Shown: positions 1 to 64,000 of the stretch, piece by piece
Position numbering within the stretch: position 1 is the first letter of the stretch
How the letters are laid out: each line of letters opens with the position of its first letter
Source: Tribonema minus
Taxonomy: Eukaryota; Sar; Xanthophyceae; Tribonematales; Tribonemataceae
NCBI GenBank assembly: GCA_017506865.1
Contig: JAFCMP010000549.1
Location: 248,001-312,000 of the forward strand
Direction: 5' to 3'
DNA length: 64,000 nt
Position numbers and translations under genes: made by a program
Notes under the pieces: generated by a model
The model's database searches: none
Seen by the model: only the letters and a program-made list of their open reading frames with translations
Told to the model about the DNA's origin: nothing

Positions 1-306
1 TGTGTCGCCGCCGCTGGCAGCGGTCTCCGCGCGCAGCGCCGCCAGCCGCTGCTGCGCCTCCTGCTCGAGCTGCTGCTCCAGCGCGGCGCGGCGCTCCGCA
101 GCGCACGCCGCCAGTTCCGCTTCGAGCTGCGCAGCCTGCTCCTCATGCGCGGCGCGCAGGCGCAGGAGCTCCGCATCTGCTGCCGCGCGCGCCGCAGCGA
201 CGGCGGCCTCCGCTGCCGCCACGCCGCGCAGCATGGAGTCGCGGCGGCGCTGCTCTTCCGCGTATAGGGCCGACTTGCGCTGCTCCATTTCCTCATCCAG
301 CTTCGC
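1..306 (-). CDS. Giant gene exon 43 (partial): coiled coil, continues past window edge
   Basis: Begins after GTGCAG at 307 with AKLDEEMEQRKSALYAEEQ and stays open to base 1. It is the most charged, least Ala-saturated coiled coil of the tail (RLRAAHEEQAAQLEAELAAC, LEQQLEQEAQQRLAALRAE). No stop is reached, so the C-terminus lies outside the window. 102 codons are visible. Confidence 0.7.
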
Positions 307-2190
307 CTGCACAGTTTGGAGGCGGTGTCATGGCTCAGCTGTGAAGTGTGTTGTGTGATGCAAGAATGCAATGCACGGTAACTTGGAGGTGGCATTTGAA
401 GGAAAGTAGATTGTCTGCACTGCCGCTCACATGTGAACAGTCCTACTGTGCCTGTTGATGTGTCATCGTGTAGGGACTCTAAAGCACTACTGGCCCCCCA
501 ACATGGTGAGGATCGATCAAGCGGCACTGTCAATAACCCTGACCCTGACCCTAATCCCAACCCTAAGAATCCCGCCTGCTGGCTGCTGTACTTTGAGCAC
601 AACGTGCCTCGTTGTACATGTCATCATCACGATTACGCTTCAAGCGGTCCCACTCATCTACACCCTTCCCCAAAGGAGATGTCAACACGAGGGTCAGCAG
701 CACACAACTCTCACGCGCACAAGAAAACACATCGCATTCACCTTCTCAGCAGCCGCAACGCTCGCTTCCTCTTCCTGCACCGCCCGCCGATCGTCCGCTG
801 CTGGCTGGCCGACGGAGCCATCTGCCGCCTCTGCCGCTGCCGCTGCCGCCGCCGCCTGCTGCCGCGCCTTCAGCCTATCCCTGAGCGCTGCCTCGCGCCG
901 CGCGCGCTCCGCCGCCAGCGCGCTCTCCAGCTCTGCCGCCTGGCGGTCGTGCCTCTCGCGCAGCGAGTGCGCCTCGTCCTGCCGCGAGGCCAGCTCCGCC
1001 TCCTCCGCAGCGGCGCGCGCCGCCAGCGCCGCGCGCTGCCGTGCTGCGTCCGCCGCCACCTCCGCCACCGCCGCCGCCACCGCCGCCTCCACGTCCTCCG
1101 GCGCCGCCGCTGCCTCCGCGGCAGCAGCGGCAGCAGCGGCAGCGCTGATGCTGCCGGATGGACTGGATGCAGAGGCGGCGGCGGCTGCAGCGGCGGCAGC
1201 GGAGCGCGCGGCACTGCGGTGCGCGGCGCGCGCGCGGCAGCGCGCCGCCGCCACCGCCTCCTCCGCCGCCTGCTGGTCGGCGAGCGCGACGGCGCGGCGC
1301 TGGTGGCGCGCGCGCAGCGCCGCGACTTCCGCCGCATTCGCCGCCTCAGCCTCTTCCGCCGCTGCCGCCGCCGGCGCCGCCGCCGCCAGCAGCAGCGCGC
1401 GCTGCCGCGCCGTCGCCGCCAGCGCCTCGGTCTCCGCTTCCTCGAGCTGAGCAAGGAGGACTGCGGCATCGCGCTGCTCTTCGGCCTCAAGGAGCGCGAG
1501 CGCCGCGACGACTTCCTCTTCGCCGGCGTTTGATTTCTCGAGCTGCGCCTCGCAGGCTGCGCGGCGCGCTGCCGCCGCCTCCTGCAGCCACTCCGTCTGC
1601 GTAGGCAGCGGTAGTTGCGGATAGAGTTGTCATGGACTGAGTGGAGAACCGATGCACTGCTAGTACATGTGCTGTCCACCAGGGTGTTTTCAGTTGACGG
1701 CAAGCTCGAGAAGATAACCCTGACCCTAACCCTAACCCTAACCTTAGCCCTAACCCTAACCCTGATCTCATGCTGGCACACCATGTCGGCTCGTGTGCTG
1801 TGAGGTTGTAGGAAAGGTGCACCTGCTAAAACTAATGCGATACCTGCCCTACTGCATGTTGTGTGCCTTTCTGCGCCGGCAACAGCGTTCATACCTCAGC
1901 CCTGCGAGTGCGCAGTTCGCCCGCAACGCGCATTGGTACCTCTGCATGAGTCGAGAGTCGCCGACCCGATGTGGACAAATTAGCAACGGCCTCTTGTTTC
2001 TGCAGGGCAGGCAAGTCCTTTGTTGGCGCTGGCACCACCAGCTACACATGCACAACAGCTACACATGCACACCAACCTGCTCAGCACGCTGCTCCTGCAG
2101 CTGCTGCAGCAGCTCCGCCTCCCCCCCCGCAAGCACTGCCACGCGCGATGCCTCGCGCTGCACCACCGCCGCCGCCTCCGTCCCCGGCGC

Positions 2191-2221
<31 letters not shown>

Positions 2222-4832
2222 TGCGCCGCTTGCACCGCCTCCAGCGCAACCTCCTCTTCGCGCTCCACGGCAGCGGTCTCCGCCGCCGCTTCCGCCGCCA
2301 CCTCCGCCTCCGCGCTGCGGGCTGCCGACGCGACGTCCGCTGCTGCCGCACCCGGCTCCGCGGCGGCGCGCGCCGCGGCGGCGGCGGCGGCGCGCCTGCG
2401 CGCCGCCTTCGCCGCGAGCCGCGACTTGACCATCATGAGCCGCGCCGTCTTCCGCGCTGCCAGCGCCGCGAGCTCGCCCGCGTGCAGCTGCTCGAGCGAC
2501 GCTTTGGGCTGCTGCGGCGGCGGCGGTGCGTCACCGCCGGGCGCGTCCAGTGTTGAAGTTGGGAAGGCCAGCGAGATGCGTGGGAAGACGGTGGTGCCGG
2601 CGGCGGCGGCGATGCGCGCCTTGGCAGCGCTCAGCTCTCTGTTGGCGGCGGACGCGACCTCCGCCTCCAGCGCGGCGCTCTCGAGTTGCTGCGCGCGCGG
2701 TGCGAGGGCGGCGCGGCAGCAGTTGTTGCGCAGATGTCCGAGGTCTGTGCTGTTGTTGTTGAACGAGGTGAGTGCATGGTCGCGCTTGCAGCGCAACAGC
2801 GTGAGGCGTGGTGGCATTGAAGTTGGCATAAGCGGGCAGCAAAGCTCCGCTGCAATGGCGATTATGCATTCAAGTTGCGTGCTCGAGAAGATGGGCGGGT
2901 ATCATGCTATGCGCCGCTCTACGTCATGCTCACGTGCCACGCACAGTAACCTGCAGTGGAGCAGTATGCAATGGTCATCAGCATCTTGTGCTTGATGCGA
3001 GCCCTGTAGGGGAAAAGGCCTTCAAGAATGTGAAGTTTTCGCGAAGTGTACGGGAGAGGCAGCAGCAATGTGCATCGCTCCTCGCTTAGCACCGCCCAGC
3101 AAGACTAGGCACACAGCTGTAGCAGAGTACCACGCTGGCATTTGTACAACGGTGCGTGGGTGTGACTTCATGCCCGTGCAGGCCAGCAAACTGTGCCATC
3201 ATCAGTCACGGGACTGACGCTGACCACCAACAGCTAGCTCGATGCTCAACGCCACAATGCGGCTGGCAGGCTAGCAGAGCATTGCCCAAACCCCAACTCC
3301 CCACACCCCAACTCCCCACCTGCAGCTGGTCCAAATCCGAGCACCCCGCTCCGCGCGCCTCGCGCGCCGCGCGCCGCGCCTCCATGCGCGCGTCCAACGC
3401 CCTCCGCTGCTCGTCCGCACTTGCCGCGAGCGCTCGCGCCAGTTCCGCAGTGCCGTCGCGCAGCGCCGCCGCCGCTGCCTCCGCCACGGCCCCGCCCGAC
3501 TCCGCCGCGGCGCGCGCCAGCGCCGCCGCCAGCGCGCGCTGCGTGCGCTCGCCGTCCGTTTCGACATCTGCTGCCAGCGTGGCGCGCTCCGCGCCGTGCA
3601 CCGCCGCGAGCTCCGCCGCCGCCGCCGCCGCCGCCTCCACGGCCGTGCCGCAGTCGCCGCCGCGCAGCAGCGCCGCCTCGCGCGCGGCATGCTCGGCGGC
3701 GTGCCGCGCTGCCAGCGCCTGCGTGCGCGCCGCCGCCGCCGCCGCCGCGGTCGCTCCCACGGCGGCGGCGGCGGCGGCGGCGGCGCGTGCGCTGCCGGCG
3801 TTGGCGTCTGGCGCGGCGGCTGCTGCGGAGGCTGCTGTTGCTGCGACGGCCGCCGCGGCGGCGGCGGTGGATGCGGTGGTGATGCGCGCCTTGGCTGCCC
3901 TCAGCTCCATGTCCGCTGCTGCCGCGACTTGCGCTTGAAGCGCGGCGCGCTCGCGTTCCTGATGCGCGGGGTAGGTATGCATGCGAGAGTCATTTCCGAG
4001 AGTCGTTTGAGTCGGTTTGTGCAGCGTAGGGGCTTGAAGTGCCTGCCTCACAGGCTCGGGACGCGCGTACCAAAGGAGTTGCACTAATAAAACAGGGCTT
4101 GCATCAGGGTAACCAAAGCCAGTAACTGCGCTGCACCAGTTCACAAGTCTAGGGGGGAGTCCTGCACTCATTCCAATGCTAACAGCAACTACGATGCCTC
4201 CACCATGATATACAAAATGTTCAGCTTGAAGGACGTGCTGCTAGACACCGCCGGCCTATGCGCTGTGCACGACGGCTGCGGAGCGTGCATGTGTGTTGAG
4301 TCAGGCCATGGACGATATGCAGCCGAGGGCATAATGATCAACAACACTGGTTGATCATCATCATCATCCGGCAGTGCTGATAAACCTTAGTGCACTGACT
4401 TCTCACGGGCCTCCAACAGCCCACGCTATCCGCTGCAGTGCAGCCCCATCCGACAGGGCACAGGTGCCATAGCGCGCTACGCTACACTGCGCACTTGCCA
4501 TGGGCAACGTTTCCTGTGCCTCACCTCCTGCTGCTCCCGTTGCGCAACTTCAACTGCAACTTCTCCGTCGCCCTGCAGCTCCTGCGCCGCGTGCCGCGCC
4601 TCCAACTGCTGCTCCAGCGCGCGCAGCTGCTCAGCAGCGCTCAAGGCCAGCGCGTCCGCCAGCTCCGCGGCGCCGCTGCGCAGCACCGCCGCCGCCGCCG
4701 CCACCGTCGCAGCCGCGCCGCTGGCCGACTCTGGAGGGCGCTGCTGCCGCGGCTGCTGCTGCTGCTGCTGCTGCTGCGGCTGCTGCTGCTGCGGCTGCTG
4801 CTGCTGCTGCTGCCGCTGCGGCTGCTGCTGCG

Positions 4833-4863
<31 letters not shown>

Positions 4864-7800
4864 CGACAGCGCTGCCGCCACCATCTCCTGCGTGCGCTCC
4901 ATGTTCGCCGCCGCAGCCGTCGCGAGCTCCGTGCGCTGCGTGGCGTGCGCCGCCGCCAGCTCGGACTGCGCCGCCGCCGCCGCCGCAGCGGCGCTCTCGC
5001 ACTCGCCGGCGCGCAGCAGCTCGGTCTCGCGAGCCGCGCGCTCCGCTGCCTGATGCGCATCCAATGCCTGCGCCCGCGCCTCTGCCACCGCGGCAGCCGT
5101 CGCGACTGCTTGCGCCACCACCGCCGCGGCGTGGTCGCTGCCTGCGTCCGCTGCTGCTGCTGCCGCCGCTGCCGCGCTGCTGCTGGGTGCTGCTGCATTG
5201 CCAGACGTGCGTCGTGGTGTCTGCGCTGCCGTGCCAGAAGGACCATCGTCATCTGGCATACCTGCTGCTGCTGCTGCTGCTGCTGGTGCATGCGGCGCTG
5301 CCGCCGCGGCAGCGGCGCCGGCGCCGGCAGCAGACAGTTCATCGGCGGACGCACGCGGTGAGGGCGGGGCTGTTGTTGTGCGTGAAGAACTTTCCTGCGC
5401 GTTCTCCTGTGCGTGCTTCTGTTCGAGCGCCGCCAGCTCCTCTGCAAAGTGCTTCTCCAAGTCTGCGGGCGCTGCAACTGTGGCGGGCGTAGCGGCGGCG
5501 GCGGCAGTAGCGGCCTCTTGCAGCTCTGCCTCCAGCCGTGCCTGCAGGGGGTGGGAGAGTGTCGCAGCAGTGAGCGAGTGCTGTCTGCCTTGTTGCTTCA
5601 GGCGTGTCGGCATTTGCAGCTTGGTGTCAACTCAGCCTCAAGGCAGTGAAGGTGACGCAAGCGGAAATTGACCATGGAATCATAGACCTACAATCAAAAC
5701 AGCACATTCTGCAAAGACGCAGCGCAGTGGCGTTTTAACCATCCCTGCACCACAATGAGCAACTCGTTGCAAATGGTACATGGGAACCAATTTTTGCAGG
5801 AAAGACCTGCTTAGGTTTAGTATTACGCTCATCAGCATTACGTTAGGGCTAGGGCTACGTCCTTGGCGGCCAGCGCGGCACGCATCACGCCCTCCGCTAG
5901 GGTTACCTCTTTGCCTAACCTGACCCTGACCCTGTCCCTGCCCCGAACCTAACCTTAGAGTTCCTAACCCTAGGGTTAGTTGGGGTCATTAGCTACGGTA
6001 GGGCTGGCATTAGCTGCTTGGCGGCCAGCGATGTTATTTGTCATTGCAGGAAATACCTACTTAGGTTTAGCATTACGGTCATTAGCATTATGCTAGGCTA
6101 GGGGTAACCTGCTTGCGGCCAGCGCGGCGCGCATCACGCCCTACGCTAGGGTTACCTGCTTGCCTAACCCTACCCCTAACCCTAACCTACCCTTGTCCTA
6201 ACGCTAAGTCTAGGGTTCCTAATCCATGGGTTTGCTTTGTGGCCATGGCAAAACATTACGCTAGGGCTAGGGTTTACCTGCTTGGCGGCCAGCGCGGCAC
6301 GCATCACCTTACCCGTACCCTCAGCCTTACCCTAATCCTAGGGTTAGCACTAGTCACAAGCGTTACGCTAGGGCTAGTTAGTACGATTACCTGCTTGGCG
6401 GCCAGCGCGGCGCGCATCACGCCCTCCGCGCGCGCGCGCTCCGCCGCCAGCGCCTCCTCCGCCTCCTGCTGATCCGCCTCGAGCGCGCGCCGCAGCGCAT
6501 CCTTAGCGCCTTCGTCCAGCGCAGCAGCGCCCTCGCCTCCCTCGTCCGACAGCAGCGCTTCGAAGGCAACGCCCGCCGCCGCCGCCAGCGCATCTGCCTC
6601 CGCCGCCGCTGCCGCATCCACCGCCGCGGCGGCGGTGCGCGCCTCCTGGTGCAGCGCTTCGAGCGCCATGTCCGAGATTTGCGGAGGCGGGGCGGTTGCC
6701 GGTGTAACTGCTGCTGCTGCTGCGACTCTCTCTTCGGCTGCAGCAGCAGCAGATGCTGAAGGTGAGGGTGCTGCTCGAGCTGCAGCCGCTGCGGTTGGCG
6801 GCGGTGCAGTCGTCGCTGCTGCCGCTGCTGCTGGCGGCGGCGCAGTCGCCGCTGCTGCCGCTGCTGCTGGCGATGGCGCAGTCGTCGCTGCTGCTGCTGC
6901 TGCCGCCGATGGTGCGGCCGTCACATCTGCCGCCGCCACTGCTGGCAATGGCGCTGGTGCTGGTGCTGGTGCCGCAGGTGCCGCTGCTGCAGCAGCAGCA
7001 GCAGCTGCAGCAGCAGCTAGTGGCGGCAGGCTTTCTGCAGCCTGCACACGCACTGCAGCCGCTGCCGCCGCCGTATCCTTTGCTGCAACACCGGCCTCAG
7101 CTCCCATCACCGATTCTCTCACGCTGCCAGCCCTCATGCTGCTGGCGCGCCTGGCCTGCGATGCCCGCGCAACCGCCCCAGTCGCCACAACACCCTCCTT
7201 GACATCCGCCGCGCTGTCGTCGCTGGTGCTGCCGCTGTCCGGCGCAGTGGGCGCCGCGGAGCCGCTGCCGTTGCCCTTCTCGCAGCGCGCAGAGGACGCG
7301 CGCCTGCCGCCGCCGCTGCCGCTGCTGCTGCGGCGCGGCGGCCGCCCCACCGCAGCATCGCTCAGCATCGCCCTGATCTCGCCCAGCAGCTCCGGCAGGT
7401 CCGCGCCGCCGGTGGCCGCCGCCACCGCCGCCGCCAACTCGTCCCGTCCTGCCGCGGCCGCATCGTCCGCCGGCGGCGGCGGCGGCATCGCGCAGTCCGC
7501 ACACGCCTCCAGGTCTGCGCGCACGACGGCGCCGCGGTCGCGCGCCGCGCCCGCCGCCGCGCGCTCCTCCGCGGCGCGCGCCGCCACCAGCGCCAGCGCC
7601 TCCGCCAGCTGCGCCAGCAGCGGCTGCAGCGCGGCGGCGCCGCGTGCACCCTCCGCCGCCGCCGCGTCCGCGTTGCCCATCTCGGCGGCGCGCAGCAACG
7701 CGCGCGCGAGCGCCGCGGCGTCGTCGCCGAGTGCCGCCTCGAAGCCCGGCAGGCGTGCTATGAGCGCGCGCAGCGTCGCCGCCAGCGCCGCCGCCGCCGC

Positions 7801-9001
7801 GTCGCTGGCGGCGTCCGCCTCTGCTGCCGCCGCAAGCCCCGCGGTGACGTCCGCGGGCAGCGCCACGCGCGCGTCCGCCGCGACGCGCTGCCAGACGGCG
7901 GCGGCGTTCGCGCCGCGGCGCCGCTCGCGCTCGAGCCCCGCCTCCACGCCCTCCGCCACCTGCGCGCGCAGCAGCGCCAGGTCGCGCAGCAGCGTGCGCA
8001 GCGCCGCGGAGCCGCCGGCGCCGCTGGCAGCAGTCAGCGCCAGCCGCGCCTCCGCGTCCGCGTCGCCGTTGCCGCCGCCGCCGCCCGCCGCCGCCGCCGC
8101 CGCCGCCGCTGCCACCTCGTCGGCGGCGCGGCGCGCGAGGAGCGCGGGGCCGCCCGCGCAGCCGCCGCCCAGCGCCGCCTGCAGCCGCGCCAGGGTGTTG
8201 AGCGCTGCTGCCTCGGCTGCGGCGGCGCCGGCCTCGTGCAGCCTGCGCGCCGCGGCCTGCGCCTGGAGGCGCGCGAGGGTGGCGCGCGTGCGGCGCGCGG
8301 CGTCCGCGGCAGCGGCGTCGCGCGGGCTGTCGAGGCGCGCCGCGGAGAGCAGGCGCTTGAGCTCGTCGGCCTCCTGCAGCAGCAGCGCCTGCAACCGCGC
8401 TGCCAGGTCCTGTGCGTGTTGTTGTGTGTGAAGCCAGTGGGGGAGGGGGGGGAGGTGGCAGAGATGCAGGGTTTAGGTGAAGGGTAGTGCAAGGGCAGCT
8501 GACGACAGCGCTATCGTGAGACAGAGCTCTGTTGCAGCATCAGCGGCGCAAGCGTTGCTGGATCACGCCTCGGGAGGGGCGCCTGCGAGCATCACGTCGC
8601 TTCGCACAGTGGCGGCGGCACCGACGGCAGCAGCAGCAGCAGCAGCGGCAGCGGCAGCCGCAGCAGCCACGCCACGCCGCAACAACAAGCCAGAGCCAAT
8701 CGACGCAACGCGGCGCTGCCCCTCCTCACCTTCTGGTCCGCGAACTCCGACTCCATGGCGTCGTGGTGCCGCTGCAGCCTCTCCACCAGCTCCCGCATGT
8801 CCACGTCCTCCTGCCCCCACCGCGCCCCCTCCCAACCCCCCTCCCCCTCCCCCTCCCCCCCCCCTGCCCCCTCCTCCCCCCCCTCCCCCCCCATCTCCGG
8901 ATCGATATGGGGGCTGCGTGCGCGGGGGCTCCCAAACCCCCCGCCGCGCGCCTTCGCGGCCTGCCTCTCTGACATGTTTGGGCTGCCGATCTCTGCACCG
9001 T

Positions 9002-9032
<31 letters not shown>

Positions 9033-12000
9033 GCCGCTGCCGCGCGCTGCGGGGGCGGGCGAGACCTGGTCCTTGCGCGTCTTCTTGCGCAGCGCGCCAG
9101 CGACGGTGGCGGCGAGGGGGCGCCCCTTGGCGGCGCGGCGGTAGGCAGGCGCGTGCCCCACGCCTAATAGGGACAGTCAGGAAGGGAGTTGGGGTTAGGG
9201 TTGGGGTTAGCGTTGGGCTGAGGGCTGCAGTTAGGGTTAGGGTTGGGGCGGCGAGGGGGCGCCTTGGCGGCGCGGCGGCAGGCGGGGGCATGCCCTGCAC
9301 CTATTAGTGACAGCTAGGAAGGGAGTTGGGTCACAATTGGTTAGAGTCAGGGGTTGTTTGCCAGGTCGAAGGCACAGGCATCATGCATTCAGAACCTCCT
9401 GGGATGCATATTGATAGCGCAGGTGGCACACATGCATGCCAGCCTCCTGTTCCTCTCTCTGCCTCGGTACGCTGTGCCTTTTCATACAACATGAAGGGAG
9501 CATATCTCAATCTGTTGGACAGGTGCCAACAGAAGCCAAAATTACTTACAGCGCAGCTACACATTGAGGATGAAGTCATGACTCATAATACGTGCATTTA
9601 GTGAATGACAGCAGCCACACGACGGACATAGCCATGACACTTGCATGTACGCAAACTGCACAGAAGCAAACTACCAAGGTAGACTTGAAGTGTTAGAAAG
9701 CTTCAATACCTGTCGTCCACGCGCGGCTGCGGAAGTAGTACAGCGCCGCCACCACCGCGAGCGCCGCCGCAGCAAGGCCCCCCAGCAGCCCCCCTATAAG
9801 CGGCCAATCAGGGGTCAGCGTCAGCCCCCCATCCTGCTTGGCAACCCCCAATCCCACCAGCGCCGCCGTCGTCAGCGGCACAAACGCGGCGGCTGTCGTG
9901 CAGGCCATGTCCGCCGGCATGACAGTTACAACCGTCACCGCCCCGTCGCCGCAGCTGCTGGCGAACGCGTGCACGCCCGTTGTGGTGAACGTGAAGGCGA
10001 ACGCCGTGTACTGAGCACTGCCATCGGGGCTGAGCGCTGCTGCACGCGCCGCCACGTCGCGGAACGCGCCGTAGTCGAAATCTGCGTCAGTGTTCAGCAG
10101 CGAGTCCTTCTGGTACACGGGGTAGCAGCCGGCGGAGATGTCAAAGAGGAGGCTGTCGCCCACCGCGATGCACGTGAGCGGGCTGGCGATGCTCGGCTCC
10201 GCGGAGGCGGTGCTCCTGCGCCGCTGCTGCTGCCGCTGCTGCTGCTGCGGCTGCTGCTGCTGCTGCGGCGGCGGCTGCGCTGCACCGGCGGCATGGTAGT
10301 GCTGCGGCTGCTCGAGCACGTCTTCGTGATCGCCACGCCATGTCTGAAAGGCGGTGGTGCTGTTCATGGCCAATGGTTCGGCATACAAGTCGGCAGCGGC
10401 GATCCAGCTGCTCTGGGAGGTGCGCTGGGCGGTGTTTGTGTACATTCTGCGCCGCTTTTCCAGCAGTGCCGTCAGGTCCAGCTCCTGCATGCGGTTACGG
10501 TTAGAGTGAGGTGTAGTGAGCAAACATTACGGCACTCAACAGGGCACGGGACTCACCACATCATCAACTAAAACCATCGCGACCACATGAGCCTGCGAGC
10601 ATGTGTCCTTGCAGAATTCGTCGACCTTTTAAGAACACCGACTGTACGCAATCATTCCGCACGCTGTCTGCGCCTTCGTGCACACATACAGCATCCGCTC
10701 AAACGCTGATACAAATACACGACAGCCCTCCATTAACTCAACCCTCTTGACAGCCGAGCACTGACGCGCCACGCAGCAGCGCTCCCCCCCCCATCGCACC
10801 ACCCCGCTGCTGAGCACTGACACAGCACGCAGCAGCAGCGCTCACCTTCAGTGCCCGCTGCGCGTGCCGCCGCCCCCCCTCGCCCCCCGCACCCCCCGCC
10901 GCCGCCGCCACCGCCGCTGCTGTAACATTGCTCAACACGGAGCCCTCCCCGTACACGCCTGACATGACCGCCGACACAGTGAGTGCATAGACGCTACAGC
11001 CGTCGGCGCTGGTGCACGTCAGCGATCCCGCCAGTCCTGTGATCTTAGACGGCGGCACATATGACGTGCCGCTGCCGCCGCCGCCGCCGCTGCTGCCGCC
11101 GCCGGTGATGACGAGGTAGCCGGTGACGGGGTCGATGAATAGCGCCATTGCGGCGGCGCGGCAGGCGGCGTCGCAGACTGCGTCCAGGTCCTGCGCGCGC
11201 GGGAGTGGGGTGTGTGCACGGCTCAGCAGCATGGCTCAGCACTCTTATGAGCAGCATGGCTCAGCACGGCTCAGCAGCACCGCTCAGCACTCATCAGCAG
11301 CATGGCTCAGTGTGGGTCAGCACGGCTCAGCACTTTTCAACACACGGCTCAGCAGCACGGCTCAGCACTCTCATTCAGCACTCTCATCAGCAGCATGGCT
11401 CAGCACGGTTCAGTAACACGGCTCAGCGGTATCGTCAGCAGCATGGCTCAGCATGGTGGTTCAGCATGGCTCAGCATGTTTTGACACACGGCTCAGCAGG
11501 GCTCAGCAACACGGCTCAGCACGTTCAACACGCGGCTGAGCGCGGCTCAGCATGGCTCAGCACGGCTTGGAGTTGATGCTATTCACTGTCTGCTTCGCAC
11601 ACCGGCACAAGCAGCACCTGCAGGTTGCTGCACAGGCAGATGCCCCACGTCCAGAATTGCACACGCTGCACACAAGTTTCCGATAACGTTCCTCAAGAGA
11701 TAGACCTGTTTGTGCACGAGCCGCACCTGCAAGTGCTGCACTGGCAGATGCACCACTTCAAGAACTTAACACATTTCAAACAAGTTTACGAGAATGTTCA
11801 GCAAGACAGATGCTCCGAAGTACTTCGGAGCATTATGCAGGTCGCTGCACTGGCAGATGCCCCACTTCTCAAATCCGCCAGAACGCTGCACGCATTTTTC
11901 TCAAATGATGAATCAATGTTCACAACAAGGTATCTGTTTTAGCGTGCTGGCGCAAAAGACGCACCTGCAAGTCGGTGCACTGGCAGATGCCGGTGGAAGC

Positions 12001-15000
12001 GCTCAGCGTGCCGCCCGCGGCGCCGCACTGCGCAGTGCAGTCGTCCTGCTTTGCGCACGCGCCCTGCGCATCGAGCACTGACCCCGCGCCGCAGCGCCCG
12101 TACACTATGGGCTGGCAGTCGATGACGCCGTCTTCATCAGAGGGCAACGCCTGCAGTTACAAGGTGACGCATTTGCAGGGATGAAATTGTTGTAAAACAT
12201 GGTGTGTTGTACTTGAATTTGCATCATCTTCGACTTTCGACGACACCGGCCTCGTCGGAGGGCAGCGCCTGGCGCAGCAACAACAATATTTGCAGGGATG
12301 AGCTACTTGATGCCAGGCTATGGAGCGTCAGTGGTATTCTTCGCCAGAGGGCGGCGCCTGCGGTTACACAGGCGACGCATCGCAGGGATAAGTCTGCTCT
12401 AGGACACGGAGCGTCAGAGTATCACGCTTGAAGTTTCATCAACTTCAACAGTCAACAACGCCGTCTTCATCGGAGGGCAGCGCCTGCGGGTACACACGAC
12501 GTTTGAAGGGCAAAAGCAGTCTTAGGCCTTGAACATCATGCCTACAAGTGTGTACGTGAATATGATGCTTGAGCTTCCATCATCTTTGATGAAATGTGAT
12601 GCTGTCTTCGTCGGAGGGCGGCGCCTGCTGTCACACAGGCGACGCATTGCAGGGATGGGTTTTCGATAAAATATGGAGAGTAATAGTTGGATTTGCATTT
12701 AAAGTCCACTTGCAATGACGCCGTCTTTATCAGAGGGCAGCCCCTGCCATTAAACACGCAACATTTGAAAGGGAAAGGCAGTCTCAGGCCGTGAACATCA
12801 TGCCTACGAGTGTGTATGTGAACATGATGCTTGAGCTACAATCAATACTGATACATGTGACACTGTCTTCGTCAGAGGGCAGCGCCTGCGGTCACACAGG
12901 CGAAGCATTCGCAGGGACGACGTTTGGTGCAGAATATGGAGCGTCATAGTTGAATTGCATCATCTTCAACTTGCAACGACGCCACCTTCGTCGGGGGGCA
13001 GCGCCTGTGGCTACACAGGCGACGCCTCGCAGGGATGAGTTTGTATCAGGATCTGGAGCGTCAGAGTAGGATGTGGAGTGTCAGAGTTGAACTTGTATTC
13101 ACTTCAACAAGCGTCGGCGCCGTCCTCGTGGCAGCGCTGCGGGCCACACGCGCGATGCATGCAGGGCTTAGCCGGTCGTACCATCATAGGCCATGAAACG
13201 TCGTGAGAACATCATGCTTCCTGTATGTAAACATCAAATTTGAACTTGACTCAACAAGACTGGCGTGCGGTCTCTGCTAAAGGAACGCGTCGGCGAAAAC
13301 GGGCGCGGCATCTAGCAGTGACAGTTGCAGGACACAGGACGTCACGCTTGGACTTGCAGCATCTTCAGCAAGCCTCGTCAAACATCGCATTTGCAGCGCC
13401 CTACCTGTTCAAGGATCGAAGTGCGTGAATGCACAAGAGCGCATTTGCGCAAGGCTACGAAGTCTGGACTGAGTTCAGGAAAGCACATAGTTGCACCTTT
13501 CCGTCGGCGTAGAAGTTGTAGCCCGGCTTGCACAGGCACATGCCGTCGGAGGGCTGGAAGATACGGTTGAGGCCCACGCATGAGCACTGAGTCGCCCCCG
13601 CTGCGCTGGTGCTGCTGGCCGAGCAAGGCAGACACAGCGCAGCGCCGTACTCCGCCTGTTGAAGTGGCAGATCATCCAAACAGCAGCGCTCAGGCATTAA
13701 TCAATATTAAACTTTCTAAATTTGAGTTTACTGTGGCAAGGGGGTCAAGCTGGTGCTGCTGGCCGAGCATGGCAGACACACCGCTGCACTGTACACCGCC
13801 TGTTGCAGTGGCGAGTCATCATGCGTTCAGTCAAAGTTCAATGTTGAAGTAAGTGTGGCAAGGGATTGAACTGGTGCTGCTGGCTGAGCAAGGCAGACAC
13901 AGCGCCGCGCCGTACTCCGCCTGTGGCAGTGGGGGGACATCATGCGCACAGTCATACTTCAATTTTGCAGATTTCAAGAAGTCAAGCCTGTGTCACCGAC
14001 ACCTGTTGAGGTAGATGTGGCTACTATGGCCAGGGAGGGGCCAGGGAGGGGTTGAATTAGCGCTGCTGGCTGTGCAAGGCTGAAACAGTGCGGCACCGTG
14101 CTCCGTCTGTTAAAGTGGCATCGTGCAGTCAGCATTGCTCAGGCATACTCCGAAGTTGAAGTCGTGCAGTCAGCATTGCTCAGGCATACTCCAAAGTTGA
14201 AGTATGTATCGTCAGCCTTCGGCATCAAGCGCTCAGTGATTGAGAAGACAACTACTGTGGCGAGGGGGTTGAAGAGGCGCAGCTCGCTGAGCAGGGCCAG
14301 CGCAGTGTGACGCTCTGCCTGTGGTAGTTACTTGCGGTGCGTTAAAGCATATGTGTATACATGAAGCTGGCTTTGAACAAAGCAGCGGCAGCGCTGCGCC
14401 GTGATCCGCCTGCTGAGGGTCTGCGCAGAGTTAGAAATGTCAATCGCATCCTGCCTTCCTCGCATACATACATGTCTCTGCAAAGTACTTACATACATAC
14501 CATGTCTGACACCTCGAGTACGTCATGTGCACGGACCGACACCAGGCAGCGGAGATTCACCTGTGCAGCCGGAGTTGCTGCCAAAAGCGCAGGAACATAA
14601 CTTCAGCCTGAAGTTGAAGTTCCCCTGTACATTTGCCGGCATGCATATTGTTTCAACGCGTATGTGTCCACTTGCAGCTGAGAAGATGAAGAAGAGGGGC
14701 ATGAGTCGTACACCACTTCCCGTGCTGCCAGAGGTCTCCCGGCCTACTGAATACATCACGTCAATACTGAGCATCATCACCTGGTAGGAGCCTTCCGGAC
14801 ACAGCAGGCACGTAGATGCGTCAGACGTCCCTGCGAGAGGCTGATACATGCCGGGAGCGCATGGTATCTCCTCCCTGGCCCCCGCCGGGCAGTAGCTGCC
14901 CTTGGGGCATTTATAGCCTGCACGGCAGCGATGTGAGAGCATGTTAGTTCGACCAGTGCCTGGTTGCACAACTGACTGTCACCGACGATGCTGTCTGACG

Positions 15001-15084
15001 TGGCAGAGCAAGTCAGCCTAACCGTAACTTAAGATCACCCCTTGCAACGCAGTCATGGAACCAGCAGCAGCAGCAGCGGCGACG

Positions 15085-15123
<39 letters not shown>

Positions 15124-18100
15124 GCACCAGCAGCACAGGCACCAGCACCGGCAGCAGCGACCTTAGCGGCAAGCACACAGCAGCGCCAGAGCCATACGGA
15201 AGACCATTCCAGAACTGTTCCCGAAGACCATTCCAGAACTGGCCCGGAAGACCAGTTCCAGAACTGTACCGGAAGATCATTCCAGAACTGTTCCGGAAGA
15301 CTATTCCAGAACTGTTCCGGAAGATCATTCCAGGACTGTTCCGGAAGACCCATCCCCAGAACAGCAGCGCTCAGCATTGCTCACCTCTCTGCGTGTCCAC
15401 GTCTGTGGGCTCTGCTGCGGTTGCGCCTTCGAGGCAGATGTAGCCGGCGGTGCAGTTGGCGCACGTCAGCCGCAGCGGGTCCGCGCCGTACATGCCGCTC
15501 GGGCACATGCGGCTGGCGGCAGGCAGCGACGCAGGCGCAGAGTGCGTGTATCAGAATCGACGGCGCTCAGGCAGGGCTGTAGAGGTAGACAGCGGCTCTC
15601 GAGAAGGGCTGCAAAGATTGCAACTACCTAACTACTGGTAGTGCTGGCGGGCAGGATTCTGAACTACGAGGCTGCAATTAGAACAGCCGGTCACGACTAA
15701 GGGCGCTCACTAGCGCAGTACAATGATTAGGACAGCGTTGGTGCCCTTCTTAGACTTTAATGCGGACAACGTTTGAAGCACCTCCCATAGCGTGCAGTCC
15801 GAAACCCTGCAGATCCTTGCAACCCCACACACGTGATGCCTTTGCGCAGCAGAGGGCGTGCTCGCGAGTGGCTAAAGCCACCGTATGCAGTTACAATCAG
15901 TTACAGTCAGTCACATGGTCAAGCGCGAGCATCTCTGTCTTACTCGCACGCATTGCATGTGGTTGGCCAGAGTTCGACAGTGAAGTTGAAGGTTTCGGCG
16001 ACTTTGCCACAAGTTGGAGCCGTCTCTAATCTCCTAGGCAAAATTCAGGGTTGGGGTGCAATGACCATTCCAGAGCTGAGGGGTGATCAGGTTAGGGTCA
16101 GGGTTACGGTTTGCGTTAGGGCGGTGCCGCAGGCATCAGACTGCACACCACGTGTGTAGTATAGGGAATTTTCTCACCAGGCATCCTCCATCTCCCCCAG
16201 TACGTTGGTGGAGTTGCCATCAGTTGAGCCGTAGTAGCCCAGGGGGCAGATGCTGCGATGGGGGGAAGGGGGGGAAGCGGGGGGGGGGGAGGTCGTGACG
16301 ACGGTATGCTCCACATGCAAAGTGTGCAGTTGGGTATTGCTAGCGGAGAGGAGCGGGGAGAGTAGTGACTACCGGCGAAATGTACGCTTGAGGTGCAGAA
16401 GGAGCAGCTGCGCATGCTGAAAGCTATACGTGCCTGCAACACCTAGGCGACATGCATGTTGACAGCTACAGCTCTCAAGTTCCATGTGACGACACTTTGC
16501 CCAGCGCAGTAACTTGACCTGAAGTGTGCATGGCGCATTGCGTAGGCTGGCGCCTCTTCTGAGCACTGACCAGAGTTCATGCCTCAAATCATTGAGTCAA
16601 ATGCTCTCAACACAACCACGGCACAAAAAACATCTTCCTTTCAAGCGCCCACTCAGCACAGCAGCACAGATATCAGCGTGCATGCCGCCCAAGCAGTATA
16701 CTCACCTGTAACTGTCGGAGCCGAGAGGGCAGTACTGACCCAGTATACAGGCGATCGGGCATGCTGAGTACTTGTTGTTAAGTCTCGCTTAGCACGCGAA
16801 AAAGTTCGTATGGTGGATGTACAGCTTGCACCACCACCAGAATCTACATGCGTCTTGTGAACACCTGAGAGTGTCTCAATCATGCCAAGTACTACTCACC
16901 TGTAACTGTCGGAGCCGGGAGGGCAGTACTGACCCAGTATACAGGCGACCGGGGTGATGGACCCAGGGGGGCAGTGGTACCCTGCTGGGCACTGCTGCGG
17001 TGCTGCACCGCCACCACTGCAGTAGCCACCGCCTGCACCACCAACACAATGGTTTGATTGTCATTTGATGGTCACAGAGAGAAAATGTAGTGATGCTGGT
17101 CGTGAAACAGCTTAACTGCAGCCAAGGTGATGTAGTATACTAAAGCTTGGATACCCAACGTTTTATCAGGTTTCTCACGTCGCAGGCGCTGACAGCACAA
17201 TGCCGTAGCCGCGGCCTGCAAGGAGGCGAATGTGAAGGATCTGATTAATCTTGATGCTCCAGCCTTCAACTACTGAGACTTTTCATGCATGAATCTGCAG
17301 AGAATGCTCAATATGGGATAGACCAGGAACAGCACAAGCGCTGCTTAGCGGAATTGCACATGGGCCGTTGGCGGAACTGCACAAGGGCCGAGAAAGGTGG
17401 CACATGCACATTGCTGCACAACAGCAATGCATGCAATAGATGTACTTCAAGCATCTAGCTCTGTGCCTCAGCGCAAATACCTGGGCACATGGTGTAGTTG
17501 CTCGAAAGGGCGGGGCAGTAGGTGCCAGGCAGGCATACCAGGGGTCCCGTGCTCCCCTGCTCACAGTAGTCGCCCCCATCACAGCTGGTGCAGTCAGCCA
17601 CTGCGCGCAGCCCTGCGGTGCTGCCATAGGTTCCCTGCACATTGCCCAGGCGCAGGTCTCGTTAGCAACAGCAACATGACTAGACTAAGAGCCGCTACTG
17701 CAGCCCATAACCTCAACTCTCAACAATTGGTAAGCTCTTTACTTGATCTTGTACTGCAACTTTAACTTGTGCGCCTAGCAGGCGAGGACATTACCAATAC
17801 ATCGTGGCCGCATGTGTGTGCATTACTTGCAGACTAGAGGCTTGTGGGCACGTATTTGCACCATTTGCAAGCTACAGGTGCCGACTTACATAATCGTGAC
17901 TTCTACAAAGTCGACACATCAACGAGTACAGAGTTGAGGCACAAGGAAAGAGTTGAAGTATACAAGCACGCTACCTCAGGTGGCCGCCAATAATGTACTG
18001 TGCTTCAGTTCGTGAACAACAAAACAATGTGCGTCAGGCTGCGCAGCCCGATCACGACATCGATGCAGTCATCATTTCAAGCCTTGGCACAGTCATAACT

Positions 18101-21100
18101 GGTATTTTAAGTGTTCCGCCGTGCTGATTCATAGCGGTCACATACGACTGTTCGGGGTATAAGACCAGTATTTCCAGTATACATACTTACCCCCGGGCAT
18201 GGAATGGGCTCCACAGTACCCTCTGGGCAGTAGTACCCTACAGGGCATGGGAAGTTGGCATATCGCTCCTGCATAAAGCACAAGAACAAAAGGTGACAGA
18301 CGTCAGAATGTTAGTACAGGGGCCATGATATTGTGCTTCTTCATGAACCTACATGGTGATCCTACCCAAGTGTTGACAGTGTCGGTGAAACCTACTAGAC
18401 ATCCACTGCTGCCTTTGGCCGCATCCGTGGAACAATTCACTGCAAAGTACGTGTAATTTGACCCGGAAGTCCAATGTACTTCAAGCTCGTGACTCGAACT
18501 GCCACAATTGTCGCCGGGTGCACAAAACTATTTTCAGCATTGGTTCATGCATTAAGAAGCCATGCCATTCAGTACAGGCATGCAGCACAAGTGCCCACAT
18601 GAGGCCGCGCATTTATCAATCGTTTCTCTCGTGCACATGGCAACGCTCAGCAGCAGCAAACTACTCAATGAGCAACAGCTCTCCCCCTTGCATCAGGCTC
18701 CGAGCCTGGTGCGCTTCTTAGGTGTAAGCTAGTGCCCGTCTGATGTTGCGAAATGTAATTTATCACTGGTGAAGAAGTCAGTGCTCAGCAGTAAGTGTCA
18801 GTGCTCACCGTCCCCTCCTCGTAGCACCAGTACCCCGCCGGGCACGGCACGCACGCGCTGTTGTCGCCCTGACAGGAGCATGATCAGTGCAGGCCAGTGA
18901 GGGTGGCAGTAGTCAGCTTATGGTTGTGGAGTCAGGCGAGGTCATGCCCAAACGCAATGCGAAAATAGTGTGCAACAGTGCCAAGGCATGAAGTCAGTAT
19001 GAACGGTGCACTCACAAGCTGCAAGACTGCAGGTGGCGAGAGTCATGTCCCGTTGTCTACGGCGGCCGAGGCATGCGCATGAGCGCAAGTAACCAAAGTA
19101 AACGAGTAAACTCCGATAGGGCAACACCTGTGAAGGTATGTGGCACATGCAAGTAGGGTGTGTGTTTAGGTGTCATACTCCGTCAGTATGGCTTGTGGCC
19201 CAATTCCTGTGGGCTGGGCTTGCAAATGAAGAGATTTGATGTGCAGGTGCTTGTATAAGCAGAGCACTAGCCCGGACTCAGTGGCTGGACCAATACTGGA
19301 CTGGTGCCACAACATGCAATGGTGGACTAGTACAGTGACGGGAGTAACTCCAGCATGGTTGAACCTATTGAAGTATGTAGGCACAAGCAAGTAGGATAGG
19401 CAATGTAGCCGTCACACTCTGTCCATGTGGACCGGGACCCAATATCTGTGCACTTCTACATGACCACAGGGCGTCGCCTCACCTGTTCCAGGAGCCCATT
19501 CCACGTGGCGGGGGGGCACGCGATGGGGTCCAGACCCTCTTCGCAGTAGTAGCCGCGCGGGCACTGGTCTGCGGGGTATGTATATATCAGCGGAGCACGA
19601 GAAGCAGCGCTCAGCCATGCACGCTCGATGTATGCACCGTGGTAAAATCAGAATGCGTATGCGGTGAGCGACGAGACAGTTGCCGCGCCAAGGCAATGCA
19701 ATCGTGTTTCTTGAGAGTTGTGCTGCAGCGATGCACTTGTGTTGCAATAGCACTGTTGTACAGCACCAACACAAGACAGAGCCTGATCCCGCAGGCAGTT
19801 ATGGTCGATACCACGAGCAGCAAACGTGACCTGCGCACCTATATATATATGGAAGTAATACGTATGCATTGTGGTAATCAGAGTGAATACAAGGCGTGCG
19901 ACCGGACAGAAGCCCTACCAAGACAACGCAATCGTGTTCAATGCCACAAGCGGCAAACACAGCAAGCACACCTGGGACAGCGCGGCCTGGCACACAAAGG
20001 AACCTAGCAGGGCATGCGCCACAGTCATCCGGCCTGGATCCCATCAGCTCCACTCGTACCTGAGGGGGGCGGGTATGTATTGATGGTGATGATCAGTTTC
20101 ACATCTCTTCGTGTACATTTTGCGATTTCAAGGTTTGGCTGGTGCTTGCAGTAAACCGCAAAGCATGCAGCAACGATGGCAACCTGCGTGTGAAGTATTG
20201 ACAGTGAATATCATATTCGCATCTCACAGGCTGCAGACTGAGCTGGTGCTTTCAATCTTATACATCCCAAACCTATGCGCTCCACAGCACGACAGGCATT
20301 GCGATTGAAACCACCGCTGTGCACTGACTATGCATTTCCGCACGACTGAGCTTCAAATCGCCGCTGTGCGCTGACCGTGGCATTGGCGCACGGCTCAGCA
20401 ATAACCACCGTCGAGCACTGACCGCGGCATTGGGGCACTGCTCAGCAATAACCACCGCTGAGCACTGACCGCAGCATTGGGGCACTGCTCAGCCAAAACC
20501 AGCGTGTTGAGCAGAGCCGCAGTGCAGTTTCATCCTAGCCCTTCATCCTTATTAGCCTCTGTACACAACGATAGGCACAGGCACGCATGGAACGCGCGCA
20601 GCGCCTCCCGTAGTGTGGTGATTGCACATGCTCACGCTGCGCCCTGACCGTAGAAATGAGGCATGGCTCAGCAACGGCCACCATTGAACACTGACCGTGG
20701 CGCTGACGCACGGCTCAGAAATACTCACACAGCACGTCAAGCAAAGCCACCGTTGAATGCTGAGTGTGGCGTAGTAACTCGGCTCACCAACAAATCACCG
20801 CTATGCACTCATCGTGGCACTGAGGCATGGCTTAGCTAGCCAGAGCGTTGTCCGAACCCTAACCCTAACTCCAGCGTTGAGCACTGACCATATATAAGCA
20901 GCTCAGCAAAACACACAGTGTTGAGCACTGACCGTGACTCGGGACACGCCTCAGCTACGACCGCCGTTCAGCGCATGCGGGCGCAACTCGACGATACGCA
21001 GCGTTGTACCCAAGTCAGCAGCTACACCGCTGCGCACTGACCGTGGCATTGGGGGCATACCTCAGCGCTGAGCGCTGAATGGCATTGGCACGGCTCAGTC

Positions 21101-24100
21101 AGACACAGCGCGATAACGACCACTGTATTCACTGCCTGCGGCACCAGAGCATGGCCCATCCGCAAATCACCGTTGAGCAGGGACCAAGGCATTGCAGCCC
21201 AGCTCAGCTAGCCAGGGCGTTGAGCTGAACGCTGAATACGGCATTTGATAGTGTTGAGCACTGACCGTGGCGTTGGGGCACGGCTCAGCTACGATCGCCG
21301 TCCAGCGCGTCTGGGCGCAATTCAGCAGTACCTGGCAACTACGCACGTCTCAGCAACAAACAGTCGAGCACTGACCGTGGCATTGGGGCACGGCTCAGGA
21401 ACAAAACACAATTCAGCACAGCTGGGGCCGCAACTAGACGATACACAGCGTTGAGCGCAACTCAGCAACAGTTCACCGCTGAGCACTGACCGTGGCATTG
21501 GGGCACGGCTCAGGAACGGCGCTGCCAGCCTCGCAGTAGTGTCCCGCAGGGCACGGCCCACCGTTGAGGGCTGGCCAGAAGCCCTCATAGTCGACGTAGT
21601 CGATGATGGCGTACTGACTGTTGGGGTCGGGTTCAGCAGCGCCCGTCTTGGAGAAGTAGCCCGCGCGGATGTCGCCCTGGGGGGTGGGTGAAGGGGGGGG
21701 GGGGGGGGCAGTGCTCAGCGGAAGGGTAGTTGGTCGTGACATTTGGCATTCGCGGATTGCCGCTCTGAGGGGGGAAGGAGGGGGGTGGGGTCGGGGGCAG
21801 GCCATGCGCAGGCGGCGCCGCGGTTGTTGAGGAGGCACGAGCATAATCGGTCGTGGCAGTCATGTCAACGACTCAAAGTCCTCTGTATTCAGGATTTGAT
21901 GCGCACCTGCGTATGTGCATGCTGTGCCTGTCAGACGGCGCAGCCTTGCGAGCTGGCGCAATCAGGCAATGGCAACCCCAGCTTCAATAATGACCATAAC
22001 CCTATGGGCAGCGCAACGACAAGATTGAGAGTGGTGAGGGGGCACGCAGTCTTGGCGCCGCACGTGACATAGCACGGGGGTGATTCTGCGTGTCGCTCGG
22101 CCGTTAGAGCAACGACTGGCAAGTCGTCAATTTTGGCGCATCCAGGCTTGGCGATTGTCATGTCAAAGATGGAGTTTAATCATAATCCGGCCTGGAGGGA
22201 TGAGCGCAACGAAGCAGCTTTGTCTGCACATTGGAATGCACGCCGAACACTGGTGCAGCATGGCTCAGCGCGCACAGTGCATCCGCCTGGAGCTGCGGCA
22301 TACACTTGCTGTTGGCGTCTGTGACGGTAAGTAGCCTGCGCTGTCATGCGGCTCTGTGATTGCCAGTCAGTTGAGAGGTCCGAGTCAGCGCAGATGCGGT
22401 GCGTGGCAGTGACAGCAGCTACAGCTGCGGTGTCGTAGGCGCGCCCAGCCGTGCTGTGCGAGCGTTGCTTCAGCATAGGCTCGGTGCAAGCTCGCTCTTG
22501 CAGCTCAGCTGTGCCTCGAATTGCGCGAAGAATGGCTGTTGAGCGCTGATGCAATGTGCAGATCCTCCAAATCAACTGTGAGCATCGGCCAGTGTTCCAT
22601 GGAGCTGTACAGTCACAGAATCATCGTTCTGTAGGCGCAGGTGCTGCACCAGCAGTTCGTGTGCACACATCACACATGGAGACCCCTGACCGGACTCAAA
22701 GCGGCGGCTTCAAGTTTAGGTGGGCTGTAAGCCTCTCAACTTCAACATTACGGGTAGGCGGTTAGGGTTCATGAACCGCAACTTGAACTCACCACGACTT
22801 CAAATCTAGGATTAGGGGTAGAGTCAGCGTGGTGAGCACAAACTTCAAATCTTGGATGAGAGTAAGAGTTAGAGTTGTGAACTTCAACTTGAGCTCACCG
22901 TAACGTCGCCATCCACACAGTACACCCCTGGGGGGCAGCTGGCACACTGCGTCGCGTTGGACAGGCCGGTGACCTGGCGACAGCATGCGCGCGGAGGAGC
23001 GACGTCAGTACACAAGCAATGCTGAGCACTGCTGTCAGCGACGCGAAACAAGAGGCGCCACTGTAGGCATTCAAGTCAGAGATGCGGGGTGTCGCTGAGG
23101 TGGGAGAGTACGCCACCGTTCATTTCTTTTCAACGCCTTAGATGCCAGGGGTGCTTAGTTGTTGTCAAGAACCTCAGCCTGGTGTCGGTGTACAAGGTGA
23201 TGCTGAGCACTGCTGCAAGTTACGGGAATGTACGTTTCAAGCCCCAGGGATGCGCTCGGCATTGCAGTTGGCGACGCATGCTGCCACTGAGGCGAAGGGG
23301 CGCGGCGCAGCGATCTTTGAAGTTTGATGTTGAAGAGTTACGCCTGCCGGGGGCACGCTGCAGAATCATGGCCACCACTGGTGTCACACGGTCATTGCAA
23401 GTGGAATGCCGTACAGGCATTCATAGGCCAGCGGACAGCTTCGCGACAGCTATCTTGCGTTTTAAGGATGGCCCGTGCGACAGAAGCAATTGCTGATATT
23501 GACATGAGATCAGCCAGTGCGGGCCCCTTGCAAGCTCTGTTGCACCTGTGAGAAAGCTCTTGTGCATGAAAGAGACAGCGCATGAGTCAATTCAAGAGTA
23601 CAAGCATATACGTCAGTTACTTACTTGTGGCTTTTTGCTTGCGTGTGTATGCATGTGAGGCACTCAAAGTCTTCAAACAAGTTGAAGTTGTCACCTGCTT
23701 CGGCATCTCTGTCGGTCCTCCACGTGACGATTCGCCCAACCCTTGTGCGAACGATAAATTAGATTTATCAATGGCCAGAGACAGGGTACATGCGTATATT
23801 TGCATGAGTCTTACTAGACTGGGTGTCCGTGTGCGGATCTTCGGTCCCAGTGATCCCTGCTTCGACGCATGGTCGAACGGGCGACGCTGCGGCGCATGGG
23901 AGGTTACTCGTCCATGCGCCCCCTCTACAGACATCAACTGTTGCAGTGCTCAGCAGAAAGCAGCGCTCACCGGGTTGTACGTCCCAGGCGGGCACCTGTC
24001 GGCGGGGGTCCCCGTCCCCTCGGGGCAGTAAAAGAGTTCCGGGCACACTGCAGGGTGAGAGGTCCCCTCCTCGCAGTAGTAGCCTGGGGGTCAGGCCAAT

Positions 24101-27100
24101 GCAAGAAGGCAGGAGCTCAGTGGACCAGGCAGCGATGCAAGCAGTAAAGCCTGTGCCAGACAACAAGTGATGGCACTACGCTGCTGCTCCCCTAAGTCTC
24201 TCCGCAAAGACTTCACATTCTATACCATACGCCTGTTCGCCAAACAGTAAAGCGGTTGCGCGCGCTGCTGTCCACATGCATGTGACAACACGCGGGGCAT
24301 AGCACCTGGGGGACCGGTGCCCAGCATGCCGATACTTAAACGCTCGGGATAGTTCTTGCGGCGTTGCTGTTCATGTAGGACCACAGCGCTGATGACACAG
24401 GCAACACTTAAAAAAGTGCTACTTCAAACAAAGTATGTACATTGTAGAAGTCGTCTCATCTGAAAGCATGCAACTTGCGTGCATAGCAGGCGACTGCAAT
24501 GTTGAAGTACCACGACGCAAGTGCCTTGTGCCTGTGACACAAGCCAGGGCGGTTCGTGCGTGTGCTGCCGCAGCGTCACAGTGAGCCGCAGCGGCGGTGG
24601 ACACCTGGGCAAACACAGTCACCACCTCGCGAGCAAATAGCACATGCCCAGACACACATACATCGATTCACTCACGGCTGCAAGATGCAATGGTGGCGCA
24701 GGCTGCTGTGCCCGACCACCTTCCTGACCTGAATAAACGTTCGGACTCGAGTTGAAGTTCAAGTTCAACCCCAGACACGTGCACACTCCTCAGCGGCACG
24801 ACGCGCCGCGATGCGCTCACCCGCTCGACAAGGATCGCGGATCGCCCAGCCCTGCACCTGAAGTCAACTGGACTTCAACTTCACCATAGGGGGCCAGCTT
24901 CAACATCAACCTTAACGTCACACCGCTCAACGACAGGACGCGCAGCGCGCCGTGGCAAGCGCCCCTGGCGGAGGGGTCGCACAGCCCCCCGCCCTGGCAC
25001 GCTTGAAGTCGTCAACTTCAACTGCACTCTCATCCTGAAGTCGTCTCCTTCCTCAGCCTTCACCTCATGCACACCGCAGAGCGCCCATCCCTACACTTGA
25101 AGTCAATTTAACGTCAACCTTCTCCTGAAGCCAGAATTCAACATCCACCTTACCCTCACAGCACCCACCGCCACGGGACTGTTAGCCCTAACTGTAACCC
25201 TAGTTCTAACCCCTAAGGACGCGCCCACCTGCCGAACAGGGGTCGCAGAGCGCCGCCCCCGGCAGGCTCCACACCTGAACAAGACTTCACTTCAGCCACA
25301 ACCCGGCAGTAGATATTGACTTCAACTTCACCTCACAACTTCACTTCAACTTGTGCGCACCGCTGATCAACAGGGCGCGCTCACCTGCCAAACAGCGGTC
25401 ACAGCGCACCGCTCACTGACGCGGCACTTTTAACCCTAATCTCAACCCTAACCCTTACCCCAACCCTACACCTAACCCCTAAAGACGTGCTCACCTGCCG
25501 GACAGGGGTCGCAGAGCGCTGCCCCCGGCAGCGACGCGTACGTTCCCGGCTCGCACGGCAGCGGCTCCGGGCTGCCCACGGGGCAGTAACTGCCAGCAGG
25601 ACACTCGTCGCCGCCGTATGTCAGGCTGGTTGAAGTGTAGTTCCCGGAAGTGTAAGTGGTCGTGTAGGTGCCGCCTGTGGGGGCGGCGGTGGTGACGCCG
25701 CGCTTGCAGTAGAAGCCCGCTGAGCACTGTGCTGTGGGGGCCACCAGCCCCGGCCCCTCGCAGTAAAAGCCCTGCGGCACGATAAAGAATTCAAGTAGGG
25801 CTACGGTGTTTAGGGTTCGGGGGTGACGAGGCTTGAGCTGCGACGAGAGCGCAAGTGCTGGCGGTTTGGTTCAAGTAGGGTTACAGGGTATAGGGTCTGC
25901 AGTGACGAGGCTTGAGCTAGGGTTAGGTTGTGAGCGCTGGGGGTCAGTGCCCTGTGCTGTCGGGTTTAGTAGAGTTAGAGTTTCAGAAAGAAGCTTTCAG
26001 GTAGCGTTTGAGGCGATAGGTTTTGAGCTCAGGTTCGGTGTAGTGCTGAGAATTCGAGGCCGGCAGTATGGCCAAAAGTATATGTAGGGTCTGGGTGTGA
26101 TGTTTTGTTTTGGGGCCGAGATCAGGGGGAACTGCAGGCCAGCGAAGCCCTGACCCCCTTTTGCGCGCGCGCGCGTTTGCGACTTGTAAAGTGCAGAGGT
26201 AGATACTTTGCTGTACAGAATATCTCAATACATACCTAAACCTACCAGGCGACATGCAGCATACATACCCCCAATCACGCACCTCCGAGCACGCGACGCA
26301 GTCATGCAGCGCGGCAGTGCCGGCGGCGGGGGCGTAGGTGCCAACGGGGCACTGCACGGGGGATGCAGAAGCCTCCTCGCAGTACGAACCCGCGGTGCAG
26401 ATGGTCTCCATGGCGGCGCAAGATGGGTCTGAAGGCTTGCCGTTCGCGTCCTGCATGGCAATAATGCGTTTGACGTGTGTCAATACGGGCACTGGCGGCA
26501 GAGACATACGGGCACTACAGCGGCAGAGACATGCCGTAGAATTGTGCACTCGTGTACCGAGGTGAGGACAGTGGTGGTTTTGAAAACCAGAAGTGTACGT
26601 GCGCAAGGGCATGCCCCCTGCATTTAGGGCTGGGCCCGAGGGAAGCACGAAGCAGTGCCCAGATATAAATGTCGCCGAGCACTGACACAAGAGGTGATGC
26701 CCACCTGTGCACGGCGCAGGCGATTCCGCTCGCATACCGCGGCAGCAGCGTTGACGTAACGTGACGCTTGCCTGACGTTCGATGCACTTTGCAACGGCTG
26801 CGAACATGCATGTAAGCACATGACACCTGGTGCACGTGGTGGCGCCGCTTGAGGGTATATAGGTATCGTTACACAAGCACCATACCCCCCCCCCCCCCCC
26901 CCCCCCCCCCCCCGAGAATCAGTGCAAGCGGCTGGAAGTTGGAGCATGCAGCATGCACAACGCTTTCTATGCGTGCCGCGCTTACCATACATACATGCGC
27001 TCAGTACAGACACAGCCAGTGACCAGGCAACGCTGACGCTTTGGCACGACGTGTTGACGCAGCAGTAGTGCTCAGCAGCAGTGTTCACCTGAGACCCTGT

Positions 27101-30100
27101 AGGACAGTAGTATCCGGCGCAGCACGGCCCCGCTGGCTCGATCAGGCCCTGCGCAAACAGCACAATCACATACTTCTACGTTATTATCTGGAAGCACGAT
27201 GATGCGAGTGTTCAACAAGGCGGGGGAGTATTTCCGGTGCAGGCTGCACACTTGAGCACCAGCATCCTCTGCGCTGAAAACTGCACGATTTTCTGCAGTG
27301 ATACGAGTGTTCAATGAGCCAAGCAAGTGTTTCCAGTGAAAGCTGTACACGCGCCCAGCAGCATCCTCTGCGCTGAAACGTAAGCAACACACGGCTGCGA
27401 AGTGGACGGTGGAACTGCTGCTCGGTCTTCTACCTGCGCCGGCCACCATTATACTCAAGCTGCAGTTATATCGCAACAGTAAATAATGCAAACGCCTGCG
27501 CAAGGCAAACCTGTCACGCCCCTCTCTGCACTGCAGTACACCGGCGCGACACAGCTGCAGGACTCATCGCAATCAATATTGTTGAACACCCAACACTGCA
27601 TATAGTACATGCTTGCGCACCGCATGTATGCACGCCGAACTCGTCTGAGCACCGGTCTTCACGCCACCTTCACGCGCGTCACTACTGCGCACACAACTTC
27701 AACTTCAACCCACGCACCTCAGCGTCGCAGTAGTACCCCTCGGTGCAGGGGGTGCACTCCCCCTCCGCCGCCAGCCCCGCCCCCCCCCCAAACGTCCCAA
27801 TAGGACACGCCGGCAGCACCGCCCCCGTCCCCTCCGGACAATACGACCCCTGATCACACGTCACCGGAACTATCACGCCCAGGTCAGGGCAGTAGTGACC
27901 TGCCGGGCAGGGGTCGCACGTCGCGGCGCCAGTTACATTCTTGTAACTGCCGGCAGGGCATGGCGTCGGATCGACGGTCCCCTGGAGGCAGTAGTGCCCC
28001 TGCGTGCAGGGTTCGCCACCGTACGTGAAGCCGGTGGAGGTGTAGAGGCCGGAGAAGTAGGTGGCGGTTGCGGCGGTTACGCCCGTTGTGGGAGCGTCAC
28101 TGACGACGCCGCGCTTGCAGTAGTACCCCGCTGAGCACTGCGCAGAGGGCGCGGACAGGCCCGCGGTCTCGCAGTAGCGGCCCTGCACACGTGTCATGAG
28201 GTTGCCATTGTTGAACTTCAGTACACGAATACACTTGTCCAAGTCTATACTTTAATAATGATGTGATGAGTGTATGAGGGGGGTGTCGTGTTGCCAATGG
28301 CATTGTGAGGCCTGGCTGGATGTCGGCGGCGCGTGTACTTGAAGTGTAACCGTGTTGAAGTTAAAGTTGCAGACTGCTGAGCATCTCGCAAAGGGTTTTC
28401 AATGGCCCTCGAGTTGCAGTAGCGTCCTGCAGCGTGCAGTGCAAACTTTGGTACAAATATTCTTCAACAGCACAGTTTGTAAACCAAGTCCTTAACTCAG
28501 CCCTGCATTCCTGTGCAGTGGAGCTTGACATGGAGCACCACAGACCTCTGCAGGTAGTTCACTGACAGTTCAGTCAGAATCCACAGGGGCCCCAACAGTC
28601 TTGCGTCCGTTCAGTGTCCTAGTGAAGGTTGCAAAGGTTGTTGGATATTGTGCCAACGCGACAGAATGCGAGTGCAGTGGACCCCTCCAGACAGTACACT
28701 CACAGTTCACTCACAGTTCACACGGGCGCATCACTGTCCGTCCGTATATATACCATAAGCGACAACGCTATGGCAGTGCACTTGTCAATGGCAGCAGGGC
28801 GACTCAAGCTGAGGCAGACGGTGCAGTCGTTGAGCGCTGCGGTCCTGGTGGACGCCGCAAAGGTGCCAACAGGGCAGAGCGCGGGTGCAGTGGACCCTTC
28901 CAACCAGTACACTCGCGATTCGATCACAATTCACACAGGCCCATTGCATATAGATCACGAGCGATACTATGGCAGTGCAGTATAATCACAGCAGTATGAC
29001 TCACGCTGAGGCAGATGGTGCAGTCATTCAGCGATGCGGTCCCAGTGGAGGGCGCAAACGTGCCAACAGGGCAGAGCACGAGTGCAATGGACCGTTCCAA
29101 ACAGTACACTAACGGTTCAATAACGGTGCACACAGGCCCACCACTGTCGCGGACTTGCAGATCACATGATAACGCTATGGCAGTGCAGTAAGATCTCAGC
29201 AGAACGGCTCACGCTGAGGCAGACGGTGCAGTCGTTGAGCGCTGCGGTCCCGGTGGAGGGCGCAAAGGTGCCAACGGGACTAAGCACGGGTGCAGTGGAT
29301 CCCTCCAGGCAGTACACTCACGGTTCACTCACAGTTCACACAGTCGCATCACTGTAACGCCTATATTGTCCACAAGCGACAATGCAGTGTAATGACAACA
29401 GGATGACTCACGCTGAGGCAGACTGTGCAGTCGTTGAGCGCTGCGGTCCCAGTGGAGGGCGCAAAGGTGCCAACGGGGCAGAGCGCGGGTGCAGTGGACC
29501 CCTCCAGGCAGTACGAGCCAGCGGGGCAGATGTGCTCCGTGAGCGTGCAGGTGGCGTTGGAAGGCAGGCCGTACTGGTCCTGCATGAAGTTCAAGTTGCA
29601 GTTTATGTTGAGGTGGAACTGTGCGCGAAGCCAGAACTGGTGGGCCGCAGCCCGCAGTTGTGTAGTTTTGTAGGCGTTGAGAGTGTCCCGCTCACAACTC
29701 CCATCACATTCGGGACAGAATGTACTTGTAAGGTTAGCTCGGACGAAGCCCTAAGCTGCCAAAGCCATCAGCTTTGGTTGTAGAGCGGAACTTGAAGCTA
29801 CCCCATCCCACCCGCTCTGCATCATTTACGGATCTACAGCTTGGTCATTGAACCCTGTATCTGTAGCGCGGCTTTACACGCGCTGGGCATGGTGTGTTGA
29901 AGAAGTAGTGCACTTGAAGTCAATACTACTCCAGAAGTGGTTGTGTACATGTGTCACGTGCACGGTGCTGATGCCCCTGTTGCCCTACTGGGCTCAGTTG
30001 GCACATGCAGCTTGCACTTGCTGACATCAGTTGACGCATACTTCAAGTAGTGAAGTACACACGTGGCCCCCACCCTGTAGGTATTTATCTGGCCTTAGCA

Positions 30101-33100
30101 CCATCCGGTGTGATGCACGCACTAAGCAGGGTATGTCAGCAAGACGGCAGCAGTTAGAGGCTGACACGTGCGTTCGGTGCTACCATTGAGTATCAACATG
30201 GCTCTTGTATTGTTATTTATGCGTCGAACGCTTTGCCCCCGCGTGACGTGGCCTCGTGACGTTCAGTGCGGCCTCTGCAACAAATGCAAGTGATGACTCA
30301 CCATAGACGCGGCCGGGCAGTAGTAACCGGCGGCGCACAGCGCTGCGGGCTCCGAAAGACCCTGCACGTGAAAGCGCACAGGTGACACAGTTGATTCAGT
30401 TGAAGTTGACAAGTGGTTATCGAACTTTCTTGCTGCAACCTCTATTGTAGGTATACAGCAATGCCACTAATGCGCACAACCTTGCAGATGACAATGCACC
30501 AGGCACGGTGCACATAGCGCGTCTGCTGCAATTCATTCCGTACACGCCTGTGCCACATGCAACGCCATGCCATCGAGAGGAGCTGATGCATGCACGCAAG
30601 CACCACAATCGGGTCTGGGGACAAGCTTGTCTCAGGGTCAGCAAGCGTGTCGCTATATAAGATTAGGTTTAGGGCTAGGGTTAGGGCTAGGGGTAAGGGC
30701 TAGAATTAGGGTTAGCACCTGAGCATCGCAGTAGTACCCGGGAGTGCAGGGGGTGCACTCCCCCACCTCCGCCAGCCCCTTGCCGCCCCCGAACGTCCCA
30801 ATAGGACATGCCGGCAGCACCATTCCAGTCCCCTCGGGGCAGAAGTACCCCTGGGCACAGATGACAGGAGCCACAACCCCCAGAACGGGGCAGTAGTAAC
30901 CTGCCGGGCAGGGGTCACAGACGGACGCCCCCGTGTGCCCCATATACGTCCCTGCTGCGCACTGCACAGGGTATGTTGTGCCCTGCGAGCAGTAGTGCCC
31001 TGCCGTGCAGAGGTCGCCGCCATAGGCGAAGCCGGTGGACACATACGCGCCGGACGCGTAGGTGGCGGTTACGCCAGTGGCGGGAGCGTCACTGACGACG
31101 CCGCGCTTGCAGTAGTAGCCCGCTGAGCACTGAGCTGAGGGCACAGACAGGCCCGCAGCCTCGCAGTAGTAGCCCTGCGGTGCGAAGCACGGCAGCGATG
31201 CTCAGCGTCGGTCGACGTCCATGTGGCTTGAAGTTGTGGCTTGAAGTTGCAACCGCGCGCAGTGATAAAGCCGTGCTGTCAACAAGGTACCACTGCACAA
31301 ATGATCTCGGCACAGGCCATGCGCGTTGATTCTAGCCCTGACTCTAATGCGGTGGGTGAGTACACTCAGGCTGTAGGTAAGGCATTGCCATGATGGCACG
31401 CCACATGCGTACCTGCTGAGCACTGTGAGTGCTGAGCCGTGACATCACCAAACATCATCATCAGACTGCACTATTGCCATATGGAGGTACAAATAACCAG
31501 CGTAGGGCACAACGCTCATCACCAAAGCACGTCATCATCTTGGAGCTGAGGGTTAGGGCTAGCAGCTTAGGGTTAGGGTCATGTGCACATTACTAGCGCT
31601 GAGGCAGGCAGACCCGCTGTTGAGCACTGTCACCCCAGGCTGGTACCAGCAAAAGTGCAGATGCTGATTGTCACCACAGCCACCATCACATCACACCGCG
31701 ATTGCACAGCAGTATCATGACTCACGCTGAGGCACACGATGCAGCCGTTGAGCGCTGTCACCCCCATGGTGTCGGCAAAAGTACCCGCAGGGCACGGCTC
31801 AGGCGCTGTGGACCCCGCTACACAGTAGGACCCTGTAGGGCAAACATGTGCTGTCAGGGGGTTGCTAGTGTCCGAGGGCTTGCCGTACTTGTCCTGTTGA
31901 ATGAAGGGGGAGCGGGGGGGGGGGGGCGGCAGCGCTCAGTTGTCACCGGCTTACCTACATACCCAATGCTACGGCTTGCCGTACTGATCCTGCGTTTGGA
32001 GTGAACATTTTGCGGTTGAAGTTACGGCTGTGACTTCATGCTAGTCAGTGCTCCCCACCACTGCGGGTCGCATGCGCGCTGGCTCGCCAAATGAATTCCG
32101 TGCTGCAAGTGATCGTTTCTGTTGTTTAAGTCAGGGCTAGAGGTTGAGTTCACCCCAGTCATCAGTAGTCGGAACGTGTGCTTTGCGGCGCTGATGTCGA
32201 TGGGCACTTCAACTTGAACTTCAACACGCTTGACTACCGCGGCTGCAACAATGGCATAAGTCACGACTTTAAACACACAATTCATGAGCATGTTGGGCAG
32301 CTAGCACGCCTCGGCAGTACCACGGAGCAGTCAGTTTACTCATCATTCCTCAAGTGTGACACGCCAAGAGTTGAAGTTGAAGTGCACTTGCCGTGGACCC
32401 AGCCGGGCAGTAGTACCCCGCAGCACACAGGGCGGTCGGCAATAGCAGGCCCTGTGCAGCACGCAGGAGCAGAGGCAACGCGTCATGCATTACGTGTGTG
32501 ATACGCGTTGCAATATATGTGCTATGTACTGCAAATTTGGCAAGTATGTATGCGCAATTATGCCTGCTACGCCGCTGACAGAAACGCAGAGCCCCAGAAG
32601 AAGTTACAGCGAATTTCAAGTTCTCACAAGCTACACGTACATGCTGGTCATCTGGACTTTCTTGCGCCTGAAGCTAGGATTTCAATCATAAAATAACACA
32701 ACGCGCAGAAATAGGTGTCGCGCAATGTCGTACTGTGCGTGCATGCCTTTCTGGACTAGACTTGCCCCCTAATACTTCGAAGTAGAGCAAATGGACAGCA
32801 TATGCTTCTGCCCCTTCGCAGCCTCACACCCCTTTGCGTGATGTATGCTGGCTCCCGAATTGTTGCATTGCATAGTCAGCCGCTCGCGTCACGCATCCCA
32901 TCTATGCCAATGAGCAGTGCGCACACAGCTATCTCTTGTCAGGCAGGCATTCACACAGCCCCCCATCGAAAAACTAAATGCTTCGCGTACTGGATTTTCT
33001 TCCACTTGAGGAGCGGAAACCTTGGGCTATTCTGCACCATGTCGTATACTTGAAGTACAACGTGCGGACGCTCCTATTGAGCTTGTGCACTCTTTTCCCG

Positions 33101-36100
33101 CTGGGACATCTCGAGCACGCAAAGACACTCACGAAGCTATCTACGGATGACAGTCAAACGGGGCCTCCTCCTTGTGCACTTCAACATGACATGATACTTC
33201 TGCCGGCGACGCGCATTTGCTCACTTGAACGTCGCAATAGGAGCCAGCGGAGCACTGAGTGCAGTCCCCCACCGCCGCCAGCCCCATGCTCCCTCCGAAC
33301 GACCCTATAGGGCACGCAGGCAACACCGCCCCCGTTCCCTGGGGGCAGTAAGACCCCTGGTTACAGATGCTGGGGTTCACTACCCCCAGAGAGGGGCAGT
33401 AGTGACCTGACGGGCAGGGGTCACAGGCGGAAGCCCCCGTGTGTCCCATATATGTCCCTGCTGCGCACTGCACAGGGTCGGTAGTGCCCTGCGAACAGTA
33501 GTGCCCTGCTGTGCAGAGATCGCCGCCGTATGTGAAGCCCGTAGATGCGTATGTGCCCTTGGTGGTGGCAATGGAGTAGCTCGTGCTGGTGCCCAGGGCG
33601 GGAGCGTCACTGACGACGCCACGCTTGCAGTAGTGGCCCGCTGAGCACTGCGCCGAGGATGCAGACAGTCCTGCCGTCTCGCAGTAGTGGCCCTAGAGTA
33701 GAAAAAAGAAACGCAGAGCATTTTGGAGGGGTGACGGCGGTGTCTCGGCTTGTACAGGCAGGCTGCGTGGTAAGTGGTTTCTGCCCTGACCCTAACCCTA
33801 ACCGGAACCACAACCCAAATCCTAACCCTAACCCTACCCCTAACCCTAATCCTAACCTTAACCCTAACAGGCAGGCTGCACGAGAACTCCGGTTGATGCA
33901 TGAAGTGCACGGCTGGAGCGGGCCCATGCCTGAGGCGCGATTCAGCTGCAAGTAAAGCGCCGTTCGGGTCCTGCAGAAGTTGAAGTAAGGGTGGGGGCGT
34001 GTGGTCTGCCCTAACCCTAACCCTAATCAGTCGCTGTGCACACCGCTCAGCAAAAGGGAACAGGCCAAGCTGCAGATGGCTCGTCAGGCGGTGTGTGGTC
34101 AAACCACATGCTCAAACTCACGCTGAGGCAGATGGTGCAGCTGTTGAGCGCTGTCACATTAGTGGCACGGCTCAGGCGCAGACTCTGCTCGTCACCACAG
34201 CCATCAGTATCATCGCTCAGCAGGATCGCCGTCGCATGACATAAGTATCGCGCAACACGACTGACTGGTAACTCGCACTGAGGCAGACTGTGCAGCCGTT
34301 GAGCGTTGTCACCCACGTGGTGTCAGGGGACACAGCTCAGGCGCACATTTTGCTCATCACCACAGGCATCTGTACGTGACGTCATCATTGCAAAGCAGAA
34401 TTTGCTACATACTCACGCTGAGGCAGACGGTGCAGCCGTTGAGCGCTGTCACCCCCGTGGTGTCGGCAAAAGTACCCGCGGGGCACGGCTCAGGTGCCAT
34501 GGACCCCGCTACACAGTAGGACCCTGTAGGGCAAATATGTGCTGTGAGGGGGTTGCTGGTGTCGGATGGCTTGCCATACATATCCTGGTGATAAGGGGAG
34601 CCGCGGGGGGGGGGGGGGGAGTCAGCTAGTGCTGATTTTGACCCTTTCAGCCAGTAGTACGCAGCGTTGCGCTGGCATTACATTAAGTACTAATCCGGGG
34701 TGAATGCAGTCAGGGTACGTCTGTTGCACACATCATGGTAGAGGTCATGCGTCGCGGTGAATGTATTCGGAGGTTTGTCCGCTGCACGGACAAGGGGGAG
34801 AGAAGGGGGGGGGGGGGGTGATTTTGACGCCCAGAGAGCAGCAGCGTCGCAGGTATTATTCGAGGAAAATGGAGCCGGAGGGTTCGTCTGTTGCATGCAT
34901 CATGCCCGAAGTCATATGTTGTGGTGAACGAAGTCCAATGTTTGTCAGCTGCGTGCTCGGATGGACGCACACAACATGCAAGGGAGGGTTAGGGTTAGGG
35001 TTACCGTCACAGCGCTCAACCAGCTCTCTTGTCAGCAGCGTGTGGGTACGCTGAACAGCACGCCATGGTCACAGAGCGCATTGCAGGTGCGGGTAAATAC
35101 TGGTGCACAAACAAGTAGCCCTCTACAGCACTTTTAGCGAATGGCTGCGTTGAAGATCAGTATTGAAGTTTTGATGCATGCATGCAAACCGCAACAGGTA
35201 TGACACAACTTCATCAGCCATAATGGGCGATCTTACCATGGATCCCAATGGGCAGTAGTAGCCGGCTACGCACAGTCCGGTGGGTGCTTTGAGCCCCTGC
35301 GGTGCAGCCGGCAGGATGCATGAGTCATGAGTCAGTCTTACAAATCATGAGTCAGTGATATGAGTCATGAGTCATTCATATGAGTCACGAGTCAGTCATA
35401 CAGGCTATGTATCTATTGACTAACTCTATGGTGCAGAAAGCTCACGCCCGTCATTACGACTGGCAACCCACCGAAGGCAGGTAAGCAGTGGCCTGGAACC
35501 TGCACGCTCCGCAAACAGGACGTTCACTGTATGTGCGACCGACAGGCAACATACGGTACAGCAACCCGCGTTGGTAGTTTCAAAAAGCTCTGCACTGCGC
35601 AGCGTCAAACTTCAACATCCAAGGGCAATGTGGCGCCACGGTCGCATGATCTTCACGTGGCAAGCTCAAGTGTCACTCTTGCGCCAACACGTTGTCACGA
35701 ACGCTAGTTGCATTAGAGCATGCGATATACATAGTGTATTCATGCAACTTCAAGTTCAACCCACTGACCCCATTGTCGCAGTAGGAGCCAGCGGAGCACT
35801 GCGTACAGTCGGCCACCGCCGCCAGCCCCATGCTCCCCCCGAACGTCCCAATAGGGCACGCAGGCAGCACCGCCCCCGTTCCCTGGGGGCAGTAAGACCC
35901 CTGGCTACAGTTGATGGGGGTCACTACCCCCAGAGAGGGGCAGTAGTGACCCGCCGGGCAGGGGTCACAGATGGAAGCCCCCGTGTGCCCCATATACGTC
36001 CCTGCTGCGCACTGCACAGGGTCTGTTGTGCCCTGCGAACAGTAGTGCCCTGCTGTGCACAAGTCGCCGCCGTATGTGAAGCCGGTGGAGGCATATGTGC

Positions 36101-39100
36101 CCTTGGTGGTGGCAATGGAGTAGCTCGCGCTGGTGCCCAGGGCGGGAGCGTCACTGACGACACCACGCTTGCAGTAGTAGCCCGCTGAGCACTGAGCTGA
36201 GGGCGCGGACAGGCCCGCTGACTCGCAGTAGTAGCCCTGCACATATGTAATGAGATTGCCATGATTGAAGTGAAAACCATGGGTGTACTTGTTGAAGTAC
36301 AGTCTTCAAATAAATACTATTATCGTATGAGGGCGTAGTCACGGTCATCAAGGAAAAGCGCACCTCTTGAAGTAGCATACTTCTTGAAGTGGCGTTCAAA
36401 ATGAGGGACAAGTGCCCCCGCAGTGGCCGCCGTACGAGCGAGCCAGGCTCGGTGGCAGTACTGCGTGGACCAGGCCGTAGGTCCTAACCCTAACCCTAAA
36501 TGTAACCCTGACCCTAACCGTAACCCTAACCCGTCCTTGGCAGCGTGGTCTGCTTGCGTAGGAAGTTCAGCGTTGTGTTCAAGTCAGTGACGTGCCACAG
36601 ATGGTGAAGCTCGCGTTTGAGGTGGCGGTCGCCGCCGGCAATGCGACGAAATGACCCACTCCCCCCCCCCCCCCCCCCCCACCCACACTCACCCCCCCCC
36701 CCCCACACACACTCACCCCCCCAGCACACATCCCCCCACCGACTGCCTCTTCTTATACGGGCCCACAACTACAGGGGCACATTGAGCACGTGCTGCTATG
36801 GCAATGACCTAGGGTTAGGGTTAGGGTTGTCAAGGGAACGCTGAAGTCACTTGATATGTAGCAAATCCATCCAGATTCCGTGTAAAAGCGGTGCCGCTGT
36901 ATAGGTGTGTATGTATTGGTGATGAAAAGGCTGTGACGCATGCGTCATACTGGAGCATAGATGCAAAAAGCGTTATTGTCGTGCAGCAGGATCGTTGCCA
37001 ACGCTGTCACGCACACATCCTGCACATCACCACAGCCATCGGCAACTATCATGAAACAGTATCATGGCTCACGCTGAGGCACGCAGTGCAGCCGTTGAGC
37101 GCTGTCACTCCCGTGGTGGTGTTGGTAAAACCATTTACGGGGCAACACTTAGCTAATGATCACCATAGCCATCAGTACATGACGTCATTGTTGGCATCGT
37201 TATCACACCACATCGTGATTGCACAGCAGTATCATGACTCACGCTGAGGCAGACGGTGCAGCCGTTGAGCGCTGTCACCCCAGGTGGTGTCGGTGGCACG
37301 GCTCAGGCGCACATCTTGCTCATCACCACAGGCATCGGCACGTGACGTCATCATTGCAAAGCAGTATTGTTACTCACGCTGAGGCAGACGGTGCAGCCGT
37401 TGAGCGCTGTCACCCCCGTGGTGTTGGCAAAAGTACCCGCGGGGCACGGCTCAGGCGCTGTAGACCCCGCTACGCAGTAGGACCCTGTAGGGCAGATGTG
37501 CTGAGTGACCGTGCAGCTGGGATCGGAGGGCTTGCCGTACTTGTCCTGTGCACACGTGAACAGATGACATGACATGCTTCAGGAATAAGAATGGGGGGCC
37601 ATTGGGGCAGGCACATGGGCTCCTGGACACTGGCATCATTGCTGGCACATGGTGGGAGTAGGCTGAATATGATGTAATCATTGTACTTCAAAGCGCCAAC
37701 TTGATGAATCAGGCAGCCTGCGGTGCACCACATGATATACTTCAAGAACTTGAAGTACAAAATCCTGGGTGAGTGTAACGCCCAGCGCTGCAGCAACGAC
37801 TTCGCACATGCAGCCGTTGGGACCCTGCGGGGTTGTCAGGGCTCAGTAACAGTAGCGGAATGTAACTGATGTAACTGCCAACTGCACCACCTCAAGCACA
37901 AGCAGCGGCGCGCTGCTACCAGGCACCGTCGAGTTCAATCCCCCAAAAGCTTTGATTGCGTTGTGAGGGACAAGGCTGCACTCAAACATGCTGTCACAAG
38001 ATACCTCAAATACAAGCCTGTTTCGAAAAACTTCAAGCACAAGGCACGGCTCGCAGCCATGTGCATCCGTCCTCACGGATATCTATCCATTTTGTGCGAC
38101 GCAATGTTCTTTGCGGTCATACACACAATGATGTCTGTTGGAGCACGTGGCAGTTGCATGCTTATTGCAAGCTTGACAGTTACGGCAGTTAACCTTGCGG
38201 GTAGACCGACTATACACACCTTGTTCCCTGGCACCCCCCTCTACTACCCCCAAATTGTCCCTGTACATACCCCGCTAGCACCTTCCTCTACAAACCGCTC
38301 CAGGGGCTAAAAAGGGGAAGGGGAGGGGCCCTAGGTCAGCATTACATTCCTTTCTTGACTGGCGTCAGTGTTCTGTCGCAATAGTCACCTCGATGTCTAC
38401 CTCTGATGGTGTGCAGCGACAGGCTAGTGGGCTACAGCTCTCGACGTTGTCGGCGCGGCACAGCAACGCTAGTGCTGGATGATGGCAGGTGCCGTAACCC
38501 TAACCCTAGGTGCACGCAATTGGGCGCTGCCATCACACGTACCGCCAGCTGCTGGGATCCCCTCTACTCACATCAGCAACACGGCAACTCATCCCTGCTA
38601 CTGCCAGTTCAGTACGGAGCGTTTCATGCTTTACGCGTCCTGTCTGCTTGGCCCGTGTCGTTCCAAGCGGTACTTCCACTTTGAAGTTTCATGTGTTGAG
38701 ATGTGTGACCTGCGATCCTGCCGGAGTAAAACCCCTCCTTGCACGCCACTTCCGGTGCCATGATGCTTCTAGTCGAGAACTGAGGATGCGAGAGTCGATA
38801 GACTGGAGCTGACATCGACATCTGCATCCCCTAGCTTGCACAATCAGCAGCTCGTATGCTATGTCAATAGACTACAGCAGCGCGTACGCTATGTATGCGC
38901 AATTGCGCGCTCCCATTGCATCTGCTACCACAATAAATCTTGAAATAACTCAATGTCACCTGTGAGCCTACTGGACAGTAGTATCCTTCCATGCATGCCA
39001 CTTTCGGCGCCATCATGCTCTGATTCGAGAACCGTAGGTGCACAAGTCAATAGACCTTAACAGCTCGTGCGCTATGTATACGCACTTGCGCGCCCCCATG

Positions 39101-42100
39101 GCATTGGCTACAACAATAACTTCAATAAAAACTTCAAGTGGATATCACCTGTGAGCCTGCTGGACAGAAGTACCCCGCCATGCACGCCACTGTTGGCGCC
39201 ATGATGCTTTCATTCGAGAACTGAGGTGTAAAAGTACGACGCTGTACTTATATGTGGAAGCTAGATGGAAACGTACAAGGAATATGCAAGTTTTGATTCG
39301 AACATATGCATACATAAGTGTAAAAGTCAATACACCTCAACAGCTCGTACGGTATGCATGTGCACTTGTGCTCTCCCATTGCATTGACACAACGTTAACT
39401 ACAATGAGAACTTCAAGTTGATGTCACCTGTGAGCCTGCTGGACAGTAGTATCCCGCCATGCACACCGCTTTCGGTGCCGTCAGGCCCTGTTGCGCCAGA
39501 TGCATTGATGCAAACACGCAAAAAAAGACTTGATTGAGTAGGGAAGCAGACGGCAGCAGTGAGCAGGCTGGGGGTGGCACAAAGGTGAACCCTAGTATTG
39601 CAGTTAGTCAAATCCAAGTAGTCTAGTGTCTTCGCACCAGATGCAGTGTGACGCGTACACAGCGAAGACTGGCGTGAGTAGGCAGCTTAGGGTAAAAATT
39701 AAAGTTAGGGTTAGTTAGGTTAGGGTTTCGTCAGATTGAGGGCAGCAATGAGCGCTCAGAGGTTGTGATGGCGGGTCTACTTCTCTTTTGTTGTTTGGTC
39801 ACTCCAGTTTGGTGCTGGAACCAAAGTGACCTGCGATCGCATAATAAGTAATGTGCCGCAGAGGCGAAGCTGACAGTCAGAGGTGAGACGTAACTGCCAG
39901 TTGAAGATGATGCTGGCCAGCTGCCTGCGCCGCCATTTGTTGAGACCTCCAGGGCAAGGCCGGGAAACAGGAACTGCCTGACGCTTTGATTTTGCGTGAA
40001 CATTATCCCAGAGGAGCTGGTAGAATCACTTAGTAGCAAAGGATGGGAAAATGTCAATACGGTCCTCGACGCCTCTCGTCCGTGCGCCGCCATTGCACTG
40101 ACGTCCACTGCCGCCGCAGATCAGCTGATGCAGGCCGTCCGAGGGTCTGCAACGCAATGCTCTTGAAAGACAACACATGTAAACCAAAGATCCGCATGAA
40201 CCTTAGGGCTAGGGTCCGGGTTAGGGCCGGGGAATGCGGCGCAGAGGCTCGATTGTGCAGACGTGTGTGAACTGGTCGTGACAGTACTTAGTGTTCCCAC
40301 AGCACCGTGCCCTCGCGATGTGTCACGGTTCAGTCCGTTGCAGTGTGAAAATTGCTACCCCAAGGCATTGCCCAGTGTGTCAAGCTGTTGTTTGCTCCGG
40401 GGCACGACAAGTCAGCAACAAGCTTAACACCTGCTGCATTGCTGCCACTGGCACCAACCATGGTTGCTGCATCGAATGACCGCGGCAGCAATCCTGCTGC
40501 GTGTGCTCGACGATTCATGCCATGGTTATGTATATACGGTGTGGGAATGGGTATAGCAGCACCACCCACATGCATGTTGCTGCCAGCACAGAGCAGCCCT
40601 ACGGCCGACCCTGACCCTACCCCTAAAATTTATCCTAACCCTGATGTCTTGATGTGACGGCTCTTGTCAACGACAGATAACACAGCACAAGACCAGTCAA
40701 GTTACATGTCTATGTTCCATACTTCAAAGTTGAAGTATGTATGTAGCGCCACCTATGTTGTCTACCAGCTGCTGCAGGGCCTGCTGCAGCAGCCAACCCA
40801 TCGCAGCACCCTTGGAAACAGGCCGCAATCCCCCCTGTCGCCTTTTGGCATATGCCGCCTGCTTGCCCCTTCCCCCTCCTCTCCCCGCCCCCTCTGCTAT
40901 ATAAACATCCAAACACCTAGAATAATATCACTCTCTCGCATTCAACGTGAGGGATCGGGCGCGAACACCAGCACGTGTGACGTCGCAAGTTGTACCCGCC
41001 TTAAGAGCATGCGGCCACATCACCGGAGCACATGTAACTTCAAGTTCAGCCTACCGACCTGAGCATCGCAGGAGGACCTCGCCGTGCCTCAGAGCACAAG
41101 AGCATGCGGCTCAATCTCAACTTCAAGTCCAACTCACCGACGTGAGCGTTGCAGCAGGACTTCGCCGTGCATAGTGGCATACGACCATCTCACCGCTTCA
41201 CACACAGCTTCAAGTTCACCCCGCCAAGCTGAGCATCGCAGTAGGAACCCCGCCGTGCATCAGAGCATAAGAGCATGCGACCACAGCCTCACCGCACAAC
41301 TTCAAGTTCAACCCACCAACCCGAGCATTGCATCAACAGTATCCTGCTGTGTATCAGAGCGCTTTCAAACAAGAGCATGCGATCATCTCACCACTTCACA
41401 CACAACTTCAAGTTCAACCCGCCGACCTGAGCATCGCAGTAGGATCCCGCCATACATTAGAGCATGCCACCACGTACTGCTCAAACACAGCCTCAAGTCA
41501 CTGATCAAACACAACTTCAAGTTCAACCCACCGACCTGAGCATCGCAGTACGATCCCGCCGTGCACGCCGTGCACTGCCCCGCCGCCGCCAACCCTCCAC
41601 TCCCCCCATACGTCCCCACCGCACACGCCGGCAGCACCGCCCCCGTCCCCTGCGGACAATACGACCCCTGCACGCAAGGCAAGGGGGTCACAACCCCCAG
41701 GCCCGGGCAGTAGTAACCTGCCGGGCAGGGGTCGCACGCGGCGGCGGCGGTTTTGTTCTTGTAACTGCCGTCCGCGCACTCCACCGGGGTGATCGTTCCC
41801 GCAGGGCAGTAGTGCCCGAGCGTGCACGCGTTGCCGCCGTACTCCAGCCCTGCGAGAGCGGTCGCAAAGCTTTGCGTGTTGGCAGTTTTCATGATGACGC
41901 AAAATATGCGCCGTGTATCTCCGGTTTCTGTATAAAAAAGTCACTTTTTGTGTGAGAGCGGTCGCAAAGCTTTGCGTGTTGGCAGTTTTTCACAATGACG
42001 CAAGAAATGCGCCGTGTATCTCCGGTTTTTGTATAAAAAAGTAACTTTTTGAAATCACAAGGTACGAGTTGCCGCCAGACTCCAGCCCTGTGAGAGCGGT

Positions 42101-44770
42101 CGCAGAGCTTCGTGTGTTGATTGGCAGATGGTCAGAAGGATATGAGACATGCGCTGCGTATTGGCGCTTTCTGTGTAGAAAAGTCACATCAAGCCCCGTA
42201 AATCACAATAGGTTGGTGCGGATCACGCAAGAGCAAAATGCATACACACCGAACGCGCCCACATGTGTTGAACTAACTCACGGTCTTATAAATAACAGTG
42301 CGTATACACATTGCATGAACAGCGCATCTACAGTGCACAACGCCCTACATTACACGTACATTTTTCCGAAACCGTACCTGTGGACGTGAAGGCGCCGGAG
42401 GCGTGGGGGCCGGCAAAACGACGCCGTACTTGCACTAGTAGCCCGCTAAGCACTGCGCAGCGGGTACTCATTTTGCTATGGCAGTGTATGTATATGTTGC
42501 ATATGCATGCACCGTAAATTACGGTCCGTAATAACAGCGCACACCACCCTAAATCACACATACACTTTGCAGCAACCCTACCTGTGGACGTGAAGGCACC
42601 GGAGGCGTAGGGCCCAGCGAAAGTCGCATTGGGCGCTGCCGAAACGACGCCGTACTTGCAGTAGTACCCCGCTGAGCACTGTGCAGTTGGCGCCGCCAGC
42701 CCCTCCGTCTCACAGTAGTGGCCCTGCGCAGCATGGCGATAGCGCACAGGAAACATTGCGCGTGTGTAGCTCACAGTGAATGGCAATTGCCAACATAAAG
42801 AAAACATTGCGAGTTTGTAGCTTATGGTGAATGGCGATAGCGAACAGAAAGAAAACATTGCGCGTTCGTAGCTTACGGTGAATGGCGATAGCGAACAGAA
42901 AGGAAACATGCGCGTTTGTAGCTTACGGTGAAGTTTCTGGAGGCCGTCTCGCAGCAGTGACGCTGCGCAGCATGGCATTAGAAAATACGAGGCGTTGCGC
43001 GCATGCAGTTTGCGGTGACGCTCCTGGAAGTGCGTGGTAATAGTTCAAGCGGGTGACGTGCCCCTGACGGTGACGCTACGCTGGGAGGTCACAAACGCCA
43101 GCAGCAGGACAGAATGAGCCTGTTCTTGTTCGTGTGCAGTATGGATGTAATGTTCAAGAGGTGACGTTCTGCTGCGATTGGCGTAGCTGCAGCAAGGCAT
43201 GTAGGTATGTCATGCCGCAGCAGTGGCCCCGGTGTGCGTGCGGCGCGGGCGGGGTGAGCAGCGCGATGATGTGCATACCTGCGTACATATGTTAGAGTCA
43301 AAAAGTTTGGTAAGGACGACACTGACCTTAAGCTGGCAACTTTGTGGAGGGCAGCGCTAGAGGCCCCGTGATTGACCATGAGAGCGAGAGGCAGTGCAGA
43401 AAGCGCAACACGGGCATTCCGCGCGCAGCACTGAGTAGTACTTCAAAACATCACTGTGCTGTTACGCCATCGTAGAGCCCTGGTAACTGACGCAGTCGCT
43501 AGCTCACAAACCACGTCGCATTGCTCAACCTTGTCAGCAATCTTCTCACCTCGGAGCACACGATACAGTCCGACACCGCATCCTGGCCTGTTGATGGCAG
43601 GTAGGTTCCTATGGGGCACGCCACCGGTATTCCCGTCCCCGTACCGCAGTAGTGGCCGGCCGTGCAGGTGTGGTTGGTTGCAGTGCTCGTCTTGCCCATC
43701 TGGTCCTGTGCTTAGAGGCGGCAGCACCAGTAGTATGAGCAGTGAAGCTGCAACTTGTGCTGTAGCTTCGCTAGCGCAAGCGCTCATATGGCAGTTGGCG
43801 GTAAAATCAAGCGAATTTTTTCATGTGCACGTATGGACACCGTCCAATGCCAGGTTTCACTGCATCTGTTTTGTGGATTCGTGGCACTCGGCTGAAATGG
43901 CAGTTGGCGTGAAAGCCATGCGCATTTCTTCATGTGCGCGTGTCGGCACTGCGCAATGCCAGGCTTCACCGCGGAGCTTGCGTGGGTTTGCGGCACAGGA
44001 CTGAAATGGCAGTTGGCGTGAAACCCAAGCGGATTTCTTCGGGAGCGTGTGTCGACACCGTGCAATGCCATGTTTCACTGCATACTCTGTGTGGGTTTGC
44101 GCCACATTGCAATCACATTGGCGCGCGGTGCTCACGTACCTGTGAGCCAGTGGGACAGTAGAAGGTTGCTAAGCACTGCCCTGTCTGTGTAGTGAGGCCC
44201 TGCATGCGAGCACACGGACAGCCGCTTGTTGAAGTTAAGAACAGGAGGAACTGAGTGGTGACAATGTCCCGCATGCAGGTCACTTGCAATCTCAAGGAAG
44301 GCACCAATAACATGTTGGCGAGGATGGCGTGAGGGAAAAAGCACTCTTATATAGCTATAGGGTTCGGGAAGTCATGCAGCACGACAGACGGTCGCAGTTG
44401 ATGATCTACAAAGATTGTGTGTCAACTGCAGCAGATTGCTGAAGGGTATCTGCGGAAACATCAACAAGAGCTACATCTGCACAACACAGCCTACGGATGC
44501 AGCTGGCTGTCATTTACGTACCTGAGTGGCGCAGTAGCTTCCAGCGGTGCAGTCGGTGCACTGTAAAACAGACGTCAGCCCCGTGGATGCTCCATAGGTG
44601 CCAATCGGGCATTTGGTGCCTGCAGATCCCGTGGCAACTGGACAGTAGTAGCCTTGAGGGCAGATGGCAGGTGCTGCGAAGCTGCCTTGCAGCAGCGCCA
44701 CTGCAAGCAACAGCAGTGCTGCTGCTGTTGCTGTGCCTGCCAGCTTCACTGGCCCATTGCGAAGCCTCAT
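1..44770 (-). CDS. Giant GCC2/GCC3-repeat type I membrane protein with coiled-coil tail (43 exons, 3' partial)
   Basis: A single-pass surface protein of unknown function. The ATG at 44770 opens a signal peptide. Six cysteine-rich modules follow (residues about 84-1436), then more cysteine-rich segments to about 1950, a linker, a transmembrane helix at about 2294-2317 and an Ala/Glu/Arg-rich coiled-coil region to residue 4285 at the window edge. The cysteine spacing (CxxGYYCPxG, CPxGTF, CDPCPAG) is that of GCC2/GCC3, also called ephrin-receptor-like, repeats known from large receptor-like proteins of algae and other protists. I chained 43 exons with consistent phases; total 12,855 nt, an exact multiple of three. 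All introns are GT-AG except one GC-AG. No kinase or other catalytic domain is visible. Adhesion, sensing or a cortical scaffold are guesses. Extra symmetric exons could have been missed in the longer introns. Exon groups are listed separately. Confidence 0.85.
742..1596 (-). CDS. Giant gene exon 42: coiled coil
   Basis: 285 codons, phase 0 at both ends, starting TEWLQEAAAARRAACEAQLE and ending EEASVAAAEK before GTGAAT. Long runs of Ala with Glu/Arg pairs (ELASRQDEAHSLRERHDRQ, ALAAERARREAALRDRL) give a strong coiled-coil pattern. The flanking introns (307-741 and 1597-2076) each contain a telomere-like tract and nothing else I recognise. Confidence 0.72.
2077..2688 (-). CDS. Giant gene exon 41: coiled-coil cassette
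   Basis: 204 codons, phase 0 at both ends. I set the start at the acceptor GCGCGCAG because it gives QLESAALEAEVASAANREL, which aligns with the start of exon 40. An open frame extends further upstream, so a longer form using an acceptor near 2738 is possible but does not fit phase. A Pro-rich kink (PPPPQQPK) and a basic stretch (RLMMVKSRLAAKAARRR) interrupt the Ala-rich helix. Donor CAG|GTTGGT is weak compared with its neighbours. Confidence 0.68.
3320..3958 (-). CDS. Giant gene exon 40: coiled-coil cassette
   Basis: 213 codons, phase 0 at both ends. Starts ERERAALQAQVAAAADMEL after the acceptor CATCAG and ends CSDLDQLQ before GTGGGG. Its start is parallel to exon 41 and its second half to exon 39, so the tail grew by duplicating whole phase-0 exons. 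Ala content is very high and charged residues recur at heptad-like spacing. The introns on either side (2689-3319 and 3959-4524) show no other feature. Confidence 0.75.
4525..5541 (-). CDS. Giant gene exon 39: coiled coil with poly-Gln tract
   Basis: 339 codons, phase 0 at both ends, beginning ARLEAELQEAATAA and ending QREQQE. It contains a Gln/Pro tract of about 40 residues (4741-4862) made of CAG codons, written CTG on the plus strand. Its second half matches exon 40: RAARETELLRAGECE against HAAREAALLRGGDCG, and GAAELADALALSAAEQ against GTAELARALAASADEQ. The two exons are therefore tandem paralogues. The CAG tract is likely length-polymorphic. Confidence 0.75.
5860..6390 (-). repeat. Copies of exon 38 donor edge mixed with telomere-like tracts
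   Basis: The true edge at 6391 (plus-strand ACCTGCTTGGCGGCCAGCGC) recurs near 6276-6308, 6107-6145, 6015-6030 and 5860-5895, each with part of the exon's RRAALAAKQ-coding end. Between the copies are degenerate TTAGGG/CCCTAA runs. Period is about 90-170 bp. Confidence 0.8.
6391..8409 (-). CDS. Giant gene exon 38: long Ala/Glu/Arg-rich coiled-coil exon
   Basis: The largest exon, exactly 673 codons and phase 0 at both ends. It starts DLAARLQALLLQEADELKR and is helical and Ala-rich for the first 330 or so residues. A disordered middle follows (poly-Ser/Gly near RRSSSGSGGG, acidic TSDDSAADVKEG), then a stretch of tandem Ala/Pro/Thr repeats (about 6780-6965), then helical sequence ending RAEGVMRAALAAKQ. 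The plus strand is also open because of GCC-type codons, but the splice-site and phase agreement favours the minus strand. Function unknown; a coiled-coil spacer or scaffold is likely. Confidence 0.75.
8730..9163 (-). CDS. Giant gene exon 37: basic, Gly-rich juxtamembrane tail
   Basis: First cytoplasmic exon. It starts after TTAG at 9164 and reads GVGHAPAYRRAKGRP, then a basic patch (ALRKKTRKDQ), Gly-rich and Gly/Glu-rich low-complexity tracts with Ser-Pro sites (FGSPRARSPH), then the first helical stretch (VDMRELVERLQRHHDAMESE). Length 434 nt joins phase 1 to phase 0. The 5' edge of this exon is partly duplicated at 9240-9310 across a telomere-like tract. The basic patch next to the membrane could bind lipid head groups; this is inference. 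Confidence 0.72.
9183..9310. repeat. Telomere-like tract inside a duplicated exon edge
   Basis: GGGGTTAGGGTTGGGGTTAG and related runs to 9246, directly followed by a copy of the exon 37 edge (GCGAGGGGGCGCCTTGGCGG), which also ends in a CTATTAG acceptor like the true one. Confidence 0.75.
9710..10484 (-). CDS. Giant gene exon 36: membrane-proximal domain and transmembrane helix
   Basis: This exon (258 codons plus one base) begins ELDLTALLEKRRRM. It contains a Gln-rich tract with CAG-type codons (about 10205-10285) and then a compact domain of about 115 residues with two or three cysteines (SPLTCIAVGDSLLFD, GCYPVYQKDS). It ends in a single hydrophobic helix, WPLIGGLLGGLAAAALAVV and onward to ALYYFRSRAW. 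The positive residues straight after the helix place the N-terminal side outside and the tail inside (positive-inside rule). Domain spacing suggests a cupredoxin-like or beta-sandwich juxtamembrane fold, but that is a guess. Donor CAG|GTATTG, phase 1. Confidence 0.8.
10846..12150 (-). CDS. Giant gene exons 34-35: end of cysteine-rich ectodomain
   Basis: Exon 34 (11965-12150, 62 codons) starts ALPSDEDGVIDC and has eight cysteines ending ICQCTDLQ, again EGF-like spacing. Exon 35 (10846-11190, 115 codons) starts DLDAVCDAACRAAAM and goes into a Gly/Ser-rich linker (positions about 11075-11105) and an Ala/Gly-rich stretch. Both exons are phase 0 at both ends. Exon 34 is flanked on both sides by tandem copies of its own edges: about eight acceptor-side copies upstream (12235-13165) and three donor-side copies downstream (11605-11870). 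The intron 11191-11964 also contains a GGCTCAGCA-type minisatellite. Confidence 0.78.
11220..11575. repeat. GGCTCAGCA minisatellite
   Basis: Dense imperfect repeats of an 11-12 bp unit (CACGGCTCAGCA) with longer units that alternate CATGGCTCAGCA and ACACGGCTCAG. It lies in the intron next to exon 35. The unit resembles the end word of the exon 23 donor copies. Confidence 0.85.
11605..11870 (-). repeat. 3 copies of exon 34 donor edge
   Basis: Plus-strand word CACCTGCAAGT with GCACTGGCAGATGC after it marks the true donor edge at 11961-11990. It recurs at about 11615, 11725 and 11838, a regular period near 112 bp, each with diverged intron sequence between. The donor is GT in all but may lack the +3 to +6 match. 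Confidence 0.8.
12235..13165 (-). repeat. About 8 decayed copies of exon 34 acceptor edge
   Basis: Upstream of the true acceptor at 12150, copies of its edge (sense CAG then GCGTTGCCCTCTGATGAAG) lie near 12260, 12350, 12470, 12620, 12735, 12880, 12995 and 13130, about 110-150 bp apart. Each keeps about 30 bases of exon start, and all eight keep an AG at the acceptor position. Several still encode ALPSDED-like residues. None has the rest of the exon. Confidence 0.85.
13497..15512 (-). CDS. Giant gene exons 31-33: cysteine-rich segment
   Basis: Exons 15385-15512, 14781-14917 and 13497-13655, about residues 1752-1889. Motifs: RMCPSGMYGADPLRLTC and CTAGYICLEGATA; then CPKGSYCPAGAREEIPC and CLLCPEGSYQ; then CLPCSASST, QCSCVGLN and CLCKPGYNFYADGK. 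The last has an EGF-like or hyalin-like CxCxxGY pattern rather than the GCC2/GCC3 form. Phase 1 joins exons 31 and 32; phase 0 joins 32 and 33. Introns carry the TTCnnGAA minisatellite (15190-15356) and five acceptor-side copies of exon 33 (13740-14415). Confidence 0.78.
13740..14415 (-). repeat. About 5 copies of exon 33 acceptor edge
   Basis: The edge of exon 33 (sense CAGGCGGAGTACGGCGCTGC and the Cys-rich start after it) recurs near 13750-13805, 13880-13930, 14055-14110, 14275-14325 and 14380-14410. The third and later copies are more diverged. The nearest copy matches over more than 50 bp, including the acceptor. Confidence 0.8.
15190..15356. repeat. TTCnnGAA minisatellite (heat-shock-element-like)
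   Basis: About seven units of 21-24 bp with core TTCCAGAACTGTTCCGGAAG. Each has TTCnnGAA pairs, the inverted arrangement of heat-shock-factor pentamers. It lies in the intron between exons 31 and 32. The resemblance may be chance from a palindromic unit. Confidence 0.85.
16178..22973 (-). CDS. Giant gene exons 22-30: irregular cysteine-rich segment
   Basis: Nine small exons: 22899-22973, 21491-21676, 19972-20059, 19483-19568, 18809-18868, 18191-18268, 17481-17634, 16900-17032 and 16178-16252. They encode about residues 1437-1751. Motifs are of the same GCC2/GCC3 flavour but no longer in modules: CASCPPGVYC, CPAGHYCEAGSAVPEPC, CPRGYYCEEGLDPIAC, CPAGYWCYEEGT, CPVGYYCPEGTVEPIPC, CTSCDGGDYCEQG, CPAGYHCPPGS and SICPLGYYGSTDGNS. 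Exon phases differ (0, 1 and 2) and all junctions agree. Donors include GTCAGT and GTATTT. Introns 15513-16177, 16253-16899, 17635-18190, 18269-18808 and 22974-23970 show little beyond short repeats. Intron 20060-21490 is a large exon-edge array. Confidence 0.78.
20290..21490 (-). repeat. Array of about 15 decayed copies of exon 23 donor edge
   Basis: The true exon 23 ends at 21491 with sense sequence encoding VPEPCPNAT before GTCAGT. Downstream in the intron the same 33-bp edge (plus-strand form GAGCACTGACCGTGG, then a GGCTCAG end) recurs near 21366, 21256, 21175, 21065, 21032, 20922, 20878, 20803, 20755, 20686, 20642, 20459, 20416, 20366 and 20312. Spacing is irregular (about 33-135 bp). 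Similarity to the true edge generally falls with distance. Most copies keep the ACG|GTCAGT donor core or a one-base variant. Confidence 0.85.
23971..27148 (-). CDS. Giant gene module 6 (exons 27089-27148, 26283-26450, 25495-25771, 23971-24083)
   Basis: Sixth and most diverged a-b-c module. Exon a is GLIEPAGPCCAGYYCPTGSQ. Exon b contains DANGKPSDPSC and CTAGSYCEEASASPVQC. The c part is again split in two, but at a different place from module 1: after CDPCPA, then GYYCEEGTSHPAVCPELFYC. It also lacks the CPxGTGAVLPACPIG ending and instead runs into CPPGTYNP. Phases join correctly (phase 1 at the split). The intron 24084-25494 holds degenerate donor-side copies of the first c exon at about 24940, 25225 and 25375, plus telomere-like tracts. 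A 29-base poly-C run is at 26885-26913 in the a-b intron. Confidence 0.8.
24840..25490 (-). repeat. Copies of exon 20 donor edge
   Basis: The donor edge of the first c exon of module 6 (plus-strand TCACCTGCCGGACAGGGGTC) recurs at about 25225-25275, 25375-25405 and 24930-24985 with growing divergence. Between them lie telomere-like tracts and many ACTTCAA words. Confidence 0.7.
26885..26913. repeat. 29-base poly-C tract
   Basis: Uninterrupted C on the plus strand, G on the sense strand, in the a6-b6 intron. A second tract (20 C) is at 36661-36680 with 13 more C at 36692-36704. Such runs are prone to length error in sequencing. Confidence 0.9.
27718..30361 (-). CDS. Giant gene module 5 (exons 30302-30361, 29412-29579, 27718-28182)
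   Basis: Fifth a-b-c module (60, 168 and 465 nt). Exon a is GLSEPAALCAAGYYCPAASM. Exon b starts DQYGLPSNATCTLTEHICP. Exon c carries CKRGVVSDAPTTG, CTQGHYCLQGTVDPTPC and CDPCPAGHYCPDLGV. The c donor GAG|GTGCGT is followed within a few bases by two TTGAAG words. The intron between b and c (28183-29411) holds at least three degenerate copies of the 3' hundred bases of exon b. The intron between a and b (29580-30301) shows no recognisable feature. Confidence 0.82.
28655..29315 (-). repeat. At least 3 copies of module 5 exon b donor half
   Basis: About 105 bp of the 3' half of exon b (coding PALCPVGTFAPSTGTAALND) recur near 29213, 29009 and 28810, with a shorter fragment near 28660; period about 200 bp. 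Each copy keeps GTGAGT or a close variant. The 5' half of exon b and its acceptor are absent, so they cannot serve as complete exons. Confidence 0.85.
30719..32451 (-). CDS. Giant gene module 4 (exons 32392-32451, 31726-31893, 30719-31174)
   Basis: Fourth a-b-c module (60, 168 and 456 nt). Exon a ends CPAGST with the donor ACG|GCAAGT, so this intron is GC-AG, the only such case I found. Exon b matches module 3 closely (DKYGKPSDTSNPLTAHVCP). Exon c lacks four residues present in modules 2 and 3 in the linker before YAST/YVST, giving 152 codons as in module 1. The c donor (CAG|GTGCTA) runs straight into a telomere-like tract at 30660-30714. A partial b-exon copy lies at about 31599-31650. A C-rich tract on the sense strand sits just before the b acceptor. 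Confidence 0.82.
32978..33130. repeat. Dispersed repeat, copy 1
   Basis: Shares a colinear series of words with 57745-57930: GAGG.GYGGAAACC, ATTCTGCACCA/ATTCCGCACCA, GCTCCYATYGAGCTYGTGC, CCGCTGGGA and CTCGAGCA/CTCAAGCA. Two unrelated introns 25 kb apart carry it, so it is likely an old transposed element. No terminal repeats or coding capacity recognised. Confidence 0.6.
33225..35296 (-). CDS. Giant gene module 3 (exons 35237-35296, 34417-34584, 33225-33692)
   Basis: Third a-b-c module. Exon sizes are 60, 168 and 468 nt, identical to module 2, and the c exons of modules 2 and 3 are nearly the same in protein sequence (both contain GTSxSYSIATTKGTYAST). These two are therefore the most recent module duplicates. 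Exon a reads GLKAPTGLCVAGYYCPLGSM. Exon b carries DMYGKPSDTSNPLTAHICP. All exon ends are phase 0. The intron between b and c (33693-34416) holds a long telomere-like tract (33787-33870) and two partial b-exon copies (34110-34190, 34265-34350). The intron between a and b (34585-35236) holds G-rich runs and no gene. Confidence 0.83.
33787..33870. repeat. Interstitial telomere-like tract (CCCTAA type)
   Basis: About 12 degenerate CCCTAA units. Similar tracts lie at 533-568, 1716-1763, 25179-25210, 25429-25482, 30660-30714 (TTAGGG direction), 36482-36532, 36808-36826, 39691-39727 (TTAGGG), 52311-52345, 62335-62353 and 62490-62525. All but the intron-edge at 30718 are well inside introns. Confidence 0.85.
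34105..34355 (-). repeat. Two partial copies of module 3 exon b donor edge
   Basis: Plus-strand ACTCACGCTGAGGCAGA followed by TGCAG.TGTTGAGCG recurs at about 34120-34190 and 34270-34330 beside the true edge at 34412. Both are shortened and diverged. Confidence 0.75.
35769..39487 (-). CDS. Giant gene module 2 (exons 39428-39487, 37378-37545, 35769-36236)
   Basis: Second a-b-c module. Exon a is 60 nt (APKAVCMAGYYCPAGSQ), exon b 168 nt (DKYGKPSDPSC, CPTGSYCVAGSTAPEPC, ALNGCTVCLS) and exon c 468 nt (QCSAGYYCKRGVVSDAP, CDPCPAGHYCPSLGVV, CPQGTGAVLPACPIGTFGG). All three exons are phase 0 at both ends, so the module can be duplicated without breaking the frame. The c donor is GTCAGT, followed at once by TTGAA-type words. 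The two long introns (36237-37377 and 37546-39427) contain partial b-exon copies at about 37065-37140 and 37230-37300, whole a-exon copies at 38960-39208, a poly-C tract at 36661-36680 and a telomere-like tract at 36482-36532. The rest of 37546-38690 shows nothing I recognise. Confidence 0.83.
37065..37300 (-). repeat. Two partial copies of module 2 exon b donor edge
   Basis: The same b-exon edge as in modules 3 and 5, at about 37065-37140 and 37232-37300, in the intron after the true exon b (37378). The edges of modules 2, 3 and 5 therefore each spawned their own local copies. Confidence 0.75.
38690..39210 (-). repeat. Three whole-exon copies of module 2 exon a
   Basis: The 60-nt exon a at 39428-39487 is followed downstream by copies at 39149-39208, 38960-39019 and, more decayed, about 38712-38775. 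Each is preceded by the same intron block (GAGAACTGAGG or similar), so the duplicated unit spans intron 3' end, exon and donor. The copy at 38960-39019 keeps both splice sites and an open frame. Confidence 0.82.
38960..39019 (-). CDS. Possible alternative exon a2' of the giant gene
   Basis: Exactly 60 nt, phase 0 at both ends, between a sense acceptor GAATCAG and donor GTGACA. It reads SMMAPKVACMEGYYCPVGSQ, keeping both cysteines and the GYYCPxGSQ end of exon a. It could be used instead of, or together with, the upstream exon a without disturbing the frame. The neighbouring copy at 39149-39208 has an open frame too, but its acceptor AG is displaced. Whether it is spliced in cannot be told from sequence. 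Confidence 0.45.
39488..41039 (-). other. Part of a 2-kb intron between modules 1 and 2
   Basis: Telomere-like tract at 39691-39727 and short CCCTAA words at 40600-40645. Both strands of 39730-40150 and 40330-40650 have short open frames with ordinary composition (plus-strand piece ELVESLSSKGWENVNTVLDA near 40010), possibly an old insertion. I recognise no family, and no splice sites connect them to the gene. Confidence 0.4.
41040..41530 (-). repeat. Five copies of module 1 exon c donor edge
   Basis: Plus-strand CCGACCTGAGCATCGCAGTA at the true edge (41531) recurs near 41421, 41308, 41224, 41138 and 41056, each followed by a CCGCCGTGC-like piece of the exon and preceded by ACTTCAAGTTCAAC. 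Period about 80-115 bp. Every unit carries the intron-start word TTGAACTTGAAGT as well as the exon end. Confidence 0.85.
41536..44199 (-). CDS. Giant gene module 1 (exons 44140-44199, 43550-43705, 42582-42723, 41536-41849)
   Basis: First copy of the a-b-c module. Exon a (60 nt) encodes a 20-residue unit ending CPTGSQ. Exon b (52 codons) has CTAGHYCGTGTG and CPIGTY. The c segment (152 codons) has SAGYYCKYGVVSAAP, a YGG-C-LGHYCPAGT unit, CDPCPAGYYCPGLG and CPQGTGAVLPACAVG. Here c is split in two by an intron at TST|GLEYGG, whereas modules 2-5 have it in one exon of almost the same length. The a-b intron (43706-44139) holds about three copies of a 105-bp repeat. The c introns hold exon-edge copies (41040-41530, 42382-42465) and three copies of an intron 3' end (41850-42115). 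Confidence 0.82.
41850..42115 (-). repeat. Three copies of an intron 3' end
   Basis: A block of about 110 bp including GAGAGCGGTCGCAAAGC and GTGTTGGCAG occurs at 41852, 41952 and 42090. The third copy also includes part of the exon edge (TACGAGTTGCCGCCAGACTCCAGCC). The first two differ by only a few bases, so they are recent. Confidence 0.88.
42382..42465 (-). repeat. Degenerate copy of the 42582-42723 exon donor half
   Basis: ACCTGTGGACGTGAAGGCGC and the following 70 bp match the true exon end at 42580-42665, with a short deletion. The donor position is intact (GTACGG against GTAGGG). Confidence 0.8.
42745..42945. repeat. 57-bp minisatellite, about 4 units
   Basis: Units contain GTTTGTAGCTTACGGTGAA, ATGGCGATAGCGAACAGAAA and a GAAACATTGCGCG end. 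The last unit leads into a broken copy of the neighbouring exon start (about 42935-42972), so the array grew from an intron 3' end. Confidence 0.85.
43780..44110. repeat. 105-bp tandem repeat, about 3 units
   Basis: Units begin GAAATGGCAGTTGGCGTGAAA and contain GACACCGTGCAATGCCA and GTGGGTTTGCGGCAC. They lie in the a-b intron of module 1. No exon-like sequence was recognised in the unit. Confidence 0.85.
44522..44770 (-). CDS. Giant gene exon 1: signal peptide and first cysteine-rich repeat
   Basis: These 83 codons begin with ATG at 44770. Residues 1 to about 33 form a signal peptide: basic start MRLRNGPVK, then a Leu/Ala core, with likely cleavage after SFAA or close to it. The first repeat follows (ICPQGYYCPVATG, then CPIGTYGASTG and CTDCTAGSYC). 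The open frame continues upstream, but the signal peptide makes this ATG the best start. The donor is CAG|GTACGT at phase 0. The signal peptide puts the cysteine-rich part in the secretory pathway and fits a surface protein. The 320-bp intron that follows (44200-44521) shows no clear feature. Confidence 0.85.
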
Positions 44771-44885
44771 TGGCTTTGATCTGTCACGCTGGGACGATAA
44801 TGTGCATGGCCATGTCGCCTGATTGCATTCAGATGCAACCCGCACAGGATGAAAATCGCAAACTGTACGTTCCAAGATGTGCCGA

Positions 44886-44903
44886 AATCCGTTGTAACGG
44901 ATT
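44886..44903. promoter_or_regulatory. Inverted repeat upstream of giant-gene ATG
   Basis: AATCCGTT and AACGGATT, 8-bp perfect arms with a 2-bp spacer, about 115 bp upstream of the ATG at 44770. A dimeric protein-binding site is plausible by position only. Confidence 0.25.
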
Positions 44904-46029
44904 GCTCAGCCAAAGTTCAAATCCCTGGAGTACTACATAGTGTGAGACCTGCAACTGTTTTTTTTTGTTGGTGCGCATGAGGCATTAACATCATTAATGC
45001 GCAATGCGATGCAACGAGTGCACAATCTCATCCAGATGACAACCACCAGTGCGACGGCTGATGTGGGACAGGGGACTTTGGGGAGCACACAGTTGAGCAC
45101 TGCTGTCAGCGAGGATTGCTGGCCCTTCATTCTTGCCTAGTCAACAAACAAGCACAAGCTGCCACAACAGTCATCATGTGTGTATATGCACCTGCCTCAC
45201 TGGCAGTGATCACATTGAGACCATCAGGGTGCATGGCCTACATCTGACTGCATCAGTTCTGCAGGGACATGTTCAGTTGCCAACGTCCAGTATACAGATG
45301 GGCTAGAGAGGACATGTTCAATGCGAAAGTCCAGTACACAGATGCGCTAGGGAGGATCAATTATGGGAGTGAGAAGCAATTAGCGCCCATCACTTGTGCC
45401 AATTCAGCGCAAGCATCTCAAAGCAACTACTTGAAACGTGGCTCAGCAGCAAGTGTAGAAGGCAAAGCAAACAGCAAAGCAGAGTCAAGATGTCAAGAGC
45501 AGAGTCAAGATGTCAAGAGATGGATGTGATGATGCCATGCATTGCGGATTGGAAAGTGCTGTGTGTCGGCTGCTTTCAGGATCCAATTACTGGCTGCTAC
45601 TAAGGCGCCTTTGTGAGTTTTATCAGCAGTGCAAGGTGCAGGTGAAAAGAGTCACAGTGTCCTACTGCAGTACTGATGCATGCGCACGCATGATCGCCAA
45701 CTGCGCACATCAAGAGCCCTACTTACATACTGCTATTTACTCTCCATGGGTGGGAGTATTACTACAAAGCTGGCCACCTGAGAGGACCGGCATCTTCTAT
45801 GCCAATGTTCTTGGCAAAGCAGAAAGTGTGGATCATCCTACAACGTGTGGAAATCAACATGAAAATGGGTGCGCAGTGCTGCCCGCGCTGCGCTGCCAGG
45901 GCCCTGTTGAGACCTGCCACACGCAAGTGCAATCTCACACCCTCCCCACTTGCTCATTGCAAGGACAGACCTGCTCCAGTGGTGCCCGGCGTTACACTAG
46001 AAAGCATGCTTTCAACCATGACCGCAGCG

Positions 46030-46220
46030 CCCCCCCCCCCCCCCCCCCTCTTACCCTTTCCTCCCGAGACACAATGGGCAGACACGCACACTACGTGTGG
46101 GCGGTGGTGGCAACTGCAAGGGAGCACTGCAGCGTCCTACCACCGCCACGGTCGCCCGGTTGCCGCATTCGACGCGCCTATATTGACATTCGCGACAGGT
46201 GCCCCCCCCCCCCCCCCCCC
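46030..46220 (-). terminator. Sense-strand poly-G runs just after the HGD stop
   Basis: G runs of 19 (46202-46220) and 19 (46030-46048) start 7 bases after the HGD stop codon. They could form G-quadruplexes in DNA or RNA and so pause polymerase near the 3' end. A terminator role is inference from position. Confidence 0.3.
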
Positions 46221-46226
46221 AATTAC

Positions 46227-49200
46227 CTACCCCCTCTTCGCAAACTCTGCCGGAACTTCAACTTCAACTTCAACATCACGCCGCGCCGCGTCGAACAGCA
46301 CCGGTATGCCGTCCCAGCACTTGTGGTAGTCGACGTCGAGATTGCGCGCGGCGAGCGCGCGGCGCGACACGCGCAGCATCGCCCCCGTCTCAAACATGAA
46401 GGCGAGACCGCTGTTGAAGTGCGTGGGGGCGAGCGCTGCTGCGGAGGCGGCGGCGAACGTCGCAGCGTCGGGCCCGTGCGCCGTCAGGCACGGGTGCAGC
46501 GATGACCCCCCCGGTTGGAAGCCCACTTTGGCGTCGTAGCTGCCCCAGATCTGCATGAGTGGGGGACCCTAGAAGTGTGAAAACACCATGAAGTATGTAT
46601 TTGTTGAAGTACAGACACGTGGGGTGCAGTGGCGCTCCACCTGGCTGGAAGCCCACTTTCGCGTCGTAGCTGCCCCAGATCTGAATGCGCGGGGACCGCA
46701 GTAATGTGAATGCCGTTTGAAGTTTGAAGTATGTATTTGTTGAAGTACAGACATGAGTGCAGCGACGCTCCGCCCGGCTACAAAGCCGACTTTGGCGTCG
46801 TAGCTGCCCCAGATCTGCATGTGTAGGGACCACGGTAATGTGAAGTGATTTGCAATTTGAAACATGTAATTGATGAAAATACGACCTTGGAATCGTAGCT
46901 GCCCAGATCTGCATGCGTGAGGAGCACCATAACTTGAAGTGTGTGTTTTGTTGAAGTGCAGCAGTGGGCATTCGCCAACGTGTGCCCGAAGGTCATCGCT
47001 ACCTCACGAGACGTGTTTAAACAGTACCTGGAGGCAGTGCCCATCTGCGTTTTTTCACTGTGATGGACTTTTACGGCATCGAATTCCAGCACTAATTTGC
47101 AGCGTGCCCGTGTTTTTTAAATTAAAAAGACGGTGGTGACCGCGTACATTGCTGCAGCAGAGAGGGCAGGGGGCGCTGATGCACTCCCTGAGGACCGCTT
47201 CAGCGCACTTTGCGGTTAATTAACCGCAACTGCTGCATGTGCAACTGCTGCGTGTGCAGCAGTTGCGGCATGTGCAGTGACAGCACACAACTATGGTGGC
47301 TGTGTGCTGGCTGGCAACCTACAGCAGTGCTCAACATACCCATGTACTCTCGCGTTGATGTGGCGTCGCCCGTCATGCGCAGTAGCGCATTTCTCAAGTG
47401 GCTCAGCAAGAAGGGGCTGCCACCAGTCAGGCGGCACGTTCAAGTACCACTTCTCCCTGCAGCATGCGGTCATACCGACATGTACACGTGGGCAGTAGTA
47501 CTGAAACGCGCCCCCTGGCGCCAATGTATATACCGTATGTGTAATTAATGCTCACCAAGTATTGTGACTGGCTGGCTTGGGTCAGGCAGCAAAGGTGTCC
47601 CAGTTTTGAAGAGGTCACCTAACCCTAATCCTACCTCTAACCCAAACCCAGAGGGAGTGCATCAGCGCCCCATGCCCTCTCTGCAGCAGCAATGTATGCG
47701 GTCGCCACCGTATCGATCAAGGTGGTGCTGCGGAAGTAACGCTGGAATTCGATGCCCTCGATACCCATCACGGTGAAATCGTGGGTGGGCACTGCCTCCA
47801 GGTACCGTTCAAAAACGGCAGGTGAGGTAGCTACGACCTTTGCACAACCCATTGGCGAATGCCCACTGCAGCAGTGACCCTGACAGCCCTAGGGCCATGG
47901 CCGCTACGGCTGTGGTCGTGACAGGGTGGTCTTAAGTACGCTGAAGTTGAGGTTGAAGTTCGTAGCTGCCCCCAGTTAGCTGCCTCAGACCTGCACAAGC
48001 CAGCAAACTTTCATGAATGTGACCTACTGTACACCGTAGAGTATGAGTCCAATAGACGTGTACGGGGAGGGCAAGCGACTGCTGGCAATGGCACTTGAGC
48101 TTACCAGGTCAAGCGCCATGCACCACGATCGTGTCCCCAATACGCATGTGTATCACACTCGCGCTAGCGCGCTAGAGCAGTACTCACCATGCTCCGTGCA
48201 GTCGCTCATTATGTTTTAATTCATAATGTTAACGCGGGCGGGTGTCATTGTGGAGGCTGACAGCTACGCACTGCACACACGCTGATCATCACACACACAC
48301 GAGCTTGCTGGCGCGCTGCAGCAGCGCTCAACATCCTCATGTACTCTGGCTCACGACGTTGACACGGCAGCACAACACTCTCAATTAGCGCACTTCAAAC
48401 AGGCCTGAAAACACACCACCACCAGGGGCCGTGTCCTGACGCACATGCGCACAATACATCTCTACCAACAGCGAAAACATCCAGAAGCGTGTTGAAGTAG
48501 CACTGTTGAACTCGCGCGCAGCAGCAGTGCTCACCATCCCTATATGCTCGCTCATGACGTTGACGTGATACCACGGCGGCCGAAACATGTTATCCTGTGT
48601 TGAGGTAGCACTGTTGAAGTTGCATGAAAGTAGCACTGCATATTGAACTTGCGCGCAGCAGCAGCAGTGCTCACCATCCCCATGTACTCGCTCATGACGT
48701 TGACGTGATACCACGGTGGCCGAAACGTGTTCTCCTGCACCATCCATCGCGGTGGGAATATGACAAAGTCGGCGACGGCTGTGCCGGGCTCGTCTGAAGG
48801 TGCCGTAAAGACGGTGTAGATGGAGGGGTCGGGGTGGTCGTAGGTGACGCTGTTCATGCAGCAGAAGTCTTCCAGGCAGTAGAGGAATGGCACGTAGTTG
48901 CCTGCGTGCGTGTGCGCAGTGAGCGATGCAAGAGTCGTGTGCGCGGTAAGGTAACAAGAAACGAGACAGCGTCACATGAGTGCCTGGCTGCATGCGCACG
49001 GTGAGAGATGATGAACGACATCGCTTTGCATGAACCTTAAGTTCAACACCAGCTTCAAGTCGTAAAGGTGACGCTGTTCGTGCAGCAGAAGTCTTCCAGG
49101 CAGTAGAGAAACGGTGCGTAGTTGCCTGTGCGCGTGTGCAGTAAGAGATGCAAGAGACGTGTGCACAGCGTTATGCGAGTGTCACACAAGTGATTGGCTG

Positions 49201-52200
49201 CACTTGCACAGTGAGAAGTGGGTGAGGATCGACACCGCTGTTGTTCATGCAGCAGAAGTCCTCCAGGCAGTAGAGGAACAGCGCGTAGGTGCCTTTTCGC
49301 GTGTGCGCAGTGAGAGATGCGAGACGCATGCGCAGTGAGGAAACGAGGAACGCAGTGAACAGCCAGACGTGTGCGCAGTGAGAGATGCGAAATGCGTGTG
49401 CGTACTGAGACCACAAGAAATGTATGCGCAGTGAGACGACGAGAACGTGTGCGCAGTGAGACACCAAAAGGCATGTTGCAGTGAGACAATGAGAAACATG
49501 TGCGCAGTGAGATGTTGAAAAATGTGTGCGCCGTGAGAGAACGAGAAACGTGTGCACAGTGAGACAACGAGAATCGTGTGCACAGTGAGACAACGAGAGA
49601 CGTGTGCGCAGTGAGACAATCAGAAACGTGTGCGCAGTGGGGTAGTGCAGTGGGGTATTGGAAAAAGGTGTGCGCAATGAGACAACTAGAAACATATACA
49701 CAGCGAGATAACGAGAGTCAAAACCACGTTACATCTTGCTCACCGCGCCGACCATAAAGTCTACACTTGAGTTGATGCTCACTGGTGGCCGCTTCGCACA
49801 TGCAGTCAACCTCAGTACGCAGCAGCACTCAGCTTGCTCACCAACATGCAGCAGTGCTCAACTCGCTCACCACGCCCACCACATGCACTTGAGACAGTGC
49901 TGGGCGCTGCACACATGCTGTCAACCTCAATTTGCAGCAACGCTCAGCTCGCTCACTAATTTCAACACATGAACTCGAGACAGTGCGGGGCACTGCGTTC
50001 GTACTGTCACACTCGATGCGCAGCACCGCCCAGCTCGTTCTTCAACATGCCGCAGTGCTCAACTCGCCCACCGCGTCAACCTCGATGCACAGCAACGCTC
50101 AGCTCGCTCACCGCGCGAAACACATGAACTTGAGAAAGTGGTCACTGCGTACACGCTGTCAAACTCAATTCCAGCGAGGCTCAACTCCCTCAGTGCGCCA
50201 ACCATATGTTCTTACCCTTGAGACTATGCTCACTGCTGGCCACTGCAAATACACATTGTCGAGTAACATGCAGCAGTAACATGCAGCAATGCTCTGCTCG
50301 CTCACCGTGCCACGCGACCACGATGAAGGGCGAGTTAGCGGCGGTGGCCTCAAACAGGTCATGTTGCTCACCGCGCCTAAAAACACACACTTGAGACGGC
50401 GCCAACTACTGGGTGCTGCAGACATGCTGTTCATATTCGATCCGCAGCAGCGCTCAGCTCATTCACTATTTTAAACACATGATCTTGAGACAGTGCTGAA
50501 GCTGTGCACTTGCTGTCAAATTCAATTTGCAGCAACGCTCAGCTCCCTCACCACACTCCAACATGCAGCAGCGCTCATACACTCACGGCACCAACCATGG
50601 AGTCTACACTTGAGCCGGTGCTCATTGCTGGCGCTGCATATGCACACTGTCATGCTCAATTGGCAGCAACGCTCAGCTCCCTCACCGTGCCACGCGACCA
50701 CGTTGAAGGGCGAATGAGCAGCTGTGGCCTCAAACAACTGGCCCATGTACTTGTGAGTCAGGACCCACGGTTCGGCAGTAGCCTCTTCGGTGTCGTCATA
50801 CGCGGCTTTCGGGAACCTGGAATGGGCAGCAGTGAGTGATGGTGACGATCAGATAGTGCTGAGGCCCGCAACATGGTGCTTGCAATTAAACTCGCACTTT
50901 CTTGGCTTGAGATTGAGCTGCAGTGGTACACGGTGGCGTGATGTCAGACAGTCTACAGAGTGTCTACGAAGATGTTGAGGTTGGGAGTGAAGCAGTAGTT
51001 AAGTGTACGAATATGGTGTTTTATAAATAAATACTGCTCGGCATGTACTTGTCCATGTTTTGAACTTATGACAATCTTCAACTTCCAGTACTGCATGCAG
51101 CGTTAGGTAATAACAGTCCGATGATGATGATCATCAGCGCTGCCTGCACGCACATGTCAACACCTGATAAGACTTGCCGAGGTAGTTGCAACCTTGCTTC
51201 AACTGGCATGCAGGTTCAGGCCCCAGCTATGTCAGGATGCAAATTCCGCTTTGAAAGGGGTGTGCGTATATTGTAGATCTATAGCCTCTCACTCAGCACT
51301 TGCACATACTTCTAAGGACTCTTGAGCTATCTTTCTCACAGAGGACGATCGACTGACAGAGGTGGTGAGTGATGTGAGTGTTAATAGTGGCATTCTCACA
51401 TGCCAGCTATGCCTAAGTGTTGCCGCGCAAATCCGAAACCATGCATAACGCCACACTCTGCAGTGTTATTGTATGTGTTCAGCGAGCAATACATGCTTCT
51501 ACAGATCACAAGAAATGGCAAAGAAACGGCGGTTCATAACTGAAAAACACAGCGCTGGTACTGAACTCACTTGATGTCGCGAGGGTTGGCCAAACCGTTG
51601 GAGCCAATGGGTCCCAAATCCGGCAGTGTGAAGTGGCCCTTGAAGATCTGCCATGAAAATCATAAACAACACATAGTGAAGTGTCATGACAATCATGAAT
51701 ATCCACAGTGAAGTGGCCCTTAAAGATCTGGCATGAAAATCATGAACCAGCAAAGCGAAGTGTCATGAAAATCACGAATGACCACGGAAAAGAGGCAACA
51801 CAACAATATTTCGTTGCTTTGCATACATGCAATGGTCTTTGCCTGCCCTGCCTGCTTGCCCCTTAGCGTAGTACAAAGAGGCCTGCGAAAGATCTGCCTC
51901 AAATGTCTTGAACAACCATGTTGAAGTGTCATGACAATTGTGGACAACCACAGCTGCCAGGAAGTGGCCATGAAATTCATGGACAAAGAAGCTTACATCA
52001 GTGACCGCAGCCATGCACGTCAAATCACGGCGGCAGGCGCTGACGCGATAAAATCCGCGCAAAGTAGCCTTTGAGGGTGCGCCATGAAGTTAATGATTGG
52101 CGACAGAAAATCATGGAGCATTGCAGCGGCAGGCACATAATGACGCAATTGCATCAGTGGTACATAGCATTATGAAGCGACAGATTATGAATACTTCTGA

Positions 52201-54304
52201 AGTTGTACTTCAAATACTTCAAACTCCAGTTGTTGAGATTTTGCGAAACTCATCATGCCGGCAAATTATGAAAACTTCACAGTAAATATCAAATTATGAT
52301 TTCTTGGTTTGGCTAACCCTAACCCTGACCCAAACCTAATCCTGCATTCACATCAAAGTGCTGTGCGCTTGTACGAGGGGCGGTCACAATTGGCAGACGT
52401 ATATGAGTTGATGCATAATCACCCATGTCAGCTCAGTCCAACTTCAGCTTGCTGCTCTCCATCTTGCCGTCTTGCGGTTTCCTCACAGTTTCACTTCAAC
52501 TTCAACTTTTCAACTGCATCTGTCGCGCAGTTGCTTCAAGAATGAGCCAGCAGCCTTGCGATGCTGGACATGAGGCGAGCTTCATGAAGTTTCATCAGCC
52601 TTACACGGAAAGCGCGCCACAGTACACCTGGCGAGCCGAGCGTACTCTGGCTGAACAGTGCTTCTCAGAACATTTGCATTGAACAAAGCGTCGTCAGCCA
52701 GCGCGCTCCTGATCCAAATTTATAGCTACCCTCCTTACCGTGCGAAATCGACGTTGAGAAGCCTGATCTTGAAGTATTGGGCAGCTTCAACAATTGGTTC
52801 CGCATCGCTTGGTCCTAGTTCTGATCCTCACTGGCTTCCATGCGGAATACGAAACTATGAGTCGGAGAAATTTACTGGCAAGAGCCGAAGAATCCCGATA
52901 CGCATGTAGCAGAATCCAGGCACCACACCACCAACACTTCTGAGTAACAATACATGGCACCACACGCCGCCATTGTGCCACACAGGCCACACTAATGGTT
53001 ATTGTCGCGGACCCAACAGAGACGCTCACGAGGACACTTGCACACAGCATCAGCGATGATCATGATGAAACACTCACGAGGACGCTTGCATGCTGTATCA
53101 GCGCCCGCTGCCGGTCGCTCGACTACAAACAACACCAATCACAACTAATAATAATAATGGTAATGGTAATGGCGCCTTGATGATCATGATGAAAACGCTC
53201 ACGAGGACGCTTGCATACTGTATCAGCGCCCGCTACTGGATGCTCGAGTGCAAACAACACCAATCACAACTGGCGCCACACACCCAAGCATCTGAGGCGG
53301 CGCTCTGTGACACTAGTATTACTAATGCAAGTTTAGCAGAGCGACGCACCTCCAGCACATAGCCACGCGCGCCGGCTCCCTCCGCTCCCCTCTCCCCCTC
53401 CCCCTCCCCCTCCCCCGCCGCCGCCAGTGCAACGTTGAACTTGATGCCCCGAGGCACCACCACAACGCTCCGCGGCGGCACCGTCAGCGACCCGAACTCC
53501 GTCTTCAACACCAGCGTGCCCAGCTGCGGGACGATGAGCATGTCGCCGTCCGCGTTGGAGAAGGCCGCGCGTGAATTCATGGATGAATTCACGGCGTACA
53601 CGTGGATCGCCACGCCGTCCTTGCGCGCGGCGTCGCCGGCGCCCGCCACCGTCTCGAGCCCCCTGATGAAGTCGACGGGTTTGTCGGGGGGCGGCAGGGG
53701 GATGGGACCCCAGCGCAACTGGTTGGGCTCCGCGGTGCAGTTGGCTGCAGCTGCCGAGGAGAAATCGGCCAGCAGGCGGCCTTCCGGCTCTGCCAGGGTG
53801 TAGGGGGAGTGCCCTACGGAGGGGCGGATGCGGTACAGCCAGCTGCGCAGGTTCATGCTGGGAGGGAGCAGCAACAACAGCAGCACAAGGGTAAGAGAGT
53901 GCTTGATCGCAGCCTTTCTAGTACTGCTGATGGATGTTGTTACACCGACGACTTCAGTTGGAGTCGTAATGGTGATGGAATCTCACAAGAGCAAGCAGCA
54001 AGCAGCAAGCAGCAGCTATGTCGGTGTCCTGAGCTGCTTCGAAAGGCAACAGCAGACATGCTCATTGCAAGGCAACAAAGCACTTGCACTAGAAACAATC
54101 TGCATCCAGGTCTACAGTCCAAGATATCGTAGCGCACCTGCGCGGCACGGTGAACGCTGTGCCAGACAGCTGCTCAGCCACCAGGCCATAGGGACATACT
54201 TGAGGGTTGTTTTGAGCTCGCGGCAGTGCTCCTGGCAGCGCCTCGCTCTCGAGATGCCCGCCCCATCCCGTCAAGTACTCGGAGTCGCTGGGCGGTGCAG
54301 CCAT
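46227..54304 (-). CDS. HGD: Homogentisate 1,2-dioxygenase, 6 exons, complete
   Basis: Opens the aromatic ring of homogentisate with O2 to give 4-maleylacetoacetate in tyrosine and phenylalanine catabolism, using non-haem Fe(II), usually in the cytosol. Exons: 54138-54304, 53350-53842, 51571-51647, 50686-50816, 48675-48901 and 46227-46550; all phases agree, 472 codons against 445 in human. Family signatures in order: [44 protein letters not shown]-type [71 protein letters not shown] and YHKCW. By alignment to the human enzyme the iron ligands are His355, Glu361 and His390, with active-site His312. The extra length is an Ala/Gly/Glu loop in exon 2 and a Val-Glu tail made by the local GTTGAAGTTGAAG words. 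The ATG at 54304 starts [16 protein letters not shown], parallel to the human N-terminus. Confidence 0.95.
46640..46935 (-). repeat. Three copies of HGD exon 6 acceptor edge
   Basis: The true edge at 46550 (sense CAG then ATCTGGGGCAGCTACGACGC) recurs near 46680, 46815 and 46910. The first two keep the acceptor AG and an open frame ([11 protein letters not shown]); the third has a one-base loss. Each is separated by a block with TTGAAGTACAGACA. Period about 95-135 bp. Confidence 0.88.
46960..47880. mobile_element. Fold-back (inverted-repeat) element in HGD intron 5
   Basis: Two arms of about 230 bp (46960-47191 and 47645-47880) are inverted copies of each other at roughly 75-80% identity by eye, around a 450-bp centre. 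Both arms look like one diverged coding fragment (shared QYLEAVP/RYLEAVP and AAAERA-coding ends) of a protein I do not recognise; neither is complete. The centre holds a perfect 16-bp palindrome and a degenerate copy of the HGD exon 5 donor edge. It may be a fold-back transposon or an inverted duplication of a captured gene piece. No transposase is present. Confidence 0.5.
47212..47227. repeat. Perfect 16-bp palindrome
   Basis: GCGGTTAATTAACCGC, at the inner edge of the left fold-back arm. It is followed by a second CTGCTGCATGTGCAACTGCTG self-complementary stretch to about 47276. Confidence 0.8.
48320..48590 (-). repeat. Copies of HGD exon 5 donor edge
   Basis: GCTCACCATCCCCATGTACTC at the true edge (48669) recurs with changes at about 48530-48585 and 48325-48365, and again near 47322-47365 within the fold-back element. 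The nearest copy still encodes [13 protein letters not shown] before GTGAGC. Confidence 0.8.
49030..49330 (-). repeat. Two copies of HGD exon 5 acceptor half
   Basis: GCAGCAGAAGTCTTCCAGGC and the flanking 70 bp of exon 5 recur near 49082 and 49250, upstream of the true exon (48675-48901). They still encode [11 protein letters not shown] and [12 protein letters not shown] but stop short of the catalytic half. Confidence 0.88.
49360..49720. repeat. About 11 units of a 29-bp minisatellite
   Basis: Unit GTGTGCGCAGTGAGACAACG with GAGAAAC after it. The GTGTGCGCAGTGAGAG word is present in the intron 3' end next to HGD exon 5 (48905-48925) and in both exon 5 copies, so the array derives from that acceptor region. 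Confidence 0.85.
50285..50375 (-). repeat. Copy of HGD exon 4 donor half
   Basis: About 75 bp matching the end of exon 4 (50686-50760), still open in frame as [18 protein letters not shown] before a GTGAGC donor. Surrounding bases 49760-50640 are filled with looser CAGCAACGCTCAGCTC/GCTCAC repeats from the same junction. Confidence 0.85.
51700..51960 (-). repeat. Copies of HGD exon 3 acceptor edge
   Basis: The edge at 51647 (plus-strand GAAGATCTGCCATGAAAATC) recurs near 51720 (GTGGCCCTTAAAGATCTGGC) and, more diverged, near 51893. The first copy keeps the exon start encoding IFKGHFT; its AG lies one base further into the exon. Confidence 0.7.
53020..53275. repeat. 125-bp tandem duplication with (TAA)/(GGTAAT) microsatellite
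   Basis: GATGATCATGATGAAA, CTCACGAGGACGCTTGCAT and CAAACAACACCAATCACAAC occur in order twice (53052 and 53180), with a third partial unit before. It lies in HGD intron 2; the rest of that intron (51970-53000) shows only a telomere-like tract at 52311-52345. Confidence 0.85.
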
Positions 54305-54568
54305 GGCTCAGGCGAGTAGTAATCAAGCTAAGCTGGTATGAAGCAGGAGAAAGCACTTGCTGCTGCTACTCGTTTAAAGCTGCTTGAATGCCTGCGTCTC
54401 TGACCTCACTGTCAACGTTTTACTTCAAGTTCAAGGTTCAAGTTGCAGTTTGCAGTTGCACTTGAAGTACTGAAAAAAACGAATCAGGCACGAGTTGCGG
54501 CATGGGACTCCATTGGGCAGTTTGCACACGCGCTGCCGGCGACCTCCATGATAGGTCTGTCTGTGGGC

Positions 54569-54597
54569 TGAAGTATAACATTCAATGTTATACTTCA
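54569..54597. repeat. 29-bp palindrome
   Basis: TGAAGTATAACATT and AATGTTATACTTCA, 14-bp perfect arms around one base. It begins and ends with the TGAAGT word common in this window. It could form a hairpin or bind a dimer; it lies inside a plus-strand open frame of doubtful status. Confidence 0.7.
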
Positions 54598-56344
54598 TGG
54601 GCGGGTGGTAGCAATCAACCCGACCTCGAACGCACCAACGCCAAAGCACACTTTGAAAGATTCGCCTGCACTGCCGAATTCCAGGCGAATGGCCACAACT
54701 TGTATTACCAAGACTTGTCGCGCCACAAAGAACAGCCCGATTACTCGATGGGCGATCAGGATTCAATGGGATACCTTACAGACAGTGCCGGCATCAAAAC
54801 CATGCTCGAAGACGGCAAACGGCCCACCTGTTTTCCTCCCAGCAAACCCTCTGTCTGGCGCCACCCACCCCATGTCCCTCCGTGTCCTCCTTGCTTTTTC
54901 TGCGTTTTTGGCTTTTGTGTTCTGCAATTGGCTCCATCTTATTCACAACCACGCACCACACCAGGGTGCAGCGTAGGCAGCCTTTTGTAAAAGAAAGGCC
55001 GCATTGACGCGCAGCGCCACCTCCAGTGCCGCTGCCGCCGCTGCAGCCGCTGCCGCAGCGCCTCGGCTATGCCAAACCTGAAGTACGTGCTCATGCCTCT
55101 AATGTTATGCCTGCCGCAAAGCCCCAAAAGAGATGGGCGGGGTGGAGCCTCTCTTTGACTTGAGAAAAAGACAGGGACGAGACAACCAGCACGATGTGCA
55201 CCTCGAGTTGGCTGTATTAGCCAGAGACCCCACATGCTGCTTTGCCGCACCAGCTCCAACGAGGACAGCGCGTGCTGCATGCATGCGTATGCACTACGAT
55301 GTGCTGTTGGGAACTACATTCTGAGGCTGCATCTACGCGCCAAACATCCAGCTTCTCTCGAGACCTCGACACATACGCCCATGGTGAGCATTGCAAGGGT
55401 GGCTCAAGCGGTGCACATGTCTGCGCAGCATTGAACATGGATGTCCACTCTGCGCGAGTTCTAGAATCATTGGGTACATTGGTGTTGCTTGCATCATGTT
55501 GTGTGCCCTTTGTGCCATGAGTGCCCATATATGTAGCCCGGGAACAGCAGGCCGAAGCCAGCAACGTCTTGCATGTGATGACTCCGTGCCATATGACAGC
55601 TGAAGTTCTTGTTATGATTGCAAGTCACAATAGCACGTATAGAGATGACACAAGGTTGGCAGATCAGGCAAGACAGTGGCCACAGCCCAGACACAAAGCC
55701 GGAGCAGACAAATACACCGAACACAAACAACCCGACACACCTGTAGGGACCAACGGCATTACATGTAGATACGGTGGCGGTATGGCAGATCTGATCAGAG
55801 AGCGACACGAAGGGGATTGGCACGAGGTGGCAGCGGCAGCACGCTGTTGGGATAAAGAGTGGTTGTGGCAGTGCTCAGGGCCCAAACGTCAGCGTCAGCG
55901 GCGGCGTCGCCACGTGGCGACGACCGGCAGCACCGCCACTTGGCGGCGCCCGCTGAGCGCTGTGTGTGGACTGTGGCTGCAACCAGGAGGGGCGGGGATG
56001 CTAATGGAAGGCGCGTGCACGCGCTGCCGCTGCTGCGTCTCTAGTAGGGGAGCGTTCGAGACGATAACTAGATGGAGGTAGTGTGCTCTGCGGGTCCATG
56101 CGTTGGGTGGCGGTGGTAGTTGAGAGTAACCTAACTTGTAGTACCCTTGGAATTGCGACGGAAAACGGCTTGGAGCGGTGAGATAAAATACAGTGCGCGT
56201 GCGCGCACCCCCCCCCCGTGCGCCGCGCGTTGCACTTGTGCAAGTGTCAACAGTAAGATACAGGTAGGTAGGTACCTTTGGGAACATGGCTCGCATAATT
56301 CGCCGACTGCTGCTCGCGGGGCGTACACATGTACCCCCTCTGCA

Positions 56345-56450
56345 GCCCCCCCCCCCCCCCCCTGGAGATTTGTTGTCCATCCCCCCCCCCCGATTTCTTG
56401 CCCCTTGCCCCTCCTTCCCCCCCTGGCCCGGGCAGTAGTGACCCCCCCCT
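56345..56450 (-). terminator. Sense-strand G-rich runs just after the symporter stop
   Basis: Five or more G runs of 7 to 17 bases (for example 56346-56362 and 56381-56391) begin about 15 bases after the stop at 56460. The same pattern follows the HGD stop. Confidence 0.3.
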
Positions 56451-56459
56451 CCTCTCACT

Positions 56460-59400
56460 CTATCGCGGCGGCGCATCCCCCAGTGGCGCAGGCTCCACCC
56501 CCCCCTCCTTACCCCCCGCCGCCGCAGCTGCCATCTCCGTGGCCATCTCCGCCTCCGTCACCTCCCCCGCGACCGCCTGCTCCACGTTCTTAGGCGCGGC
56601 GACGGGCGACAGCCACGTCGCCGGAATGATGTTCAGCAGCGGGCGCCCGCCGCGGCGGCGCTCCGCCCACGACACCGCGTACATTACGAGGGCGCAGACT
56701 ATGGGCGAGACGAGCGAGTCTACGCCTGTGAAGTCGCTGAGCGCTGTCGCGTCGCACGTCTCGGGGTCCCAGTGCTCAGCTGCGGGGGCTTCTACGAAGA
56801 GGGGGAGGCCGGCCTGGCCGGGGCCGTAGCCGTAGGCGTAGTTGCCTGCGGGGAGGATGAGAGAGCCGTCCTGGAAGGAGGGGGGGGGGGGGGGTGGGGG
56901 GTGAGGGGGGTGAGGAATGCAATGGTGGGCTGGAATGTCCTGCGCCGCTGCTGAGAAGAGAGTACCGCATCACTGAAAACATGCCGCTCGCACCATTGGT
57001 AGCGCGTACTCTGGGATTCTGCGTGTGGCAATGCCGCACAGCAGGCCGCACACACTGTGACGTTCACCCCTCGCCCTGAGTGGATATGGGTATGGGTATG
57101 TACACTGGGACAAAAGCCTACATACTGAGCGCTGAACCCCCTGAGAAGCGGTACTCGAAAATGACATGCAGGAGAATGCTGCACACTCTGTCGCTGCACA
57201 ATCTGTCGCCCTGACCCTACCTTAGGTTATGAGCATGCTCACAGCGGGTATGGTATGTGTAAGGGAGGGGAAACCCACTTGCTGAACCCTCAGCTTGGGA
57301 AGAGCATACTCTAGGATGACGCGCGTGGCAATGCCTGCCAGCAGGCCGCACACGCGCCAACCCTGATCATAAGCCTAGGGTATGGGTATGTATGTACTTT
57401 ACATTGTGAGCAAAGCCTACATACATACCTTAGGAAGCGCGTACTCCAGGATGACGCGCGTTAGGATGCCGGCCAGCAGGCCGCACACGCCGCCGCCCGG
57501 CGTCACCGAGTTGGGCGTGTAGACTAATGCCAGCAGCGGCGCGATGGAGCCCTGCAGGGGGGGAATGAGGGTAAACAATGCGGGGGCACGGCTCAGTAAC
57601 GGTGGCCGCAGGGGAGCATACTGTATGTAATTTGGAGTACTCTTTATTAATTCTTGCTCAGATAGTGGAAGTCCAGCTTGCTACCAGAATTTACATGAAC
57701 ACCTCGGAAGTGTCTCAATGCGCATTGGCGATCGCTTCTAAACGACATCGCCATGCATGTACTTCTACTTCATTTTTTTTTGCGTTTGAGGGGTGGAAAC
57801 CCTATTCCGCACCACGCCATGCACAACACGTACTACAGTATGCTCCCATCGAGCTCGTGCCAGCTTGCCCCGCTGGGATACCTCAAGCATACACAACCAC
57901 TCACAAATTTACCTACATATGGGACTGTATGTACTTGAAGTATACATTAGAAGTGCTGTAGGTTGAAACGGCCCAGTGTGTGATGATGCAAAACCCTCCG
58001 CCTCCGCCATGGCTCAGAGACTGTTTTCCAGCACCGTGACTCTGGCTGTGATGCTGGCACTGGGGCCTTGCAATGAGCAAGTCAAAGAGAACGGTGCGCG
58101 GCTGTTGTCGGACAAGCAAAGCGCAGCTGCCGTGCTTGAGTTAGACTTACATTGAAGTGCATACATGCCCATGAGTGCATTGAAAGTGAACCGTTGCCAT
58201 TTATCATTAACACAAACATAATGAAAGCTTGCCTGGCAGCCATCGCCTCTACTGCAGCTGTGCCGAACACCCGATGGCCGCTCATTATCGCGAAGTGTGA
58301 TGTGGCCATGCTCCAACTCCCCCCAGTGCGGCTTGCAGAAAGTACCCATTCTACGCCTAGTCCCCAATAAAATTCACGTTCTTCACAATAAGCTGTCACT
58401 CACCGCCAGCGCAATGTCGAAGGGCATGCCCACATACCAGCTATCGCCTCTACTGCAGCTGTGCTAAACATCCGATGCCTGCTTACCAGCGCAAAGTGTG
58501 ATGTGGCCCTGCTGCCAACTCCCTCCAATGGAGTTTGCAGAAAGTATCTATTCTACACTTGGCCCCCAATAAAACCCTTTTAAACATGTTCTTGCGGCGT
58601 ATATACTTGAGGGGTATATGCTTGTAATACGTGCATACTTGTGCTTTGAAAACGAAGGTGCTGTCACTCACCGCCAGCGCAATGTCGAAGGCGACGACTA
58701 GCAGGTATCCCGTGCGGTTGTACTCCGCGGCAACGATGGCCGCGATGATGGTGACAATGGGCACGCTGACGCGCACGATGATGAGCAGCATGGGCTCCGT
58801 GATCACCTGCAATGCATACATACCCATGCGTACGTACCCACAGAAATGTGCAAGTGAGCTGAGTGTATGAAATGTGCAAGTGAGCTTAGTGTGTGCCGAC
58901 ATGAGCGGAACTTTACCATAACCTGCAATACATGCGTACCCACAGATATGCAGCGCGTGAGCTGGCTGACTGTGAACCACCCTACCCATCAGTGTCCTGT
59001 CGTGCACGTGTGCGGGCGGTTGAATCACATGTTGAAGTAGCTTTCGAGTTTCTAGCAGCATGGGCTCCGTGATGACCCGCGATACGTACATGCCCATAGA
59101 TGGGTAAGCAGCGTGAATAACGATACCTGATTCTGACCCCAGACTTTACGGTATGTATTGCAAAGCGTACGGCATGCTGCGCACCCAGATCGCGCCTGCA
59201 TGACACTTTACGCAGCGTACACACGTGAGCACCTTGCGACGAGGCAACAGCGCCTCGTGTTACAGTTACACGCAGCAGCAGCGCTCCACAGCGCACGCAC
59301 CCACTGTCGTCGGTCGCGCCCAGTGGATTGTTTTACGGTATGTATTGCAAGGCAACAGCACCTCCTGTGACAGTTATGGTCAGCACCCGCAGCAGCAGCG

Positions 59401-62400
59401 CTCCACAGCGCACGCACGCACTCACCGTCGTCGGCCGGAACCAGTGGATGGCCTTCTTGCCGACGTTGTGCGACAGCACCGTTGCAATGGCGAGAATGAC
59501 GCCAGTTGCGGTAGACATGCTCGCCGCGACAATGCCAATGAGGCACCATGCGCCTAGCGCCACGGGGACCTGCGACGTCGCGAGCTTGAGGAACGCGTCT
59601 TCGTCCGGGAGCCACTCAGCGCATGTGGGCAGGCCCAGGATCGACGAGCACCTGCGAATATGGAAGGTGAGTAGGTAGGTAGGTAAGTTGCTGGGGTAGG
59701 CAGGGTATGTAGCTGTTGTAAGCTGGAGGAGCGCGTCTTCATCCGGGAGCCACGTCGGCAGGCCCAGGATCGATGAGCACCTACCTGCGCATCATGTGGG
59801 GTAGGCATCAAGTAAAGTACTGAATAGGTAATGACACAGGGCAGGAGGGTGTGATCCACTGTGACCACTGGGCGCATGCAATGACGTGTACAGAATGACC
59901 GAGCACTGTGCATACTGCACATGGTGCTTCCCAGTGGCCGAGCGCACACACACACTGTTGCATGTGTTTTTGAAACCAGGAGGTGATGACAGAGCAGGTA
60001 CGTAGGTATTGCGGCACTCACGTGTCTGGAGCACGGTATGCTTCATTTATCAAAGCAGGACGTAGACAGGCGAATAGGGCAGGTATGTAGGTGTTGCGGC
60101 ACTCACGTGTCTGCCGCGTACTCTGCGAATATGCTGTCGGGCCCGTAGAAGACCTTCATGAAGCCGCCGTTGAACGCAAAGGGAATGCCCACGGCAAATG
60201 TGATCAGGCCGCCTGCACAGACAGACAATGTTCAGGTGTGTCAGAGATTGGGACTCAGAATCGAGTTATGACCGACTCGCATGCCAGAGTAGAAGACCTT
60301 CATGAAGCCGCCGTTGAACGCAAAGGGGGTCCCCCACGGCAAATGCGACGAGACCCCCCTGTGCACATGGTGGCAATTCAGCTTTTGCACGTCAGAATGA
60401 CAATTCAGCTTTTGCACGTCAGAGGCTTGGACTGGGACATTGAGACGTGTGCTGACACGCAATGACATGCACCGAGCAATGAGCATTGCCGGCACTACAT
60501 GGTAGCTATTAGGACACATGAGGCACCGTGCACGGACAGACAATGTTCAGGCGCATCAGGGACTGGGAATCAGAGTCATACCAGGTGAGTAAGTGAGTAA
60601 TGACTCTGATGCCAGAGAGTGCTTCAAAGGGAGTTTGCGCTGCATATGGATGCTGTCAAAGTGGCCATGTAGTGGTCTGCAGGTTCTGGACAGTGCTGAG
60701 GATGAGTGAAAACTGCAATTAATGTGTGATTCAACTGCACGGCGATATAATGCGGCGACCTCAGTTGAAAAAAACAACCGCGCCACAGGAATTGCGTGCA
60801 GTAAGCAACGGCTGCAGAGCGCGCCATTTGCAAGTGGAAGCAACGCGCACAAAAGATCCGCTCCAAAGGTACTGCCATTTGCCTTTCTCGATATTTTGGC
60901 ACTCAACTTACTGTGATGCTGAGCTTCCTGCATTTCCGTCACATTTAATCCATGAGTGACGCAGACAACACGTGCCCAGCAGCTCACCGAGCAGACAGGC
61001 GATGGTGGCAATGCGGGGGGTCTTTGCGGCCATGCAGCGCGCCTGGAAGTCCAGCGCGGACAGGTTGCCGAAGCCCTGCACAAGGCCAATTGAAAGGGGG
61101 GGCGAGGGGGAAGGGTGAGATTACCTGGAAGGATGCTAAGCGCGATGCCCTGACGACGAGTTCATGTGGGTATACATGTGGACAATGAGTGTACTCTGTC
61201 TGTACTGTACTGCTGCATCTGCAGTAGAGTTCTTCTGCAGCAGGAGGATTGAGAAGGGGGGGGGGGGCATCACTTGAGGGATGCTAGAGCGCCATGACGA
61301 ACAAGTTTGTGTGCGTACGCCTGTATGCATTCGATGCTTCCTGGCTCACCAGGGCTATGATGGTGGTACATGGCGTTGAGGAACGACGCCCGGCCGTCGA
61401 AGGTTAACTTCAACCTGCACCTGAAGTTACGTATATTTCTGTAGTATGTAGTGTACGGATACGATGCGCCTCCTGCATTGAAAACACTACTCAGGATGAT
61501 GATGGTGGCCCACTTGTGTAGCACATGGCGTCGGGGAAGGGCGCGAGCCCATCGAACCTCAAGTTCAATCACCAGTTGAAGTGATATGAATGTATTTAAA
61601 CAATAAGTGCACTTCAATTATGTAATCAAACCCCCTGCCTGAAAAACTCGCCAGGATGATGACGATGGCCCAGTTGTAGTACACGGCATTGGGGAACGAC
61701 GCAGCCCATCAAAGCTCAACTTCACTCACCACTTGAAGTATGTACTTGAAAGGAATTATTCATTCAATGCTTCCTGCATTAAAAACACTCACCAGGATGA
61801 TGACGGTCGCCCAGTTGTAGTACACGGCGTTGGGGAACGGCGCCAGACCATCAAAGCTCGTGAACGACTCCGGGTGAATGAGCGCATCTCCCACGGGCCA
61901 TGCGCCATTATCCACGCCATTCGGGCCCCACACTTGCTCGTTGTAGACACAGGTCTCCGGCTCCGTGCCCGGCACGCCATTGTACATTTCGCACACTTGC
62001 TGATCAGGGTAAATATAGCCGGGAAAGCCTACGGAGGCCGGGGGGTACTGCTGGGAGTAGTTGCTCAGCATGTAGGCGGAGAAGACGATGAGGCCGGTGA
62101 CGCCTGTGAGGGCCTGCACGACGTCTGTTGTTTTGGGGGAGGGGGGAAGAGGGGGGGGGGGGGGGGAGGGGGGCTCCGAGTTTGAGTGCAGATGCATACA
62201 TGCGGGCCAAGTAGTTAAAAAAATATGGCGCCAGTCAGCAATGCGTGCGCAAGTGCACGCGGACAGAAGCATTGGTGTGCTTCGCACGGTTTGGACGTGA
62301 TTGCGCTGAGTTTCTCGCTCAGCATGCGCACAGACCCCAACCCTAACCCTAGGTAAGGACCGTGACGCTCAGCAGCGTCTTAACGGTGTCACTGATTTAG

Positions 62401-63704
62401 TAGAGGTGGACACAAGAGTAGCCTTAGATACTTGTGCGTATACTCTCCGCGTTTCTACTGAACTGCGCATTGCCTTTACACCGCCACATACCCAACCCTA
62501 ACCCTTAACCCAATCAAAACCCTCACCCTGCTCGCGACGCCCTGTATTCCACGCGTACGTGTGAACTGCTTACACAGAGCAGAAGCTGCCTTAAGAACTG
62601 CACCGGCACGCGCGCGCCACAAAGAGAGCGTGCGGCCATGTTCATTTGGCCTGAACAGTATCTGCCGGACAGAGTTTAAACGTTTAGGTGACTGAGTGGA
62701 ATGCAATGCCTACATGTATACTTCGAAGTACCTGAAACCTGAATTCAAAAATTGACTTCTCATTTTGGTGTGCAGGTCGCCACAAGATCGAAGATGCCAG
62801 CAATCGGTCAGCAAGCCCCCACACTCTAAATCTGCATGTAACGGCAAACTGGCTTGTCACTTCATATGTGACTCCATCTCATCTGACTACAATTCTGATC
62901 TATGGGTTAGCCGCAGCACCAGACCCTTAGCCGCGGCCGCCAGCACGTACAACGCTCGCCAAGTTGCAACCTTACCCTAATCCTGACCCTAATCAATGGC
63001 GCAGGTCATATATGTGATTGCTGCACGAAATTCTGCACATGAACACGGTCGGATGGCGTCAGTATTCAGATGACATGGCAGGCTTCCACCAAGGGTGTTG
63101 TCCGCGCACTTAAGCGCCTGATCCTTGGCCAATTGATATCAACAGCCGTGACCTCACGATTATGGTCCAGTCAAACGCAAAACCAGATCAGCTTGCTACC
63201 GTAAGTGTACATGACTTCAGCCCAACAAGGACCCCCTTCCTCACCCCCTTTGATGTCTGGCCAGCCTGAGGGTACTGCGGGCGTTGCTGGGGTTGGTGCC
63301 CATACACAGATACAGCCATGTTCAGATGCCTGCGCTCCTATCTGCTGCTATACCCGCATGCTCGCCCACAACCAGATACATACCTACCTACCAATCCAAG
63401 CCCCATGTGGGAAAATGACACCAACATGACATGACCCACTTCCTCACCTGCACTCAGAACGGCGTTCCACGACTTCGCGCAGCGGGTACCTTGTACAGGT
63501 AAATGTATACTTCAAATGCTGCATCTACATCATATTCCTAAATCCCACGTTGCGCGACCCTCTCCTCACCTGCATATACGACAGACACCAGGCCGCCGCC
63601 AATGGTATAGCTTGCGCACAGCGCCGCCGCCACCCACACCCCCCCAGCCTTGCTGATCCCGCCAAAGCAGAACTGCAGGATGCGCCCCAGACCCACCAGG
63701 TTGC
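56460..63704 (-). CDS. Sodium:solute symporter (SSS/SLC5 family), 5' partial, 8 exons
   Basis: A multi-pass plasma-membrane or organelle transporter that couples solute uptake to Na+ (or H+). Substrate unknown. Exons: 63570-63704, 61793-62124, 60988-61075, 60107-60212, 59426-59651, 58672-58806, 57429-57551 and 56460-56870; phases agree and give 517 residues before the stop. Family signs: SYTIGGGLVSVVYADVVQ, the classic SSS helix with D-V-V-Q; FGNLSALDFQARCMAAKTP, the G-N-x-x-A-L-D-F-Q-A-R loop; and LIGIVAASMSTATGVILA, the TM8 segment whose Ser/Thr residues form the Na2 site in this family. A 90-residue loop with two cysteines (VCEMYNGVPGTEPETC) lies between helices. The C-tail is acidic and Ala-rich. 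The N-terminal helices are off the right edge. Urea (DUR3-like), amino acids or vitamins are all possible substrates. Confidence 0.88.
57000..57365 (-). repeat. Copies of symporter exon 57429-57551 donor edge
   Basis: The edge with GCGTACTCCAGGATGACGCG and GCCAGCAGGCCGCACACGC recurs at about 57298-57360, 57130-57190 (weak) and 57003-57060. The first keeps the frame and GTGGCA in place of GTTAGG in the exon. Telomere-like sequence does not separate them here. Confidence 0.8.
57745..57930. repeat. Dispersed repeat, copy 2
   Basis: Counterpart of 32978-33130 in the same orientation, about 75% similar by eye. It lies in the symporter intron between 57552 and 58671. Confidence 0.6.
58240..58600. 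repeat. 205-bp tandem duplication in symporter intron
   Basis: ATCGCCTCTACTGCAGCTGTG and then GCAGAAAGTA and CCCCAATAAAA occur in order at 58243-58375 and 58441-58575. The unit includes a broken copy of the 58672-58806 exon donor edge at 58396-58432. Confidence 0.8.
59040..59400 (-). repeat. Broken copies of symporter exon edges
   Basis: AGCAGCATGGGCTCCGTGAT near 59055 is an acceptor-side copy of exon 58672-58806. GCACCCACTGTCGTCGGTCG near 59299 is a donor-side copy of exon 59426-59651. GTATGTATTGCAA and CAACAGC words recur around both. This intron thus carries copies of both flanking exons. Confidence 0.72.
59720..59795 (-). repeat. Copy of symporter exon 59426-59651 acceptor edge
   Basis: GGAGCGCGTCTTCATCCGGG and the 50 bp after it match the true exon start at 59590-59655, with a short deletion. 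The acceptor side retains CACCTACCTGCGCATC. Confidence 0.8.
60235..60560 (-). repeat. Copy of symporter exon 60107-60212 acceptor half with flanking intron
   Basis: AAGACCTTCATGAAGCCGCC and the following 50 bp recur at 60292-60370 with an added base. The flanking ACAGACAATGTTCAGG and GGGACTCAGAATC words recur at 60222 and 60540, so the duplicated unit is about 300 bp. A 28-bp direct repeat (CAATTCAGCTTTTGCACGTC) lies at 60372-60425. Confidence 0.8.
61340..61735 (-). repeat. Three copies of symporter exon 61793-62124 donor edge
   Basis: GATGATGACGATGGCCCAGT and the next 50 bp recur at 61656, 61496 and about 61343, period near 150 bp. The nearest still encodes AVYYNWAIVIIL-like sequence before a GC/GT donor-like step; the farthest is decayed. 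Each unit ends in ACTTCAACT-rich intron sequence. Confidence 0.85.
62125..63569 (-). other. Symporter intron, 1.4 kb
   Basis: Holds a C-rich polypyrimidine tract next to the acceptor (62138-62170), telomere-like tracts (62335-62353, 62490-62525, 62975-62995), and at 63445-63470 a short sequence like a donor edge (CCTCACCTGCACTCAGAAC). No exon or element recognised in 62540-63440. Confidence 0.6.
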
Positions 63705-64000
63705 CTGAGCATTGCAGAAAATGTTGATCAGCCATGAGTGTGAGTTACTGCAAGGCAGCTTTTCAATTATTGGGGGTTGACATCACCGCAAATGATATCG
63801 CGGGACTCTCCGCATAGATCAGTCTACCCTCTCGCAGCGGCAACAGCAAGCTCCATCCATTGTCAAGGCCAAGATGCAGCATTCAAATTTCAGGTTTGGT
63901 GTCTGCTTGTTCAACAAGGCTTTCTCAGGATTTCATGCTTGAGCTGGAGCCAGTTCCGGCGCAATACAATGATGAACTTCAACAGCAGTGACATGCCAAC

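Follow-up and report, generated by a model that had tools for sequence, protein, structure and literature searches.

Differences in intron length are usually ascribed to transposons, deletion bias and drift. Several described systems come close to the duplications across exon-intron junctions found in this genome. In a potato RdRp gene, a new intron and exon arose from a single tandem duplication that crossed an intron-exon boundary (PMC4974935). The potato unit ran from the 3′ part of the intron through the splice site into the exon edge, with splice signals drawn from the parental junction, and the units found here likewise combine an exon edge and its splice site with neighbouring intron, in head-to-tail repetition. 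Unlike the single potato event, however, the present duplications affect about a fifth of the tested junctions, often form ladders and lengthen existing introns. Intron gain by AGGT exonic duplication, with cases in Drosophila, is likewise a local tandem duplication of coding DNA related to splice sites, but there an exon contains the whole unit and the new intron is unit-sized (PMC2891723), whereas the present units straddle a junction that already exists.

Small tandem duplications can also arise from staggered double-strand breaks through CST/Pol alpha-primase fill-in, with units under 100 bp (PMC8355091). Like the copies described below, which are direct, adjacent duplications of tens to hundreds of bp, they are direct, adjacent and short, and two offset nicks suffice for them; unlike them, the present units are ~160 bp long, are re-duplicated and sit at junctions, a targeting that the excerpted part of PMC8355091 does not describe, and the likeness is one of sequence structure. 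Introners share with our case the growth of intron DNA, in algae among others, and a nucleosome-linker connection, but they are dispersed elements that create introns (PMC9860276), whereas the copies found here stay local, differ from gene to gene and stem from the edge of the host exon. Finally, the direct repeats reported near splice sites at intron borders are 4–30 bp long and link the 5′ and 3′ borders of a single intron, while here 20–118 bp of exon from one border recur inside the intron (PMC11782384). A search of the open literature turned up no account of duplications centred on junctions across a genome, the potato case being a known single junction-crossing event.

The window, a stretch of 64,000 nucleotides, belongs to a eukaryotic genome of 158 Mb and was analysed together with 18 further 10-kb stretches, giving 244 kb of tested DNA, or 0.15% of the genome. 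Gene models were ab initio predictions from a gene finder trained for this analysis. An exon-edge copy was defined as a 40-mer of exon edge matching in the adjoining intron with a score of at least 20, and copy counts are quoted for introns of at least 100 bp. Predicted exons under 24–30 bp and 32 copy-like short exons were removed prior to counting, as were 9 of 353 edges for low complexity and 1 of 14 terminal CDS edges.

Three genes of the window, all on the minus strand, carry 24 copied junctions with 62 listed copies, which bears out the original observation of at least 20 such junctions in three genes between 5860 and 61735; the region involved runs from 5862, the start of the outermost copy, to ~61859, where the last of the exon edges ends. 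Fifteen of the junctions belong to a gene for a giant Cys-rich CPAGYYC-repeat protein, 942 residues of which found no match in Pfam, so that a resemblance of its repeats to GCC2/GCC3 (ephrin-receptor-like) repeats is unsupported. The donor edge of its exon 6391–6737 is followed by four downstream copies (6278–6307, 6109–6146, 6014–6030 and 5862–5897), the edge and copies together covering 5862–6429. Acceptor edges are copied upstream of exons 8730–9163 (one copy, unit of 137 bp; 9108–9295), 11965–12150 (four copies; 12116–12885) and 13497–13655 (four; 13606–14409). Exon 11965–12150 also has three copies of its donor edge (11618–11991), and donor copies accompany exons 16900–17002 (one; 16695–16953), 21477–21676 (a 13-copy array at 20315–21402; 20315–21517 with the edge), 25495–25771 (two; 24965–25531), 29412–29579 (three, spaced ~200 bp apart; 28808–29514), 31726–31832 (one; 31598–31782), 34417–34523 (two; 34122–34464), 37378–37545 (two; 37073–37458), 39428–39487 (three; 38710–39479), 41536–41667 (three; 41059–41560) and 42582–42723 (one; 42378–42686).

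The homogentisate 1,2-dioxygenase (HGD) gene has three copied junctions, namely the acceptor edge of exon 46287–46550 (three copies; 46485–46908) and both edges of exon 48675–48901 (donor, two copies, 48332–48737; acceptor, two copies, 48837–49292). Six more lie in a sodium:solute symporter gene (Pfam PF00474). Its donor edges are copied at exons 57429–57551 (two; 56998–57490), 58672–58806 (one, unit of 268 bp; 58404–58691) and 61793–62124 (two; 61492–61859), and its acceptor edges at exons 58672–58806 (one, unit of 270 bp; 58784–59076), 59426–59651 (one; 59583–59780) and 60107–60212 (one; 60145–60355).

The pattern extends beyond the window. In the cleaned set for the full 244 kb, 45 of 170 donors and 28 of 174 acceptors have a copy in the adjoining intron at a score of at least 20 (40/183 and 28/188 in the uncleaned exon set); the window accounts for 16 of 48 testable donors and 8 of 49 acceptors, and the DNA outside it for 29/122 and 20/125. 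For example, Prp8 and one dynein gene, whose models align to solved homologues, together have copies at 6/22 donors and 6/22 acceptors. Of the 17 other loci having testable junctions, 5 are devoid of copies (0/42 junctions). When the identical edges were compared with introns of other loci, only 1 of 3440 comparisons reached a score of 20, which sets the chance level, speaks against introner-like dispersal and shows that copies are not common there. Other dispersed elements are present as well, a set of 180 introns giving 25 pairs between different loci. In the uncleaned set at the same score, no copy was found in wrong-side introns (0/107 and 0/109, or 0/216 in total) or in reverse complement (0/371), and exon middles recurred in adjoining introns once (1/181); with the score lowered to at least 16, these controls gave 1 and 1, 2, and 9 matches, respectively. 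The sidedness noted earlier, with donor copies downstream and acceptor copies upstream, is not independent evidence, since geometry alone demands it of any junction-crossing tandem duplication.

Most copies are tandem duplications with a unit of ~160 bp, made of at most 118 bp of exon and at least 40 bp of intron. Once 2 of the 73 copied junctions had been left out for want of room, half or more of the intron portion of the unit was found to recur behind the copy in 45 of 71 usable cases (control mean 0.0), and exon-edge/intron BLAST pairs no more than 1500 bp apart comprise 164 direct and 0 inverted pairs. Both results tell against templated insertion during break repair, by a polymerase-theta-like enzyme or from a nascent transcript, in which a junction patch would be placed in the adjoining intron with no clean tandem unit; free insertion of patches should yield some inverted pairs. 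As a general account we regard it as unlikely, but some copies may be templated insertions, since less than 20% of the unit's intron part lies behind the copy in 14 of the 71 cases, five of these with at least 93% exon identity. The single copy of exon 16900–17002 is such a patch of ~66 bp (54 bp of exon at 96% and 12 bp of intron), located 193 bp from its source with the remainder of the unit absent behind it. Tandem duplication of a whole exon, one exon then decaying, would suit the symporter exon 58672–58806, both of whose edges are copied at nearly equal distances; it was rejected as almost certainly wrong, given that complete exons are not copied, exon middles hardly recur and the overhang of the best copies ends at 118 bp. 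The distribution of that overhang over the unit also departs strongly from uniformity (KS p 2e-12; exons of at least 150 bp, n=54).

With the array at exon 21477–21676 excluded, first spacings have a median of 163 bp (n=72, minimum 79) and later ones of 159.5 bp (n=66, minimum 43). The period of the best copy falls within 100–250 bp for 57 of 73 junctions and never below 100 bp, and although ladders reach 13 copies, 32 of the 73 junctions have a single one. Short-unit replication slippage of the microsatellite or minisatellite kind, slippage having earlier been left open, is improbable at such spacings. The 13-copy array at 20315–21402 is the closest case to a minisatellite. Decay with distance, also claimed earlier, is a tendency and not a rule: the nearest copy scores best at 29 of 41 multi-copy junctions (16.3 expected), and among neighbouring pairs the nearer copy is higher in 50, lower in 24 and tied in 4. 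No clear motif was found at the breakpoints. With C>T and G>A decay tolerated, C|G at the exon breakpoint occurs in weak excess (17/72 vs 9.7 expected, p=0.02), as does G as first base (35 vs 25.4, p=0.02); a CpG nick signal that had looked strong by eye shrank to the former figure and is not relied on.

If duplication were uniform along genes, those in exons would be purged, those crossing junctions tolerated, and the frozen exon would keep a pair recognisable for longer, giving exon edges a merely apparent enrichment. This accounts for sidedness and for the near absence of exon-middle copies; local repeats between stretches of intron are indeed present (118 BLAST pairs at less than 1500 bp). 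Yet when edge and deep-intron copies are matched for age, the edge/deep-intron ratio remains 8.2 (95% CI 4.8–17) in introns of at least 900 bp and 4.4 (2.2–9.6) in those of at least 600 bp, and near-junction intron DNA, where both copies drift, is at 3.4–4.5 times the deep-intron level. With age matched, the rate at deep-intron points is 4–8 times lower. Uniform tandem duplication with frozen exons was also simulated at four rates, with 250 introns each and parameters of our own choosing, and proved insufficient: an edge value of.33 comes with a deep value of.24, against.43 and.07 observed, plain edge/deep ratios are 1.2–2.2 against 4.5–6.3, and exon windows at -100 match in 4–18% against 2–3%. 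Such uniform duplication is therefore an improbable account of the data.

Other comparisons agree. Among 123 repeat families, 97 touch a junction or lie within 25 bp of one, as against 47.2 expected with sliding footprints, and 26 are unattached to any junction. Intergenic DNA is nearly empty of such repeats, with local direct repeats making up 1.1% of 32 kb as against 24% of 128 kb of intron, another point against uniform duplication, though interstitial telomere repeats do occur there (10 in 33 kb of intergenic DNA, 65 in 146 kb of intron). These telomere repeats, at densities of 0.53, 0.35 and 0.46 per kb, show no concentration towards junctions and so do not explain the junction excess. 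CDS starts and stops have no adjoining copies (0/13) compared with 69/234 splice junctions in introns of at least 500 bp, a difference that reaches Fisher p=0.02 on small numbers. Given the age-matched excess of 4–8 times, the failed uniform simulation and the near-empty intergenic DNA, the exon-intron junction looks to be a favoured duplication site. None of the outcomes specified beforehand as refuting this interpretation was observed.

Computation shows that the copies, once made, decay like neutral DNA. Changes at codon positions 1, 2 and 3 run at.075,.072 and.154, that is, d, d and 2d, a pattern that fits a copy drifting freely beside an exon changing at third positions only, and 18 net length changes are not multiples of three as against 3 that are. 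It is conceivable that copies are kept for a function, serving perhaps as spare or alternative splice sites or as alternative ends of exons, since a usable site is retained in 37/45 donor and 24/28 acceptor copies and the gene finder called 32 copies as short exons. Identical splice dinucleotides, however, stand near the expectation from the exon part (donors 32 vs 35.6, acceptors 24 vs 22.0), changes by codon position and indels follow the pattern of unconstrained DNA, and the dynein copy, if read as an exon, would insert 20 residues opposite a gap in the best homologue. Alignments of HGD and of the printed part of Prp8 cross several copied junctions without extra residues. On the neutrality of the codon-position and splice-dinucleotide tests, retention for function was rejected as very unlikely.

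Visible local repeats make up 24% of the bases in introns of at least 300 bp, 76% being without a visible local copy, and families that include an exon edge make up 18%; in introns of 100–500 bp, copies occur at just 4 of 116 junctions. The further claim that intron bulk stems mainly from duplicated junctions is therefore not established. Among introns of at least 500 bp, those with copies are longer than those without (median 965 vs 752, p=0.004), and at all lengths the medians are 944 and 490 bp, a contrast inflated by the fact that introns under 100 bp never scored as matches. A median of 944 bp in copy-bearing introns, set against periods mostly of 100–250 bp in units that span an existing junction, also differs from AGGT exonic duplication, where intron and unit are equal in length. 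In introns of at least 500 bp, junctions with copies are not distinguished from those without by edge GC, intron GC or exon length.

Taken together, the data probably reflect local head-to-tail duplication of junction-straddling segments, recurring in introns, with the nearest copies usually youngest. A segment mostly of 100–250 bp straddling an existing junction would be duplicated head to tail; the original junction would remain in use, and the new copy would land on the intron side with a pseudo splice site, presumably be ignored by splicing and spliced out, and then decay unconstrained. The junction-proximal unit would tend to be re-duplicated, such that an array would extend outward from its junction, with the closest copy in most cases the latest to form. 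The excess would mirror where duplications arise, as at a mutational hot spot, and not which ones are kept. Our best guess at the cause is the repair of staggered breaks or paired nicks through fill-in and end joining, the two lying about one nucleosome repeat apart, one within the last ~100 bp of the exon and the other in the neighbouring intron. Natural insertions in rice have reportedly been set alongside staggered-break small tandem duplications by Vaughn and Bennetzen in 2014. The agreement between unit spacing and a nucleosome repeat is a correlation. More tentatively, and with the odds somewhat against it, the junction itself may be a mutational target in this lineage, where breakage or re-synthesis aimed at junctions, in nucleosome-length steps, perhaps coupled to splicing or exon chromatin, would bud off copies of the exon edge; introns would then lengthen from their borders, and old intron DNA would be partly decayed exon edges.

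Exon-edge copies constitute a distinct local source of intron length that can be read directly, and one route to long introns. The divergence of a copy from the partly frozen exon gives its age. Since codon positions 1 and 2 stay fixed in the exon, every copy serves as a neutral fossil that can be dated against the source next to it, making rates of intron growth, indels and substitution measurable per junction from one genome. Finally, the copies leave many introns with decoy splice sites no more than a few hundred bases from the genuine ones, which offers a natural test of spliceosome choice.

Exon edges in Tribonema minus recur within the introns that adjoin them. Across 244 kb of DNA, comprising the window and 18 stretches of 10 kb (six picked for dynein or Prp8 genes, three adjoining the window, and nine from arbitrary contigs at one arbitrary offset), 45 of 170 donor-edge and 28 of 174 acceptor-edge 40-mers were matched in the adjoining intron at a score of at least 20, donors more often than acceptors (p = 0.025). 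The sample, with 344 testable junctions left once 32 copy-like exons had been removed, represents 0.15% of a genome that totals 158,181,000 bases across 554 contigs. Copies of exon edges at window junctions, as originally noted, were found at 16/48 donors and 8/49 acceptors; the test design followed sight of the window, and the other loci, serving as the replicate, gave 29/122 and 20/125. Of the 17 other loci having testable junctions, 12 had matches, and L006, L007, L008, L009 and L012 had none at 42 junctions. Copies kept almost entirely to the adjoining intron and to the expected side: at the same score, only 1 of 3440 comparisons with introns of other loci matched and, in the uncleaned set, matches numbered 0/107 and 0/109 in wrong-side introns, 1/181 for the middles of exons, and 0/371 for edges taken as reverse complements.

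The underlying gene models are ab initio, without RNA support, and come from a hidden Markov model whose unsupervised training drew on the window plus 26 further loci (~273 kb). All window genes are predicted on the minus strand, namely those for a sodium:solute symporter, homogentisate 1,2-dioxygenase, and a Cys-rich CPAGYYC-repeat protein running on into an Ala-rich tail. Comparison with solved proteins served to check the models of the dioxygenase, Prp8 (locus L026) and one inner-arm-like dynein (locus L027), the last with top match to chain 8glv_Cn, a Chlamydomonas axoneme entry; on this match the genome had a green-algal look. In these models, before cleaning and without RNA support, 39/238 introns (~16%) have GC donors, a share that seems high by green-alga standards.

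The copies are direct, mostly tandem, junction-spanning and repeated, with a unit of ~160 bp. At the 73 junctions with copies, the best-copy period is 100–543 bp (100–250 bp in 57), the exon part of the best copy is 20–118 bp (20 being the detection limit), and the intron part of the unit is at least 40 bp. The exon part falls far below that expected from uniform placement within the unit (exons of at least 150 bp, n = 54, KS p 2e-12). At least half of the unit's intron part was found again behind the copy in 45 of 71 usable cases (control 0.0), and less than one-fifth in 14. There are 151 copies in total, and 41 junctions have at least two. The median is 163 bp for first spacings (n = 72) and 159.5 bp for later ones (n = 66), one 13-copy array excluded. 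The noted decay of copies with distance stands as a tendency, the nearest copy being the best at 29 of these 41 junctions (16.3 expected), and does not hold at every junction. The longest array seen, 13 donor-edge copies at window positions 20315–21402, has some spacings near 45 bp.

After birth, the copies evolve neutrally. Between exon and copy there are 94/1257 changes at first codon positions, 91/1266 at second and 194/1257 at third, a d, d, 2d pattern indicating that the copy drifts throughout and the exon at third positions only. Net length changes are multiples of three in 3 cases and not in 18. A usable splice dinucleotide is retained in 37/45 donor and 24/28 acceptor copies, and an identical one in 32 (35.6 expected) and 24 (22.0 expected), respectively.

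Uniform duplication, with copies merely easier to recognize beside constrained exons, would, going by simulation, yield a milder excess than that observed. In 43 introns of at least 900 bp, the share of 40-bp windows with a copy no more than 400 bp away was 43% for exon edges, 21% for near intron (20–120 bp), and 6.8% for deep intron (240–440 bp). Age matching (identity thresholds of 90% at the edge and 80% inside introns), which is conservative because exon third positions drift too, gave an edge/deep ratio of 8.2 (95% CI 4.8–17), or 4.4 (2.2–9.6) for introns of at least 600 bp. A simulation in which duplication was uniform, introns drifted and exons changed at third positions only (a single run, one seed, author-chosen parameters) gave plain ratios of 1.2–2.2 versus 4.5–6.3 observed. 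Among the 123 local-repeat families in introns of at least 300 bp, an exon is touched by 79, and another 18 are no more than 25 bp from a junction, versus 47.2 expected from sliding footprints; for introns of at least 800 bp, 51/71 are junction-linked versus 19.9 expected. Independence of the BLAST pairs and repeat families is incomplete. Coding-sequence starts and stops had copies in 0/13 cases versus 69/234 splice junctions of introns of at least 500 bp. Intergenic DNA proved poor in local repeats (1.1% of 32 kb, in pieces up to 1000 bp, called intergenic by the gene finder and much of it from exon-poor loci L008, L010 and L012, versus 24% of the bases in introns of at least 300 bp).

Although repeat-poor, intergenic DNA does carry interstitial telomere repeats. 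TTAGGG is the telomere repeat, as a long array at the start of contig C2 indicates; two units with at most one mismatch occur 10 times in 33 kb of intergenic DNA and 65 times in 146 kb of intron (for example, window introns at 1715–1763, 25431–25479, 33784–33868 and 36483–36532, and also L004, L024 and L029), with none in 65 kb of exon, none of the reversed motif, and no junction trend in position within introns. Such repeats may have been left behind by break repair. Other elements include a ~2.5–3 kb tandem duplication, with exons, inside the Cys-rich giant gene (window 27714–28186, 30715–31178, 33222–33694 and 35775–36238; adjacent copies 75–91% identical), and dispersed ~100–140 bp elements common to introns of the window, L004 and L024 (72–83% identity, some inverted), possibly small transposons. 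Three sampled loci on different contigs, L005, L006 and L014, have near-identical predicted introns in common (e.g., 266 bp at 98.9%, and 105 bp at 96–97% from intron base 1) and possibly include transposon genes.

Duplication goes with intron length, copies being commoner in longer introns (4/116 junctions at 100–500 bp, 32/151 at 500–900 bp, and 37/86 at 900 bp or more). The suggestion that it is the main source of intron bulk was not borne out: in introns of at least 300 bp, families including an exon edge make up 18% of bases, and the bulk of the sequence has no visible local source. That remainder may be older, decayed copies.

Selection against disturbed splicing predicts that junction-crossing duplications should be rarer than deep-intron ones. 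The opposite was observed, from which we infer a mutation bias rather than retention. Our best guess at a cause is fill-in repair: staggered breaks or paired nicks about one nucleosome repeat apart would be filled in, leaving a tandem duplication at the junction. No motif was secured at the duplication breakpoints examined. Small tandem duplications are known from fill-in of staggered breaks (PMC8355091). The closest known case comes from potato, where a single tandem duplication across an intron–exon boundary gave a gene a new intron (PMC4974935). The open literature searched yielded no report of pervasive junction-centred duplication, weak evidence given that subscription papers fell mostly outside its scope.

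Finally, 32 predicted short exons (in L024–L029, L004 and L011) are in-frame junction copies misread by the ab initio gene finder, and annotators of this genome should be warned that such copies can pass for short exons.
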